In this document: piece after piece, positions 1-46,030 of the stretch
Layout of the letters: every line of letters starts with the position of its first letter
Position numbering within the stretch: the stretch's first letter is position 1
NCBI GenBank assembly: GCA_017625405.1
Contig: JAGALB010000017.1
Location: 1-46,030 of the forward strand
Direction of reading: 5' to 3'
Source of the DNA: Ruminiclostridium sp.
GTDB lineage: Bacteria; Bacillota; Clostridia; Oscillospirales; Ruminococcaceae
DNA: 46,030 bases
Translations under genes and position numbers: made by a program
Notes under the pieces: generated by a model
Databases searched by the model: none
The model's input: the letters and a program-made list of their open reading frames with translations, nothing else
Told to the model about the DNA's origin: nothing

Positions 1-147
1 GATAACATATATTATAAGAACCGCACGCCGTTAGCAAAATCAAAGATTTTGACGGCTGAGCGAACCTTGAAATATATGTTTGTTGCTTCGCAACCGGCAG
101 CTTCGCTGCCCTATCGTAATTTCATTCCGACAACATATATTATATTA
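1..147. repeat. Multi-hairpin intergenic element at the window edge
   Basis: No gene is visible here. The stretch holds three predicted hairpins: an imperfect one at 28-58 (gccgt...acggc with caaaatc/gattttg inside), one at 82-94 (gttgc-ttc-gcaac) and one at 96-110 (ggcagc-ttc-gctgcc). The block is bracketed by two direct copies of AACATATATTATA (4-16 and 131-143). It resembles the other hairpin-rich intergenic elements in this window in its TTC loops, but not in overall sequence. It may be cut by the window edge. Function unknown. Confidence 0.5.
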
Positions 148-199
148 CATTTTTGTCGATTTGTAAATGGTTTTTAGAAAATTTAGCAGATTTTCTGCG

Positions 200-228
200 T
201 TGACTTTTCAATTAAGTAGTGGTATACT
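200..228 (+). promoter_or_regulatory. Sigma-A type promoter of the pyridoxamine kinase operon
   Basis: TTGACT (200-205) and TATACT (223-228) are separated by 17 bases, 36 bases before the start codon at 265. An AAAGGAG ribosome site at 251-257 follows. Confidence 0.75.
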
Positions 229-264
229 GTATTTCAGTGATTTTTTGCAGAAAGGAGATTTTTC

Positions 265-1101
265 ATGGAAAAACAGAAGCGTGTTGCCGCAATACATGAC
301 CTTTCAGGCTACGGAAGATGTGCTCTTACCGTTATTCTGCCTGTCATTTCCGCAATGGGTATCCAGTGTGTTACTGTCCCCACTGCAATCCTTTCCACTC
401 ATACAGGCGGCTTCAGCGACCTTGTACTCCGTGACACCACTGATTTCATTTCTCCCTGCTGTAAGCACTATAAAGAGCTTCAGGTGCATTTTGACGCAAT
501 ATACAGCGGTTTTCTCGCTTCTGAAGAACAGGTGGACTGCTGCCTTGAATTCTTTGATAGCTTCCCTTCCGCAATAAAGATTGTTGACCCTGTAATGGGC
601 GACGACGGAATACCCTATCAGACCTACACCAAGGGGCTTATTGAGCGCACCAAGGAGCTTGTTACCCACGCCGATATTATCACCCCGAATCTTACTGAAG
701 CGGCTATACTCCTTGAAAAGGACTATCCTGATTCTCTCACCGGGTCACAGCTTCGTGACTGGGCGGAAAAGCTCTGTAAAAAAGCAAAATCCGTTGTAAT
801 AACAGGTGTACCGCTTGAAAATGGCGGCTTCGTAAACGCTTCTCTTGACGAAAAGGGAGATTTCAGAATATACAACTGGAACAGAATTCCTGTTTCCTAT
901 CCCGGTACAGGTGATATATTTGCCGCAGTCCTCACAGGAAGCATTTTAAAGGGCAAGACCCTTTCCGAATCGGTTAAAGAAGCGGCGCATTTCTGCACAC
1001 TTGCCATAAAGGCTACATACGAAAGCGGCGAGCCTGTCCGCAACGGCGTGGAATTTGAGCGTGTGCTGGGTTATTTATGCAAGGATACGGTGAATTTATG
1101 A
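265..1101 (+). CDS. pdxK: Pyridoxamine/pyridoxal kinase (PfkB/ribokinase superfamily)
   Basis: Predicted to phosphorylate pyridoxamine or pyridoxal to the 5'-phosphate in vitamin B6 salvage, in the cytoplasm. At 278 residues it has the usual length of the PdxK/PdxY family. The N-terminal HDLSGYGRCAL block (11-21) is typical of this family. VDPVMGDDG (107-115) and TPNLTEA (140-146) are conserved core motifs, and GTGD (214-217) is the anion hole with the catalytic base Asp217. The start is set by AAAGGAG 7 bases upstream. Its TGA overlaps the ATG of the following HAD gene (ATGA), so the two are translationally coupled. PdxK versus PdxY cannot be decided from sequence alone; thiamine-precursor kinases of the same fold are less likely. 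Confidence 0.88.
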   Translation: MEKQKRVAAIHDLSGYGRCALTVILPVISAMGIQCVTVPTAILSTHTGGFSDLVLRDTTDFISPCCKHYKELQVHFDAIYSGFLASEEQVDCCLEFFDSFPSAIKIVDPVMGDDGIPYQTYTKGLIERTKELVTHADIITPNLTEAAILLEKDYPDSLTGSQLRDWAEKLCKKAKSVVITGVPLENGGFVNASLDEKGDFRIYNWNRIPVSYPGTGDIFAAVLTGSILKGKTLSESVKEAAHFCTLAIKATYESGEPVRNGVEFERVLGYLCKDTVNL

Positions 1102-1745
1102 ATATAAAAGGCGCAATTTTTGATCTGGACGGCACTCTGCTGGACTCAATGTGGGTATGGAAGCAGATAGACCACGATTTCCTCCTGAAAAGAGGAATTG
1201 CCGTTCCCGACGATTATATGCTGGCTGTCGCTCACCTGGGTGCATACCAGACCGCAGTTTACACAGCAGAGCGTTTCGGTCTCCCTGAAACACCCGACCA
1301 GATGATTGATGAATGGGTAAAAATGGCGGTTGATTATTACACAAATAAGGTTGAGCTTAAAAAGGGAGCTTATGAATACCTGAAAATGCTGTATGACAAC
1401 GGTGTAAAGCTTGCCGTTGCAACCGCAAACGACGAAAGCCTGTATCTCCCCGCCCTAAAACACACGGGAATTGATAAATTCTTCAGCGCTGTGGTTAACG
1501 TAAACGATGTTGAACGCAAGAAAGGCTTTCCCGATATATACTGGCTTGCCTGTGAAAAAATGGGGATAAAGCCTGAGAATTCTGCGGTTTTCGAGGATAT
1601 ATACATGGGTATCTGCGGCGCAAAGGACGGCGGTTTTATTGCCGTGGGCGTTTTTGATGAAACCTCCTCTGTAGATGAGCAGAAAATCCGTGAAAAGGCA
1701 GACAGGTACATATATGATTTTGAAGAACTGCTTGTAAAAGCATGA
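1098..1745 (+). CDS. HAD-superfamily hydrolase (beta-phosphoglucomutase-like phosphatase)
   Basis: A 215-residue soluble protein read from the ATG that overlaps the stop of the kinase gene. An in-frame ATG 21 bases upstream lies inside the kinase gene and has no better ribosome site. Motif I is FDLDGTLLDS, with nucleophile Asp9 and acid/base Asp11. A cap domain follows at about residues 18-85. Motif II is in LAVATAND, the motif III Lys in ERKKGFPD (about 141), and motif IV in VFEDIYMG (Glu166-Asp167). This is the layout of the GmhB/PGMB branch that dephosphorylates small sugar or nucleotide phosphates. Coupling to the B6 kinase suggests, but does not prove, a role in pyridoxal-phosphate or other metabolite turnover. 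Confidence 0.85.
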   Translation: MNIKGAIFDLDGTLLDSMWVWKQIDHDFLLKRGIAVPDDYMLAVAHLGAYQTAVYTAERFGLPETPDQMIDEWVKMAVDYYTNKVELKKGAYEYLKMLYDNGVKLAVATANDESLYLPALKHTGIDKFFSAVVNVNDVERKKGFPDIYWLACEKMGIKPENSAVFEDIYMGICGAKDGGFIAVGVFDETSSVDEQKIREKADRYIYDFEELLVKA

Positions 1746-1747
1746 GA

Positions 1748-1778
1748 AATGCGGCATCGCCTGTGGCGATGCCGCATT
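1748..1778. terminator. Bidirectional rho-independent terminator
   Basis: A perfect 14-bp stem (aatgcggcatcgcc / ggcgatgccgcatt) with a 3-base loop, followed on the plus side by attatttattt. It sits between convergent genes and probably serves both. Confidence 0.85.
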
Positions 1779-1780
1779 AT

Positions 1781-2260
1781 TTATTTGTATATATTAATAA
1801 CTGTAACGCCGTTTCTTTCGCACATTCTTATTGTCTGCCCCGTGCCGCTTGAAACATCTTCGGCGTTGTAATAACAAACACAGTAATCAGCGTTTTTAAC
1901 CAGCTCCTCATTGCGTTTCTTCATACAGCCGGGGTAGTATTTTTCGGAAAGTACGGTACAGCTGTCAGCCTTCTCCATTATTTCATAAAAAAGCGCTTTA
2001 TACTCCCGCCCCCATTTTCCTGTCTGGATTTCAGGGCTGCAAGGAAGAATAAGGTGCAGCTTTACCTGCGGGTAGTTCTTTTTCAGGGCAAGCACTGCCC
2101 TTTCTGCCAGCATATCAAATCCCATAGCTCCGCCTGCGTAGAAATCCGTAACGCCGTACTCTTCCACAAGACGGATAAGCGACTCCCACAGCCTGCCTTT
2201 AAGGGCGGTATTAACTATTATATTACGGTGACCCGTAAAACAGCATCTTTTTGTTTTCAT
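1781..2260 (-). CDS. SLOG-family protein (DUF1273 / YpsA-like nucleotide-sensing fold)
   Basis: 159 residues from the ATG at 2260, which has GGGGAG six bases upstream; a start six codons earlier has none. The N-terminal CCFTGHRN (6-13) and the glycine-rich YAGGAMGFDMLAE (41-53) are hallmarks of the SLOG/YpsA Rossmann-like fold, which binds nucleotide-derived ligands. A later SSGTGQTIRMCER stretch fits the same family. The molecular role is not established. It is transcribed divergently from two XRE regulators and shares an operator-like promoter region with them, so it is probably under their control. Such proteins are often found on accessory DNA. I infer a small regulated accessory unit rather than a housekeeping role. 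Confidence 0.75.
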   Translation of the reverse strand: MKTKRCCFTGHRNIIVNTALKGRLWESLIRLVEEYGVTDFYAGGAMGFDMLAERAVLALKKNYPQVKLHLILPCSPEIQTGKWGREYKALFYEIMEKADSCTVLSEKYYPGCMKKRNEELVKNADYCVCYYNAEDVSSGTGQTIRMCERNGVTVINIYK

Positions 2261-2291
2261 TTTTTCTCCCCTTAGCAAGCATATACATCTT

Positions 2292-2359
2292 AAAAGGTGT
2301 ATATGCTTTATTATACACCTTTTCAGGAGTTTGTCAACACATTTTTAAAGGTGTATAAT
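2292..2359. promoter_or_regulatory. Divergent overlapping promoters with a repeated AAAGGTGTATA operator
   Basis: Plus promoter: TTGTCA (2331-2336), 17 bases, TATAAT (2354-2359). Minus promoter: TTGACA read from 2337 to 2332, 16 bases, TATAAT read from 2315 to 2310. The same word AAAGGTGTATAAT covers both -10 boxes (2347-2359 on plus; 2322-2310 on minus). A third copy at 2292-2303 makes an inverted repeat with the minus copy (aaaaggtgtata / tatacacctttt). This is a natural operator layout for the XRE proteins encoded just downstream. Confidence 0.75.
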
Positions 2360-2391
2360 TATTATTGTAAATTACTGAGAGGGGTGACAAT

Positions 2392-2607
2392 ATGGACATC
2401 GGAAACAGATTGAAAGAAGTCCGCAAGGGCAAGGCGAATCAGAAGCAGATTGCCGACCTTTTAAACACCACTCAACAGCAAATAAGTAAATACGAACAGA
2501 ATATTCAGGAAATCCCCTGCCGCCATATTATCACTCTTGCAAAATTCTTTGATGTGTCAGCAGATTATCTTCTCTGCCTTACCGACAACAAAGAAAAATA
2601 CTGGTGA
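2392..2607 (+). CDS. XRE-family helix-turn-helix regulator
   Basis: 71 residues, almost entirely a Cro/CI-type HTH domain. Residues 17-37 (QKQIADLLNTTQQQISKYEQN) form the helix-turn-helix, and FFDVSADYLL (52-61) is the usual closing helix of the family. There is no second ligand or protease domain. The start has a GAGGGGTG ribosome site and a strong promoter 33 bases upstream. The operator-like word overlapping its own -10 box suggests autorepression together with repression of the divergent SLOG gene. It is followed after 6 bases by a second XRE gene. Confidence 0.9.
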   Translation: MDIGNRLKEVRKGKANQKQIADLLNTTQQQISKYEQNIQEIPCRHIITLAKFFDVSADYLLCLTDNKEKYW

Positions 2608-2613
2608 TAAAAC

Positions 2614-2817
2614 ATGCGTCTGAGAATAAAAGACTTACGAGAAGACAACGACCTTACGCAAAAGCAGATTTGCGCTTATCTTATCTGCGACCAGTCGTTA
2701 TACTCAAAATATGAACGTGGCGAGCGTGAAATTCCGCTGAATCTTATAATAAAGCTTGCTGATTATTATAAAGTAAGCCTTGATTATATTGTAGGCAGGA
2801 GCGATAAAAAACATTGA
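2614..2817 (+). CDS. Second small XRE-family regulator
   Basis: 67 residues. The HTH lies at 15-35 (TQKQICAYLICDQSLYSKYER), ending with YKVSLDYIVGR (52-62), the closing helix of the Cro/CI fold. It lies 6 bases after the first XRE gene and is surely co-transcribed; GGTGA just upstream can serve as ribosome site. The two proteins share architecture but little sequence outside the HTH core, so they may act as a heteromeric or antagonistic pair. That last point is inference. Confidence 0.88.
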   Translation: MRLRIKDLREDNDLTQKQICAYLICDQSLYSKYERGEREIPLNLIIKLADYYKVSLDYIVGRSDKKH

Positions 2818-2818
2818 A

Positions 2819-2856
2819 CAAAGGACAGAACGAGCGAATGCTCCGCCTGTCCTTTT
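2819..2856 (+). terminator. Rho-independent terminator of the XRE operon
   Basis: Outer stem aaaggacag / ctgtccttt enclosing a small inner stem (gagc/gctc), then a ttttatttatatttt tract on the plus strand. It lies only a few bases from the end of the convergent MATE gene. Confidence 0.8.
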
Positions 2857-2859
2857 TAT

Positions 2860-4224
2860 TTATATTTTGCTTATTATCCTTTTATAGCATCTTATCAGGA
2901 ACACCGCACTGCAAATAACCGACATGCATTCTGCCAGCGGGAATGACCACCATACGGCATTTACGCCGCCTAAATACGCCAGGATATATGCCGCAGGCAC
3001 AAGTACCACAAGCTGTCTTGCAACCGATACAATAAGACTTAAAACGCCGTTGCCCAGCGCCTGGAATACCGAGCCGCTTACAATACAGAAGCCTGCAAAG
3101 ATAAAGTTAAGAGAGATAATTCTGAGGGCAGGCACACCCATTTCCAGCAGTGCCGCATTTGACTCGCCCTCGGTAGCGAACATCATCAAAAGCTGTTCGG
3201 GGAAGAACTGGAACACCAGCATACACGCAATTGTAATCGATAAAGCGAAAACGATGCTGTAACGTATGGTCTTCATAATGCGGTCTTTTCTGCGTGCACC
3301 GTAGTTGTAGGAAATAATCGGCACCATACCGTTGTTAAGACCCACAACAGGCATTACCGCAAAGCTCTGGAGCTTGAAGTAAATACCAAAGACATTGGTA
3401 GCAACGGTGGAAAAGCCGTCAAGCAGCTTATTCATGGCAAAGGTCATAACCGAAGAAATCGCCATCATTACGATTGACGGAAAACCTACCGCATAAATAC
3501 GCTTTATAATGCCGAAATCGGGTCTGAAGCCTCTGAACGAGAATTCAAGCTCCTTATTTATTTTCAGATTGAATATAATACCAAGCGTTGCCGCTATACA
3601 CTGACCGATAACCGTTGCAACCGCAGCGCCTGCGATACCCATTGCGGGAACACCGAAGTAGCCGAAAATCATGATAGGGTCAAGAATAATGTTTATAACA
3701 GCGCCTGTTGCCTGAGTAATCATCGTGAAAAGTGTCTTGCCCGTTGACTGGAGCAGACGCTCAAGAGTCATCTGAAAAAACAGACCGAATGACAGCACAG
3801 AACAAAGCGAAAGATATTCAGAGCCATAATCTATTACCGCCTGAACGCCTGTCTGTGAAGCGATAAAGGGACGGACAAGAAAAACACCGATAAAGGTAAA
3901 TAAAAGCCAGCTGAATACTGCCAGTAGAAGACCTGTTTTTGCTACCTTCGACGCAAGCTCACGCTTGCCTTCGCCAAGGCTTTTGGATAAGAACGCACTG
4001 ATACCTACGCCTGTACCCGAACCTACCGCAATCATAAGATTCTGCATAGGAAATGCAACGGTAACACCTGTAAGTGCATCCTGGCTGAACTGAGCCACGA
4101 AAATACTGTCAACGATGTTGTAAAGCGCCTGAATAATCATTGAAATCATCAGGGGCAGCGACATGGAAAGCAGCAGCTTACCTTCGGACATTACGCCCAT
4201 TTTGTTTTCTTTTGTTTCTACCAT
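2860..4224 (-). CDS. MATE-family multidrug/toxin exporter
   Basis: 454 residues, the standard length of a MATE transporter with twelve predicted membrane helices in two pseudo-repeats. Recognisable stretches include LPLMISMIIQALYNIVDSIFV (first helix region, split here only for reading), SGTGVGISAFLSKSLG near residue 75, and NGMVPIISYNYGARR in the second half. These are typical of the DinF/NorM-like branch common in Clostridia. It probably exports cationic drugs or metabolites using a Na+ or H+ gradient. It starts 28 bases after the stop of the upstream anchored protein and so is likely in one operon with it. Substrate cannot be predicted. Confidence 0.92.
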   Translation of the reverse strand: MVETKENKMGVMSEGKLLLSMSLPLMISMIIQALYNIVDSIFVAQFSQDALTGVTVAFPMQNLMIAVGSGTGVGISAFLSKSLGEGKRELASKVAKTGLLLAVFSWLLFTFIGVFLVRPFIASQTGVQAVIDYGSEYLSLCSVLSFGLFFQMTLERLLQSTGKTLFTMITQATGAVINIILDPIMIFGYFGVPAMGIAGAAVATVIGQCIAATLGIIFNLKINKELEFSFRGFRPDFGIIKRIYAVGFPSIVMMAISSVMTFAMNKLLDGFSTVATNVFGIYFKLQSFAVMPVVGLNNGMVPIISYNYGARRKDRIMKTIRYSIVFALSITIACMLVFQFFPEQLLMMFATEGESNAALLEMGVPALRIISLNFIFAGFCIVSGSVFQALGNGVLSLIVSVARQLVVLVPAAYILAYLGGVNAVWWSFPLAECMSVICSAVFLIRCYKRIISKI

Positions 4225-4251
4225 TTTTTATTCCTTTTATTTATATTTCTG

Positions 4252-5010
4252 TTATTTTACCGCTTTGGCGGAGTTAATTATGCCATAGGCTTCTTCAAGA
4301 GAGTCCGTGCGGATCTGTATGACCGTTCTTACATCAAGGTCATCTGTCGTGAAAATTCTTAATGACAAGGTATAATTCCCGTTTTCATCGGGGTTTCCGT
4401 GATTACGGATATCAATAAAGCCGCAGATTTCGTCACGCTCATATATAAGAGTTGTTTCATCTGCAAAGCTGCGTGCCTTATAATCTCCGCCGAAAAGGAA
4501 AGTCTTTGCGGCGTCGAGGTCAAAGAAATTATAGTGTTCATTTTCAAGCAGATATATGGCCTTGAACAGGTCATATGCCTTTTCGGGATAACCAAGGCCA
4601 AAACCTTCAAAGGCTTTCTTTACGGCGTCCTTCCCGGGTGCTGAGATTTTGTTTGAAAACCTTGCAGTAGTGAAGAAAAAGCTGGTGTTCTGCACTGTGG
4701 GCTTTACTACCCACAGCCATTCGTTTTCCCCTCTTTCATATTCCGCAGACATACCGCTGTATTTACGGGGCTCAACCTCCGTGAAATCCGCAGGAAGCTC
4801 TACCGAAATATGTCCGTTTTCATAAGTAAAAGTATTATCATTCTTAATGGAAAAATCAGTAAAATATTCAAACGGTCCGCCTACATCAGGTATCTTTTCC
4901 TGCACCATGTTATATACATCAAGCCTCGGCGAAAGCCAGTTCCTGTAAAGCGTATCGCCTGCAGCAAGAAGTGCCAGCATAACCGAAATAACTATAATTT
5001 TCTTTTTCAA
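4252..5010 (-). CDS. Signal-anchored extracytoplasmic protein of unknown function
   Basis: 252 residues. A short basic start (MKKK) and a hydrophobic stretch at 4-17 make a signal peptide or anchor. There is no lipobox Cys, so it is not a lipoprotein. The rest is a soluble, mixed alpha/beta sequence rich in aromatic and acidic residues; I do not recognise a named domain. The last third (FADETTLIYERDEICGFIDIRNHGNP) reads like beta strands. It sits 28 bases upstream of the MATE exporter in the same direction, with an AGGAGAAG ribosome site before its ATG. No function is assigned. Confidence 0.75.
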   Translation of the reverse strand: MKKKIIVISVMLALLAAGDTLYRNWLSPRLDVYNMVQEKIPDVGGPFEYFTDFSIKNDNTFTYENGHISVELPADFTEVEPRKYSGMSAEYERGENEWLWVVKPTVQNTSFFFTTARFSNKISAPGKDAVKKAFEGFGLGYPEKAYDLFKAIYLLENEHYNFFDLDAAKTFLFGGDYKARSFADETTLIYERDEICGFIDIRNHGNPDENGNYTLSLRIFTTDDLDVRTVIQIRTDSLEEAYGIINSAKAVK

Positions 5011-5033
5011 TTTCTTCTCCTGTCATACACAAG

Positions 5034-5084
5034 GGGCGGCTGACAGCCGCCCGTAAATATTTTCAGATTCGTGCCGAAAGGCAC
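5034..5084. other. Two short intergenic hairpins
   Basis: gggcggct-gac-agccgccc at 5034-5052 and gtgcc-gaaa-ggcac at 5071-5084, between the end of the ApgM gene and the anchored protein. Neither has a clear T-run on the minus strand, so termination is possible but weak. Confidence 0.4.
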
Positions 5085-5102
5085 ACCTCAATCATTTATT
5101 AT

Positions 5103-6308
5103 TCATTCAGATAAAAAATGTTCCATAAGTGTATGACCCACTTCAACATATCTGCCTGTCTTTTCGGCAGCTTCTTCTGTGAAGCAGTCTACGCCCTGTT
5201 CTGCCTTTGTGCTGTTCCAGATAAGGTAAGGAACGGGAGCGTTTGTATGTGTCTTAAGAGAAAGGGGTGTGGGGTGGTCAGGGCAGATAAGCACCTTTAA
5301 TTCTTCGCCCTCGAATGCCTTTAATACAGGTCCTAAGATAAGCTCGTCAATAAGCTCGATAGCCTTTATCTTGTTCTGTACCTCAAAACGGTGGCCGCAC
5401 TCGTCGGGAGCTTCTACGTGGATGTATACGAAATCTCTTCCATCCTTCAGTGCCTTGATTGCAGCGTCTGCCTTGCCGCTGAAGTTTGTGTCTATGTAGC
5501 CTGTTGCGCCGTCAACATTGATAACGTCCATTTCTGTGAATTTACCGATACCCTTGAGTAAGTCAACCGCACTTATCATAGCACCTGTCTTACCATACTT
5601 TTCGGTAAAGGGCATAAGGCTCTTGCGTACGCCCTCGCCCCAGAACCAGAGGCTGTTTGCAGGGCGAAGACCCTTTGCTTCTCTTGCCTTGTTTACAGGG
5701 TGATCCTTAAGTAAGTCGTAGGACTTCTTCATCATTTCAAGTAAGGGAGCGCTGTTTTCATTGAAGCCTAAGTATTCCTTGATAGGCTTGCCTGTAATAT
5801 CGTGAGGAGGTGTAAGTGTGCCTACATCAAGTGTTCCGCCATTCCAGATAAGGCAGTGACGGTAGCTTACGCCGCTGTAATAGTGGAAAATGTCTGTATC
5901 AAGCTTTTCGGCAATGAACTTCATCAGTTCGGCAGCCTCTTCGGTGGAAATATCGTCTGCACAGTAGTCGAGGATAGTCTTGTCTTCGTATACAGCTTCG
6001 TCGGATAATGTAACAAGGTTTGCTCTGAAAGATACATCGTCAGGCTTCATATCAATACCGATACTGCCTGCCTCAAGGGGAGAACGGCCTGAATAATAGA
6101 TTGCAGGGTCATAACCGAGAACGGAAAGGTTAGCAACGTCGCTGCCGGGCTTAATGCCGTCAACAACCGTCTTTACAAGACCGATTTCCGCTGTTTTTGC
6201 GAGAGTGTCCATGTTGGGCTTCTTTGCACAGCCCATAGGTGTGTTGTCACCTAAATCCTCACGCTTTAAATCTGCCATACCGTCGCAGAGTAAAACCACA
6301 TACTTCAT
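5103..6308 (-). CDS. ApgM-type cofactor-independent phosphoglycerate mutase / proposed homoserine kinase
   Basis: 401 residues from the ATG at 6308, whose ATGA overlaps the stop of the upstream pseudouridine synthase gene. It belongs to the alkaline-phosphatase superfamily: DGMAD (9-13) and SDVANLSVLGYDP (56-68), with the predicted nucleophile Ser62, bind two metals together with the C-terminal PDECGHR and CPDHPTPLSLKTHT motifs. This is the archaeal-type ApgM family. Some bacterial members have been proposed to be an alternative homoserine kinase in threonine synthesis. No thr genes are next to it here, so both roles stay open: 3-phosphoglycerate to 2-phosphoglycerate in glycolysis, or homoserine phosphorylation. 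Confidence 0.85.
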   Translation of the reverse strand: MKYVVLLCDGMADLKREDLGDNTPMGCAKKPNMDTLAKTAEIGLVKTVVDGIKPGSDVANLSVLGYDPAIYYSGRSPLEAGSIGIDMKPDDVSFRANLVTLSDEAVYEDKTILDYCADDISTEEAAELMKFIAEKLDTDIFHYYSGVSYRHCLIWNGGTLDVGTLTPPHDITGKPIKEYLGFNENSAPLLEMMKKSYDLLKDHPVNKAREAKGLRPANSLWFWGEGVRKSLMPFTEKYGKTGAMISAVDLLKGIGKFTEMDVINVDGATGYIDTNFSGKADAAIKALKDGRDFVYIHVEAPDECGHRFEVQNKIKAIELIDELILGPVLKAFEGEELKVLICPDHPTPLSLKTHTNAPVPYLIWNSTKAEQGVDCFTEEAAEKTGRYVEVGHTLMEHFLSE

Positions 6309-7276
6309 TTTGTTGTCCTTCTTTCTTTGAATTTCTCTAAAAACCATATATTACGGGCGGTGAATTCTCTGCCGTCAAGATAACTGAGTATTCCGCCGTC
6401 TGTACTGAAATTAAAAATCAGCTTATAGCTGTAAAGAGCCTGATAAGGGTAGCCCTTTTCCTTATTTATCTTGTTTACGCCGTATTTTCCGTCGCCTAAA
6501 AGAAAATGCCCGATGTATGCCATATGCGCACGTATCTGATGCGTGCGTCCCGTAATGAGATCCACCTCTAAAAGGCTGTCGCCGCCGCAGGTTTCAAGCA
6601 CCTTGTAGGCTGTGACGATAGTCCTGTTCTGCGGTGTTTTCTTATCGGAAATTATAACACGGTTTTCCTTCTCGTTTTTATATAGATAAGCGGTAAGCCT
6701 TGCACTTTTTGCTTTCGGAACGCCGTTCACCGCACACAGATAGAGCTTTGTAAGCTCCCTGTCCTTGACCTTCTGGTTCAGTATACGCAGACTTTCGGCA
6801 TTTTTCGCCGCAATGACAATACCTCCCGTATTACGGTCAATACGGTTACAGAGGGCAGGCGCAAAGGAATACTCCTCCTCAGGCTTGTACTCGCCTTTTT
6901 TGTAAAGGTAGTTCTTTATGCGGTTTATAAGGGTATCCGCCGTATTGTCGTTATCCTCATGCACCACAAGCCCCGGCTGTTTATCCACAAGGATGATATT
7001 TTCGTCCTCATAGATAATATCAATTGCGCCATCAGTGCGGAGAAAATCATCATCGGCAGTCTTCTGCTTTTCAAAGAATTCATCCTTGATATAAAGAGTG
7101 ATGATATCGCCCTCACAGAGCTTGTAGTTTGCTTCCGTGCGTTTCCCGTTTACCTTGATGTCCTTTTTTCTGATAGTCTTGCAGATAAGGCTCTGCGGCA
7201 GTTCGGGGTATGTCTTGACAAGAAAACGGTCAATACGCTGTCCCGCCGCATTTTTGTTTACAGTTACCTGCTTCAT
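6305..7276 (-). CDS. RluA/RluD-family 23S rRNA-type pseudouridine synthase
   Basis: 323 residues. An S4-like RNA-binding domain occupies about 13-60 and the catalytic domain about 80-310. The signature NRIDRNTGGIVI (144-155) carries the catalytic Asp148. KQPGLVVH (99-106) and the C-terminal RTHQIRAHMAYIGHFLLGDGKYG block are typical of RluA-class enzymes, which convert uridine to pseudouridine in rRNA. The gene is tightly packed: it overlaps the 70-residue protein upstream and the ApgM gene downstream, each by ATGA. The exact target base cannot be read from the sequence. Confidence 0.92.
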   Translation of the reverse strand: MKQVTVNKNAAGQRIDRFLVKTYPELPQSLICKTIRKKDIKVNGKRTEANYKLCEGDIITLYIKDEFFEKQKTADDDFLRTDGAIDIIYEDENIILVDKQPGLVVHEDNDNTADTLINRIKNYLYKKGEYKPEEEYSFAPALCNRIDRNTGGIVIAAKNAESLRILNQKVKDRELTKLYLCAVNGVPKAKSARLTAYLYKNEKENRVIISDKKTPQNRTIVTAYKVLETCGGDSLLEVDLITGRTHQIRAHMAYIGHFLLGDGKYGVNKINKEKGYPYQALYSYKLIFNFSTDGGILSYLDGREFTARNIWFLEKFKERRTTK

Positions 7277-7485
7277 CGCTGGATACGTGTAAAGCCGAAT
7301 TTTTCAAAATGCTCACAGGCTTCAACTATGAATTCGTTGGGATTTGCACAGCTCTTTCCTACTTCAGAAAGTCCTGCAACCGCTTCATTCCACTTTGCGG
7401 CAGTAGCTTCATCGTCCTCGCCCGAGAACCATACCTCACTGTGCCATGTGCCGAATTTTAAACCGATAATGTAGGGTTTTGTCAT
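7273..7485 (-). CDS. Small soluble protein, first gene of the RluA-ApgM operon
   Basis: 70 residues with no signal peptide or membrane helix; one Trp-rich N-terminal half (KFGTWHSEVWFSGEDDEATAA) and an amphipathic C-terminal half. I do not recognise the family. The start is well supported by AGGAG seven bases upstream, and the stop overlaps the ATG of the pseudouridine synthase as ATGA, so it is almost certainly translated. Position suggests translational coupling, but no function follows from that. Confidence 0.75.
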   Translation of the reverse strand: MTKPYIIGLKFGTWHSEVWFSGEDDEATAAKWNEAVAGLSEVGKSCANPNEFIVEACEHFEKFGFTRIQR

Positions 7486-7512
7486 AATCTGAACTCCTTT
7501 TTAAGTGAAAAA

Positions 7513-7968
7513 CTAAAAGTGAATATTGAAAAGTTATGGTGTCGGCTTGCGCCGACAGATTTTAAATATTATTTTTGCTTGTTCGTAAGGTTGAAATTAA
7601 CATTCTCTTCAGTGAAACACAATTATCTGTTAAATACCTGAAATGTTCGTCCAAATATTCTGTTTTTGTAAGAACAATCAACCAGTATTCCGTTTCTGAA
7701 GCTTCTTTCAAGGCAATCTGCATTTTGGCTATAAAATCTGCTCTGCTTGCTGCAAACTGAGCTTCATGAATATTTGCACCTATGCTCGTGCCGCTTCTTA
7801 ATAATTGCTTTGACATAACAAACTCTTTTTTGTTTTCGCATAACCATTTGTAGCAATTGATAATTTGAATTGATAGCTCTATTGATTTATTTAAAAGTAT
7901 ACCTTTATTCATTTAATTCTCCATTCTTATCAATCGCCGCAGGCGATACATTAACTTTTCACTTTTAG
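7513..7968. mobile_element. Candidate 456-bp mobile unit: four-helix-bundle gene between hairpin-bearing inverted repeats
   Basis: Left end: CTAAAAGTGAA (7513-7523), a 4-base spacer, GAAAAGTTATGG (7528-7539), then hairpin tgtcggc-ttgc-gccgaca (7540-7557). Right end, read on the minus strand: CTAAAAGTGAAAAGTTAA (7968-7951) and hairpin atcgcc-gca-ggcgat (7947-7933). Only the four-helix-bundle gene lies between them. A gene-less relative of the left end lies at about 10.5 kb. No transposase is present, so any mobility would be passive or would depend on the encoded protein; this is inference. Confidence 0.55.
7562..7912 (-). CDS. Four-helix bundle protein (23S rRNA intervening-sequence / S23 family)
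   Basis: 116 residues, nearly all helical, with the conserved block RSGTSIGANIHEAQ (39-52) that defines the TIGR02436-type four-helix bundle family, first seen in intervening sequences of bacterial 23S rRNA genes. The accessory protein Avd of diversity-generating retroelements has the same fold. Here there is no rRNA gene or reverse transcriptase nearby; the gene stands alone between inverted hairpin repeats in the intergenic space after ddl. GGAG six bases before the ATG supports translation. The biochemical role of such stand-alone members is not known; nucleic-acid binding is likely. Confidence 0.88.
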   Translation of the reverse strand: MNKGILLNKSIELSIQIINCYKWLCENKKEFVMSKQLLRSGTSIGANIHEAQFAASRADFIAKMQIALKEASETEYWLIVLTKTEYLDEHFRYLTDNCVSLKRMLISTLRTSKNNI

Positions 7969-7971
7969 ATA

Positions 7972-9165
7972 TTACATTTTAGATCCCTTTGCCCCCTTGG
8001 CACCGCCAAGAGTGATATTTTCAAGAATATTTGTATCGAATGAAAAGCTTATGGATTTGTTTTCACGCTCACGCTTGAACGCTAAGGTGATCATTCTGTC
8101 TAAAAGCTGTGAATATTTAACACCCAGAGGCTCCCACAAATAGAATGAAAGGCTGCCGGGGATTGTATTGATTTCATTGAGATAGATTTTTCCGTCTGCC
8201 ATATCAAGCATAAAGTCGATTCTTGCAACACCGCTGCAGCCGAGGCACTTGAACGCCTTTACCGCTAAGGCGCGGATTTCTTCACGCATTTCGGGGGAAA
8301 TATCCGCAGGAATCTTTCGCTTCAGCGACGCCATACCGCTTTTTCCGCCGCCGCTTTTGCTGCCGCTTACGTATTTATCCTGATAGCTTAAAATTTCATC
8401 ATTTGCCACAGGCTCTTCGCATTCGCTGGCTTCTGCGTCCTCGTAATCGCCGAGAACAGAGCAGTTGATTTCCTTGAGCTGTGTAACCGCATTTTCAACC
8501 AGCACGCGGATTGCAAAGGTAAAGCCGTATTCTAAAGCTTCAATAAGCTCTTCCCTGTTCTTTGCCTTGCGGATGCCTACGCTTGAGCCTAAGTTTACAG
8601 GCTTGATAATAACGGGATAGGTAGTCTTATTTTCGATTTTTGTAACTATTTCATCGGGATTCTTTGTGTATTCCTTGATGTTTGTAACCACACAGGGCAG
8701 CACAGGAATATCGTTATCCTTGAAAACGGTCTTCATTACGTACTTATCCATGCCCACAGCGGAAGAAAGCACATCACAGGAAGCATAAGGCACGCCCAGA
8801 GTCTGTAAAAAGCCCTGAAAAGCACCGTCTTCAACGTTTGTACCATGTACCGCAGGAAGCGCCACGTCAATCTGTGCCATAACGTTATCGCCGAACTTCT
8901 TCATGGGGTATCTGAGGAATTTGCAGCCTCCGTCATTTATGGGAATAACCTGAGTGCTGTCCTTAAGCAGTGCGGGGATGTTTCTGTAATTTTCAATAAC
9001 GCCGATTTTTTCACCGACATAGAACTTTCCGTCCTTGGTAATATAAATCGGGATGGGGTCATATTTTTCACGGTCAATGTGATTGAACGCCTGAAGTCCC
9101 GTAATTACCGAAACCTCATGCTCAACGCTCTTTCCACCGAAAAATACTCCGACTCTTATCTTCAT
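7972..9165 (-). CDS. ddl: D-alanine--D-alanine ligase
   Basis: 397 residues of ATP-grasp architecture. The N-terminal FFGGKSVEHEVSVITG (8-23) is the classic Ddl signature; the central domain holds PVIIKPVNLGSSVGI, and the C-terminal RIDFMLD...LNEINTIPGSLSF (about 315-342) carries the metal-binding Asp, Glu and Asn. It joins two D-alanines for peptidoglycan. The omega-loop region (DKYVSGSKSGGG...SGMASLKRKIPA) is longer than in Escherichia coli DdlB, and the protein ends in a Gly/Lys-rich tail. Nothing points clearly to D-lactate or D-serine specificity. It follows MurF and two zinc-ribbon genes in the same direction, a functional pairing because MurF uses the D-Ala-D-Ala product. Confidence 0.92.
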   Translation of the reverse strand: MKIRVGVFFGGKSVEHEVSVITGLQAFNHIDREKYDPIPIYITKDGKFYVGEKIGVIENYRNIPALLKDSTQVIPINDGGCKFLRYPMKKFGDNVMAQIDVALPAVHGTNVEDGAFQGFLQTLGVPYASCDVLSSAVGMDKYVMKTVFKDNDIPVLPCVVTNIKEYTKNPDEIVTKIENKTTYPVIIKPVNLGSSVGIRKAKNREELIEALEYGFTFAIRVLVENAVTQLKEINCSVLGDYEDAEASECEEPVANDEILSYQDKYVSGSKSGGGKSGMASLKRKIPADISPEMREEIRALAVKAFKCLGCSGVARIDFMLDMADGKIYLNEINTIPGSLSFYLWEPLGVKYSQLLDRMITLAFKRERENKSISFSFDTNILENITLGGAKGAKGSKM

Positions 9166-9185
9166 AGGTTTGTTTCCTTTCGTTC

Positions 9186-9524
9186 TCAGATAATATTGTT
9201 AAGTACCACAGCGGCAGCTTCCTGACTGCCTGCAATAAGCATCGCAATGGGAATAATGATAACAGACAGCAGAAGTACGGCAAATACAACACAGCCTATC
9301 TTGACTTTCTTTACCTGTCCGTCAAGCTCTTTCTGGCGTGCTTCAAACCGCTGTTGCTGCTGTTCCTTCAGCTGCATCTGTTCCTGATAAAACTGTTCTT
9401 CCTTATAATTATCAGACATCCCCTTCATTTCCACGTCATTGCCGAAACTGCCTCCGCACTTGGGACAGCTGCTGTTTGTATCCGCATCAAAGGACGCTCC
9501 GCAGTAATCGCATGTGATTCTCAT
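9186..9524 (-). CDS. Zinc-ribbon, coiled-coil, single-pass membrane protein
   Basis: 112 residues. An N-terminal zinc ribbon has C5-x2-C8 and C20-x2-C23. A Gln/Glu-rich predicted coiled coil follows at about 38-70, then one membrane helix at about 76-98 (IGCVVFAVLLLSVIIIPIAML). The ribbon should face the cytoplasm. The Cys spacing is identical to that of the next protein upstream (294 residues), so the two probably arose from one ancestor. It lies 16 bases after that gene and 21 bases before ddl, which places it in the cell-wall operon. No function is known; a membrane scaffold or regulator is possible. Confidence 0.8.
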   Translation of the reverse strand: MRITCDYCGASFDADTNSSCPKCGGSFGNDVEMKGMSDNYKEEQFYQEQMQLKEQQQQRFEARQKELDGQVKKVKIGCVVFAVLLLSVIIIPIAMLIAGSQEAAAVVLNNII

Positions 9525-9539
9525 TTTATTTTCCTTTCC

Positions 9540-10424
9540 TTACTCCTGTACCCATTCAAAATCGTAACCTTCCATATCGAATACAGAGGTATAAATGACT
9601 ACATCATCACCGTAATAAATGTCAAAATACATTGCACCCTCGGGAACTTCAAATGTAACGGTGCTTTCATAAGTCTGACCCGGCTCAAGATGTCCGGGCA
9701 GAAACATTCCTGTGAACATGGCGGGTGTAGCGTCGCCGTACTCAGTAACACAGGAGGGGCTGTTATAGAAGAAACGCTCTGAATCAGTGGTGTTTTCCAG
9801 CACCATGGTAAAGGATATGTACCTGTTGCCCTCGGAAGGAGGTAAAACCTCATTTTCATACCATGCAATTTCGGTACAGGTAAGTGAATAATTTTCAGTA
9901 TACGCTGTTTCGCCTTTAATCACATAACGGGTGTATTCCGCATCATTATCGGTGTAATCATCGGGTATGGTTTCAATATCAATATAATCGGGCACATCAA
10001 CAGAGATTTCAGGAGTGGTATAGACCGGTGTTTCATGTTCATCGGCATATTCACCCCAGAGTAAGCTCTCTAAATCAATATCGCCCTCTTCAACGATACC
10101 GCTTACAACACCAAAGCCGAAAATTATAATTATTATTGCGGCCACACAGCCTGAATATCCGTTCTTTTTATCCTGCGCCTGATTTGCCTGATTTCTGAGT
10201 CTGCGCTGGGTTTCCTTTCTTGTAGCCTGCTTTGTGCCGACATTGCGGTTTTCTACCGCTGCACGCTGCTGTTCCGCCATGCGGCGCTCATATTCTTCAT
10301 AATCCTCGGTGTGGTTTGCTACCGTCAGATTATCACCGAAATTGAAATTCGAGCCGCACTTGGGACAGAAATCGTGCTTATTCGTATCTATAAGCTTTTT
10401 ACAGCTTTTACAGATTATAAACAT
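9540..10424 (-). CDS. Zinc-ribbon membrane protein with an extracytoplasmic Ig-like (DUF4352-like) domain
   Basis: 294 residues. The zinc ribbon has C5-x2-C8 and C20-x2-C23, followed by a charged helix (about 40-88), one membrane helix (about 90-110) and an acidic, Thr/Tyr-rich linker. A C-terminal beta-rich domain from about 165 (YISFTMVLENTTDSERFFYNSPSCV...FEVPEGAMYFDIYY) resembles DUF4352-type immunoglobulin-like folds. The topology puts the ribbon inside and the beta domain outside. The next gene encodes a short version with the same ribbon. It is separated from murF by a hairpin repeat element. The role is unknown. Confidence 0.78.
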   Translation of the reverse strand: MFIICKSCKKLIDTNKHDFCPKCGSNFNFGDNLTVANHTEDYEEYERRMAEQQRAAVENRNVGTKQATRKETQRRLRNQANQAQDKKNGYSGCVAAIIIIIFGFGVVSGIVEEGDIDLESLLWGEYADEHETPVYTTPEISVDVPDYIDIETIPDDYTDNDAEYTRYVIKGETAYTENYSLTCTEIAWYENEVLPPSEGNRYISFTMVLENTTDSERFFYNSPSCVTEYGDATPAMFTGMFLPGHLEPGQTYESTVTFEVPEGAMYFDIYYGDDVVIYTSVFDMEGYDFEWVQE

Positions 10425-10441
10425 TTTTATTCCTCTCTTTT

Positions 10442-10561
10442 AAAATGAATAATAATGATAAAAATGAAAAATTGCGGCATCGCCTTACAGCACTGGTTTT
10501 AAAATCTGTCGGGTTTTGCCCGACACCATAACTTTTCACTTTTCACTATTCATTCTTCACT
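10442..10561. repeat. Gene-less hairpin element (MITE-like), related to the four-helix-bundle unit
   Basis: The right half has the hairpin tgtcggg-ttttg-cccgaca (10507-10525) followed by CACCATAACTTTTCACTTTT. The left half (10442-10484) reads AAAATGAATAAT... into TTGCGGCATCGCC, an imperfect inverted copy of the right end. The core AAAATCTGTCGG...CCGACACCATAACTTTTCA matches the left end at 7.5 kb read in reverse, with a compensated C-G to G-C change in the stem. It lies exactly between murF and the zinc-ribbon gene. Confidence 0.6.
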
Positions 10562-12220
10562 TTAATAGTTATCAGGCAGATCGTTCTCCAAAAGAATAAC
10601 TCTCTTTCTGCCTGCATTCAAGCCGTATGCAATCTTTACGCCTTCATCAAGGCTCTTTACAACATAAATCCTGTCTTCGGGATAACCCTTTTTAAGAAGT
10701 CCCTCTTTAATAGGCGGAGCCTGTCGCTCACCTACTAAAATTGCCGCATCGCAGCAATCCGCCGCAAATTCGCCCAGCTCACGGTTCAGGTCATATTCCC
10801 TTTCACCAAGCTCAACCATACCCGGAGTTACAAGGATTCTCTCGCAGTCCTCCATCATGGCAAGAGTACCGAGGGCAGCCCTTGCACCTGCGGGATTGGA
10901 GTTGAATGCGTCGTCTATTACGGTGATACCGTTGCCCTTGTCGAGAATTTCCATTCTGTGGGGCACGCATTCAAGGCGCTTTACAGGGAACTGGAGGTCA
11001 CGCATAGGCACACCCATGAAATTCGCCATGGCAATTGCACCTGTGATATTCTGAACATTGTGCGAGCCTAAAAGCTTTGTGGAAAAATCGTAGCTTTCGC
11101 CTTTATGAACTACCGTAAAGCTTGTACCCTTGGGGGATACCTTTATATTTGTTGCCTTATAATCATAATCGCCGTCGCCGATACCGTAGGTAAGCTTGTT
11201 CTTGTCAGTGCCGTGATTTCTGATAAGCTCATTGTCGTAATTCAGCACAACTGTACCGTCGGTGATGCAGTCAGCAATTTCAAACTTTGTCTTTATGATA
11301 TTGTCAACGCTCTTGAAGGTTTCAAGATGCTGTTCGCCGATTGAAGTAATCATACTGTGCTTCGGATTGACAATATCGCAGATTTCCTTGATTTCGCCCA
11401 CACCCTTTGCGCCCATTTCGCAGATGAATATTTCGTGGGTAGCGTTGAGCATTCCACGCACCGTCTTAACGACGCCCATTGTGGTATTGAAGCTTGCGGG
11501 AGTCATAAGCACGTTATACTTTGCGGAAAGGAGAGTGTTGAGGTAATATTTTGTGGAGGTCTTGCCGAAGCTGCCTGTAATACCGATAACGGTAGTGTTC
11601 GGAAGCTCCTTTATAATACGCTTTGCGTCATTGATGTAGTGATTGTTTATACCCTTTTCTATGGGTTTATTGATAAAGTTGGCTATCATGGGCATAAACA
11701 GGGAGAAAGCCTGCCATAAGCAGAGTATGGGCAGATACCAGCCGCTTTCATAGCCGAAAATCATGGATAAAGCGCACACTGCACCGTAAACTATGATGCT
11801 TGTAACGCACATTCTGATAACACGGGGGGTGAAAACCAGCTTTTTCTTGGCTTTTTTTTGCATACAGAACATAAGCCCTATTAAAATCATACCGGCAGCA
11901 ACAAGCAAATCTGAAAAAGCTATGTCGAAACCAAACTGCGACACAGGGTCAGTATCCACTATAACTTCCACACCATTGATAAAGGTATGCTCATGGTTGG
12001 TGTATACCTGTGTGTACATACATGAAACCACCGTATGAAGTGCCGCACCTATCGCCCACACATGACGGAGAAAAATACTGCCATAATTCTTCTTCATCCA
12101 CTGCCCCTGTTCCCAGGCACTGTAAGAGTTCAGCTGGAACATATGCATATAGTGGACGAAATTCACTGTAAAGCTTACAAAAAGTACGATAAAAAATATA
12201 ACGTGTCCTAAAATTTCCAT
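10562..12220 (-). CDS. murF: MurF-type Mur ligase with N-terminal membrane domain
   Basis: 552 residues. The first 185 hold about five hydrophobic segments (near 5-25, 52-70, 100-118, 137-155 and 160-182), not present in classical MurF of about 450 residues. From 190 the Mur ligase core follows: P-loop GITGSFGKTSTK (213-224), the FNTTMGVVKT region, and DDAFNSNPAGARAAL in the C-terminal domain. It should add D-Ala-D-Ala to UDP-MurNAc-tripeptide, here attached to the membrane. Such membrane-anchored MurF-like proteins occur in several Clostridia. It starts 24 bases after the alpha/beta hydrolase gene, and ddl, which makes its substrate, lies downstream. I infer MurF rather than another Mur ligase from these motifs and context. 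Confidence 0.87.
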   Translation of the reverse strand: MEILGHVIFFIVLFVSFTVNFVHYMHMFQLNSYSAWEQGQWMKKNYGSIFLRHVWAIGAALHTVVSCMYTQVYTNHEHTFINGVEVIVDTDPVSQFGFDIAFSDLLVAAGMILIGLMFCMQKKAKKKLVFTPRVIRMCVTSIIVYGAVCALSMIFGYESGWYLPILCLWQAFSLFMPMIANFINKPIEKGINNHYINDAKRIIKELPNTTVIGITGSFGKTSTKYYLNTLLSAKYNVLMTPASFNTTMGVVKTVRGMLNATHEIFICEMGAKGVGEIKEICDIVNPKHSMITSIGEQHLETFKSVDNIIKTKFEIADCITDGTVVLNYDNELIRNHGTDKNKLTYGIGDGDYDYKATNIKVSPKGTSFTVVHKGESYDFSTKLLGSHNVQNITGAIAMANFMGVPMRDLQFPVKRLECVPHRMEILDKGNGITVIDDAFNSNPAGARAALGTLAMMEDCERILVTPGMVELGEREYDLNRELGEFAADCCDAAILVGERQAPPIKEGLLKKGYPEDRIYVVKSLDEGVKIAYGLNAGRKRVILLENDLPDNY

Positions 12221-12243
12221 ATATATAAATCCTTTTCAGAATA

Positions 12244-13014
12244 TTATTCGATACCTAAGAATGAGTCAACTATGCGTAAGAAAAGATACTGCTGTTCGAT
12301 AAATGCGAAGTGTCCTGCATTTTCTATCACCGCAAGTCCCGCATTGGGCATTTCCTTTTCCATGCGCTGGCCGTCCGTTATAGGGGTTGCGTCGTCATTT
12401 CTGCCGAAAATCAGCAGGGTTTCCTGCTTTACCTTCGGAAGCAGATGGGATAAATCCTCATTCACCGTCTTTACAAGCACCTGGCGCATCATCGGGGAAG
12501 CCGCACGGTAATCGGCAGAGCCGTGCTTTGTGCGGAGCTTTTCCAATGCATTCGGGAAAAGCTTTTTCATAATCGGTGTGCTTAAAATTTTCTTACCGCG
12601 CTGATATGCGGAAGCCTTTTTCTTTGCCGCTTCCGACTGAACGGGCTTTATACCTGCCGCACCCGTAAGTATAACCTTTTCAACCTCAATGGGACAATCC
12701 TCACGGGACAGAAGCTTTATAATAACACGACAACCGAAGCTGTGACCCACCAGAATAGTCTTTGTAATACCCATTTCCCTGCAGAAAGCGCAGACGAAAT
12801 CAGCATAGTCGTCAACGCACCATGCATCCGAAGGCTCGTCCGACTTGCCGAAGCCCGGAAAATCGGGAGCATATACCCTGTATTTTTTTGCTATTTCGGA
12901 AATCACTGCGGAATAGAGCGTTATTTCAGTACCCCAACCCTGCAACAAAAGGACATTTTCGCCGCTGCCCTCGCAGATATAGTTTATATTCAGGTCGTTT
13001 AATTTCATATTCAC
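12244..13014 (-). CDS. Alpha/beta-fold hydrolase
   Basis: 256 residues from a GTG at 13014, chosen because AAGGAG lies 8 bases before it; the ATG at 13038 is upstream of that ribosome site, and an ATG at 13008 is the other candidate. The alpha/beta hydrolase elements are LLLQGWG (oxyanion region), PDFPGFGKS, the nucleophile elbow VGHSFGCR (Ser92), the acid in FGRNDDATP and the His in ENAGHFAFIEQ. An esterase or lipase-like role is likely; substrate unknown. It is the first gene of the murF-ddl unit and has its own strong promoter. Confidence 0.85.
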   Translation of the reverse strand: MNMKLNDLNINYICEGSGENVLLLQGWGTEITLYSAVISEIAKKYRVYAPDFPGFGKSDEPSDAWCVDDYADFVCAFCREMGITKTILVGHSFGCRVIIKLLSREDCPIEVEKVILTGAAGIKPVQSEAAKKKASAYQRGKKILSTPIMKKLFPNALEKLRTKHGSADYRAASPMMRQVLVKTVNEDLSHLLPKVKQETLLIFGRNDDATPITDGQRMEKEMPNAGLAVIENAGHFAFIEQQYLFLRIVDSFLGIE

Positions 13015-13062
13015 GGCGTTCACTCCTTTTAAGGGCATATTATCCCATTTTTATACCATAAT

Positions 13063-13091
13063 ATTATACTCTTTTTACAGGTGTTTGTCAA
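13063..13091 (-). promoter_or_regulatory. Sigma-A type promoter of the hydrolase-murF-ddl unit
   Basis: On the minus strand TTGACA (13091-13086), 17 bases, TATAAT (13068-13063), about 50 bases before the GTG start. Its -35 box is next to the GC-rich cruciform element at 13095. Confidence 0.85.
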
Positions 13092-13094
13092 TAC

Positions 13095-13209
13095 GGGCGG
13101 GCGGCGGCACGCATTTTACGGCTTCGCCGTAAAATCGTCATGAGGGGCGGCAACGCCGCCCCTCATGACGCACCTGTGCTCCGCACAGGCGGCGTGCCGC
13201 CGCCCGCCC
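13095..13209. repeat. GC-rich cruciform element with three inner hairpins
   Basis: A perfect 18-bp outer stem (13095-13112 with 13192-13209) encloses three perfect hairpins: attttacggc-ttc-gccgtaaaat (13113-13135), a 16-bp stem at 13136-13170 with loop aac, and cctgtgc-tcc-gcacagg (13173-13189). Nearly every base is paired, giving a cloverleaf-like or four-way form. It separates two leftward transcription units and could act as a terminator or as a repeat element; there is no T-run. Confidence 0.7.
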
Positions 13210-13212
13210 CCC

Positions 13213-13350
13213 TTACTCGCTGCTTATCATAAGGAGCAGCAGCCCCATTGCTATAAGCAGATTCTTATCGCACTTGTTCTGATAAAGCACCGCCATAACC
13301 GCAATAATCAGCAGCGCATCGCTGTCAGGTAGCTTTAAAGCCGTGTTCAT
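13213..13350 (-). CDS. Tiny hydrophobic protein with two membrane stretches
   Basis: 45 residues from the ATG at 13350, preceded by GGGGGTG with 4 bases spacing. Sequence ALLIIAVMAVLYQNKCDKNLLIAMGLLLLMI gives two short hydrophobic helices around a charged CDK turn. A longer reading to 13434 is possible, but its first 28 codons lie fully inside the previous gene and lack a good ribosome site. Its first 26 bases overlap the end of the 182-residue acidic protein gene, so translation is probably coupled. I recall similar tiny 'LLL-LL' proteins next to small LLLALKP-type proteins in Clostridia, but their function is unknown. Confidence 0.6.
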   Translation of the reverse strand: MNTALKLPDSDALLIIAVMAVLYQNKCDKNLLIAMGLLLLMISSE

Positions 13351-13873
13351 TGCTGCACCCCCGGCAATTGCTGTTATGCCTGTCAATAAAGCTGTTAAGA
13401 CCGTAATCCTCGCCGTATGAAGGCTCTGGAGCATCCTCCTGCTCTTCTACCAGCTTCCGCATAGTTTCGGTTTTACGGGTCATTTCCTCAAGGATTTCCG
13501 CCGCCTGCTTAAGCCCTTCGCCGCTTACCTCGCCGCTTTCGATGGCGTTTACAAGCTCCTCGGCATCGAACACTCCGAACTGAATGTTTTTTTCTTCGGG
13601 ACATTCTTCGGAAGTATTGTCTGTTTCTGCAATTTCTGCTTCTTTTTCAGCGGTTTGTTCGGCTTCTTCCTTTATTTCATCAAGCATATCTGTCAGGTCA
13701 TCAGTTTTTTCTACGATTCTATCAACAATTTCTTCCTTGGAAAGCGGCTGCTCCTGAATATCCTCGCCTGGCTTTTTCTCCGCCTTTTTCGCCATGTTTA
13801 TTGCCTCTTCCATGTATTCACGCTGTTTCTTTTCAAAATCAGTCTTGCTTATTGTTGTCTTGCTCCATTCCAT
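13325..13873 (-). CDS. Acidic, highly charged coiled-coil-like protein
   Basis: 182 residues from the ATG at 13873 (GGAAG seven bases upstream). The sequence is dominated by Glu and Lys with heptad-like spacing (residues about 15-130), has no signal peptide or membrane helix, and ends in a basic Cys/Asn patch (RHNSNCRGCSNEHGFKAT). No enzyme motif can be seen. It is the third of four small genes in one direction (14426 to 13213) that look like one operon. The C-terminal Cys pair might bind metal, but this is speculation. Confidence 0.65.
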   Translation of the reverse strand: MEWSKTTISKTDFEKKQREYMEEAINMAKKAEKKPGEDIQEQPLSKEEIVDRIVEKTDDLTDMLDEIKEEAEQTAEKEAEIAETDNTSEECPEEKNIQFGVFDAEELVNAIESGEVSGEGLKQAAEILEEMTRKTETMRKLVEEQEDAPEPSYGEDYGLNSFIDRHNSNCRGCSNEHGFKAT

Positions 13874-13892
13874 GAGTATCTTCCTTTCATAT

Positions 13893-14195
13893 TCAGTTGA
13901 ATAAATTATTGTCATTCAGTGCGCTCATAATCGTTATAAGCTTCATAATCTGCACCGCATTATCCACCTTGGGACGGTTTTCCGCCCGCAGATGCGGCTT
14001 CAGCGCAAGCAGCAGATCCGTATTCCTGTCACGCTCGCCCAGCTGGGAAAAAACAGAAACAAGCCGCAGCAGCATTTCGGGGTCAATATCTCCGAAAATA
14101 CCGCCTGTGCTTTCTCCGCTGTCATTGCCCTGCTTTTCTTCTCCTCCCGAAGCAAGAAGTCCGAGAATTGCCGAAATATCCTCCATATCAGCCAT
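13893..14195 (-). CDS. Small conserved-looking protein with LLLALKPHLR motif
   Basis: 100 residues, soluble. After an acidic, Gly-rich N-terminal third, the C-terminal half reads DPEMLLRLVSVFSQLGERDRNTDLLLALKPHL followed by RAENRPKVDNAVQIMKLI. This amphipathic helical block resembles small Clostridial proteins of unknown function found near tiny hydrophobic proteins. GGAGG seven bases before the ATG supports the start. It lies 20 bases upstream of the acidic coiled-coil gene. A role in sporulation or envelope is only a guess from the family's distribution. Confidence 0.7.
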   Translation of the reverse strand: MADMEDISAILGLLASGGEEKQGNDSGESTGGIFGDIDPEMLLRLVSVFSQLGERDRNTDLLLALKPHLRAENRPKVDNAVQIMKLITIMSALNDNNLFN

Positions 14196-14222
14196 AAACG
14201 GACCTCCCTTCCGGTCAATCTG

Positions 14223-14426
14223 CTATCCCTTGTACTGTTTTCTGAATTTTTCGGCAAGTCTGGGGTCATTCATTACCTTTTCCACCTTCTGACGGTCACT
14301 TTCGCTGAGATTTGAGGTGATAGCCTGAACATTTCCCGTTTTCAGCATTTCGGAAAGCCCCTCTTTTGTAAGACCCAGTTTTTCGCTTGCTATTTCAATA
14401 AGCTTTTCCTTGTCGAACTCTGCCAT
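14223..14426 (-). CDS. Small helical protein, first gene of the four-gene unit
   Basis: 67 residues, helical and charged, without Cys, signal or membrane segment: a first half KLIEIASEKLGLTKEGLSEML and a second half ESDRQKVEKVMNDPRLAEKF. The start has GGAGG with good spacing. Family not recognised. It starts the leftward unit of four small genes and is divergent from the phosphoesterase gene; no clear minus-strand -35 box was found in the 200-base gap. Confidence 0.65.
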   Translation of the reverse strand: MAEFDKEKLIEIASEKLGLTKEGLSEMLKTGNVQAITSNLSESDRQKVEKVMNDPRLAEKFRKQYKG

Positions 14427-14550
14427 AATCCATACCTCCGCATGTTTTTGCTTGAGTTTATGCCCGGAACGGCTGAAATATGCCTGTTTTCCCCTTTTGT
14501 TATTGAAACATAACTAAAAAACTGCCCTAAATTTTATATAATATTGTGGT

Positions 14551-14579
14551 TTGACTTGAAGTAATATGTATGATATAAT
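14551..14579 (+). promoter_or_regulatory. Sigma-A type promoter of the phosphoesterase gene
   Basis: TTGACT (14551-14556), 17 bases, TATAAT (14574-14579), about 50 bases before the ATG at 14631. Confidence 0.85.
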
Positions 14580-14630
14580 ATTTATACACGGATGTTTCCC
14601 ATTTGAAATTCAGTCACAGGAGATTTGGTT

Positions 14631-15110
14631 ATGAAGATTATTGTTGTTGCAGATACTCATAAGGACTACAAGAAATACAAGGCAATTGTCGAAAAGAACA
14701 GTGATGCCGATTTATTTATCCACTTAGGCGACGGTGAACATGAATTCGTTGACGTAAAGAACGAATTCCCCGAAAAGAACTTCATCTTTGTTCAGGGTAA
14801 CTGTGACTTCGGTAGCTACAAGCTTTTAGATGTCGTTGAAGCTCAGGGATACAGAATCCTCTGCGTACACGGCCATGAATATAATGTTCAGGGCGGTCTT
14901 GATGCTCTTATCAGCGAAGCAAAGGCTCATAACTGTACTATCGCTCTTTACGGTCACACACATATGTACCGCAGCGAACACACCGACGGCGTATATCTCA
15001 TGAACCCGGGCGCTGTTGATTCTCCCAGAGGCAAGAACAAGCCCTCCTACGGCGTTATCAACATCAACGACGCAGGCAAGCTTACAATGAATATTGTTGC
15101 TATCAAGTAA
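14631..15110 (+). CDS. YfcE/MJ0936-type metallophosphoesterase
   Basis: 159 residues. The start is the ATG at 14631, with AGGAG eight bases upstream; a TTG two codons earlier is too close to that site. Metallophosphoesterase motifs appear in order: ADTH (Asp8, His10), HLGDGEH (Asp34), GNCD (56-59), a VHGHE block and YGHTH near 104-108, which together bind two metals. The family hydrolyses phosphodiesters such as model substrates or cyclic nucleotides; the natural substrate here is unknown. It is a single-gene unit between its own promoter and a strong terminator. Codon use is of the highly expressed type, like the groESL genes that follow. Confidence 0.9.
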   Translation: MKIIVVADTHKDYKKYKAIVEKNSDADLFIHLGDGEHEFVDVKNEFPEKNFIFVQGNCDFGSYKLLDVVEAQGYRILCVHGHEYNVQGGLDALISEAKAHNCTIALYGHTHMYRSEHTDGVYLMNPGAVDSPRGKNKPSYGVININDAGKLTMNIVAIK

Positions 15111-15123
15111 TTAAAGTATATGT

Positions 15124-15157
15124 AAAAACTCCCCTTGTTGTTACAAGGGGAGTTTTT
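15124..15157 (+). terminator. Rho-independent terminator
   Basis: Stem aaaaactccccttg / caaggggagttttt with a 6-base loop, 14 bases after the stop of the phosphoesterase gene, ending in a T-run. Confidence 0.92.
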
Positions 15158-15229
15158 TGATGAATATAACAAATCGCAGATATCAGGCTTGTAATATTTG
15201 CACAAAAATGAAAAAATGACAAAAAGTAC

Positions 15230-15258
15230 TTGATTTTTCTTCAGTAAATGATTATAAT
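15230..15258 (+). promoter_or_regulatory. Sigma-A type promoter of groESL
   Basis: TTGATT (15230-15235), 17 bases, TATAAT (15253-15258). The CIRCE operator starts 12 bases downstream, covering the likely transcription start. Confidence 0.88.
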
Positions 15259-15270
15259 AAGTTATAGCGT

Positions 15271-15297
15271 TTAGCACTCAAAGCAATAGAGTGCTAA
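15271..15297. promoter_or_regulatory. CIRCE operator (HrcA binding site)
   Basis: A perfect TTAGCACTC-N9-GAGTGCTAA inverted repeat. In Firmicutes, HrcA binds this site and represses groESL until heat shock. HrcA itself is not encoded in the window. Confidence 0.97.
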
Positions 15298-15316
15298 CAC
15301 AGTTTAAAGGAGGTAA

Positions 15317-15607
<291 letters not shown>

Positions 15608-15628
15608 AAAGAACACAGAAAGGATTGA

Positions 15629-17266
<1,638 letters not shown>

Positions 17267-17298
17267 GAGGCGAGCCGCCTCGGGCAATTCCGCCTTTA
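17267..17298. repeat. Partial copy of the 100-bp structured repeat at the groEL 3' end
   Basis: Hairpin gaggcg-agc-cgcctc (17267-17281) is followed by gggcaattccgccttta, the same order as the first third of the tandem units at 17383. It may double as the groEL terminator, although its T-run is short. Bases 17299-17382 hold nothing I can name. Confidence 0.55.
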
Positions 17299-17382
17299 AA
17301 ACGCTCTGATTTATTTCAGGCGCTGTGAAGCGGCGGCATTCAAAACCCGATAAAACCAAATAAAAATTAACGGCGGTCACCG

Positions 17383-17582
17383 AAGGCGTGCCGCCTTTGG
17401 CAATTCCCGCCTTATATAATAAACAGCTAACCCCGCAGTTGCAGAACGGCGGGGTTAAAAGCTTCTATATGGCACCCACACAAAGGTGAGCCACCTTGAG
17501 CAGTTCCCGCCTTTTATAAGAAATGATTAATCCCGCAGTTGAGAAACGGCGGGATTAAAAACTTCTATATGGCGGACACCCG
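17383..17582. repeat. Two tandem 100-bp structured repeat units
   Basis: Units start at 17383 and 17483. Each has a short hairpin (aaggcg-tgc-cgcctt; aaggtg-agc-cacctt), then GCA(A/G)TTCCCGCCTT, then a larger hairpin (aaccccgc...gcggggtt at 17429-17456; aatcccgc...gcgggatt at 17529-17556), then CTTCTATATGGC. Differences between the units are compensated in both stems, so the fold is conserved. No gene is visible. A shorter relative forms the terminator at 22904-22938. Confidence 0.75.
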
Positions 17583-17620
17583 AAAAGTGCCCGCCGTTAT
17601 TACTTTATATCTTTTTTTCT

Positions 17621-17735
17621 ATCCTGATTTTAATTATAATTCCTGTGCAGATGATTACGGGGACAGCTTACGCTGTCCCCGTAATCCGCATTTTCCGCCG
17701 CCGGCGGAAAATGCGTTCACGCTCGCTTCGCTCGC
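17621..17735. repeat. Structured direct repeat, copy 1 (3' of the sigma A operon)
   Basis: Begins ATCCTGATTTTA, then TGTGCAGATGATT and a 15-bp stem gattacggggacagc / gctgtccccgtaatc, a second 12-bp stem gcattttccgcc / ggcggaaaatgc, and a CGCTCGCTTCGCTCGC tail. It lies just beyond the stop codon of the DUF4179-like gene and may serve as its terminator. Copy 2 is at 19176-19286. Confidence 0.8.
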
Positions 17736-17738
17736 GCC

Positions 17739-18632
17739 TTATTTCAGGTCATATCTCGTTCCCTGCACCTCGATTGCAATAACGCTTTCAGGGTCAATGG
17801 GCTCGTTGATGCTGTATATAAGCTGTTCTTCGTAGCCTCCGTCGGCATAAGCCTGTCTGCCCTTGCTTCCATAACCTGTTGTGATGGAATCATCCTTTGT
17901 TATAATCGTAATCGGCAGCCAATCGTTTCCTACAACCTTATTTTTGCTTTCAAACCATACAGAAATAGGCGAAACGGAAATCTTTACATCATCTATTTCA
18001 TATTCAATGCTTTCTCCGTATGCTGTGAACTTAACCTGCCACTGTTTATCTGTTTCACGGTCAGTTCTTTCAGTCACCTGATATTCACCCAAAGTAAAAA
18101 TAATTTCTCTGTCTGTTATATCATCGGTACAGTTCATCCAAAGCATAACCCTTGCACTGTTTTCATCTCCCTCTACAAGCGATACACTGCCGCCGCCAGA
18201 GCTTTGCGCATCTATATCATACCAGAAATCCGCTCTTGCATCGCCGATATGATTTTCACCCAGTTTAAAGCCGTTCTTTGCGGTAACATCCACAATCACA
18301 AGCACTCTGTGCTTATCTGCTGCCGCCGCTACCAACTCAAAATCCATTTTTTCGGTATCATTTCGGATAACCTCAGCTTCTTCCAGAATGTTGTGCGTCA
18401 GATTTTCAGCCTTTTCACCGAAAAGATTGCTGAATACATCAAAATAACCAAGTCCGCTTGCTGCCGCAGTAACGCCAAGTGTCATAACCGCTGCCGCAGC
18501 CGCTGCAATACCGATGAATCTGGAAGAAAACCGCTTCTTCGGCATTTCCGCTTTTGAAATTACCCTTTTTGTAAGCTCTTCCGCTGTAAATTCAGGGTTT
18601 ATTTCTTCGTAGTATCTTTCAAGTTCTTTCAT
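17739..18632 (-). CDS. DUF4179-like membrane anti-sigma factor (partner of ECF sigma A)
   Basis: 297 residues. A helical cytoplasmic N-terminus (1-38) contains the KELERYYEEINPEFTAEELTK block, followed by one membrane helix at about 39-60 (GIAAAAAAVMTLGVTAAASG) and an extracytoplasmic beta-rich domain. The layout matches DUF4179-family proteins that are encoded next to ECF sigma factors in Firmicutes. It starts 2 bases after the stop of the sigma gene, so they are co-translated. It probably holds the sigma factor at the membrane and releases it on an envelope signal. The signal is unknown. Confidence 0.82.
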   Translation of the reverse strand: MKELERYYEEINPEFTAEELTKRVISKAEMPKKRFSSRFIGIAAAAAAVMTLGVTAAASGLGYFDVFSNLFGEKAENLTHNILEEAEVIRNDTEKMDFELVAAAADKHRVLVIVDVTAKNGFKLGENHIGDARADFWYDIDAQSSGGGSVSLVEGDENSARVMLWMNCTDDITDREIIFTLGEYQVTERTDRETDKQWQVKFTAYGESIEYEIDDVKISVSPISVWFESKNKVVGNDWLPITIITKDDSITTGYGSKGRQAYADGGYEEQLIYSINEPIDPESVIAIEVQGTRYDLK

Positions 18633-18634
18633 GT

Positions 18635-19108
18635 TTAACCGCCTTTCTGTTCGTCAGTAAGAATTTCTCTGAGAGCGTCACGCCCACGTTTAAGCCTTAT
18701 TTTTACATTGGATTCGGTAATCCCCAGAAGCTTCGCCGTTTCCCTTACACTGTAACCCATGTAATAATGAAGATATACCGCAATGCGGTAATCGGGCTTC
18801 AGCTTCGCCATGGCTTCATCAAGGGAATATTCATTTTCATCCCCGCATTTCATGCTTTCATCAAGCTCCTCACGTTTGTGTATCCACGAGGATTTAAGAT
18901 GATCCTTTGCAATGTTTATTGCCACACGCAGAAGCCACGCCTTGACATTTTCATCAGAGCTGAAAGCCTTTTTGCACTTATACAGCCGCAGAAACGCCTC
19001 TTCCGTTATATCCTCGCTGTCCGCATGGTTATGCACATAGCTGTACGCCGCACGATAAACAGCTTTACTGTATTTTTCAGCATAAACGGCAAGCTGTTCC
19101 CTGTCCAT
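18635..19108 (-). CDS. ECF RNA polymerase sigma factor (sigma A of this window)
   Basis: 157 residues. Region 2 is SKAVYRAAYSYVHNHADSEDITEEAFLRLYK (about 13-43) and region 4 is YSVRETAKLLGITESNVKIRLKRGRDALRE with its helix-turn-helix (about 118-148). There is no region 3, as usual for ECF factors. AAAGGAG stands before the ATG. Upstream there is an ECF-type promoter (TGTAACC-N16-CGTAT), which suggests that the factor drives its own operon. The next gene, 2 bases downstream, encodes the likely anti-sigma factor. The operon is flanked by two copies of a structured repeat. Confidence 0.93.
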   Translation of the reverse strand: MDREQLAVYAEKYSKAVYRAAYSYVHNHADSEDITEEAFLRLYKCKKAFSSDENVKAWLLRVAINIAKDHLKSSWIHKREELDESMKCGDENEYSLDEAMAKLKPDYRIAVYLHYYMGYSVRETAKLLGITESNVKIRLKRGRDALREILTDEQKGG

Positions 19109-19148
19109 TTTCTCACTCCTTTGCTTGTTAAAAGCGCTTTCATAAATA

Positions 19149-19176
19149 ATACGATTCAGAAAGTCAAAAGGTTACA
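19149..19176 (-). promoter_or_regulatory. ECF-type autoregulated promoter of sigma A
   Basis: On the minus strand TGTAACC (19176-19170), 16 bases, CGTAT (19153-19149), 40 bases before the sigma start codon. The AAC-containing -35 and CGT-containing -10 are the usual ECF sigma signature, unlike the TTGACA/TATAAT promoters elsewhere. Confidence 0.7.
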
Positions 19177-19286
19177 TCCTGATTTTACAATGTTTGTGCA
19201 GATGATTGCGGGGGCAGCTTGCGCTGCCCCCGCAATCCGCATTTTCCGCCGTCGGCGGAAAATGCGTTCACGCTCGCTTCGCTCGC
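19176..19286. repeat. Structured direct repeat, copy 2 (5' of the sigma A operon)
   Basis: Same order as copy 1: ATCCTGATTTTA, TGTGCAGATGATT, a 15-bp stem gattgcgggggcagc / gctgcccccgcaatc, then gcattttccgcc / ggcggaaaatgc and the CGCTCGCTTCGCTCGC tail. The two A-to-G differences from copy 1 in the first stem are each matched by T-to-C on the other arm. It begins right at the -35 box of the sigma A promoter. With the TTACA cluster to its right it fills the gene-free stretch 19109-19430. Confidence 0.82.
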
Positions 19287-19297
19287 TCCCCCTATCA

Positions 19298-19408
19298 TTA
19301 CAAAACTTCAACAAAAAGTTACAAAACGGTAACAAAAAACTCCCATATATTACAATTTGATTACAGATTCCCCGAAACTGTTGACTTTCAGCTTTTATAT
19401 GCTAAAAT
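19298..19408 (+). promoter_or_regulatory. TTACA direct-repeat cluster and promoter before the tandem lipoproteins
   Basis: ACA triplets recur at 19300, 19311, 19321, 19332, 19352 and 19363, mostly 10 or 11 bases apart, in a TTACA or TAACA context. A sigma-A promoter follows: TTGACT (19381-19386), 16 bases, TAAAAT (19403-19408), before the ATG at 19431. The repeats are less regular than those at 30.8 and 38.0 kb and have the opposite orientation relative to the gene. Confidence 0.5.
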
Positions 19409-19430
19409 AAAGTAAAAAGGGGGAGTATCC

Positions 19431-20660
19431 ATGAAAAAAATATCAGCATTACTTGTTATAACTATGCTCCTGTCCGCCTGTGCGGCACAGCCTGAGCAGA
19501 CAACAACCGCCACCACCACATCAGAAACAACCACCGCAACAGAAACAACTACCGCAACAGAAATAACCACAACCACGGCAGAAACCACTGTTACGACAAC
19601 CGTAACCGAGGAAGCCGAAGAAGAAATGAGTTATTTTGCCTATCTTGACGGATATTACGGCGGTGTAAAACACCTGCAGCTTGACGAAGCCTATCACGGC
19701 GATAATTATCATATCTTCCTCTGTGCCGAAAACTACACAATTACACCTTCCGACGATGGTGTAACAGAGACGGTAACCGCCGAAAAATATCAGCTTATAG
19801 CTGCAAAGGATTTAGTCATCCAAAAAATATATGAGCTGCCTTTTCCTGCCGGACAGCTTTCTTTTAAAAATTCGGTATTTAACCGGTGTCTTTCATACTA
19901 TAAGCTTAATACTGATTATCTGCTTAGTCTGAGGCTTCCTGCAGAAACGGGCACTGAGGTTTATTTTCTTGTATATAAGGACGGAGAATTTGTATTCTTT
20001 AATGACGAGCCTCTCGATATAGGCGCAGACTTTATTTTCGACAGGGAGAACTATACCTTCTCCGACCCCGAAAAGCAGTTAGAGTACACCTTTGATATTG
20101 AGAATATGACATATTCGGTTACGGATATACCCTCCTTTGAAATGAAAGAATATGCTCCTGTTATTTCAATGGACGAAAACAGCAAGCTGGATTTCCTCAC
20201 CGAAGAACAGAACGAAGTGTGGATGAAATCAAAATTTATAAAATCTTTTTCTGTGTCTTCCGGCAATGCTCAGCTGCCTTACAGTAACGAGAAGAATACA
20301 GCCGATTTCTATATGCCCACCGATATAAGCTATAAAAGCTTTGCAGATTTTATAAACTCCGTTTTTACAGAAGACGCTTTCGATTCCGTGACAACCTCCT
20401 CTTTCAAGGATGTGAACGGCTTTGTTTACTGGATAGACGGTGCAAGAGGCGGAAATATAGATCACCGCGGCCATGATTTTGAGCTGGTTTCGAAAGATGA
20501 AAACACGATAAAATTCAAGTGCATCGCATATTATAACAACGGCCCTGTCTACACTGAATACACAGAAGGCGACCCATATAACTATACTTCGGAATATCCG
20601 ATTGAAATGGTGAATACCGAAAACGGCTGGAGAATGAAATATTACGATTTGTGGTATTGA
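19431..20660 (+). CDS. Thr-rich-linker lipoprotein of unknown function
   Basis: 409 residues. The signal peptide ends in lipobox LLSAC (Cys17); a Thr/Glu-rich low-complexity linker covers about 21-60 and acts as a flexible spacer from membrane to wall. The rest is soluble, acidic and rich in Tyr and Asp, with strand-like segments (DADFIFDRENYTFSDPEKQLEYTFDI). No named domain is recognised. GGGGGAG precedes the ATG. It is followed after only 11 bases by a second lipoprotein with the same plan, so the two form an operon. Extracytoplasmic location is sure; function is not known. Confidence 0.8.
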   Translation: MKKISALLVITMLLSACAAQPEQTTTATTTSETTTATETTTATEITTTTAETTVTTTVTEEAEEEMSYFAYLDGYYGGVKHLQLDEAYHGDNYHIFLCAENYTITPSDDGVTETVTAEKYQLIAAKDLVIQKIYELPFPAGQLSFKNSVFNRCLSYYKLNTDYLLSLRLPAETGTEVYFLVYKDGEFVFFNDEPLDIGADFIFDRENYTFSDPEKQLEYTFDIENMTYSVTDIPSFEMKEYAPVISMDENSKLDFLTEEQNEVWMKSKFIKSFSVSSGNAQLPYSNEKNTADFYMPTDISYKSFADFINSVFTEDAFDSVTTSSFKDVNGFVYWIDGARGGNIDHRGHDFELVSKDENTIKFKCIAYYNNGPVYTEYTEGDPYNYTSEYPIEMVNTENGWRMKYYDLWY

Positions 20661-20671
20661 ATAGTAAATTT

Positions 20672-22051
20672 ATGAAAAAAATAATATTATTAATTCTTGC
20701 GTTGATAGTTTTTTCCGCCTGTGCGGTACAGCCTGCGGTTACAGAAAAAAGCACTGCAACGACCGCTTCGGCAACAACGGAAATAACAGCAACTGAAAAA
20801 ACGGTTACAACCTCAGCTGTAAAATCAACCGAAGCAGTTGTTACGACAGTATACACTCCGCCTCAGCTCAGAGAAGCCGATACAAATCTCACCTATACGG
20901 GCGGCATTGAGGGCGGAAAAACCGTATGCGGAATAAAGGATGAAGACTTACAAAAGCGTATAAACAGCTTTATTTCCGATGCGTCGGAGGAGCTTCTCGC
21001 CCGTAAGGATGAAGTGTCGGAAATGTACGGTTATACAAGCAGAAGCGACGAGCTTGTAAAGCACGAACCTGAGCTTTCATACCGTGTATCCGTAACTAAC
21101 GGGTATATATCCGTAATTGTAGGATATATTTCAAAAGAAATGGATTCATTGCATCTTGGTGAAAAATGGTATATGTGCGAAACTGCGGTTTTTGATATTG
21201 TAAGCGGCAGTCAGATAACGGATTTTGCCGATTTGTTTGTTGACGGCTTTGACTGGGAAGAAGCCGTTGAAAAGGATTTAAGACAGATTACGGACGTTTA
21301 TTACCTGAATCAATCGGACTATGACGCAGAAAAGGCTCTTGCAGGCGGCTATAAATTTACCGCTGAAAAAATCATTTTCCCTTATGGCACTTTCGCAAAC
21401 GACGGAAACGAGCTGAACTTTCTGCACCAATACTGGTTTTCTTTCATAAGTCAGGGCTGTAAAAGCAGTATCCCCCGTGACTATTCCGAATTTGTCACAG
21501 GAGAAGTAAAAACACGGACTATCTCCGAAACTATGGAATACAACATCATAATCGATGGTGATATTTACGGAAACCGTATAGCTTATTCCCGTGTTATGTC
21601 TGATGAAGAGATTGAAAAGGAAAACGCCCTGTATGAAAAGATACAGACCGAGGTAGTAAGCGAATATCTTACAACAACCTCTGACTACGCTGTATATGGC
21701 TTATTGTGCGAAACAGACAGGTACGGTGACATCTATTGCTGCTATCTTGGCAGCTATATAGAAAGGATTCGTTATTGCTACGACTCAGAAGGAAACCGCC
21801 TTACCTTAGCCGACCTTGTAAACGACAGCTTTGATAAAAGCGGATTTGAACAATCCCTTGACTTTTATGAAATTTCTCATATATGTGAGTACAGCGACGG
21901 ATGGCATATATATTACTATGATACAAAAGGAATGGATAATCAGTTCGACTGCTATTACTTTGACGGCTATGAAGAATATGCCAGATGTACAATTATCGAA
22001 GAAGCTGAAATGTCCGGTTATCTCAAAGAAAACAAGGATTTCATCATATAG
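20672..22051 (+). CDS. Lipoprotein with DUF3298-like domain
   Basis: 459 residues from ATG 20672; a start seven codons earlier would run into the previous gene and split the signal peptide logic. Lipobox FSAC (Cys17) is followed by a Thr-rich linker to about residue 62. Residues about 85-220 (LQKRINSFISDASEELL ... YRVSVTNGYISVIVGYI ... FDIVSGSQITDFADLF) resemble DUF3298-type domains found in PdaC-like and other secreted proteins. The ribosome site is weak, so translation may depend on coupling with the preceding lipoprotein gene. Role unknown. Confidence 0.8.
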   Translation: MKKIILLILALIVFSACAVQPAVTEKSTATTASATTEITATEKTVTTSAVKSTEAVVTTVYTPPQLREADTNLTYTGGIEGGKTVCGIKDEDLQKRINSFISDASEELLARKDEVSEMYGYTSRSDELVKHEPELSYRVSVTNGYISVIVGYISKEMDSLHLGEKWYMCETAVFDIVSGSQITDFADLFVDGFDWEEAVEKDLRQITDVYYLNQSDYDAEKALAGGYKFTAEKIIFPYGTFANDGNELNFLHQYWFSFISQGCKSSIPRDYSEFVTGEVKTRTISETMEYNIIIDGDIYGNRIAYSRVMSDEEIEKENALYEKIQTEVVSEYLTTTSDYAVYGLLCETDRYGDIYCCYLGSYIERIRYCYDSEGNRLTLADLVNDSFDKSGFEQSLDFYEISHICEYSDGWHIYYYDTKGMDNQFDCYYFDGYEEYARCTIIEEAEMSGYLKENKDFII

Positions 22052-22052
22052 A

Positions 22053-22079
22053 AACAGGCGGCTCATCGAGCCGCCTGTT
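22053..22079. terminator. Bidirectional terminator
   Basis: Perfect stem aacaggcggctc / gagccgcctgtt with loop atc, followed by gttttgc on plus and preceded by a short A-run that gives T on minus. It lies between convergent genes. Confidence 0.85.
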
Positions 22080-22089
22080 GTTTTGCTTA

Positions 22090-22818
22090 TCAGTTGATTG
22101 TACCGCCGTCTACACCTAAAACAGCACCTGAAACATAGCTTGCCATATCGGACGCTAAGAACAGGAATGCGTTTGCAACCTCTTCAGGCTCGCCTACTCT
22201 GCCCATAGGGATTCCCGCAGCCACACGTGCAACCATTTCTTCGGGAAGCGCCGCTACCATATCGGTTCTTGTAACGCCGGGAGCTACCGCATTTACACGG
22301 ATATTGTACTTTCCAAGCTCTCTTGCAAGGCTTACAGTCATACCGTTTACAGCAAACTTTGATGTGGGATAGCCGACGCCGCTTACCTGTCCTGCCTTGG
22401 CTACCATGGAGCTTGTGTTGATTATAGATCCGCCGCCGATTTCCTTCATATAGGGAACAACAGCCTTACAGCCGTTAAAAACAGCGGTTACATTAAGATC
22501 CATAATGCCCTTGAAAGCATCGGGGTCATAGGCTTCAATAGGCTCTCTTGCAGAGATGCCTGCATTGTTTATGAGAATATCAATTCTGCCGAATTTTGCC
22601 TTGATTTCTGCGAAAGCCGCTTCAACCGCATTGTAATCGGTAAGGTCGGGATAAAGCCCCATAACATCGCCGCTGAGCTTTTCCAACGCCTTGTCAACCG
22701 TTTCCTTACGTGAGCCGAGAACAGCAACCTTTGCACCATTCTTCAGGAAAAGCTCCGCAATTGCAAAGCCGATTCCACGTGTTCCGCCTGTGATAACTGC
22801 AACCTTGTTTTTAAGCAT
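22090..22818 (-). CDS. SDR-family oxidoreductase (FabG-like)
   Basis: 242 residues, a classical short-chain dehydrogenase: cofactor motif TGGTRGIGFAIA (10-21), NNAG (about 84-87), catalytic Ser in NTSSMVAKAG and YPTSK (Tyr/Lys pair), and the C-terminal PMGRVGEPEEVANAFLFLASD...VDGG block. It probably uses NADP(H). It resembles 3-oxoacyl-ACP reductase FabG, but the absence of other fab genes nearby leaves a role in sugar or sterol-like oxidoreduction open. It is a single-gene unit with its own sigma-A promoter and a shared terminator. Confidence 0.92.
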   Translation of the reverse strand: MLKNKVAVITGGTRGIGFAIAELFLKNGAKVAVLGSRKETVDKALEKLSGDVMGLYPDLTDYNAVEAAFAEIKAKFGRIDILINNAGISAREPIEAYDPDAFKGIMDLNVTAVFNGCKAVVPYMKEIGGGSIINTSSMVAKAGQVSGVGYPTSKFAVNGMTVSLARELGKYNIRVNAVAPGVTRTDMVAALPEEMVARVAAGIPMGRVGEPEEVANAFLFLASDMASYVSGAVLGVDGGTIN

Positions 22819-22870
22819 GATTTTTACCGTTCCTTTTTATTTTTCTGCGGATGTCCGCATCGTTACTTTC

Positions 22871-22899
22871 ATTATATATTATTTTACGATTTACGTCAA
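22871..22899 (-). promoter_or_regulatory. Sigma-A type promoter of the SDR gene
   Basis: On the minus strand TTGACG (22899-22894), 17 bases, TATAAT (22876-22871), about 50 bases before the ATG. Confidence 0.85.
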
Positions 22900-22903
22900 G
22901 AGA

Positions 22904-22938
22904 AAAAGGCGGGCTGCCCTGAGCAATTCCCGCCTTTT
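22904..22938 (-). terminator. Terminator of the CotH gene, related to the 100-bp repeats
   Basis: Stem aaaaggcggg / cccgcctttt with a 15-base inner part (ctgccctgagcaatt). Read on minus it ends in a T-run. The inner GAGCAATTCCCGCCTTTT matches the tandem units at 17.4 kb. Confidence 0.8.
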
Positions 22939-22944
22939 CAAACA

Positions 22945-24471
22945 TTATTCTTTATTTTCCTCAGCTTCTTCGCCCCACTGCTTCTGAAGCCATCTGATTC
23001 TTCTTTCAACGAAATCACACACCTGATTTGCGCTGTCAATTTTCCATTCCTCATCTCCAAGGTCTGTTCTGAGTTCCTCAGCAGCCGCTCTTACATCCTT
23101 GACTGCGTTTTTAAGCGCATCTGTTTCGTATAATTCCGCCCATTTCGTTTTAACGATTTCGCTGAACCATTCCGCCTTCATAGCCACAATGTACCAGGGG
23201 TTTGAACGATCGCTTTCGCCGATTTCCGGCTGGAAGGTGCAGGCAAAGAAATTACGGTTAGGGCTGTCATTATATGCCCAGTTGAAGTCCCAGGGAGCCG
23301 TAAAGGTAAGCCTTTCCATTGTGCTGCTTTCGCTGAAATCCACCGCCATGTAGAAGCTGCCCTCGCCTACATCATAATCGTGGATAAGTTCGTCGCGGAT
23401 AAGCAGGAAGGCAAGGGATTCGAGATCAATTGCCGCCGCTGCAGCTTCCTCTGCTGTTTCATATACACCCTCGGCAGAAACAACGTTATAATCCTCATCA
23501 AACATCATGGGATTGTTGTTTTCAGCCGCTTCATAGAGAATTTTAAATGCGCCGTTTATGTATCTGGCAATGAAATCTCTCTGTTCATCGGAATATGTGT
23601 CATTCTTTATGGTGTAATCCGCATCCACAAAGGTATTGGTTTTTCCGCTGATATCGGTAAGCTCCGCACCGAGATAATCCACATTGAAATAGTACTCGTC
23701 GCCATCCTTTGCGTAATGGTCGATTTCAACCAGATAGCCTATCTCTGTCTGTGTTTCACTCTCCTTGGGCTCATAAACGTCAACTCTGTCATCTGCAATC
23801 TGATTCTGCTCGCACAGCAGATATATACCCTTGAATTTTCCGTTTATATAAACGTTGACAAAGGTGCAGTCAGAACTGTAATATCTGTCCTCTAGAATGA
23901 CATCCGCAAGGGTAAAGCCCATATAATCCATAACAAGATTCCAGTTGGATTTTAACAGCACCCAGTTTTTATATTCCTTGCCATCGTGAAGCCCCAGCAT
24001 ATTCTGCTTCTTGTCAAACTTTATGCGGTACGGCTTTTCGTTTCCCTCGGCTGTGGAGTTTCCGCGCACTCTTACGCCTGCCGCTTCCGATAATTCAAAT
24101 TCCTCATCGCAGTTGAGGACTTCAACTATTGATGTAACATATTCTTCCTTTGACAGCACCTCTTCATTATCAAGAGTAATAATGCTTATCATGGGGATTT
24201 CCATGTTTTCTGTAAGTTTTTCATAACGCTTCTGATACTTTTCACGCTGCTCCTCATACTGCTCCTGCATTTTCTCTGCTTTTTCAGCCTTCAGTGCCTC
24301 TTCGGGGTCAATTGTTGTGGTGGTTGCAGCTGTTGTTACAGGCGCAGTGGTTGTCGCCTCTGTGGTAACGGCAGCAGTTGTTGTGGAAGTCTGGGCTGTG
24401 TTGCCTGAACAGCCGCAGACGGATAATATAACAGATGAAAGTATAATTGATGCAATGATTTTTCTGAACAT
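22945..24471 (-). CDS. CotH-kinase family lipoprotein
   Basis: 508 residues. The signal peptide ends in VCGC (lipid Cys21), with a Thr-rich linker at 28-60 and a charged coiled stretch to about 90. The CotH-like kinase domain follows: VRVRGNSTAEGNEKPYRIKF, then GLHDGKEYKNWVLLKSNWN, GFTLADVIL, FVNVYINGKFKGIYLLCEQ and, near the C-terminus, APWDFNWAYNDS. Family members phosphorylate proteins such as spore-coat CotB, or are extracellular and found with cellulosome or adhesin parts. This one is anchored outside the cell. It has its own promoter and terminator. Substrate unknown. Confidence 0.9.
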   Translation of the reverse strand: MFRKIIASIILSSVILSVCGCSGNTAQTSTTTAAVTTEATTTAPVTTAATTTTIDPEEALKAEKAEKMQEQYEEQREKYQKRYEKLTENMEIPMISIITLDNEEVLSKEEYVTSIVEVLNCDEEFELSEAAGVRVRGNSTAEGNEKPYRIKFDKKQNMLGLHDGKEYKNWVLLKSNWNLVMDYMGFTLADVILEDRYYSSDCTFVNVYINGKFKGIYLLCEQNQIADDRVDVYEPKESETQTEIGYLVEIDHYAKDGDEYYFNVDYLGAELTDISGKTNTFVDADYTIKNDTYSDEQRDFIARYINGAFKILYEAAENNNPMMFDEDYNVVSAEGVYETAEEAAAAAIDLESLAFLLIRDELIHDYDVGEGSFYMAVDFSESSTMERLTFTAPWDFNWAYNDSPNRNFFACTFQPEIGESDRSNPWYIVAMKAEWFSEIVKTKWAELYETDALKNAVKDVRAAAEELRTDLGDEEWKIDSANQVCDFVERRIRWLQKQWGEEAEENKE

Positions 24472-24510
24472 TTTTTCCTCCTCGGATACTGAGCTTCAAC
24501 ATTTGTTTAT

Positions 24511-24539
24511 ATTATATATCAAAAGCCCGCACTCGTCAA
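24511..24539 (-). promoter_or_regulatory. Sigma-A type promoter of the CotH gene
   Basis: On the minus strand TTGACG (24539-24534), 17 bases, TATAAT (24516-24511); GAGGAGG ribosome site before the ATG at 24471. Confidence 0.88.
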
Positions 24540-24542
24540 CAT

Positions 24543-24580
24543 AAAAAGGCGGCGGAAATAAATTTCCGCCGCCGCTTTTT
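24543..24580 (-). terminator. Terminator of the sigma B operon
   Basis: Stem ggcggcggaaat / atttccgccgcc with a 2-base loop (24548-24573), A-run on one side and T-run on the other. It lies 20 bases after the stop of the 1083-residue gene and just upstream of the CotH promoter. Confidence 0.88.
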
Positions 24581-24601
24581 GAAATAAATTGCGATTATCT
24601 G

Positions 24602-27600
24602 TTATGTTACAGCAATACCGATGAAATCGTAATATTGTATATCCTCCGACATATTTGTGATAAAGAAACGGTATTCACCGTCGGGAAGAGTATCGACAAG
24701 TGAAAAATTGCTGAATCCACCCTCCTTATAGACTGCGCCGTTATATATCTGATAAATATTATCACCGCTTATTGCTCCGACACTTACAGATGATTCCTCC
24801 TCAACATTCACACTGAAAGAAAACCATGCTTCACTTGAATTATTATGCTTAAAATCGTTGTTTTCGCTTATGGTAAAAATCAGCGTTGAATAAGGCATGA
24901 GAATGAGTTTTTCAGCCTGTGATGCTTCAATAAGATGTATATTGTCGCCGAGATAAGGCTTGCCTGTTACAATATAATCGCCTCTTTTTTCCTGCTTTAC
25001 ACCTACATCATCTACGTAACGATAACCGTCACTTACCGCTGTTTCAGGTGATTTGATGATTTCGCTTGTGCTATAAGAAGGTGATTCAGGTGTTGCAAAG
25101 CCAATCGTCTGTGCAATCTCATGACCTGACAAACTCTCTGTAAATCCTACTGTCACTTCTCGGTTTGCAGAATCGCTTACAGATATATACCGAGGAATAT
25201 ACCAGTTTCCTATATCACCCATTTCAAAGCAGGAAAGCTCCACGCCATCCTTAATACAGGAAATATAATATTTGTTACCCTCATATATTCTGCTGAGATA
25301 ATACAGATAACCATCGCTGTAACACCAATAACAACTGCCAAGTATACTGTTATATTCCTCATCCACATGAATATACTCACTGCCGTTATAATAAAAAATA
25401 TCAACATAACCGAGCCACTGTGCCTGATTCATGCCCATCTGACGTATGAGATAGTAGCACTCCTCCGAAACACGATAAGTATAGAAATCTGCAGCCAGAT
25501 AACAGCCGGTTACACCATTAGCGGTAACCGCGTCTATATCCTGGCGTATGCTTTCAGCATGAGCAGTCTGCGAATTTTCGTAATCAAGTACGGAAATATC
25601 GAATCTGAAAGGCTCATTGGGGAATTCCGCAAGCTGATATTCACCATTCTTATATTCAAATGTGCAGGCGAAATACTGTCGTTCCTCTCTGTCTTCGGCA
25701 TTTATAAACTGGAGTGCAAGCTTTATCGGGTTGCCGTCACCGCCGTAATTTATTACGCCTGTCACACAGGTAAGGTCGCCTATGTTGAAGCTGCGTTCCC
25801 AGCGTACGCCGTTGTGGTCTGTAAAGCTGAGATTATGCAGCAGGTCAAAGTCAAGCCCGGTGTTCTGACAAAGCTCATACAGTCCGATATAACCGAACAT
25901 TCCTGCGTGTTTTGATGGCATACCTGCACTCTTTTTGGGAAGAGAAGCGTCGGGCTGTTCTGAAATGCTGTATGTTCCGTCTGCGTTGTTTTTCGCAAGA
26001 TACTGATGCAATGTATTTCTGTCATCTTCGGAAACAAAATATACAACATATTCGCCCGTGTGGATAAACTGCTTTGCCATATATGCGCCTTTTTCATCCT
26101 TATAAAAGCCTAAAAGCGGTACATCATAGCTGAACATTCTGTCATTCAGGGTGATTTCAATATCGTTCCCTGCGTCGCTGAGCCATACGGCGTTGAAATA
26201 CTCATGGAAAATCTGAAAATCCATTTCATACGCCGAGAAATCAACGGGTGATGCGGTTGAAGGCACCCAGCCAAAGCCTGTCGTTCCGCCGCATATGTTA
26301 TATACAATGGCGATGACTACCTCGATAAAGTCATCACGGGTGCAGTCTATACCTGAAACGCTGTAATTGACCTTGCGTTTTTCGTCTGTCCATTCGGCAT
26401 AATAGTATTCGATTCCATCGAAAACAACTCCGCCTATCTTCATTTCAAGGGTTGTGCCGTCGTCAAGGTTAAAAACGGATTTTATTCCGTTTTCGTCCCA
26501 GAAGCACAGCCCCATACCGTTGCCCATCATTATACGGGGAACACCGCCGCCTTCCTGTCCTGCAAATACCGTAAAGTAAGAGCCACTGCCGTCGTTCTTT
26601 CTGTACTTCATGCTTACACGTTCCGAGGGAAGCACGGAATCGGTCATAAGGCTGTTCCAGTCAAGGTAATAATCAAAACGGTAATCGGAAATAACGCTTT
26701 CGCTGAGAAGCTCTATTCCTTTTCCGCCTGAAATTCTTTCAAACAGCGATACGCCGTTTTCGTGAATGTAATACTGAAGACCTACCCCCGTATTGGAAAG
26801 CACATCTGCCGCTTTGAGGTCGGTAAATTCGATTACACCCTTGTCAAATTCTTCCTTATACTCTATATTTTCAAGAGGCTTCAGAGTGAATTTATGGTCA
26901 AACAGGATTATTATATCGCTTTCCATATTACTGCCTGAATGATAATAATAACTTGTACCCTCGTATTGGTTGGCATTTACCTTTTTGTTTTTATCCCACT
27001 CGGTGATAATCGGCTTATCGTGATTTTCCATTTCTATGCTTGAAATCACGTATTTTTTGAGTGAAAGCGCCTTGTAAACCTCGTCGGGATTCTGCTCGCC
27101 GCAGTTTTCCTTTACAAAATCATATGCGTTATCACCCCAGATACCTATTTCGCCGTTGAGAACGGCTATCAGCACACCCGATTCATAGTCGCCGTCAAGG
27201 TAATATTCCCCGGGAGCAATAGCGGGTACACCCGTTTTAAAAATAAGCTCGTGGAAGATTTCGTAAATTCTTTCCGGCTTATCGCCCGAAGCTTCATAAT
27301 TCTTACCGTTTTTTGTAATAATGGTATAGTAAGGGTTTTCAATTGTACTGCATGGAGTGATAATATATTTGTCGCAGACATCACCGCTGTAAAGGCTTAC
27401 GGAATAACAATCAACTCCGCCGTTGCTGACGGGGATATATTCGGTTGCTGTGAGGGGTGTTTCTTCAAGACACTGCACAAGCTCCGCCGCAAGAACAGTA
27501 TAATCGTCCCATATGTCGGTATAGATTTCCGTAAACATTCCACCGTCAGCGGAAATCACCATGCGGTCATATTTTATGGCAGTGTCCATAAGCGATGAAT

Positions 27601-27853
27601 CAAGAGGATTTTCGCTTATAATCGGCTTTCCCGCAAGAGCTTTCAACGCAAAGATACAGCCTGCAACAATTGCCGCTGCCGCCGCAATGCCGAGAAATGT
27701 CCTGAAGCCTGAGGTTTTCCGTGGCTTTACAGTCTGCCTTTCGGTTATTTTAATTTCCGTTCCCTGACGCTTATACAATTCTTCGGCTGCTTCGTCTATG
27801 TATTTTTCGTCAAGCTCTGTCATGGCATTTTCAAGGATTTCAGCCCTGCTCAT
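24602..27853 (-). CDS. Giant single-pass membrane protein, predicted anti-sigma factor/sensor of ECF sigma B
   Basis: 1083 residues. A short cytoplasmic N-terminus (1-50) carries ELDEKYIDEAAEELYKR (13-29), then one membrane helix (about 51-72), then about 1000 residues outside the cell, rich in Tyr, Asp and Gly with no domain I can name. Its ATG overlaps the stop of the sigma B gene (ATGA). The 1054-residue protein at 42.5 kb is a paralogue: same N-terminal DEKYIDxAxEE, same topology, and a matching C-terminal module (YYLIRQMGMNQAQWLGYVDIFYYNG here near residue 850). Small membrane partners of ECF factors are usually 200-400 residues, so this one is very large. Role as anti-sigma is inferred from position and topology. 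Confidence 0.75.
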   Translation of the reverse strand: MSRAEILENAMTELDEKYIDEAAEELYKRQGTEIKITERQTVKPRKTSGFRTFLGIAAAAAIVAGCIFALKALAGKPIISENPLDSSLMDTAIKYDRMVISADGGMFTEIYTDIWDDYTVLAAELVQCLEETPLTATEYIPVSNGGVDCYSVSLYSGDVCDKYIITPCSTIENPYYTIITKNGKNYEASGDKPERIYEIFHELIFKTGVPAIAPGEYYLDGDYESGVLIAVLNGEIGIWGDNAYDFVKENCGEQNPDEVYKALSLKKYVISSIEMENHDKPIITEWDKNKKVNANQYEGTSYYYHSGSNMESDIIILFDHKFTLKPLENIEYKEEFDKGVIEFTDLKAADVLSNTGVGLQYYIHENGVSLFERISGGKGIELLSESVISDYRFDYYLDWNSLMTDSVLPSERVSMKYRKNDGSGSYFTVFAGQEGGGVPRIMMGNGMGLCFWDENGIKSVFNLDDGTTLEMKIGGVVFDGIEYYYAEWTDEKRKVNYSVSGIDCTRDDFIEVVIAIVYNICGGTTGFGWVPSTASPVDFSAYEMDFQIFHEYFNAVWLSDAGNDIEITLNDRMFSYDVPLLGFYKDEKGAYMAKQFIHTGEYVVYFVSEDDRNTLHQYLAKNNADGTYSISEQPDASLPKKSAGMPSKHAGMFGYIGLYELCQNTGLDFDLLHNLSFTDHNGVRWERSFNIGDLTCVTGVINYGGDGNPIKLALQFINAEDREERQYFACTFEYKNGEYQLAEFPNEPFRFDISVLDYENSQTAHAESIRQDIDAVTANGVTGCYLAADFYTYRVSEECYYLIRQMGMNQAQWLGYVDIFYYNGSEYIHVDEEYNSILGSCYWCYSDGYLYYLSRIYEGNKYYISCIKDGVELSCFEMGDIGNWYIPRYISVSDSANREVTVGFTESLSGHEIAQTIGFATPESPSYSTSEIIKSPETAVSDGYRYVDDVGVKQEKRGDYIVTGKPYLGDNIHLIEASQAEKLILMPYSTLIFTISENNDFKHNNSSEAWFSFSVNVEEESSVSVGAISGDNIYQIYNGAVYKEGGFSNFSLVDTLPDGEYRFFITNMSEDIQYYDFIGIAVT

Positions 27854-28392
27854 ACTTCAACACCCCTTTCCGACAAGAATATGCGAAGCTCGTTTCTCAT
27901 GCGTTTGAGTCTGGATTTTACCGCATTTTCGCTCATATTATAACCCGAAGCAATTTCCTTTACGGACATGCCGAAATAGTATCTTGCAGTGAACACAAGG
28001 CGGTTCTGCTTTTTCTGCTCTGACATAAAAGCATTTATATATTCCCCTGTCTGCTTTGAATCATAGGCTCTTTCCACGTTATTATCGCATGAAAGCACCT
28101 CTGATAATTCCTCGTAGCAGTTATCCTCATGCACTGCTGCTTTTCTGCGTATATTTATTGCGAGATTGCGCACTATCCTGCACAGATAGCCGCACAAAGA
28201 TTCGGGGTTTTTAGGCGGTATATTTTCCCAGAGCTTCTGATATGCGGAATTTATACATTCCTCCATATCCTCTTCATTCATAAGTATGTTATATGATATC
28301 TTACGGCAGAGCTTGCCGTATTTTGCGCCTGTTTCAGCTATTGCGCTTTCCGAACGTGAAAAGAATAAATCAATTATTTCTTTATCCGTCAC
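27850..28392 (-). CDS. ECF RNA polymerase sigma factor (sigma B of this window)
   Basis: 180 residues from a GTG at 28392, placed 7 bases after AAAGGGGG. The paralogous sigma E gene has the same AAAGGGGG and spacing before its ATG, which supports this start over the ATG 10 codons upstream. Region 2 is CRKISYNILMNEEDMEECINSAYQKLWENIPP, and region 4 is MSVKEIASGYNMSENAVKSRLKRMRNELR. The PPKNPESLCGYLCRIVRN block between is shared with sigma E almost unchanged. Its stop overlaps the ATG of the 1083-residue membrane protein. A GTTATAT box stands 27 bases upstream. Confidence 0.9.
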   Translation of the reverse strand: MTDKEIIDLFFSRSESAIAETGAKYGKLCRKISYNILMNEEDMEECINSAYQKLWENIPPKNPESLCGYLCRIVRNLAINIRRKAAVHEDNCYEELSEVLSCDNNVERAYDSKQTGEYINAFMSEQKKQNRLVFTARYYFGMSVKEIASGYNMSENAVKSRLKRMRNELRIFLSERGVEV

Positions 28393-28401
28393 ATTTATTC
28401 C

Positions 28402-28420
28402 CCCTTTCATATCATATAAC
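28402..28420 (-). promoter_or_regulatory. GTTATAT-N4-TGAAAGG box before sigma B
   Basis: On minus GTTATATGATATGAAAGG ends in the ribosome site of the sigma B gene. The sigma E gene (41970) has GTTATATAAAGTGAAAGG at the same distance, and the gene starting at 32638 has a third copy in its upstream region. It could include the -10 element of a shared promoter; the matching -35 is unclear. Confidence 0.4.
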
Positions 28421-28473
28421 ACTTTTTTCCACGAAAGGTGTCATTTGCAGTAGAATATTTTACAGAGCTGTTT

Positions 28474-30780
28474 TTATCTGATTTCTCCGCCGCCCCATTC
28501 TACAACCGTAAAGCCGTCACGTGCGTACTGAGGTAAAGTCTGCTCAGGCAGATAAACCTGATTTTCGCTTGCTCTGAAGGTCATAAACACTCTTATAACG
28601 CTGTCGGGAGCAGGAGAAACCGTAAGAGGAACAGCGTCTGCATAATCGTCGGTATGGAAGGTGATGACGTTATAGGGGTTTTCCAGCATTATGGGCAGCC
28701 AGTAGATGATAAACTCGTTGGCTTCTCTTGCTGTAAGTCCCATATACATAAGCTTTTCACGCAGAAATTCTGCGGTATCCTTTCCCTTTATGCAGAAACC
28801 CTCAGAGAAATCAAGGTTGTATTCTCCCTCGCCCTCCCAGTAAAGGCAGTAATACTCCTTCCCGTCCTTGTCATAGAGCGTTCCGTCGGGCATAGCTGTC
28901 ACATTCCAGCCGTCTGTGTATTCGGGATATGTGCAGGTAAGCTCGCCGTTGCCCTCAAAATCAATTTGAACGCTGACATCGGTTTCTTCTTCGGGGTAAA
29001 GGTAGATTACGGGTTTTGCATATGCACCGCCGAAACGGAATATATTTTCACCCTGATAGTATTCTCCCAGAAATCCGTCATCAACGAATTTTGCTAAATA
29101 ATAAGCTGTCATGCGGTCGCTCACAGGTATAAGTGTGGAATAAATATAAGCGTCATAGATAAAATCATTGCCTGCAAAATAATACCTTTCCTTATCCATA
29201 CGTTCCGAGAAAACATACTGTGCGCTCCACTCAAGCTGGTAACCATCATACTGTTCTGCCTGATGAGCGAGTGCCGCTTCATAGATGTCGGATTTTTCGG
29301 AAAAAGGTTCACCCATATAGAAAAGCACGTTAGGAACATATGTATTTTCAGGTACTTCAATATCCTCTTTCCATTCGCTGAATATTTCTTCAAATTCTAT
29401 ACTGTGTTCTCCGAGAGTCATAAAACCACGTACGTAGGAATCCACAGGGCGACGGTATCCGTCAATTACCTTTTCATCGGTTGTAAGCATTCCCACATAC
29501 CACTTTTTATTTCCGTTTTCGTCGGTATATCTTGTTAAATATCCGTCGCCTCTCTCAAAACCTACGGCAGGAATAAAGGAATCAACATACTGAAGAGTAC
29601 CGTTTACAAGACGGTAAATTGCGGTGCGGAGGTCTTTTTTCCCGTCGTTGTCATAGTCGCACAAGCTTGTAAGCAGCAGCTCGGGCACTTCGTCAAAATC
29701 AAGGTCAAGAAGAGTCATGCCTATACAGTTTTCATTGTACCAGTTCCCCTTGATGTCCATAAGTGCATTATACATTTCAGACATTTTATCGGGCTTTTCT
29801 TCGCTGTCGAAATCGAAATATGTTTTAGTGAGCGCATCGGCACCGTTCTGCTCAATTATTTCAAAGGATTTTAAAGTACAGCTGTACTCTGCGTCCTTTG
29901 TAAGAAAAACATCCATTTTATAATCGTCAAGTACGGCCGTACAGTAAATATATTCATCGGTCAGGACAGAAAGCAGGTCTTCATCTGCCTCAGCCGCAAC
30001 AGGCGGAGTATTTGTAACCGCTTCAACACCGTTTATTGTGTAATTATAAAGCTTTCCCAGTTCTGACGGCAGATAGAATGAGTACATAGGGTCAACCATA
30101 AGCTCTGCCTTGTCGCCGTTTTTACGTATAAAGCAGTTTACGGTGATTTCCTTTTCGGTATAAATGGAATATGTAGCTTCATTTATATAAATACTGCCGC
30201 CTGTGGTGCATTTTTCAACATCAAGTATTGTGGCGCTTTTGGTGAATCCATATGGGTTATCGGCCTCGTCGTCACTTCCCATATCGTATACTGAATAATT
30301 ATTTCCCACAACCGAACGTCCTGTGGCAACATCATATCCGTTATCATAAAGCACTTTGTCCAGAAGCGCAATATCGTCACCTGTAAAAAGCACACCTTTC
30401 AGGGAATAATAGTTATTCGAATAATATATACTGTCATTTTCACCTGTATTTATAATACGGCCGTCATCCATAAGTTCAAATTCACCACTGTACCAGCCTT
30501 TCGGAAGAGCCTCCATACCCATAAAACCGTTGTCGAAGGTACTTCGTGTCTGAAGATACTCCTCAACAGATACATATCTGAGAGGCGGCTGCGCCGTTAC
30601 GGCGGTGGTTGCAGAAGTTGTTGCAGAAGTTGTCACTGGCGTGGTTGTGACTGCCGCAGTTGTTATTTCCGCAGTTGTTACTGAGGCACTTTCCGCCTCC
30701 GTCTGCTCTGCCTTTTCTGCAGTATTACAGCTCGATAAAAGCATTGCTGCTGCAAGTAAAATTGATAATTTCTTTTTCAT
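28474..30780 (-). CDS. Large lipoprotein with C-terminal KPVIYLYP domain
   Basis: 768 residues. Lipobox LLSSC (Cys18) and a Thr/Ala-rich linker (about 20-65) anchor it outside. The middle part includes TLLDLDFDEVPELLLTSLCDYDNDGKKDLRT, a calcium-type DxDxDG stretch common in Ruminococcus secreted proteins. From 588 to the end comes a domain starting AKPVIYLYPEEETDVSVQID and continuing through TYPEYTDGWNV, PDGTLYDKDGKEY and YWEGEGEYNLDF; I recall this pattern from many Firmicute proteins without a described function. Upstream is the 11-bp-repeat promoter. The sigma B operon begins 82 bases downstream in the same direction. Confidence 0.82.
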   Translation of the reverse strand: MKKKLSILLAAAMLLSSCNTAEKAEQTEAESASVTTAEITTAAVTTTPVTTSATTSATTAVTAQPPLRYVSVEEYLQTRSTFDNGFMGMEALPKGWYSGEFELMDDGRIINTGENDSIYYSNNYYSLKGVLFTGDDIALLDKVLYDNGYDVATGRSVVGNNYSVYDMGSDDEADNPYGFTKSATILDVEKCTTGGSIYINEATYSIYTEKEITVNCFIRKNGDKAELMVDPMYSFYLPSELGKLYNYTINGVEAVTNTPPVAAEADEDLLSVLTDEYIYCTAVLDDYKMDVFLTKDAEYSCTLKSFEIIEQNGADALTKTYFDFDSEEKPDKMSEMYNALMDIKGNWYNENCIGMTLLDLDFDEVPELLLTSLCDYDNDGKKDLRTAIYRLVNGTLQYVDSFIPAVGFERGDGYLTRYTDENGNKKWYVGMLTTDEKVIDGYRRPVDSYVRGFMTLGEHSIEFEEIFSEWKEDIEVPENTYVPNVLFYMGEPFSEKSDIYEAALAHQAEQYDGYQLEWSAQYVFSERMDKERYYFAGNDFIYDAYIYSTLIPVSDRMTAYYLAKFVDDGFLGEYYQGENIFRFGGAYAKPVIYLYPEEETDVSVQIDFEGNGELTCTYPEYTDGWNVTAMPDGTLYDKDGKEYYCLYWEGEGEYNLDFSEGFCIKGKDTAEFLREKLMYMGLTAREANEFIIYWLPIMLENPYNVITFHTDDYADAVPLTVSPAPDSVIRVFMTFRASENQVYLPEQTLPQYARDGFTVVEWGGGEIR

Positions 30781-30810
30781 GATTTTCTCTCCTTATGTTG
30801 TTTTGTTTTA

Positions 30811-30883
30811 ATTATATCACGGTAAATATTCAAAAGCAATTACAAAGTGGTTACAAAATTCTTACAATCTGGTTACAAAATCT
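30811..30883 (-). promoter_or_regulatory. Activator-type promoter with four 11-bp direct repeats
   Basis: On the plus strand TTACAAAGTGG TTACAAAATTC TTACAATCTGG TTACAAAATCT (30840-30883), exact 11-base period; on the gene strand this reads TTGTAA-N5. The -10 TATAAT is at 30816-30811 (minus) and there is no -35 hexamer; the repeats start 24 bases upstream of the -10. This is the geometry of PhoB/OmpR-type activators. An almost identical block lies at 37951-38023. Confidence 0.72.
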
Positions 30884-30885
30884 AT

Positions 30886-30913
30886 CAAAAACAGCACTCC
30901 GGAGAGTGCTGTT
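30886..30913 (-). terminator. Terminator of the beta-helix protein gene
   Basis: Stem aacagcactc / gagtgctgtt with loop cgga (30890-30913), followed on minus by TTTTTGAT. It lies 30 bases after the stop codon of the gene ending at 30944. Confidence 0.85.
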
Positions 30914-30943
30914 CAGGGCCTGTGATTTGTGCCGTTTTCATTA

Positions 30944-32638
30944 TCAATCGTCCGTTATAAGGACATCCGTATACAGGATACTTACCATATCATTTCCTAC
31001 CGCATTCAGATAAGCGTTAAGGGAGCTGTCGCTCTTTTTCATTTCAATGTTTATCCTGTTGTTTTTTATATCGGTTGAAATGGCAGAAATGCCATATCTT
31101 TTCCTGTTCTTTTCCAGATATGTTCTTACCTCTTCCAATTCATTCACGGAATATCTGCAACGGTATACAACTATCGGAGAGAACAGGCTTCTGAGTTCTT
31201 CCGCAAGCTTTTTGACATTCTTGTTATTGTTTTTGCTCAGAATGATGACGGCATTCTTATCAAGGTATATTCCGCCGTAATCGTCCTTTGACAGCTCCTT
31301 TGTCAGTTTGCTGTAAATCTTTGTGTTGTCATAGTCCGCCTTGCCGTTCCATATGCCATTTCTGGAAAATGTATAGTTTTTTCCGTTGATTTTTACTTTA
31401 CCCACAGACATTATGCCTGTTTTTTCATCGTGATATCGCCAGCCGTCAGCAGCTCTGTACCAGCCCGTAATCGCAGGACATATCCTTTCCGCCTTTACAT
31501 CATACAGCCTGTATGTCAATGTATAATCCTTTATGGAAGCAGGTGCCGGCAGATTGTTTTCCATGCACCATTCATCACCGAGCTTTTTCAGAAGCTTACC
31601 GTCTGAAAGTTCGCTTTCAGCTATAAATTCAATGTCAAATCTGCCTGCAGTCTGACCGATGAAACTTATATCTGTTTCGATTGTATAACAGTTTGTAATT
31701 TCGGATTTTTTTGACGCATTTCCTGCAATTAAACCGCAATACATATCATTATAGGACACTTTCGCCAAATTCACACAGTTCAGTATTTTACTGTTTTTCA
31801 TATTTGCTCCGACAATGCCGCCTGTGTATCTTCCGGTTGCTCTGTCGTCATAATTGCTCAGGCAGTTCTGAACTGTTCCGTAATTGAATCCGCATATTCC
31901 GCCACAGCAGTACAAATATATGTATGATTCTGTTTTTTGTCCATATTTGCCGACAACAAGTTCCCAAACATTCTGTGAATTTTCAATTACACCGCCGAAG
32001 CCGCAATTTATAACAGAACCCCTGTTGACACCAACAATGCCGCCAACCTGTCTTTCGGAACATACCAGCGCATTGCTGTAACAGTTGCTTATTACCGAGC
32101 TTACAGAATTGTTCTTGCCCACTATTGCTCCTGCTGTGCTGCCATCTGAAGGCTTTTTGTATCTTTTGAGGCAGGAGGCTACAACTCCGCTTACATAGCA
32201 ATTATCCATTCTGACATCTTTTTCGCTTCCGTTTATTATTGCCGCAATACCGCCGACTATTTTGAATTTTGACATTATTTTTACATTTGTAAGCCTGACA
32301 TTTTTAACTACCGCATTGCTTTTTAACTCAGCAAACAAGCCGTAGGTGGTTGACTCAAGATTTTTTATTTCATAACCGTTGCCGTCGAAAATGCCTTTAA
32401 AATTGCGTACAGACCGCCATTCCACGCCTGAAAGGTCTATGTCGTTTGCAAGGTGATACACACCGTCAGCCTTCATCTTCATCAGTTCTTCTGCGGTTTT
32501 TATTTCTGTACTTTCAAATGCTTCTGCTTCCACAAGTGAAAAATCACCGCTTTCGGCGAATGATACAGGAGAAAAAATATTTGTGGATAACATCACTGCC
32601 GCTAAAACAGCACACATTTTTCTTAAACCGTTTTTCAT
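30944..32638 (-). CDS. Secreted beta-helix (GLUG-like) protein with a wall-binding-like repeat
   Basis: 564 residues with a Sec signal peptide (1-28, cleavage near FAES). Residues about 50-330 hold repeated Gly-Gly-Ile and N-C/Y turns (TGGIVGANMKNSKILNCVN, VGGIVGVNRGSVINCGF, CGGICGFNYGTVQNCLSN), the pattern of GLUG-type right-handed beta-helices seen in adhesins. Around 395-440 is one GWYRAADGWRYHDEKTG...NGKNYTF unit like choline/cell-wall binding repeats. The C-terminal 120 residues are Lys-rich and of unknown fold. It is divergent from sigma C and has its own terminator. A surface adhesin or wall-associated role is likely. Confidence 0.8.
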   Translation of the reverse strand: MKNGLRKMCAVLAAVMLSTNIFSPVSFAESGDFSLVEAEAFESTEIKTAEELMKMKADGVYHLANDIDLSGVEWRSVRNFKGIFDGNGYEIKNLESTTYGLFAELKSNAVVKNVRLTNVKIMSKFKIVGGIAAIINGSEKDVRMDNCYVSGVVASCLKRYKKPSDGSTAGAIVGKNNSVSSVISNCYSNALVCSERQVGGIVGVNRGSVINCGFGGVIENSQNVWELVVGKYGQKTESYIYLYCCGGICGFNYGTVQNCLSNYDDRATGRYTGGIVGANMKNSKILNCVNLAKVSYNDMYCGLIAGNASKKSEITNCYTIETDISFIGQTAGRFDIEFIAESELSDGKLLKKLGDEWCMENNLPAPASIKDYTLTYRLYDVKAERICPAITGWYRAADGWRYHDEKTGIMSVGKVKINGKNYTFSRNGIWNGKADYDNTKIYSKLTKELSKDDYGGIYLDKNAVIILSKNNNKNVKKLAEELRSLFSPIVVYRCRYSVNELEEVRTYLEKNRKRYGISAISTDIKNNRINIEMKKSDSSLNAYLNAVGNDMVSILYTDVLITDD

Positions 32639-32656
32639 TTTTTATCCTCCTTTTTA

Positions 32657-32674
32657 TCCTTTCATATATATAAC
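32657..32674 (-). promoter_or_regulatory. GTTATAT-N4-TGAAAGG box before the beta-helix gene
   Basis: On minus GTTATATATATGAAAGG, the third copy of the box found before sigma B and sigma E. A GGAGG ribosome site lies between it and the ATG at 32638. TGTCCC stands 19 bases upstream of TTATAT. Confidence 0.35.
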
Positions 32675-32692
32675 TTAAAATTGTAATATTAA

Positions 32693-32807
32693 GGGACAGG
32701 TTATATAAAATATTTTTATTTTTAATTAATTTTTCCGTATTTGTTGTCCCTCACAAGTCTTGTTTTCGGATATATTATCAGAAGATGCTTTTTTGAATCA
32801 GGGACAA
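32693..32807. promoter_or_regulatory. Three GGGACA/TGTCCC words in the divergent intergenic region
   Basis: GGGACAG at 32693-32699, TTGTCCC at 32744-32750 and GGGACAA at 32801-32807. The last two form a widely spaced inverted repeat. They lie between the beta-helix gene and sigma C and could be operator half-sites. Spacing is about 51 and 57 bases, near whole helical turns. Confidence 0.4.
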
Positions 32808-32811
32808 GTTC

Positions 32812-32840
32812 TTGTATTTACAGTATGTTATTGATATAAT
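32812..32840 (+). promoter_or_regulatory. Sigma-A type promoter of sigma C
   Basis: TTGTAT (32812-32817), 17 bases, TATAAT (32835-32840), 23 bases before the ATG at 32864. The GGGACAA word ends four bases before the -35 box. Confidence 0.7.
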
Positions 32841-32863
32841 ATAACAAAAAGGAGTGATTGTCA

Positions 32864-33412
32864 ATGATTTCTGCAGCCTTGGCTGTGCTTGGTTCAGAAG
32901 CCGAGCGAAACGAATTATCACACATATATGAGCAGAATATCAGGCTTTTTTATGCAGTTGCATTTTCAAAGCTACATAATCAGCATGACGCCGAGGACGC
33001 AATACAGGAAGCATTCCTGTCTGTTGCAAATAATCCATCTTTATTGTTCAGAGTGCCTGCCGAAAAAAGAGTGGCATATATAAATATAATTGTCAGAAAT
33101 AAAGCATATACAATCTGGAACAAAAAGCATAAAACCGAAGAAAATCATACAGAACTCTATGATACGGTTTTTGATGAAGATATATCAACCGAAGAAAAAG
33201 TAATCAGCGATTTTTCCTGCAGGCAAATACTGAAATTCATTGATACATTATCCGAAGCCAACCGTTCTGCATTGTACCTGAAAATACATTTTGGTTTTGG
33301 AAATGACGAAATAGCGGATGCTCTCGGAATATCCGAAGAAGCGGCAAAAAAGAGGATTTCGAGAGCTGCAAGCCGCATCAGACAATATATGGAGGAACTG
33401 AAAGATGAATAA
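32864..33412 (+). CDS. ECF RNA polymerase sigma factor (sigma C of this window)
   Basis: 182 residues from the ATG at 32864 (AGGAG nine bases upstream; a TTG two codons earlier is too close). Region 2 is RLFYAVAFSKLHNQHDAEDAIQEAFLSVANN (near 28-58). Region 4 is NDEIADALGISEEAAKKRISRAASRIRQYM. It is clearly paralogous to sigma D at 40.9 kb (shared ER..(L/I)S..Y and LHN.H.AEDA..EAFL). It overlaps the next gene by 8 bases (ATGAATAA), coupling it to a DUF4367-like membrane protein. Confidence 0.92.
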   Translation: MISAALAVLGSEAERNELSHIYEQNIRLFYAVAFSKLHNQHDAEDAIQEAFLSVANNPSLLFRVPAEKRVAYINIIVRNKAYTIWNKKHKTEENHTELYDTVFDEDISTEEKVISDFSCRQILKFIDTLSEANRSALYLKIHFGFGNDEIADALGISEEAAKKRISRAASRIRQYMEELKDE

Positions 33413-34121
33413 AAGTTATTCAGTAAGTGATCTTGTTTCGCTTTACTATGAAAATGAATTTGCCTGTATCGAAGAAATACCTGTTCCCGGTTTTTCTCTA
33501 CGTCATAAATCTTCTATGAAAAGAGCGTTCAGAAAATTTAAAAAGAACAGCCAAAATCTTTATTTAAACAGTTATAATATCCCCGCAAGAAGAAAAAACA
33601 GGCTTAACAGAAGAACCATTATATTAGCAATAGTGCTTGCCTTTTTAGCCTTGATTTCAGGCTGTGCCGTAGCACAATTCTTATCAGGCAATTTCCGTGG
33701 TGAAGTTTATCATGACAATACCGAATTGTTTGTAGTAGACGCAAGCAATTCACCTGAATTCATTGAATACAAATACAATCTGACAGAAATACCGGAAGGT
33801 TTTTCTCCTATTACCGAAGAGTGGTTTTCCACCCCATTTATGGTATATTATCTTTATGAAAAAGAAAATACAAGAGATCATATTATTCTTTCTCAGTCTA
33901 CCAAGGCTGATTTTGGTTCTATCCATTTAAACACTGAAAAAGGCGAATTAACCGATATAACGGTGAATGGTCATAACGGCGTATGCCTTTCCATAATTGA
34001 AGATAATGACAATTATGCGTGCATTATATGGGATAACGGCGATTATATATTAGAAATAAGTGCAAATATGGAAAAAGAAAAAGTACTGGAACTGGCAGAA
34101 AAAGTTGAGATTGAAAAATAA
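33405..34121 (+). CDS. DUF4367-like membrane protein, predicted anti-sigma factor of sigma C
   Basis: 238 residues. A basic cytoplasmic part of about 70 residues (KRAFRKFKKNSQN, ARRKNRLNRR) is followed by one membrane helix (about 70-92, TIILAIVLAFLALISGCAVAQFL) and an outer domain of about 140 residues. The outer part ends in GSIHLNTEKGELTDITVNGHNGVCLSI...IIWDNGDYILEIS, the pattern of DUF4367, and matches the protein at 41.1-41.7 kb (RLNTENAILEPQQISINGWKGLYF). Overlap with the sigma gene and topology point to an anti-sigma role. A terminator follows directly. Confidence 0.82.
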   Translation: MNKSYSVSDLVSLYYENEFACIEEIPVPGFSLRHKSSMKRAFRKFKKNSQNLYLNSYNIPARRKNRLNRRTIILAIVLAFLALISGCAVAQFLSGNFRGEVYHDNTELFVVDASNSPEFIEYKYNLTEIPEGFSPITEEWFSTPFMVYYLYEKENTRDHIILSQSTKADFGSIHLNTEKGELTDITVNGHNGVCLSIIEDNDNYACIIWDNGDYILEISANMEKEKVLELAEKVEIEK

Positions 34122-34122
34122 A

Positions 34123-34153
34123 AAATCCCACAAACCGCTTGGTTGTGGGATTT
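34123..34153. terminator. Terminator shared by the DUF4367 gene and the tRNA-Asn remnant
   Basis: Stem aaatcccacaaacc / ggttgtgggattt with loop gctt and one bulged base; strong T-run on minus. The terminator of the intact tRNA at 45891-45923 has the same shape, loop and bulge, with compensated differences in the stem. Confidence 0.82.
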
Positions 34154-34159
34154 CGTGGT

Positions 34160-34211
34160 TCCTGTTACTGGACTTGAACCAGTGGCATCATGATTAACAG
34201 TCATGCGCTCT
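34160..34211 (-). pseudogene. 3' fragment of tRNA-Asn(GTT)
   Basis: 52 bases identical to the 3' part of the intact tRNA-Asn at 45930-46002, covering part of the D arm, the whole anticodon arm, variable loop, T arm and acceptor 3' strand. The identity stops at 34211. Beyond it the expected TCCTGTT acceptor strand and GCTCAGTCGGTAGAGC D arm are missing (the sequence reads GTACTATATCACACTCG...), so no normal tRNA can fold. It keeps a tRNA-style terminator. Confidence 0.85.
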
Positions 34212-34251
34212 TACGAGTGTGATATAGTACCGAAAATCAAATTACTGTTTA

Positions 34252-37200
34252 TTATTCATATAATGCATCATCATTCCAGACAAACCCCTCATACTCCATA
34301 ATCTCCTGGGCTGTATATGTGTTTCCGCGATAAGAGAAGCTGCATTCCGGCATAGCAAACTCCGTGTCGGAATAAACATCTTTCAAAAATATCATAGTAA
34401 CATATTCAACGCTGTCAGGAATAGTAACAACACCTGTAAGTGGACAATTATAGAATGCTCCGAATCCGATAACCTCAAGGTTTTCATTAAACTCAACCTT
34501 GCTGAGAGTTTTACAGTTGTAAAAAGCATAAGCATTGATGCTTATCAGATTTTCAGGGAAAATCACCTCTTCAAGAGAAGTTGATCCAAAAGCGGAACTG
34601 CCGATAGAAATCAGACTGTCGGGAAAAGTGATATTCTTCAGTTTTTTGTTATCCCAGAACGCTCTATCGGCTATATGTACTACGCCGCCAGGAACAACGT
34701 ACTGCGTTTTTGTATCGGGACACCAGTAAAGAGTTTTCATATCCTTGCTAAAAAGTACATCATCAACAACTGTATAGTACTCGTTTTCTTCGCTTATTGT
34801 AATCTTTTTACAGCTATCCGGGACATATATATCATTCCCCATATATGTATTTCCCTCAATTACAATTTCTTCAACAGAAAGCTCTTCGGGATAATAATAA
34901 TTTTCAGGATTGTAATAATTATAGTAAAATGTGAATATACCATTCGGCAATTCCTTTACCGATTTTGTTACAACCAGCTTTTTAAGATTTACAAGTCCGC
35001 AAAAAGCGTTGGAATCAATATTTTCAACCGTTTCGGGAATAGTGAATTCCGTATAATCCCCAAGAACAAAATACAAGGTTTTCAGATTCTTGCTGAAAAA
35101 CATACCGTCTTTATAAACATAATTATTATTTTCTTCGGGAATAATAATTTCTTTAAGATTTTCGCAGGTTCCGAACTGAATGAAATCCACTGATCGAAGT
35201 TCCTTCGACAATGTCACCGATTCAAGAGAAGAACAGGCTTCAAAGGCACGGTTATCTATGGTAAGAACAGAGTCGCACAGAATTACAGATGTTATTTTAT
35301 CGTTATCCTTGAACACTGAATATGAAAGCTCTGTTATTGGCACTTCGGTCTTGTATTTCCTCAAATCCACAACCGCATCGCTGCCTTTATAATTTACAAT
35401 CACTATTTTTCCATACTTGTTCATTCGGATATCGAAATCCTCCGCAAGTTCAGTGGCAGCCATAATCGCTGCAACGGAGCTTTCACTCATCTCTTTACCT
35501 TTATAGATGTAAGTTACAGGTGAAAATTCTGTTCCCGAATGCTTAAATCCGCCGAAATCATCAGGAAGAGTTATAACAGCAGCAGATTCGCTTGAAAAAC
35601 CTCTTGTAAATGCATTGAATTCAAGCTGACCGAGAGAGCCGTTTATTGTTATTTCCTCTGCATTGCCGCAATTAAACGCCCTTTCACAGATGAGGTCTAT
35701 ATTTTCAAGCGTGATTTTCTTTACATTTGAACAACCCCAAAAAGCACCTTCATATATCTTAAGAATACCATCAGATTTTAAAGAAATTTCAGTCAGCTCT
35801 CTGCATCCTTCAAAAGCATCTTCGCTTATAAGAGTGAGCGTATCAGGGAACTGAACGGATGAGAGCACTGAACAAAGCCTGAATGCTTCATCTCCAATAA
35901 TTTCAAGACCTTCGGGCAGTTTAACGCTTGTTATATCCGTAAACATAAACGCCTGTCTGTCTATTTCCGTTACTCCGTCGGGAATTATAACCTCGCTTTT
36001 GTTTCCGTAATAGGAAATAACACGCTTTCCATCACCGCTTAAAACAAGATTATCTGTAATGATAAAATTCTTGTTTTTATCCGATATAAAGATTTTTTCA
36101 AGATTTCTGCAATTGGCAAAGGCACCTCCGTCTATTTTTGTTACTGTATCGGGAATATACAGGGTTTTCATTTCGGCACCGCTGAAATCTCTACCTATAT
36201 GTGTGACTTCCATACTGTTTATCTTTGCAGGAAGTACATATTCCTGTTCCTTGCCGTCATACCCCTTTATTCCCCATGAAAAAGCTTTTGAACGGAATTC
36301 AAGTCCGTCATCACAGTGATAATACGCTTCGTGACCCGTACCCCACCATTCCAAAGCACTGTCTGTGTCGACAACAATACGCTTATTGTATTTTTCCCTG
36401 CCATATATAGTTCCTTTAAAAAATTCTTCTGCGGCATACTCGTTTTCCTGGTATATAACCTTTTCAAGGGCGGTGCAATCCTTGAATAAATCCACAGCGT
36501 CGTGACTCCAGTCATCAGACAGATATACGGTTTTCAAAGAAGTACAGCCCTCAAAAACAGATTCTCCGAAATATTCGGGCATTATAGCGAATTTTACGGT
36601 TTCAAGAGATGTACAATTTTTAAAAACGCCGCTTCCAATCCCGTCTATACTGATAGGCAAAGATATTTCCTTGAGTGAGATGCAGTTTTCAAAAGTTAAT
36701 GATGATATTATTTTGGTTGAAGTACGGAAAGACACCTCTTCAAGAGCTGTACAGCCACTGAAATGACCTTTTCCTGTATTATTCGTGACATGAGCGCTTT
36801 TTAGTGATGTGCAATCCGAAAAAACATAATCTCCGAAATTCATAGCAATAATATCCGTGCTTTCAAGAGAAGTACAACCCCTGAATGCCTCATTGTCAAT
36901 TTCAAAAGGCGCAAAAGAATATTCAGTATTTATTTCTTTCAAAGCTGTGCAGTTTCTGAAAGCACCTTCATTTATATAATATGTTCTTTTCTTCATTAAA
37001 ATTTCCTCAAGCAAGGTGCAATTTTCAAAAGCACAACTACCAATATTTAAAAGATGCTTGGGAAATTCAATTTTCGCAACATCCTTGACACTGCTGCCTG
37101 CAATTGATACGATTTGTTTTCCGTCAGAAACAGTATCGAGAAATATTATATTATTACTTTCGCTGTTATCCAGAAATATTTCCACCGCTGCTGTTCTGTC

Positions 37201-37398
37201 AAAAGTATGGTGTGCCACATAATCTATATCATCAACTGTCATTTCATCATCTGTCACAACATGCGGTTCATCAATAACGATCTCTTCAACTATATCGCTT
37301 ATCTCTGTAACAGCAGTTTCCTCGCTTTTTTCACAGGCGGTTAAACTTATACAAAGCAATAAAACAAAGACTGAACTGATTATATGTTTTGCTTTCAT
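34252..37398 (-). CDS. BspA-type leucine-rich repeat lipoprotein
   Basis: 1048 residues. Lipobox SLTAC (lipid Cys22) then a Glu-rich spacer to about 50. The rest is built of many LRR_5/BspA repeats of about 23 residues with the pattern I.(A/D).AF..C..L..(V/I).(L/I)P, for example AFRLCSVLSSVQFPDTL and AFEGCRELTEISL; blocks are broken by short insertions (GYDGKEQEYVLPAKINSMEV). Such proteins act as surface adhesins or binding scaffolds. It starts 21 bases after the 168-residue gene and is in its operon, under the 11-bp-repeat promoter at 38.0 kb. Its end lies 40 bases from the tRNA remnant. Confidence 0.9.
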   Translation of the reverse strand: MKAKHIISSVFVLLLCISLTACEKSEETAVTEISDIVEEIVIDEPHVVTDDEMTVDDIDYVAHHTFDRTAAVEIFLDNSESNNIIFLDTVSDGKQIVSIAGSSVKDVAKIEFPKHLLNIGSCAFENCTLLEEILMKKRTYYINEGAFRNCTALKEINTEYSFAPFEIDNEAFRGCTSLESTDIIAMNFGDYVFSDCTSLKSAHVTNNTGKGHFSGCTALEEVSFRTSTKIISSLTFENCISLKEISLPISIDGIGSGVFKNCTSLETVKFAIMPEYFGESVFEGCTSLKTVYLSDDWSHDAVDLFKDCTALEKVIYQENEYAAEEFFKGTIYGREKYNKRIVVDTDSALEWWGTGHEAYYHCDDGLEFRSKAFSWGIKGYDGKEQEYVLPAKINSMEVTHIGRDFSGAEMKTLYIPDTVTKIDGGAFANCRNLEKIFISDKNKNFIITDNLVLSGDGKRVISYYGNKSEVIIPDGVTEIDRQAFMFTDITSVKLPEGLEIIGDEAFRLCSVLSSVQFPDTLTLISEDAFEGCRELTEISLKSDGILKIYEGAFWGCSNVKKITLENIDLICERAFNCGNAEEITINGSLGQLEFNAFTRGFSSESAAVITLPDDFGGFKHSGTEFSPVTYIYKGKEMSESSVAAIMAATELAEDFDIRMNKYGKIVIVNYKGSDAVVDLRKYKTEVPITELSYSVFKDNDKITSVILCDSVLTIDNRAFEACSSLESVTLSKELRSVDFIQFGTCENLKEIIIPEENNNYVYKDGMFFSKNLKTLYFVLGDYTEFTIPETVENIDSNAFCGLVNLKKLVVTKSVKELPNGIFTFYYNYYNPENYYYPEELSVEEIVIEGNTYMGNDIYVPDSCKKITISEENEYYTVVDDVLFSKDMKTLYWCPDTKTQYVVPGGVVHIADRAFWDNKKLKNITFPDSLISIGSSAFGSTSLEEVIFPENLISINAYAFYNCKTLSKVEFNENLEVIGFGAFYNCPLTGVVTIPDSVEYVTMIFLKDVYSDTEFAMPECSFSYRGNTYTAQEIMEYEGFVWNDDALYE

Positions 37399-37419
37399 TT
37401 TTCTTCTCCCTTTTTGTGA

Positions 37420-37926
37420 TTATTTTCTGCTTTCCGAAAGCTCTAAATATAGGTCGCCTATGCGCTGTTTTTCAACTTCTGAATGTGGGAATACATATTC
37501 AGCATAAGTAAGGTAGTGATCGCCATTATCATTTGTTGTTTCATTGACACTTAATCCCGATATACCGTTTTCTCCGATTCTGTGTTTGTTCGCATTATAA
37601 AAATTATGATTATTCTTAACAGAATCAAATTCAATGAAATATATTTCCTCTCTTTTACCAAAGGCGCTTATACAAGCGGTAGTTTCATTTTCCGGAATAA
37701 CAACATCAAAAACAGATAGAACCATGCTCTGTTCTTCCTTTGTAAGCTCTGTAATACAATATCTATCCTCAAAAAAATGACGCATTGCTCTATTTGCATA
37801 AAAATCATAAAGCTTTAAGCCTATACCTAAAATCATAGCAGCTATACCAATAAAACGCAGTAATTTCATCACACCATTATTCTTTTTTGTTTCGTCTATA
37901 AGCTCATCTTTTTTTTCATAATTCAA
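37420..37926 (-). CDS. Small single-pass membrane protein with uncertain start
   Basis: 168 residues read from a TTG at 37926, 25 bases downstream of the TATAAT; the ATG seven bases further is out of frame. A later in-frame ATG (MKLLRFIGIAAM, residue 20) is the alternative and would put the membrane helix (about 22-45) right at the N-terminus like a signal anchor. The outer part has no named domain (YCITELTKEEQSMVLSVFDVVIP...). It is the first gene after the 11-bp-repeat promoter and is followed after 21 bases by the leucine-rich repeat lipoprotein. Function unknown. Confidence 0.6.
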   Translation of the reverse strand: MNYEKKDELIDETKKNNGVMKLLRFIGIAAMILGIGLKLYDFYANRAMRHFFEDRYCITELTKEEQSMVLSVFDVVIPENETTACISAFGKREEIYFIEFDSVKNNHNFYNANKHRIGENGISGLSVNETTNDNGDHYLTYAEYVFPHSEVEKQRIGDLYLELSESRK

Positions 37927-37950
37927 AACTCTTTTTGTTTCTGTATTCTA

Positions 37951-38023
37951 ATTATATCATAGCAAATATTCAAAAGCAATTACAAAGTGGTTACAAAATT
38001 ATTACAATTTGGTAACAAAATTT
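37951..38023 (-). promoter_or_regulatory. Activator-type promoter with four 11-bp direct repeats, second copy
   Basis: TTACAAAGTGG TTACAAAATTA TTACAATTTGG TAACAAAATTT on plus (37980-38023), exact 11-base period; -10 TATAAT on minus at 37956-37951. The whole 73-base block differs at only a few positions from 30811-30883, including the AT-rich spacer AATATTCAAAAGCAA. No -35 hexamer is present. Confidence 0.72.
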
Positions 38024-38055
38024 AAGACCTGACACGATTATTGTGCCAGGTCTTA
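38023..38055 (-). terminator. Terminator of the sigma D operon
   Basis: Stem taagacctgacac / gtgccaggtctta with one wobble pair; on minus it is followed by AAATTTTG. It lies 30 bases after the stop of the gene ending at 38086 and touches the 11-bp repeats. Confidence 0.75.
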
Positions 38056-38085
38056 TACTAATCTCTCTTATTTCATTTAAAGGAT

Positions 38086-40377
38086 TTATTCAACTTTGAA
38101 TTTCGCTTCGATGATATCGGACTGACCAGGATTCATATTGCCGTTTTCATATTCAGAATACATGAGCATAACGGTATATTCGCCCGGAACGTCTAAAGAT
38201 GATTCGGGGATATTTTCAATTTCCGCCCACATCTCCTTAAGATAGCCATCAAGATACTCTTTCAGTTCGTCTTCCCTTGTATCACCGAACATACTGCTGT
38301 AATATTTTTTAAAAGCTTCATAAGACGAGCCGTAATTAACCAGCGTAAAGGTTTTCTTTTCGCCGTATTTTATAATAAGCTTTTCTTCGTCATGGTCCAG
38401 AGGCATACCAAGGCAGGCAGGTGCATCATCCTTATAACAGCCTGCAACGAAAACCATAATATCATTCTTGCTGTAAAGTCTGTTTTCAACAGTAATCTCT
38501 ATTTTCTCCGCTTTCAACGGATAACTGCTCTTATCAAAAGTGATGAAAACACCGCTGTTCTTTTCTTCTTCGCTTGCTTTTTCTACCTTTATGGAAACTG
38601 AAACGCTTGTGTCGGCATAGCCCTGCGCTTCAACAGAGAACTGAACCGTATAATCGCCCACAGAAAGAGGCTTCTTCAAAGGTATATTTATTTCTCTGTC
38701 ATCTCCGCTGTAAACACGAGTGCTTAGCTTATCCTCAAGAATAACATCACCGTTTTTGTCCTTTACTACAGCATTTACAACTGTTACATCAGCAAGAGCT
38801 TTATTTGTCACTTTAAAGCTCAGTGTTTCATCCATATCGTTGAGCTCGTTATCGATGCATTCTGCAGAAATGCCCTCAAGCTTCAGAATTTCAAGGTTGA
38901 AATACGCATAAAGAGTGCTGTGACGGTCAACAAAGTCAAGACCATCCATTTCGCCAACCGAAACTCGTATGCGGTATTCGCCCTCTCTGGACAAATCGAA
39001 AAGCGATGAGTCAACCTCAATGCCGTCCAGGAAAGACAGCACACGGCCGCTGCCGATAGAGTTGGTTCTTACCTTACCTCTTCTGACAGAAACCCACTTA
39101 CCGTTTTCCTTTCGTTCAATATCATAAACCTCACTTGTTGAGAAGAAGCTGTCACCATAGTTATAATCATATAAAGCTTTGATATATCCGCAGTCCACAG
39201 GATAAACCGATTTTTCGCAGGTTATAGTTCCTGTTATGTTAGCTTCTTCCTCAGGCATATCCTTAAGGTCAAAACGGTAGTATGCCGTATAAACCGTTTC
39301 ATCTCCCTCAACCTTATAAGGCTTTGTTATACGGTATTTTCCGGCAGGTAAAAGAGGATAGCAGGCAAGGTCAACAAAGCAGTGTTTTTTGTCAAAATCA
39401 GAGAATCTTGAACCATTGGACTGCTCAAGTTCGCCTATGGGTTCAACTGTTACCCACTTTCCGTTTTTGTTGGTTTCGAGACCATACTCAAATGTAGTGT
39501 AGCAGGTTTTATCGGTGTTGGGATAGAATACCGACTCAATAACCGACGGAACGTTGGCGGGATAGGATTTTAAACCGGAACTGCCGTCATAATTTTCGCC
39601 TACAACCAAAGCCTCTCCCGTTTCAGATTCTTCCGAATCCAAATCAACATTATATTTTTCTGTATACTGTTCTTTTGCTATCGGTGCAAGCAGTTCATCG
39701 CATTTATTCACGAGTGCTGTGTAATCGCACATATATTTATCGTAATCAAGCAGATAGCTTTTCTTACCTCTTTCGTCTTCTCCGTGAATATTTATGCCTA
39801 TATGCTTTGTTTCATCTTCGCTTATCATGTACATAACGGTAAGCTCATCACCGTTTTCAAATCCGAAATACAACGCTTCATCTCTCATTGCGTCAAAATA
39901 CACCGACTGTTCTTCATCTCTCGGCAAAAATTCAAGGCTTTTAAGCTCTGCAAAAATCTCCGAAGCTACTGCCTTATCGGTTATTTCAAGCTCAGCTTCA
40001 TAGGTTCCGTCTGCTGCATAATAGCTTGTTTTCAGATATGTAACTTCATCCTCTGATAATGTCAGCAGTCTGTCAAGATATCCGCTGTTTTCGGCTGAAT
40101 CCTCATCAGAAGCGTCTGCTGCTCCCGGTCCACCCATTGCCATACCTGGCCTGATTTCAGGCGGCATAAGCACAGAGGTCTCTGTTGTTTCAGATGTACC
40201 CGCTGTGGTTTCCTCCGTGGATGCTGATGTTATTTCCGTAGTATCTGCAGTAGTTTCTTCCGTCAGCGAAGATGTTGTCGTCGCTTTGTCTGCAGCTTCA
40301 ATATCGCTTTGTACGGTTGTTTCGGCACAGCCGCAAAGCAGACATGTTACACATAATAATGCCAATAGTTTTTTCAT
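38086..40377 (-). CDS. Large lipoprotein with Ig-like domains, co-transcribed with sigma D
   Basis: 763 residues from the ATG at 40377 (GAGGA eight bases upstream), 4 bases after the stop of sigma D. Lipobox LLCGC (Cys17) and a Thr/Ser/Glu linker (about 25-65) place it outside. Residues about 90-230 form a compact mixed domain (LSEDEVTYLKTSYYAADGTYEAELEITDKAV). Several beta-sandwich stretches follow, including one CARDB-like (ETLSFKVTNKALADVTVVNAVVKDKNGD...PLSVGDYTVQFSVEAQG). It cannot bind the sigma factor directly because it lies outside, so it is more likely a target or a ligand-binding partner of the system. Confidence 0.82.
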   Translation of the reverse strand: MKKLLALLCVTCLLCGCAETTVQSDIEAADKATTTSSLTEETTADTTEITSASTEETTAGTSETTETSVLMPPEIRPGMAMGGPGAADASDEDSAENSGYLDRLLTLSEDEVTYLKTSYYAADGTYEAELEITDKAVASEIFAELKSLEFLPRDEEQSVYFDAMRDEALYFGFENGDELTVMYMISEDETKHIGINIHGEDERGKKSYLLDYDKYMCDYTALVNKCDELLAPIAKEQYTEKYNVDLDSEESETGEALVVGENYDGSSGLKSYPANVPSVIESVFYPNTDKTCYTTFEYGLETNKNGKWVTVEPIGELEQSNGSRFSDFDKKHCFVDLACYPLLPAGKYRITKPYKVEGDETVYTAYYRFDLKDMPEEEANITGTITCEKSVYPVDCGYIKALYDYNYGDSFFSTSEVYDIERKENGKWVSVRRGKVRTNSIGSGRVLSFLDGIEVDSSLFDLSREGEYRIRVSVGEMDGLDFVDRHSTLYAYFNLEILKLEGISAECIDNELNDMDETLSFKVTNKALADVTVVNAVVKDKNGDVILEDKLSTRVYSGDDREINIPLKKPLSVGDYTVQFSVEAQGYADTSVSVSIKVEKASEEEKNSGVFITFDKSSYPLKAEKIEITVENRLYSKNDIMVFVAGCYKDDAPACLGMPLDHDEEKLIIKYGEKKTFTLVNYGSSYEAFKKYYSSMFGDTREDELKEYLDGYLKEMWAEIENIPESSLDVPGEYTVMLMYSEYENGNMNPGQSDIIEAKFKVE

Positions 40378-40381
40378 AATG

Positions 40382-40954
40382 TTATCCTCTTTCCTCAAAT
40401 TTCAAAAAACAGTATTTGCTGATTCCATAATCCTTTTCCAATGCACTTCTCATTATTTTTCTCGCTTTTCTTATACGTGCATATACCGTTGCCGTTGATA
40501 TTCCCATAGAGTCAGCAACCGTTTCTGCGTCAATATCAAGAACATACCGCATTATAATTGTCTGACGCAGTTCATCGGGCAGCTTGTTTATAACATCAAA
40601 GGCGGAAGTTTCCTCTACCTTTTTATACTCCGCATAAGCACTTTCATCTTCTACTGATTCATCAAGTTCTTCCACTATTTCAGACCGTTTGTCCTTTTTG
40701 AGCATATCAAGTGCAACATTTTTTACGATAATGGAAACAAGCGCTGCTGTTTTCTTTTCACTTTCAAAAGTAAGCTTATGAATATTTTTTATAATTTTAA
40801 GAAACGCTTCATGAACAGCGTCCTCGGCGCTGTGTGCATTATGCAGTACGCCAAAAGCTGTCGCATACATTTTCTGCTCGTGTTTTGTATATAAATCCGA
40901 AATCAGATTGCGTTCATCCGGAGTTTCCACCATGGATAAATAAAATTGCAGCAT
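40382..40954 (-). CDS. ECF RNA polymerase sigma factor (sigma D of this window)
   Basis: 190 residues; GAGGAG eight bases before the ATG. Region 2 is KMYATAFGVLHNAHSAEDAVHEAFLKIIKNI (about 28-58), and region 4 is AETVADSMGISTATVYARIRKARKIMRSAL. It is paralogous to sigma C. The probable anti-sigma gene (DUF4367-like) lies 120 bases upstream in the same direction rather than downstream, and the gene after it is a lipoprotein. A sigma-A type promoter with TATAAT stands 29 bases before the start, so basal expression is housekeeping-driven. Confidence 0.92.
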   Translation of the reverse strand: MLQFYLSMVETPDERNLISDLYTKHEQKMYATAFGVLHNAHSAEDAVHEAFLKIIKNIHKLTFESEKKTAALVSIIVKNVALDMLKKDKRSEIVEELDESVEDESAYAEYKKVEETSAFDVINKLPDELRQTIIMRYVLDIDAETVADSMGISTATVYARIRKARKIMRSALEKDYGISKYCFLKFEERG

Positions 40955-40982
40955 ACATATTTCTCCTCATTTTTATAAGTCA

Positions 40983-41011
40983 ATTATAACACTCGGATAA
41001 AAGAAATGCAA
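40983..41011 (-). promoter_or_regulatory. Sigma-A type promoter of sigma D
   Basis: On minus TTGCAT (41011-41006), 17 bases, TATAAT (40988-40983), 29 bases before the ATG. It separates the sigma D gene from the DUF4367-like gene transcriptionally. Confidence 0.7.
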
Positions 41012-41073
41012 TATGTCACTGCTATTCATGCCATAGTATAGAATCATATCTTTTGTAGCTTATCATTTTAATT

Positions 41074-41727
41074 TCATTCAAATCTTGTAGCATTTATTAT
41101 ATTTTCTATTTCCTCTTTAGGCAGGTTACTGGTATATGATATAAGATATTCACCTGTGTTGAACAGAAAATAGTAGCCACCGTGCTGGGGCTGAAAATAC
41201 AAACCTTTCCAGCCGTTTATAGAAATCTGCTGAGGCTCAAGAATGGCATTTTCAGTGTTCAGTCGTATACCTCTTGCCAGCGACAACGGCTCCTGATTCA
41301 CCGACAGAAGAATATCACCTTTCTTATAGGAAAGCCAGTAACCTATATCTTCATCACATACGGTTTCAACTTCATAATCACTCATATCCAGATCAATGCA
41401 GAATTTCTTCTCAATCTTCGTTTTCCCTGTTTCGTAATCATCAACAATATACAGTAATGAATGTGTATCGTAATCGGTAACCCTGAATCCCTCAATCATA
41501 CTGTATACACCAAAGCCTGCAAGCACAGCAATTGCGGCTGATATAACAGCAATGAGAAGATATTTCAGCCGAAAATGTCGGGTTTTCTCTATACTGACAA
41601 ACGATTTTTCGTAGTCTTTGATTATTTTTCTTTTGCGAATTTTATAGCTTAATGAAAATCTGTGCTGCTGTTCAGATGATTCGACTACAGTGTCAAGTAC
41701 GCATTCTTCAAATTTACTTAATCCCAT
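41074..41727 (-). CDS. DUF4367-like membrane protein, predicted anti-sigma factor of sigma D
   Basis: 217 residues. A cytoplasmic part of about 50 residues (SYKIRKRKIIKDYEKSFVSIEK), one membrane helix (about 53-76, YLLIAVISAAIAVLAGFGVYSMI) and an outer domain with the DUF4367 pattern (GIRLNTENAILEPQQISINGWKGLYF, FNTGEYLISYTSNLPKEEI). It is homologous over the outer domain to the sigma C partner at 33.4 kb. It stands before, not after, the sigma gene, which is unusual. An alternative is a stand-alone sensor unrelated to sigma D. GGAGGAAAG precedes the ATG. Confidence 0.78.
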   Translation of the reverse strand: MGLSKFEECVLDTVVESSEQQHRFSLSYKIRKRKIIKDYEKSFVSIEKTRHFRLKYLLIAVISAAIAVLAGFGVYSMIEGFRVTDYDTHSLLYIVDDYETGKTKIEKKFCIDLDMSDYEVETVCDEDIGYWLSYKKGDILLSVNQEPLSLARGIRLNTENAILEPQQISINGWKGLYFQPQHGGYYFLFNTGEYLISYTSNLPKEEIENIINATRFE

Positions 41728-41969
41728 ACTTTCCTCCGTTTTAATAAAAATTCCCTCTATTATATATAACTTTTTTAAATTGATTTTTTATAATGATATC
41801 AGATAATTTATTGGAAATATTTGCACTATCTGTATACTATGCTTTTTTATCCCACATTTTATAATCCGATTTCTTCAACATATATTAATTGAAAACAGCA
41901 GCATTATATGATATAATTTTTTTGTGAAAAATTTTTTTAAAAATGTGAAAGATTTCCACTCAAACATTA

Positions 41970-41987
41970 GTTATATAAAGTGAAAGG
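41970..41987 (+). promoter_or_regulatory. GTTATAT-N4-TGAAAGG box before sigma E
   Basis: GTTATATAAAGTGAAAGG at the same distance from the start codon as the box before sigma B. The upstream 240 bases (41728-41969) are very AT-rich and hold no gene. Confidence 0.4.
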
Positions 41988-41997
41988 GGGAAGAAGC

Positions 41998-42543
41998 ATG
42001 GATGATTTAAGTATAATAGAGCTGTTTTTTCAGCGTTCGGAAAAAGCGATTACCGAAATAAAGCTGAAATATAATTCGCTCTGTATGAAAATTGCAAATT
42101 CCATACTGTTAAACTATGAGGATTCAGAGGAATGTCTCAATACATCATATCTTAAGATATGGAACGCTGTTCCGCCAAAGCGCCCTGATTCCTTATGCGG
42201 ATATCTGTGCAGAATTGTCCGTAATACCGCTTTAACTTTATATAAAGCCACCTCACGCCGCAGCTTCTTTGAAAAATATGAGGAGCTGAGCGAAATTTAC
42301 CGTTTCGGCGAGACAGTTGAAGAGATAATGGACAGCAATATGCTTGGGGATTACATCAACGAATTTCTTAAAAAGGAAAATCCAAAAACACGGCATATTT
42401 TTATTCTGCGGTATTATTTCAATATGGCGGTAAAGGATATTGCAGACAGTCTGGAAATGAGTGAGCAGGCTGTAAGCTCAAGACTTATGCGTGCAAGAAA
42501 CAATCTGCGAAAATTCCTTTCAGAAAAGGGGGTAGAGGTATGA
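41998..42543 (+). CDS. ECF RNA polymerase sigma factor (sigma E of this window)
   Basis: 181 residues from the ATG at 41998, 7 bases after AAAGGGGG; an ATG six codons upstream overlaps that ribosome site. Region 2 is CMKIANSILLNYEDSEECLNTSYLKIWNAVPP, followed by PDSLCGYLCRIVRNTAL; region 4 is MAVKDIADSLEMSEQAVSSRLMRARNNLRKFL. It is a close paralogue of sigma B, sharing the LFF.RSE N-terminus and the KGVEV / RGVEV end. Its TGA overlaps the ATG of the 1054-residue membrane protein (ATGA), exactly as in the sigma B pair. Confidence 0.93.
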   Translation: MDDLSIIELFFQRSEKAITEIKLKYNSLCMKIANSILLNYEDSEECLNTSYLKIWNAVPPKRPDSLCGYLCRIVRNTALTLYKATSRRSFFEKYEELSEIYRFGETVEEIMDSNMLGDYINEFLKKENPKTRHIFILRYYFNMAVKDIADSLEMSEQAVSSRLMRARNNLRKFLSEKGVEV

Positions 42544-45500
42544 GCGAGATAAACGAAAAGAAATGGGAAGAAGCTCTTGAAAAGATAGATGAAAAATACA
42601 TAGATAAAGCGATAGAAGAAATGGCTTCTCATTCTGAAGAAGCAAAAATTACAGCTGAAAAATCCTTTAACAAAGGTGTAAGAATCGCAAAGATAACAGG
42701 CGGTATTGCCGCTTCGGTTGCGGTTATAGCAGGTGTTGGCGCAATAATGAATGCAAACGGTATAACCATAAGCGAGCTCTGGGAAATGCGCCCGTCGGAG
42801 GTTACCACAACGACAACAACTATACCGAATATTTCCGAAACAACCACAACACCCGTAACCGATAATACCACCACTCCTCCTGTATCGGATACCGAAGAAA
42901 CTGATGTTCCTGATGATACACCCGAAACAATCCTTATGGGCAAAAGCTTTATTACACAGAACGGTTATGAGTATTCCTTTTCCTATGAATATACTCAGAC
43001 AGGCGGTGAAACCCGCGGCATAATGAGTAAGCTCAGAATGGAGGTTGTTGACCTTAAAAATGACAATGAACACATCTGCGATGATGACATCACTGATTTA
43101 TCTATTGTGGGTGATAACATTGAAATTTACAATGAAGAAAACACATATAACTGCGTTGAACTGCAGGTGTTTGAAATGTCCGATTATGACCTTGTGCATA
43201 TAAATATTCCTCACAAAATTGAGGGACAAAGCTACGGTGCAGATAATCAGTCGGTGTTCCTTATTATGACTGAAAACGACGACGGAACATACAGCTTCAA
43301 GGACGTAAAGGGACCTGACGGAAACGATTTTGAATGTTATCCGAATTCAGTTTACAAGCTTAAAGACGAGGACGTCATATTAATTTACGACGGCTATATT
43401 TCAAAAAACGCTTACAAGGTTGATATTGAAAACCTCAGATTTACTGAATATCAGCTTTCCGATATAGACAGCGACGAAGCAAATATAGTGGATATTATAG
43501 CAGACCTTGAGCCGCTCAGTGCCGAAGAAGAGTTCTCAATTTATGAAAACCGTTTCTATGGAAAATGGGAATTAGCTTATACAGGTCTCAGTAACAGATA
43601 TGCAAATGACGGCATGGAGGACAGAAATTTCTCCTACTATGGCGATACCTCAACCGAAAGCTGGGGTTCTTATGAAAGAGGCTTTTATGAGGACGAAACA
43701 GGCTGGTATATGACAGGACTTAACGGCGGTATCGGAAATGCTCACTTTATTCCGAAAAATGATCCCGATACAATGTATTTCTATCAGGAGATGCCCTGCC
43801 AGAAAAATCAGTATTACTGCATATTCACACGTAATGAAAATGAAACAGAATATGATACTTATATAAATGCAGGCAGTCTTAACAATATAGGCTTACGTAA
43901 GCTTCAGCATATTACAGGCTGTGATTTGTCATCAATAATTACCACAGAAAATGGCACATTAAAGCTTGATGACGGCAGCGAATGGACAACTGCCACAAAT
44001 CTCTACTACGGCACAGGAAAAACCTATCTGAATGAAATAACGGAAAACAGAATACGTATTTCACAGCGTTATTTCACCACAGATGTAAGCCTTTATGACC
44101 CATTTTCAGACACAAATGTCCCCTACCCTGAGATGCAGTACGTCACATTTACAATTGATAAGGTTGACGGTCAATGGAAGCTTACTGCTGCGGACAGATA
44201 TGACCGAACTCTTGAAACGCATGATGGTATGCCCACTGAGTTTACAGAAAGCAGCTTTGCCGAAGCGGAAAAAACAAGGAATGAACATGGCATAACTGAC
44301 CTTGAAGCGGTGATTGCAGTAGAATATTTCACCGATTCCACAGGTCGTTATTATGCCCTTCGCAATATCGGAATAAATCAGGCGCTTAATTTCAGCTATG
44401 CTGAACTGTATTATTTCAACGGTGTTGAATACGAGCTTCTAATGGCTCGTGATGCGTATGTAGATGTTGCCTTCATGAATGATATAATCTATATTTCATG
44501 GCAGAACTATGAGCTTGACGAGCAGTATATTGAGTATTACAGTAAAACGTCAGTAATGGGTCTTAACGGCAATGGTATCGCTATCAAAGGCACAGGTCTG
44601 TCAGGCTTCAACACCTTTGAAAACTGTATTGTCTATACTTGTCTGAACGATGAAGTTACTCAGTATGTCATCAACGGTGACAGGCACAACCCCAAATTCA
44701 CAGAGATTAAAAACATCGACTACCCCGACGGAAGCTCAGGTTTCAGGGCTGAAACAAAGGATGGCGAAATAATCACTTACAGCGATTCTTCCACAAAGCT
44801 TTCAGATCAGTTGTGGCTTTTAAATTCACGTATGGAAAGCATTTACGATATGCTCTGGGGCGGTGATATAAAGGTGGATATGAATGATAGGGTAAATATC
44901 AATGAAATGTCCTGCGGTTATGTTGCTGACTATAATCTGCATGATTATTTCCTTGAAACAGTTGGATATGAGCTTGCTGACGGGCTGATTAACAATGCAC
45001 CCGCAAAACTCTACCTTTACAACGGAAAATACTATGCGCCCGAAATGACAGGCTATACACCAAAGTATGCAACCTCTTATGAAATCATCAGCGAAAATCA
45101 GAATACCGCAGAGGTTAAATACACCATATATATGCGCAGCGATCCGTACAGCGTTGCATACTTTACAGGCCCCTACACATACACGGCAACGCTTACCCGC
45201 ACCGAATCCGGCTGGCGGTTTGAAAGCTTTAAGATCGACGGTGTTGATGCACCCTTATCCATAGGCGATATGTCACAGAAGCTTATGACATGTATCGGAC
45301 ATTACCGCCTTTATTCCGATACTCCAGAAGCAAACTCGGTTGATACGAATGACAGCATAACTGTTGACGGGAATACTTATTACTGTCTTGATACCTATGA
45401 CGGCTTCAAAGAATATGAATCAGGGTTCTTTTCAGAAAAAGCCGTGGACGAAATACTGTTGAAGCTGGATACAATAAGAGTTTCAGACGGTAAGGTATAT

Positions 45501-45704
45501 ATGCGCCATGAGCCGAGTGAAAAAGTCGTAGATTATACTTATAATTTCACACTGGAAAAAGCTGATTCTGATTCAACAGAGCTTTCTGTTACCTTCTGGA
45601 ACGAGGAAAATGAAATATTAGGCGCTGTTGCTGAGGGTATACCGTTTACTTTCATATGTGAAAATGATAAGTGGGTGTTGGATAGTTTCAGTTTTCCTGA
45701 ATAA
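42540..45704 (+). CDS. Giant single-pass membrane protein, predicted anti-sigma factor/sensor of ECF sigma E
   Basis: 1054 residues. Cytoplasmic N-terminus with KIDEKYIDKAIEEMAS (15-30), membrane helix at about 50-70, Thr/Pro-rich linker at 88-116, then about 930 residues outside, acidic and Tyr-rich. It is paralogous to the 1083-residue partner of sigma B: same N-terminal motif and the same module YYALRNIGINQALNFSYAELYYFNG (about 600-625). The Thr-rich linker, typical of this organism's lipoproteins, is present here but absent in the sigma B partner. No known catalytic motif is seen. A strong terminator ends the operon. Confidence 0.75.
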   Translation: MSEINEKKWEEALEKIDEKYIDKAIEEMASHSEEAKITAEKSFNKGVRIAKITGGIAASVAVIAGVGAIMNANGITISELWEMRPSEVTTTTTTIPNISETTTTPVTDNTTTPPVSDTEETDVPDDTPETILMGKSFITQNGYEYSFSYEYTQTGGETRGIMSKLRMEVVDLKNDNEHICDDDITDLSIVGDNIEIYNEENTYNCVELQVFEMSDYDLVHINIPHKIEGQSYGADNQSVFLIMTENDDGTYSFKDVKGPDGNDFECYPNSVYKLKDEDVILIYDGYISKNAYKVDIENLRFTEYQLSDIDSDEANIVDIIADLEPLSAEEEFSIYENRFYGKWELAYTGLSNRYANDGMEDRNFSYYGDTSTESWGSYERGFYEDETGWYMTGLNGGIGNAHFIPKNDPDTMYFYQEMPCQKNQYYCIFTRNENETEYDTYINAGSLNNIGLRKLQHITGCDLSSIITTENGTLKLDDGSEWTTATNLYYGTGKTYLNEITENRIRISQRYFTTDVSLYDPFSDTNVPYPEMQYVTFTIDKVDGQWKLTAADRYDRTLETHDGMPTEFTESSFAEAEKTRNEHGITDLEAVIAVEYFTDSTGRYYALRNIGINQALNFSYAELYYFNGVEYELLMARDAYVDVAFMNDIIYISWQNYELDEQYIEYYSKTSVMGLNGNGIAIKGTGLSGFNTFENCIVYTCLNDEVTQYVINGDRHNPKFTEIKNIDYPDGSSGFRAETKDGEIITYSDSSTKLSDQLWLLNSRMESIYDMLWGGDIKVDMNDRVNINEMSCGYVADYNLHDYFLETVGYELADGLINNAPAKLYLYNGKYYAPEMTGYTPKYATSYEIISENQNTAEVKYTIYMRSDPYSVAYFTGPYTYTATLTRTESGWRFESFKIDGVDAPLSIGDMSQKLMTCIGHYRLYSDTPEANSVDTNDSITVDGNTYYCLDTYDGFKEYESGFFSEKAVDEILLKLDTIRVSDGKVYMRHEPSEKVVDYTYNFTLEKADSDSTELSVTFWNEENEILGAVAEGIPFTFICENDKWVLDSFSFPE

Positions 45705-45706
45705 AA

Positions 45707-45740
45707 AATACTCCCGAATAAAAAGATATTCGGGAGTATT
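45707..45740 (+). terminator. Rho-independent terminator of the sigma E operon
   Basis: Stem aatactcccgaata / tattcgggagtatt with loop aaaaga, then tttaatat. It directly follows the stop codon of the 1054-residue gene. Bases 45741-45890 hold no gene that I can see. Confidence 0.9.
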
Positions 45741-45890
45741 TTAATATATATACATAAACTTTGATCTTTTTCATATATATTTCAATCGATAACCCATTAT
45801 GCTTCCTCCGTATCACTCGCTTGAAAACCATTTCACGCAGGAATTTTCTATCCCATAAACGGTACTTTAGGCGATTTTCAAACAAAAGAA

Positions 45891-45923
45891 AAAAGCCTTT
45901 AAACCGCGTGGTTAAAGGCTTTT
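45891..45923 (-). terminator. Terminator of tRNA-Asn
   Basis: Stem aaaagcctttaaacc / ggttaaaggctttt with loop gcgt and one bulge, 6 bases beyond the tRNA 3' end; T-run on minus. Same architecture as the terminator at 34123-34153. Confidence 0.85.
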
Positions 45924-45929
45924 CGCTGG

Positions 45930-46002
45930 CTCCTGTTACTGGACTTGAACCAGTGGCATCATGATTAACAGTCATGCGCTCTACCGACTGAGCTAAACAG
46001 GA
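45930..46002 (-). tRNA. tRNA-Asn (anticodon GTT)
   Basis: 73 bases on the minus strand. Acceptor TCCTGTT pairs with AACAGGA, discriminator G; D arm GCTCAGTCGGTAGAGC; anticodon arm CATGA-CTGTTAA-TCATG with anticodon GTT; T arm ACTGG-TTCAAGT-CCAGT. CCA is not encoded. A terminator hairpin follows. Its last 52 bases before the discriminator are duplicated at 34160-34211. Bases 46003-46030 hold nothing recognisable. Confidence 0.97.
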
Positions 46003-46030
46003 TTATCTATTAAATTGTATTCCGTTCAGC

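Follow-up and report, generated by a model that had tools for sequence, protein, structure and literature searches.

Two ECF sigma factors of Ruminiclostridium sp. are paired with very large, RsgI/RsiV-like putative anti-sigma factors carrying interchangeable outer regions

Within the window (the whole 46,030-nucleotide stretch of Ruminiclostridium sp. DNA analyzed here), two ECF sigma factor genes, sigB and sigE, each overlap the gene of a very large membrane protein, partner B or partner E, which on the sequence evidence probably holds its sigma factor off. The best reading is that B and E are anti-sigma factors resembling RsgI and RsiV, with interchangeable sensors that probably read hydrolases, not polysaccharides. 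We consider it likely that the two pairs belong to a modular family of ECF sigma/anti-sigma units, each self-contained, with an interchangeable outer sensor and release by proteolysis.

The sigB and sigE loci

The sigB locus comprised the following features.

28413..28443, minus strand: ECF-type promoter-like element TGACACCTTT-11-GTGTTATATG in the gap upstream of sigB, kept upstream of the relatives in L155 and L153
27850..28392, minus strand: sigB, ECF sigma factor, 180 aa, GTG start (start and Shine-Dalgarno seen in the sequence)
24602..27853, minus strand: partner B, putative transmembrane anti-sigma factor, 1083 aa, ATGA overlap with sigB
27701..27853, minus strand: partner B residues 1-51, cytoplasmic segment, putatively sigma binding (alignment, motif positions, co-variation)
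27644..27700, minus strand: partner B membrane helix, residues ~52-70, Ala-Ala run, core TFLGIAAAAAIVAG (hydropathy)
25049..26227, minus strand: partner B residues 543-935, module common to partner E and the L153/L155 relatives (BLASTP, phmmer, alignment)
24548..24573, minus strand: intrinsic terminator-like hairpin after partner B, 11-bp stem followed by a T run

The sigE locus was organized as follows.

41947..41975, plus strand: sigE promoter-like element GAAAGATTT-14-GTTATA, kept upstream of the L154 ortholog
41998..42543, plus strand: sigE, ECF sigma factor, 181 aa (Pfam Sigma70_r2 4.3e-6, Sigma70_r4_2 4.6e-11)
42540..45704, plus strand: partner E, putative transmembrane anti-sigma factor, 1054 aa, ATGA overlap with sigE
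42540..42692, plus strand: partner E residues 1-51, cytoplasmic segment, putatively sigma binding (alignment, motif positions, co-variation)
42693..42749, plus strand: partner E membrane helix, residues ~52-70, with Ala-Ala (hydropathy)
43518..44501, plus strand: partner E residues 327-654, module common to partner B and partly to other proteins of the genus (sequence similarity)
44799..45236, plus strand: partner E residues 754-899, probable first IseA-like (PF16800) domain (homologs, ortholog, profile search)
45327..45689, plus strand: partner E residues 930-1050, probable second IseA-like domain (ortholog match, profile search)
45705..45742, plus strand: terminator-like 16-bp hairpin after partner E (fold -21.9 kcal/mol, z -7.2)

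The two sigma factors are 53% identical. Both have ECF regions 2 and 4 above the Pfam cut-offs and match TIGR02937 above its cut-off (for sigB, Sigma70_r2 9.3e-7, Sigma70_r4_2 9.5e-10, and TIGR02937 8.5e-21), and profile matches in the PDB were to SigW, SigE, and CnrH. The preliminary description of this DNA was exact for both pairs as to coordinates, ATGA overlaps, and partner lengths, and the inner segment it had singled out (DEKYIDxAxEE), together with one membrane helix and ~1000 outside residues, is present in both partners, as DEKYIDEAAEE at residues 15-25 of B and DEKYIDKAIEE at residues 17-27 of E. Hydropathy analysis placed a single hydrophobic helix from about residue 52 in each, with no second above threshold. 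Using pairwise BLASTP, the N-termini of B and E aligned at 40% over 63 aa (E value, 2e-6), and residues 543-827 of B, the part of its module similar in sequence to partner E, aligned with residues 329-631 of E (23%; E value, 2e-8). The NQA...YYxNG motif occurs at residues 806-824 of B and 610-628 of E. This shared module had been described as C-terminal, which holds for B, where it falls in the C-terminal half, but in E it occupies the middle of the protein. A full-length relative of partner B was found in G174 at 28-29% and a partial one in G173, and partner E has an ortholog at 68% (L177/L154).

A family of partners of widely varying size

Among 148 sampled genomes of the GTDB family, 65 carry the sigma subfamily (E<=1e-15), as do 58 of 71 genus genomes (E<=1e-20) and 50 of 291 class genomes (E<=1e-40; at most 11 candidates per genome scored). 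The partners analyzed numbered 100, made up of B and E, 56 from 60 regions, and 42 from a further 40 regions. The 56 leave out L044, L068, L069, and L095 (judged non-partners), a duplicate (L091), and the truncated copy at L079 (second sigma factor); among the 40 regions, L167, L168, and one sigma factor each in L160 and L162 had no partner, and the truncated L137 and L163 were kept. By hydropathy, every one of the 100 has a single helix, whose start falls between residues 32 and 72. The layout of a transmembrane anti-sigma factor, namely pairing with a sigma gene, a cytoplasmic N-terminus, one helix, and an outer C-terminus, was found, with the topology read from hydropathy only. A 4-nt overlap with the sigma gene was seen for 27 of the 42 large partners and for 47 of the 61 complete ORFs downstream of sigma genes that were initially counted as partners, a set that is less size-biased but includes the four wrong partner calls.

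Partner length ranged from 177 to 1752 aa across the 100 (42 of them large), which is no size census because most of the 42 were picked for size. The unusual length of B and E is one end of this wide range. Giants as a separate class were ruled out, since the partners of one family cover the whole span. Of the new class of anti-sigma factors with an oversized sensor that had been suggested, the transmembrane anti-sigma appearance, the very large outer regions, and an N-terminus without a match to a known family stood, whereas large size did not hold up as a class-defining feature.

The N-terminal segment and membrane helix

Of the 100 partners, 29 carry a strict form of the core motif within their first 60 residues (shuffled mean, 0.01; maximum, 1). 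A relaxed form, in the first 50 residues, was present in 80 (shuffled mean, 17.4; maximum, 30) and absent from the other 20, and conservation along the alignment is modest (18% mean column identity). Over the 100 pairs, sigma distance correlated with N-terminal distance at r 0.50 and with ectodomain distance at r 0.30; for sigma factors <50% identical, the values were 0.27 and -0.02, respectively. This co-variation of N-terminus and sigma factor owes partly to shared ancestry.

Neither Pfam nor NCBIfam gave even a weak match to the N-terminal segment, and its profile comparison with the PDB matched no known anti-sigma domain; the matches returned (a designed repeat protein at E 0.006, outer surface protein A, a prion, and others) were taken as chance. 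Zinc anti-sigma (ZAS) factors carry an HxxxCxxC motif in the cytoplasmic domain. Membership in that group was ruled out, as none of the 100 partners has HxxxCxxC in its first 80 residues.

Of the 100 partners, 98 have an AA pair in the helix region (shuffled mean, 69.7; maximum, 83). The genome encodes an M50 protease (E value, 1.9e-59), a presence that says little because M50 proteases were also found in 14 of 14 control genomes. Two elements of RsiV/RsgI-type regulated intramembrane proteolysis, an XAA helix motif and a genome-encoded M50 protease, are present. For site 1, AxA was seen past the helix core in only 38 of the 100 partners, which gave no evident conserved signal.

Ectodomains

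The ectodomain types in the family include serpins, alpha-2-macroglobulins, M23 peptidases, BspA repeats, a transpeptidase, and a solute-binding protein, and serpin and LRR+M23 versions occur within the same genome. One short inner segment joined to many outer domains gives the family the look of a plug-in surface-sensing system. Thirty of 39 serpin matches in the genus were fetched with their loci. Within these 30 loci, all 12 serpins with the family N-terminus adjoin a sigma gene (10 after one and 2 before); for two serpin-type proteins with this N-terminus, the sole visible sigma gene lies downstream, not upstream. The remaining serpins are without the family N-terminus and by eye mostly start with ordinary export signals; that of L191 is without it, and the N-terminus of the L219 serpin is not visible because it is cut at the contig start. 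Searches of PDB sequences with the ectodomains gave nothing beyond chance, the best matches being serotransferrins (E 0.41) and a dynamin-related protein (E 0.43).

Judging from its relatives, partner E probably has at its C-terminus a pair of domains resembling the DL-endopeptidase inhibitor IseA. Partner E itself falls below the Pfam reporting threshold for IseA (PF16800). Four of five aligned homologs match PF16800, and the 68% ortholog matches it above the cut-off with two stretches, the best being residues 936-1058 (33.4 bits against a cut-off of 29.9). The second domain of partner E gave a profile match with an E value of 3.8e-7 before inclusion. IseA (YoeB) is a free secreted inhibitor, whereas the likely IseA-type region of partner E (residues 754-1050) would be doubled and tethered to a putative anti-sigma factor. 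Two probable IseA-like domains make a peptidoglycan endopeptidase, or the wall state under its control, the likeliest signal for this protein. Partner B is without a Pfam or NCBIfam family, and an IseA-like domain was not found in it despite the module it has in common with E. At E<=1, Pfam returned no family for B and chance-level matches to unrelated families for E. Structure prediction of partner E from two sequences gave a mean pLDDT of 31 and a pTM of 0.22, too low to be informative.

Promoters, terminators, and targets

An ECF -35 element fitting a strict pattern was found upstream of 18 of 103 sigma genes, against 0-3 in ten shuffles; the sigE element does not fit this pattern. Genome-wide, the exact sigB promoter core occurs in two places, its own site and one inside an ORF, and the sigE core (AAGATTT-N13-15-GTTATA) once, in a search of exact motif copies by which weaker targets are missed. 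With mismatches allowed, the window held five matches to the sigB pattern (1.7 expected) and five to the sigE pattern (3.3 expected). A de novo spaced-word search upstream of the sigma genes returned mostly A/T runs. Of 95 partners, 29 are followed by a terminator-like hairpin; shuffling each sequence once gave 2. The hairpin after partner B folds at -22.3 kcal/mol (z -4.5), and that after partner E was not listed by a rule-based terminator scan, perhaps because its T run lies within the stem.

These operon features bear on another account, in which the ectodomain is primarily an effector (an inhibitor or wall enzyme), the N-terminus reports its consumption, and the sigma factor mainly rebuilds its own partner. 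Serpins and macroglobulins, both recurrent as ectodomains, are known from other systems as traps consumed by proteases. Extended to the Clostridia family, this account would make the serpin, alpha-2-macroglobulin, IseA-like, M23, and transpeptidase ectodomains consumable inhibitors or wall enzymes. The inhibitor would then both sense and act; an attacking protease or wall hydrolase, by reacting with it, would alter or cleave the ectodomain, intramembrane proteolysis would follow, and the sigma factor would chiefly replace the spent molecule through a sealed, self-driven two-gene operon. Both operons do look sealed (an ECF-type promoter element, two genes, and a terminator-like hairpin), and the scarcity of the exact cores and the recurrence of hairpins after partners fit. 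However, the exact-copy search passes over weaker targets, the anti-sigma serpins have an altered hinge, and the thioester motif is absent from the six macroglobulins. This account is considered rather unlikely, both for the two pairs and for the family.

Comparison with known systems

In PMC12203970 and PMC6056542, RsgI of Clostridium thermocellum and its relatives is described with a cytoplasmic N-terminal domain, one helix, a large variable outer sensor, and many paralogous pairs per genome, as in the family described here; the XAA motifs of most RsgI helices are given as ClpXP signals (PMC12203970). The two differ in that SigI has another C-terminal domain in place of region 4 (PMC6056542), whereas sigB and sigE are ECF factors with region 4, and in that the recognizable ectodomains of the present family are inhibitors, wall enzymes, and repeats, not carbohydrate-binding modules (CBMs). 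RsgI membership was ruled out on this region 4 and on the lack of any RsgI family match in Pfam.

The likeness of layout, including the paired sigma gene, could suggest that the ectodomains are polysaccharide sensors, like those of the SigI/RsgI pairs of cellulolytic clostridia. An exact sigB-like promoter core also lies ~460 nt upstream of an 833-aa gene (by eye, a GH94-like phosphorylase); that core (C52) sits inside another ORF. Pfam scans of the 100 partners (E<=0.01 for one part, E<=0.001 for the other) found no carbohydrate-binding or glycosidase family at these thresholds, and the recognizable domains of partner E are IseA-like, which makes polysaccharide sensing improbable. A weak GHL10 match (E 0.1) was seen in L153. 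Of the earlier suggestion that the outer regions read polysaccharides or envelope state, only the second part is retained, as the recognizable ectodomains point to hydrolases and the envelope. It is very improbable that the partners are co-transcribed surface proteins and not anti-sigma factors, with a conserved N-terminus that serves for membrane targeting or secretion. The shortness of the segment and its lack of a match to a known anti-sigma domain would fit such a view, but the segment tracks the sigma factor while ectodomains swap, its motif is above chance in both forms, and serpins carrying it adjoin sigma genes while those without it mostly have ordinary export signals.

RsiV of Bacillus subtilis, also among the closest known systems, is an ECF anti-sigma factor that acts as a receptor for lysozyme and also inhibits it; its outer domain binds the sensed hydrolase, blocks it, and is then cut by signal peptidase and RasP (PMC5014341). 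RsiV has 285 residues with DUF4163/DUF3298; neither domain was found by Pfam in partners B and E, which rules out membership. The DUF4179/DUF4367 partners of clostridial ECF factors are likewise single-helix proteins, small ones, adjoining ECF sigma genes, within the window too; their domains are different, and DUF4179 was found in 1 of 58 family partners scanned. Among literature titles and abstract openings, no serpin, macroglobulin, or IseA anti-sigma factor was found, the ECF reclassification (10.1093/nar/gkaa1229) being outside that scope.

Proposed mechanism and significance

For the preferred reading of self-contained sigma/anti-sigma units, the partner's N-terminal ~50 residues, on the cytoplasmic side and with a motif around I-D-[DE]-K-Y-I-x-E-A, would bind the sigma factor, the single Ala-Ala helix would span the membrane, and the outer part would act as a swappable sensor. 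By analogy with RsgI and RsiV, a signal may turn the outer part cleavable, after which an M50 site-2 protease would cut the helix, leaving an XAA end for ClpXP and freeing the sigma factor. The freed sigma factor would then transcribe its own two-gene operon from the ECF-type promoter, as the upstream elements suggest.

Among the main means by which Gram-positive bacteria sense their surroundings are anti-sigma factors, and a constant cytoplasmic segment with a swapped outer domain is a natural set of input modules. For a serpin or macroglobulin module, the expected input is a protease and can be guessed. If true, the RsiV principle of a receptor that inhibits its own target would reach further, to proteases and wall endopeptidases. 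Many large hypothetical membrane proteins of this type from gut and rumen clostridia would gain a function as well, and could be matched to their sigma factors by rule.

Sigma/partner pairs in the window

Two ECF sigma factor genes, 53% identical, head the pairs considered here:
27850-28392, minus strand: sigB, ECF sigma factor
41998-42543, plus strand: sigE, ECF sigma factor

As in the preliminary description, each sigma gene is overlapped by ATGA by a long partner ORF (partner B, 1083 aa; partner E, 1054 aa), and hydropathy gave both partners a cytoplasmic segment, a single helix at approximately residue 52 and ∼1,000 outside residues. The partners are similar at the N terminus and in one module (B, 543-827; E, 329-631). 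This module had been placed at the C terminus of both; it is common to the two, but only in B is it C-terminal, and in partner E the NQA...YYxNG motif lies at residues 610-628 of 1054. Among the regions fetched around sigma or serpin genes (L-numbers), relatives of partner B comprised one full-length protein (L155; 28-29% identity) and one partial (L153). The searches gave partner B neither a fold nor a function; its last 90 residues had one further weak match, to a 247-aa frame of genome G173 (E value, 0.003).

Distribution and partner size

The sigma subfamily was present in 58 of 71 genomes of the genus and, among the 148 genomes sampled from the window's GTDB family, in 65. Across the class it was found in at least 50 of the 291 genomes sampled, with a more stringent cut-off and no more than 11 candidates scored in each genome. 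The first partner sample was the gene downstream of the sigma in 60 regions; its 61 complete downstream calls, four of which (including the shortest) were judged wrong, measured 111 to 1078 aa (median, 348), and 47 of the 61 had the 4-nt overlap with the sigma. A second sample of 42 genus partners, mostly selected as large, spanned 491 to 1752 aa, with the overlap in 27, and at least 13 genomes of the genus carried an open frame of 1627 to 1765 aa behind an N-terminal match. Partner lengths thus form one wide range, in which the giant partners, whose size had been emphasized previously, are the long end of one family and are common in this genus.

Constant N-terminal segment and helix

Across the combined set of 100 partners, a motif close to L-x-x-A-[IL]-G-x-I-D-[DE]-K-Y-I-x-E-A was found at the N terminus, in its strict form in 29 (0.01 by shuffling) and in a relaxed form in 80 (shuffled, 17.4; maximum, 30); 20 had neither. 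In all 100 a single helix began between residues 32 and 72, and none had a second above threshold. Ala-Ala occurred in the helix region of 98 (shuffled mean, 69.7; maximum, 83). For Clostridium thermocellum RsgI, a study describes XAA in most helices, recognized by ClpXP once RseP has cleaved (PMC12203970). The window's genome encodes a strong M50 protease, but M50 was likewise found in 14/14 control genomes.

Sigma distance correlated with N-terminal distance at r = 0.50 (largest value in 2,000 permutations, 0.086) and with ectodomain distance at a lower r of 0.30, both values being inflated by shared descent. Between sigmas <50% identical, r was 0.27 with the N terminus and −0.02 with the ectodomain, subject to the same inflation. 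Because sigma distance follows the N terminus more than the ectodomain, we read the sigma and the partner N terminus as one pair, to which ectodomains are attached and exchanged.

Exchanged ectodomains

Pfam searches of the first 58 partners, a count that takes in B and E, identified serpin domains in two, BspA leucine-rich repeats (LRR) in three, and M23, PASTA, transpeptidase, solute-binding protein and DUF4179 domains in one each. The 42 large partners yielded alpha-2-macroglobulin and Big_5 in six each, M23 in three and WG repeats in two. Four alpha-2-macroglobulin-type partners were identified by name (L138, L139, L140 and L170); L137 and L169 were taken as the remaining two because they fall in the same length class and are 46% and 70% identical to L138. 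All six are about 1600-1750 aa, and CxEQ, the thioester motif of alpha-2-macroglobulins, was absent from each (the L137 sequence being incomplete).

Besides the sigB and sigE pairs, the window's genome holds two further pairs of the family, with these partners:
L038:2387-4501 (contig C22): 705-aa sigma partner, BspA LRR and two M23 domains
L039:855-2423 (contig C20): 523-aa sigma partner, complete serpin domain (E value, 3.5e−66), Cys at the hinge

M23 domains are expected to carry HxxxD and HxH motifs; the first M23 of the 705-aa partner keeps both, and the second lacks one His of HxH.

Serpins gave 39 matches across 31 of the 71 genus genomes. The family N terminus was found in 12 of the 30 loci fetched, and in all 12 the serpin gene is the immediate neighbor of a subfamily sigma gene. 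Ten follow the sigma, two of these having a second sigma behind. For L208 and L211 the only visible sigma lies behind the gene; more than 1 kb upstream of L208 is free of a sigma gene, and the L211 contig ends 188 nt upstream. The other 18 loci show no family N terminus, one of them (L219, followed by a sigma gene) being cut at the contig start. In L217, L218, L208, L211 and G204:C118 (contig C118 of genome G204) the serpin partner has a subfamily sigma gene directly behind it, so these were read as tandem units or reversed gene order. The hinge carries G-C in 11 of the 12 putative anti-sigma serpins and in L219, and G-T in all 11 free serpins with the hinge shown.

A profile of the first IseA-like copy of partner E retrieved a second copy at 930-1050 (E value, 3.8e−7) and copies in L097 and L060, with L148 and L156 added in later rounds. 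When the homologous stretch was aligned, PF16800 matched four of five members, partner E being the exception. L177, a 68% ortholog of E (contig JAFUNV010000004.1, ‘Ruminiclostridium sp.’ RGIG4664, roe deer rectum), exceeded the PF16800 cut-off in two stretches (best, 936-1058), and L119, a relative cut at the edge of contig G196:C138, scored just below that cut-off (27.8 against 29.9 bits). Given the profile, alignment and ortholog matches, the end of partner E most likely consists of two IseA-like domains. IseA is an inhibitor of wall endopeptidases. RsiV shows that an anti-sigma ectodomain can be both receptor and inhibitor of one enzyme (PMC5014341).

Operon signals and neighboring genes

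Promoter-like elements precede both sigma genes:
28413-28443, minus strand: ECF-type promoter element of sigB, TGACACCTTT-11-GTGTTATATG, conserved before the relatives in L155 and L153

The sigE element differs (GAAAGATTT-14-GTTATA) and is kept before L154. Within 130 nt upstream, TGNNACNTTT occurred at 18 of 103 sigmas, compared with 0-3 in ten shuffles. In the whole genome the exact sigE core occurs once and the sigB core twice, its other copy (C52:17121-17143; L185:1122-1144) lying within an ORF and ∼460 nt before an 833-aa gene, which by eye we take to be GH94-like. Copies of the sigB core with two mismatches numbered five in the window (1.7 expected); one, at 40986-41009 on the minus strand, precedes the sigma gene 40382-40954 by ∼30 nt. 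Both partner genes have a hairpin behind them, a terminator-like one for B and one of 16 bp for E, and terminator-like hairpins stood behind 29 of 95 partners (two after shuffling). Just past the partner B terminator, a CotH-kinase-domain protein (22945-24471) has its own sigma-70-like promoter.

Five ECF sigma genes, sigB and sigE included, lie inside ∼24 kb of the window; the others are in these loci:
17739-19108: ECF sigma locus
32858-34121: ECF sigma locus
40382-41727: ECF sigma locus

Their neighbors are a DUF4179-like gene (weak; E value, 0.44) and two DUF4367 genes, one of which precedes the sigma gene at 40382, an order unlike that of the other pairs. The end of this sigma gene is overlapped by an ORF (38086-40398) whose 770-aa product is lipoprotein-like and contains a Big_14 domain. 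Near the sigma cluster, 34252-37398 encodes a leucine-rich repeat protein of the BspA type, 1048 aa long and secreted-looking (LRR_5; E value, 2.8e−112).

Probable anti-sigma function

The partners probably act as anti-sigma factors in the manner of RsgI and RsiV. The sequence itself shows the gene pairing, the topology (by hydropathy), the breadth of the family, the exchange of ectodomains, the promoter-like elements and the terminator-like hairpins; from these we infer that the partners bind sigma, release it by proteolysis and respond to a signal. The core idea of the preliminary description, transmembrane anti-sigma pairs, is retained as probable; its emphasis on size and on polysaccharides is not. 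What distinguishes these anti-sigma candidates is an N-terminal segment outside assigned families and an unusual set of ectodomains.
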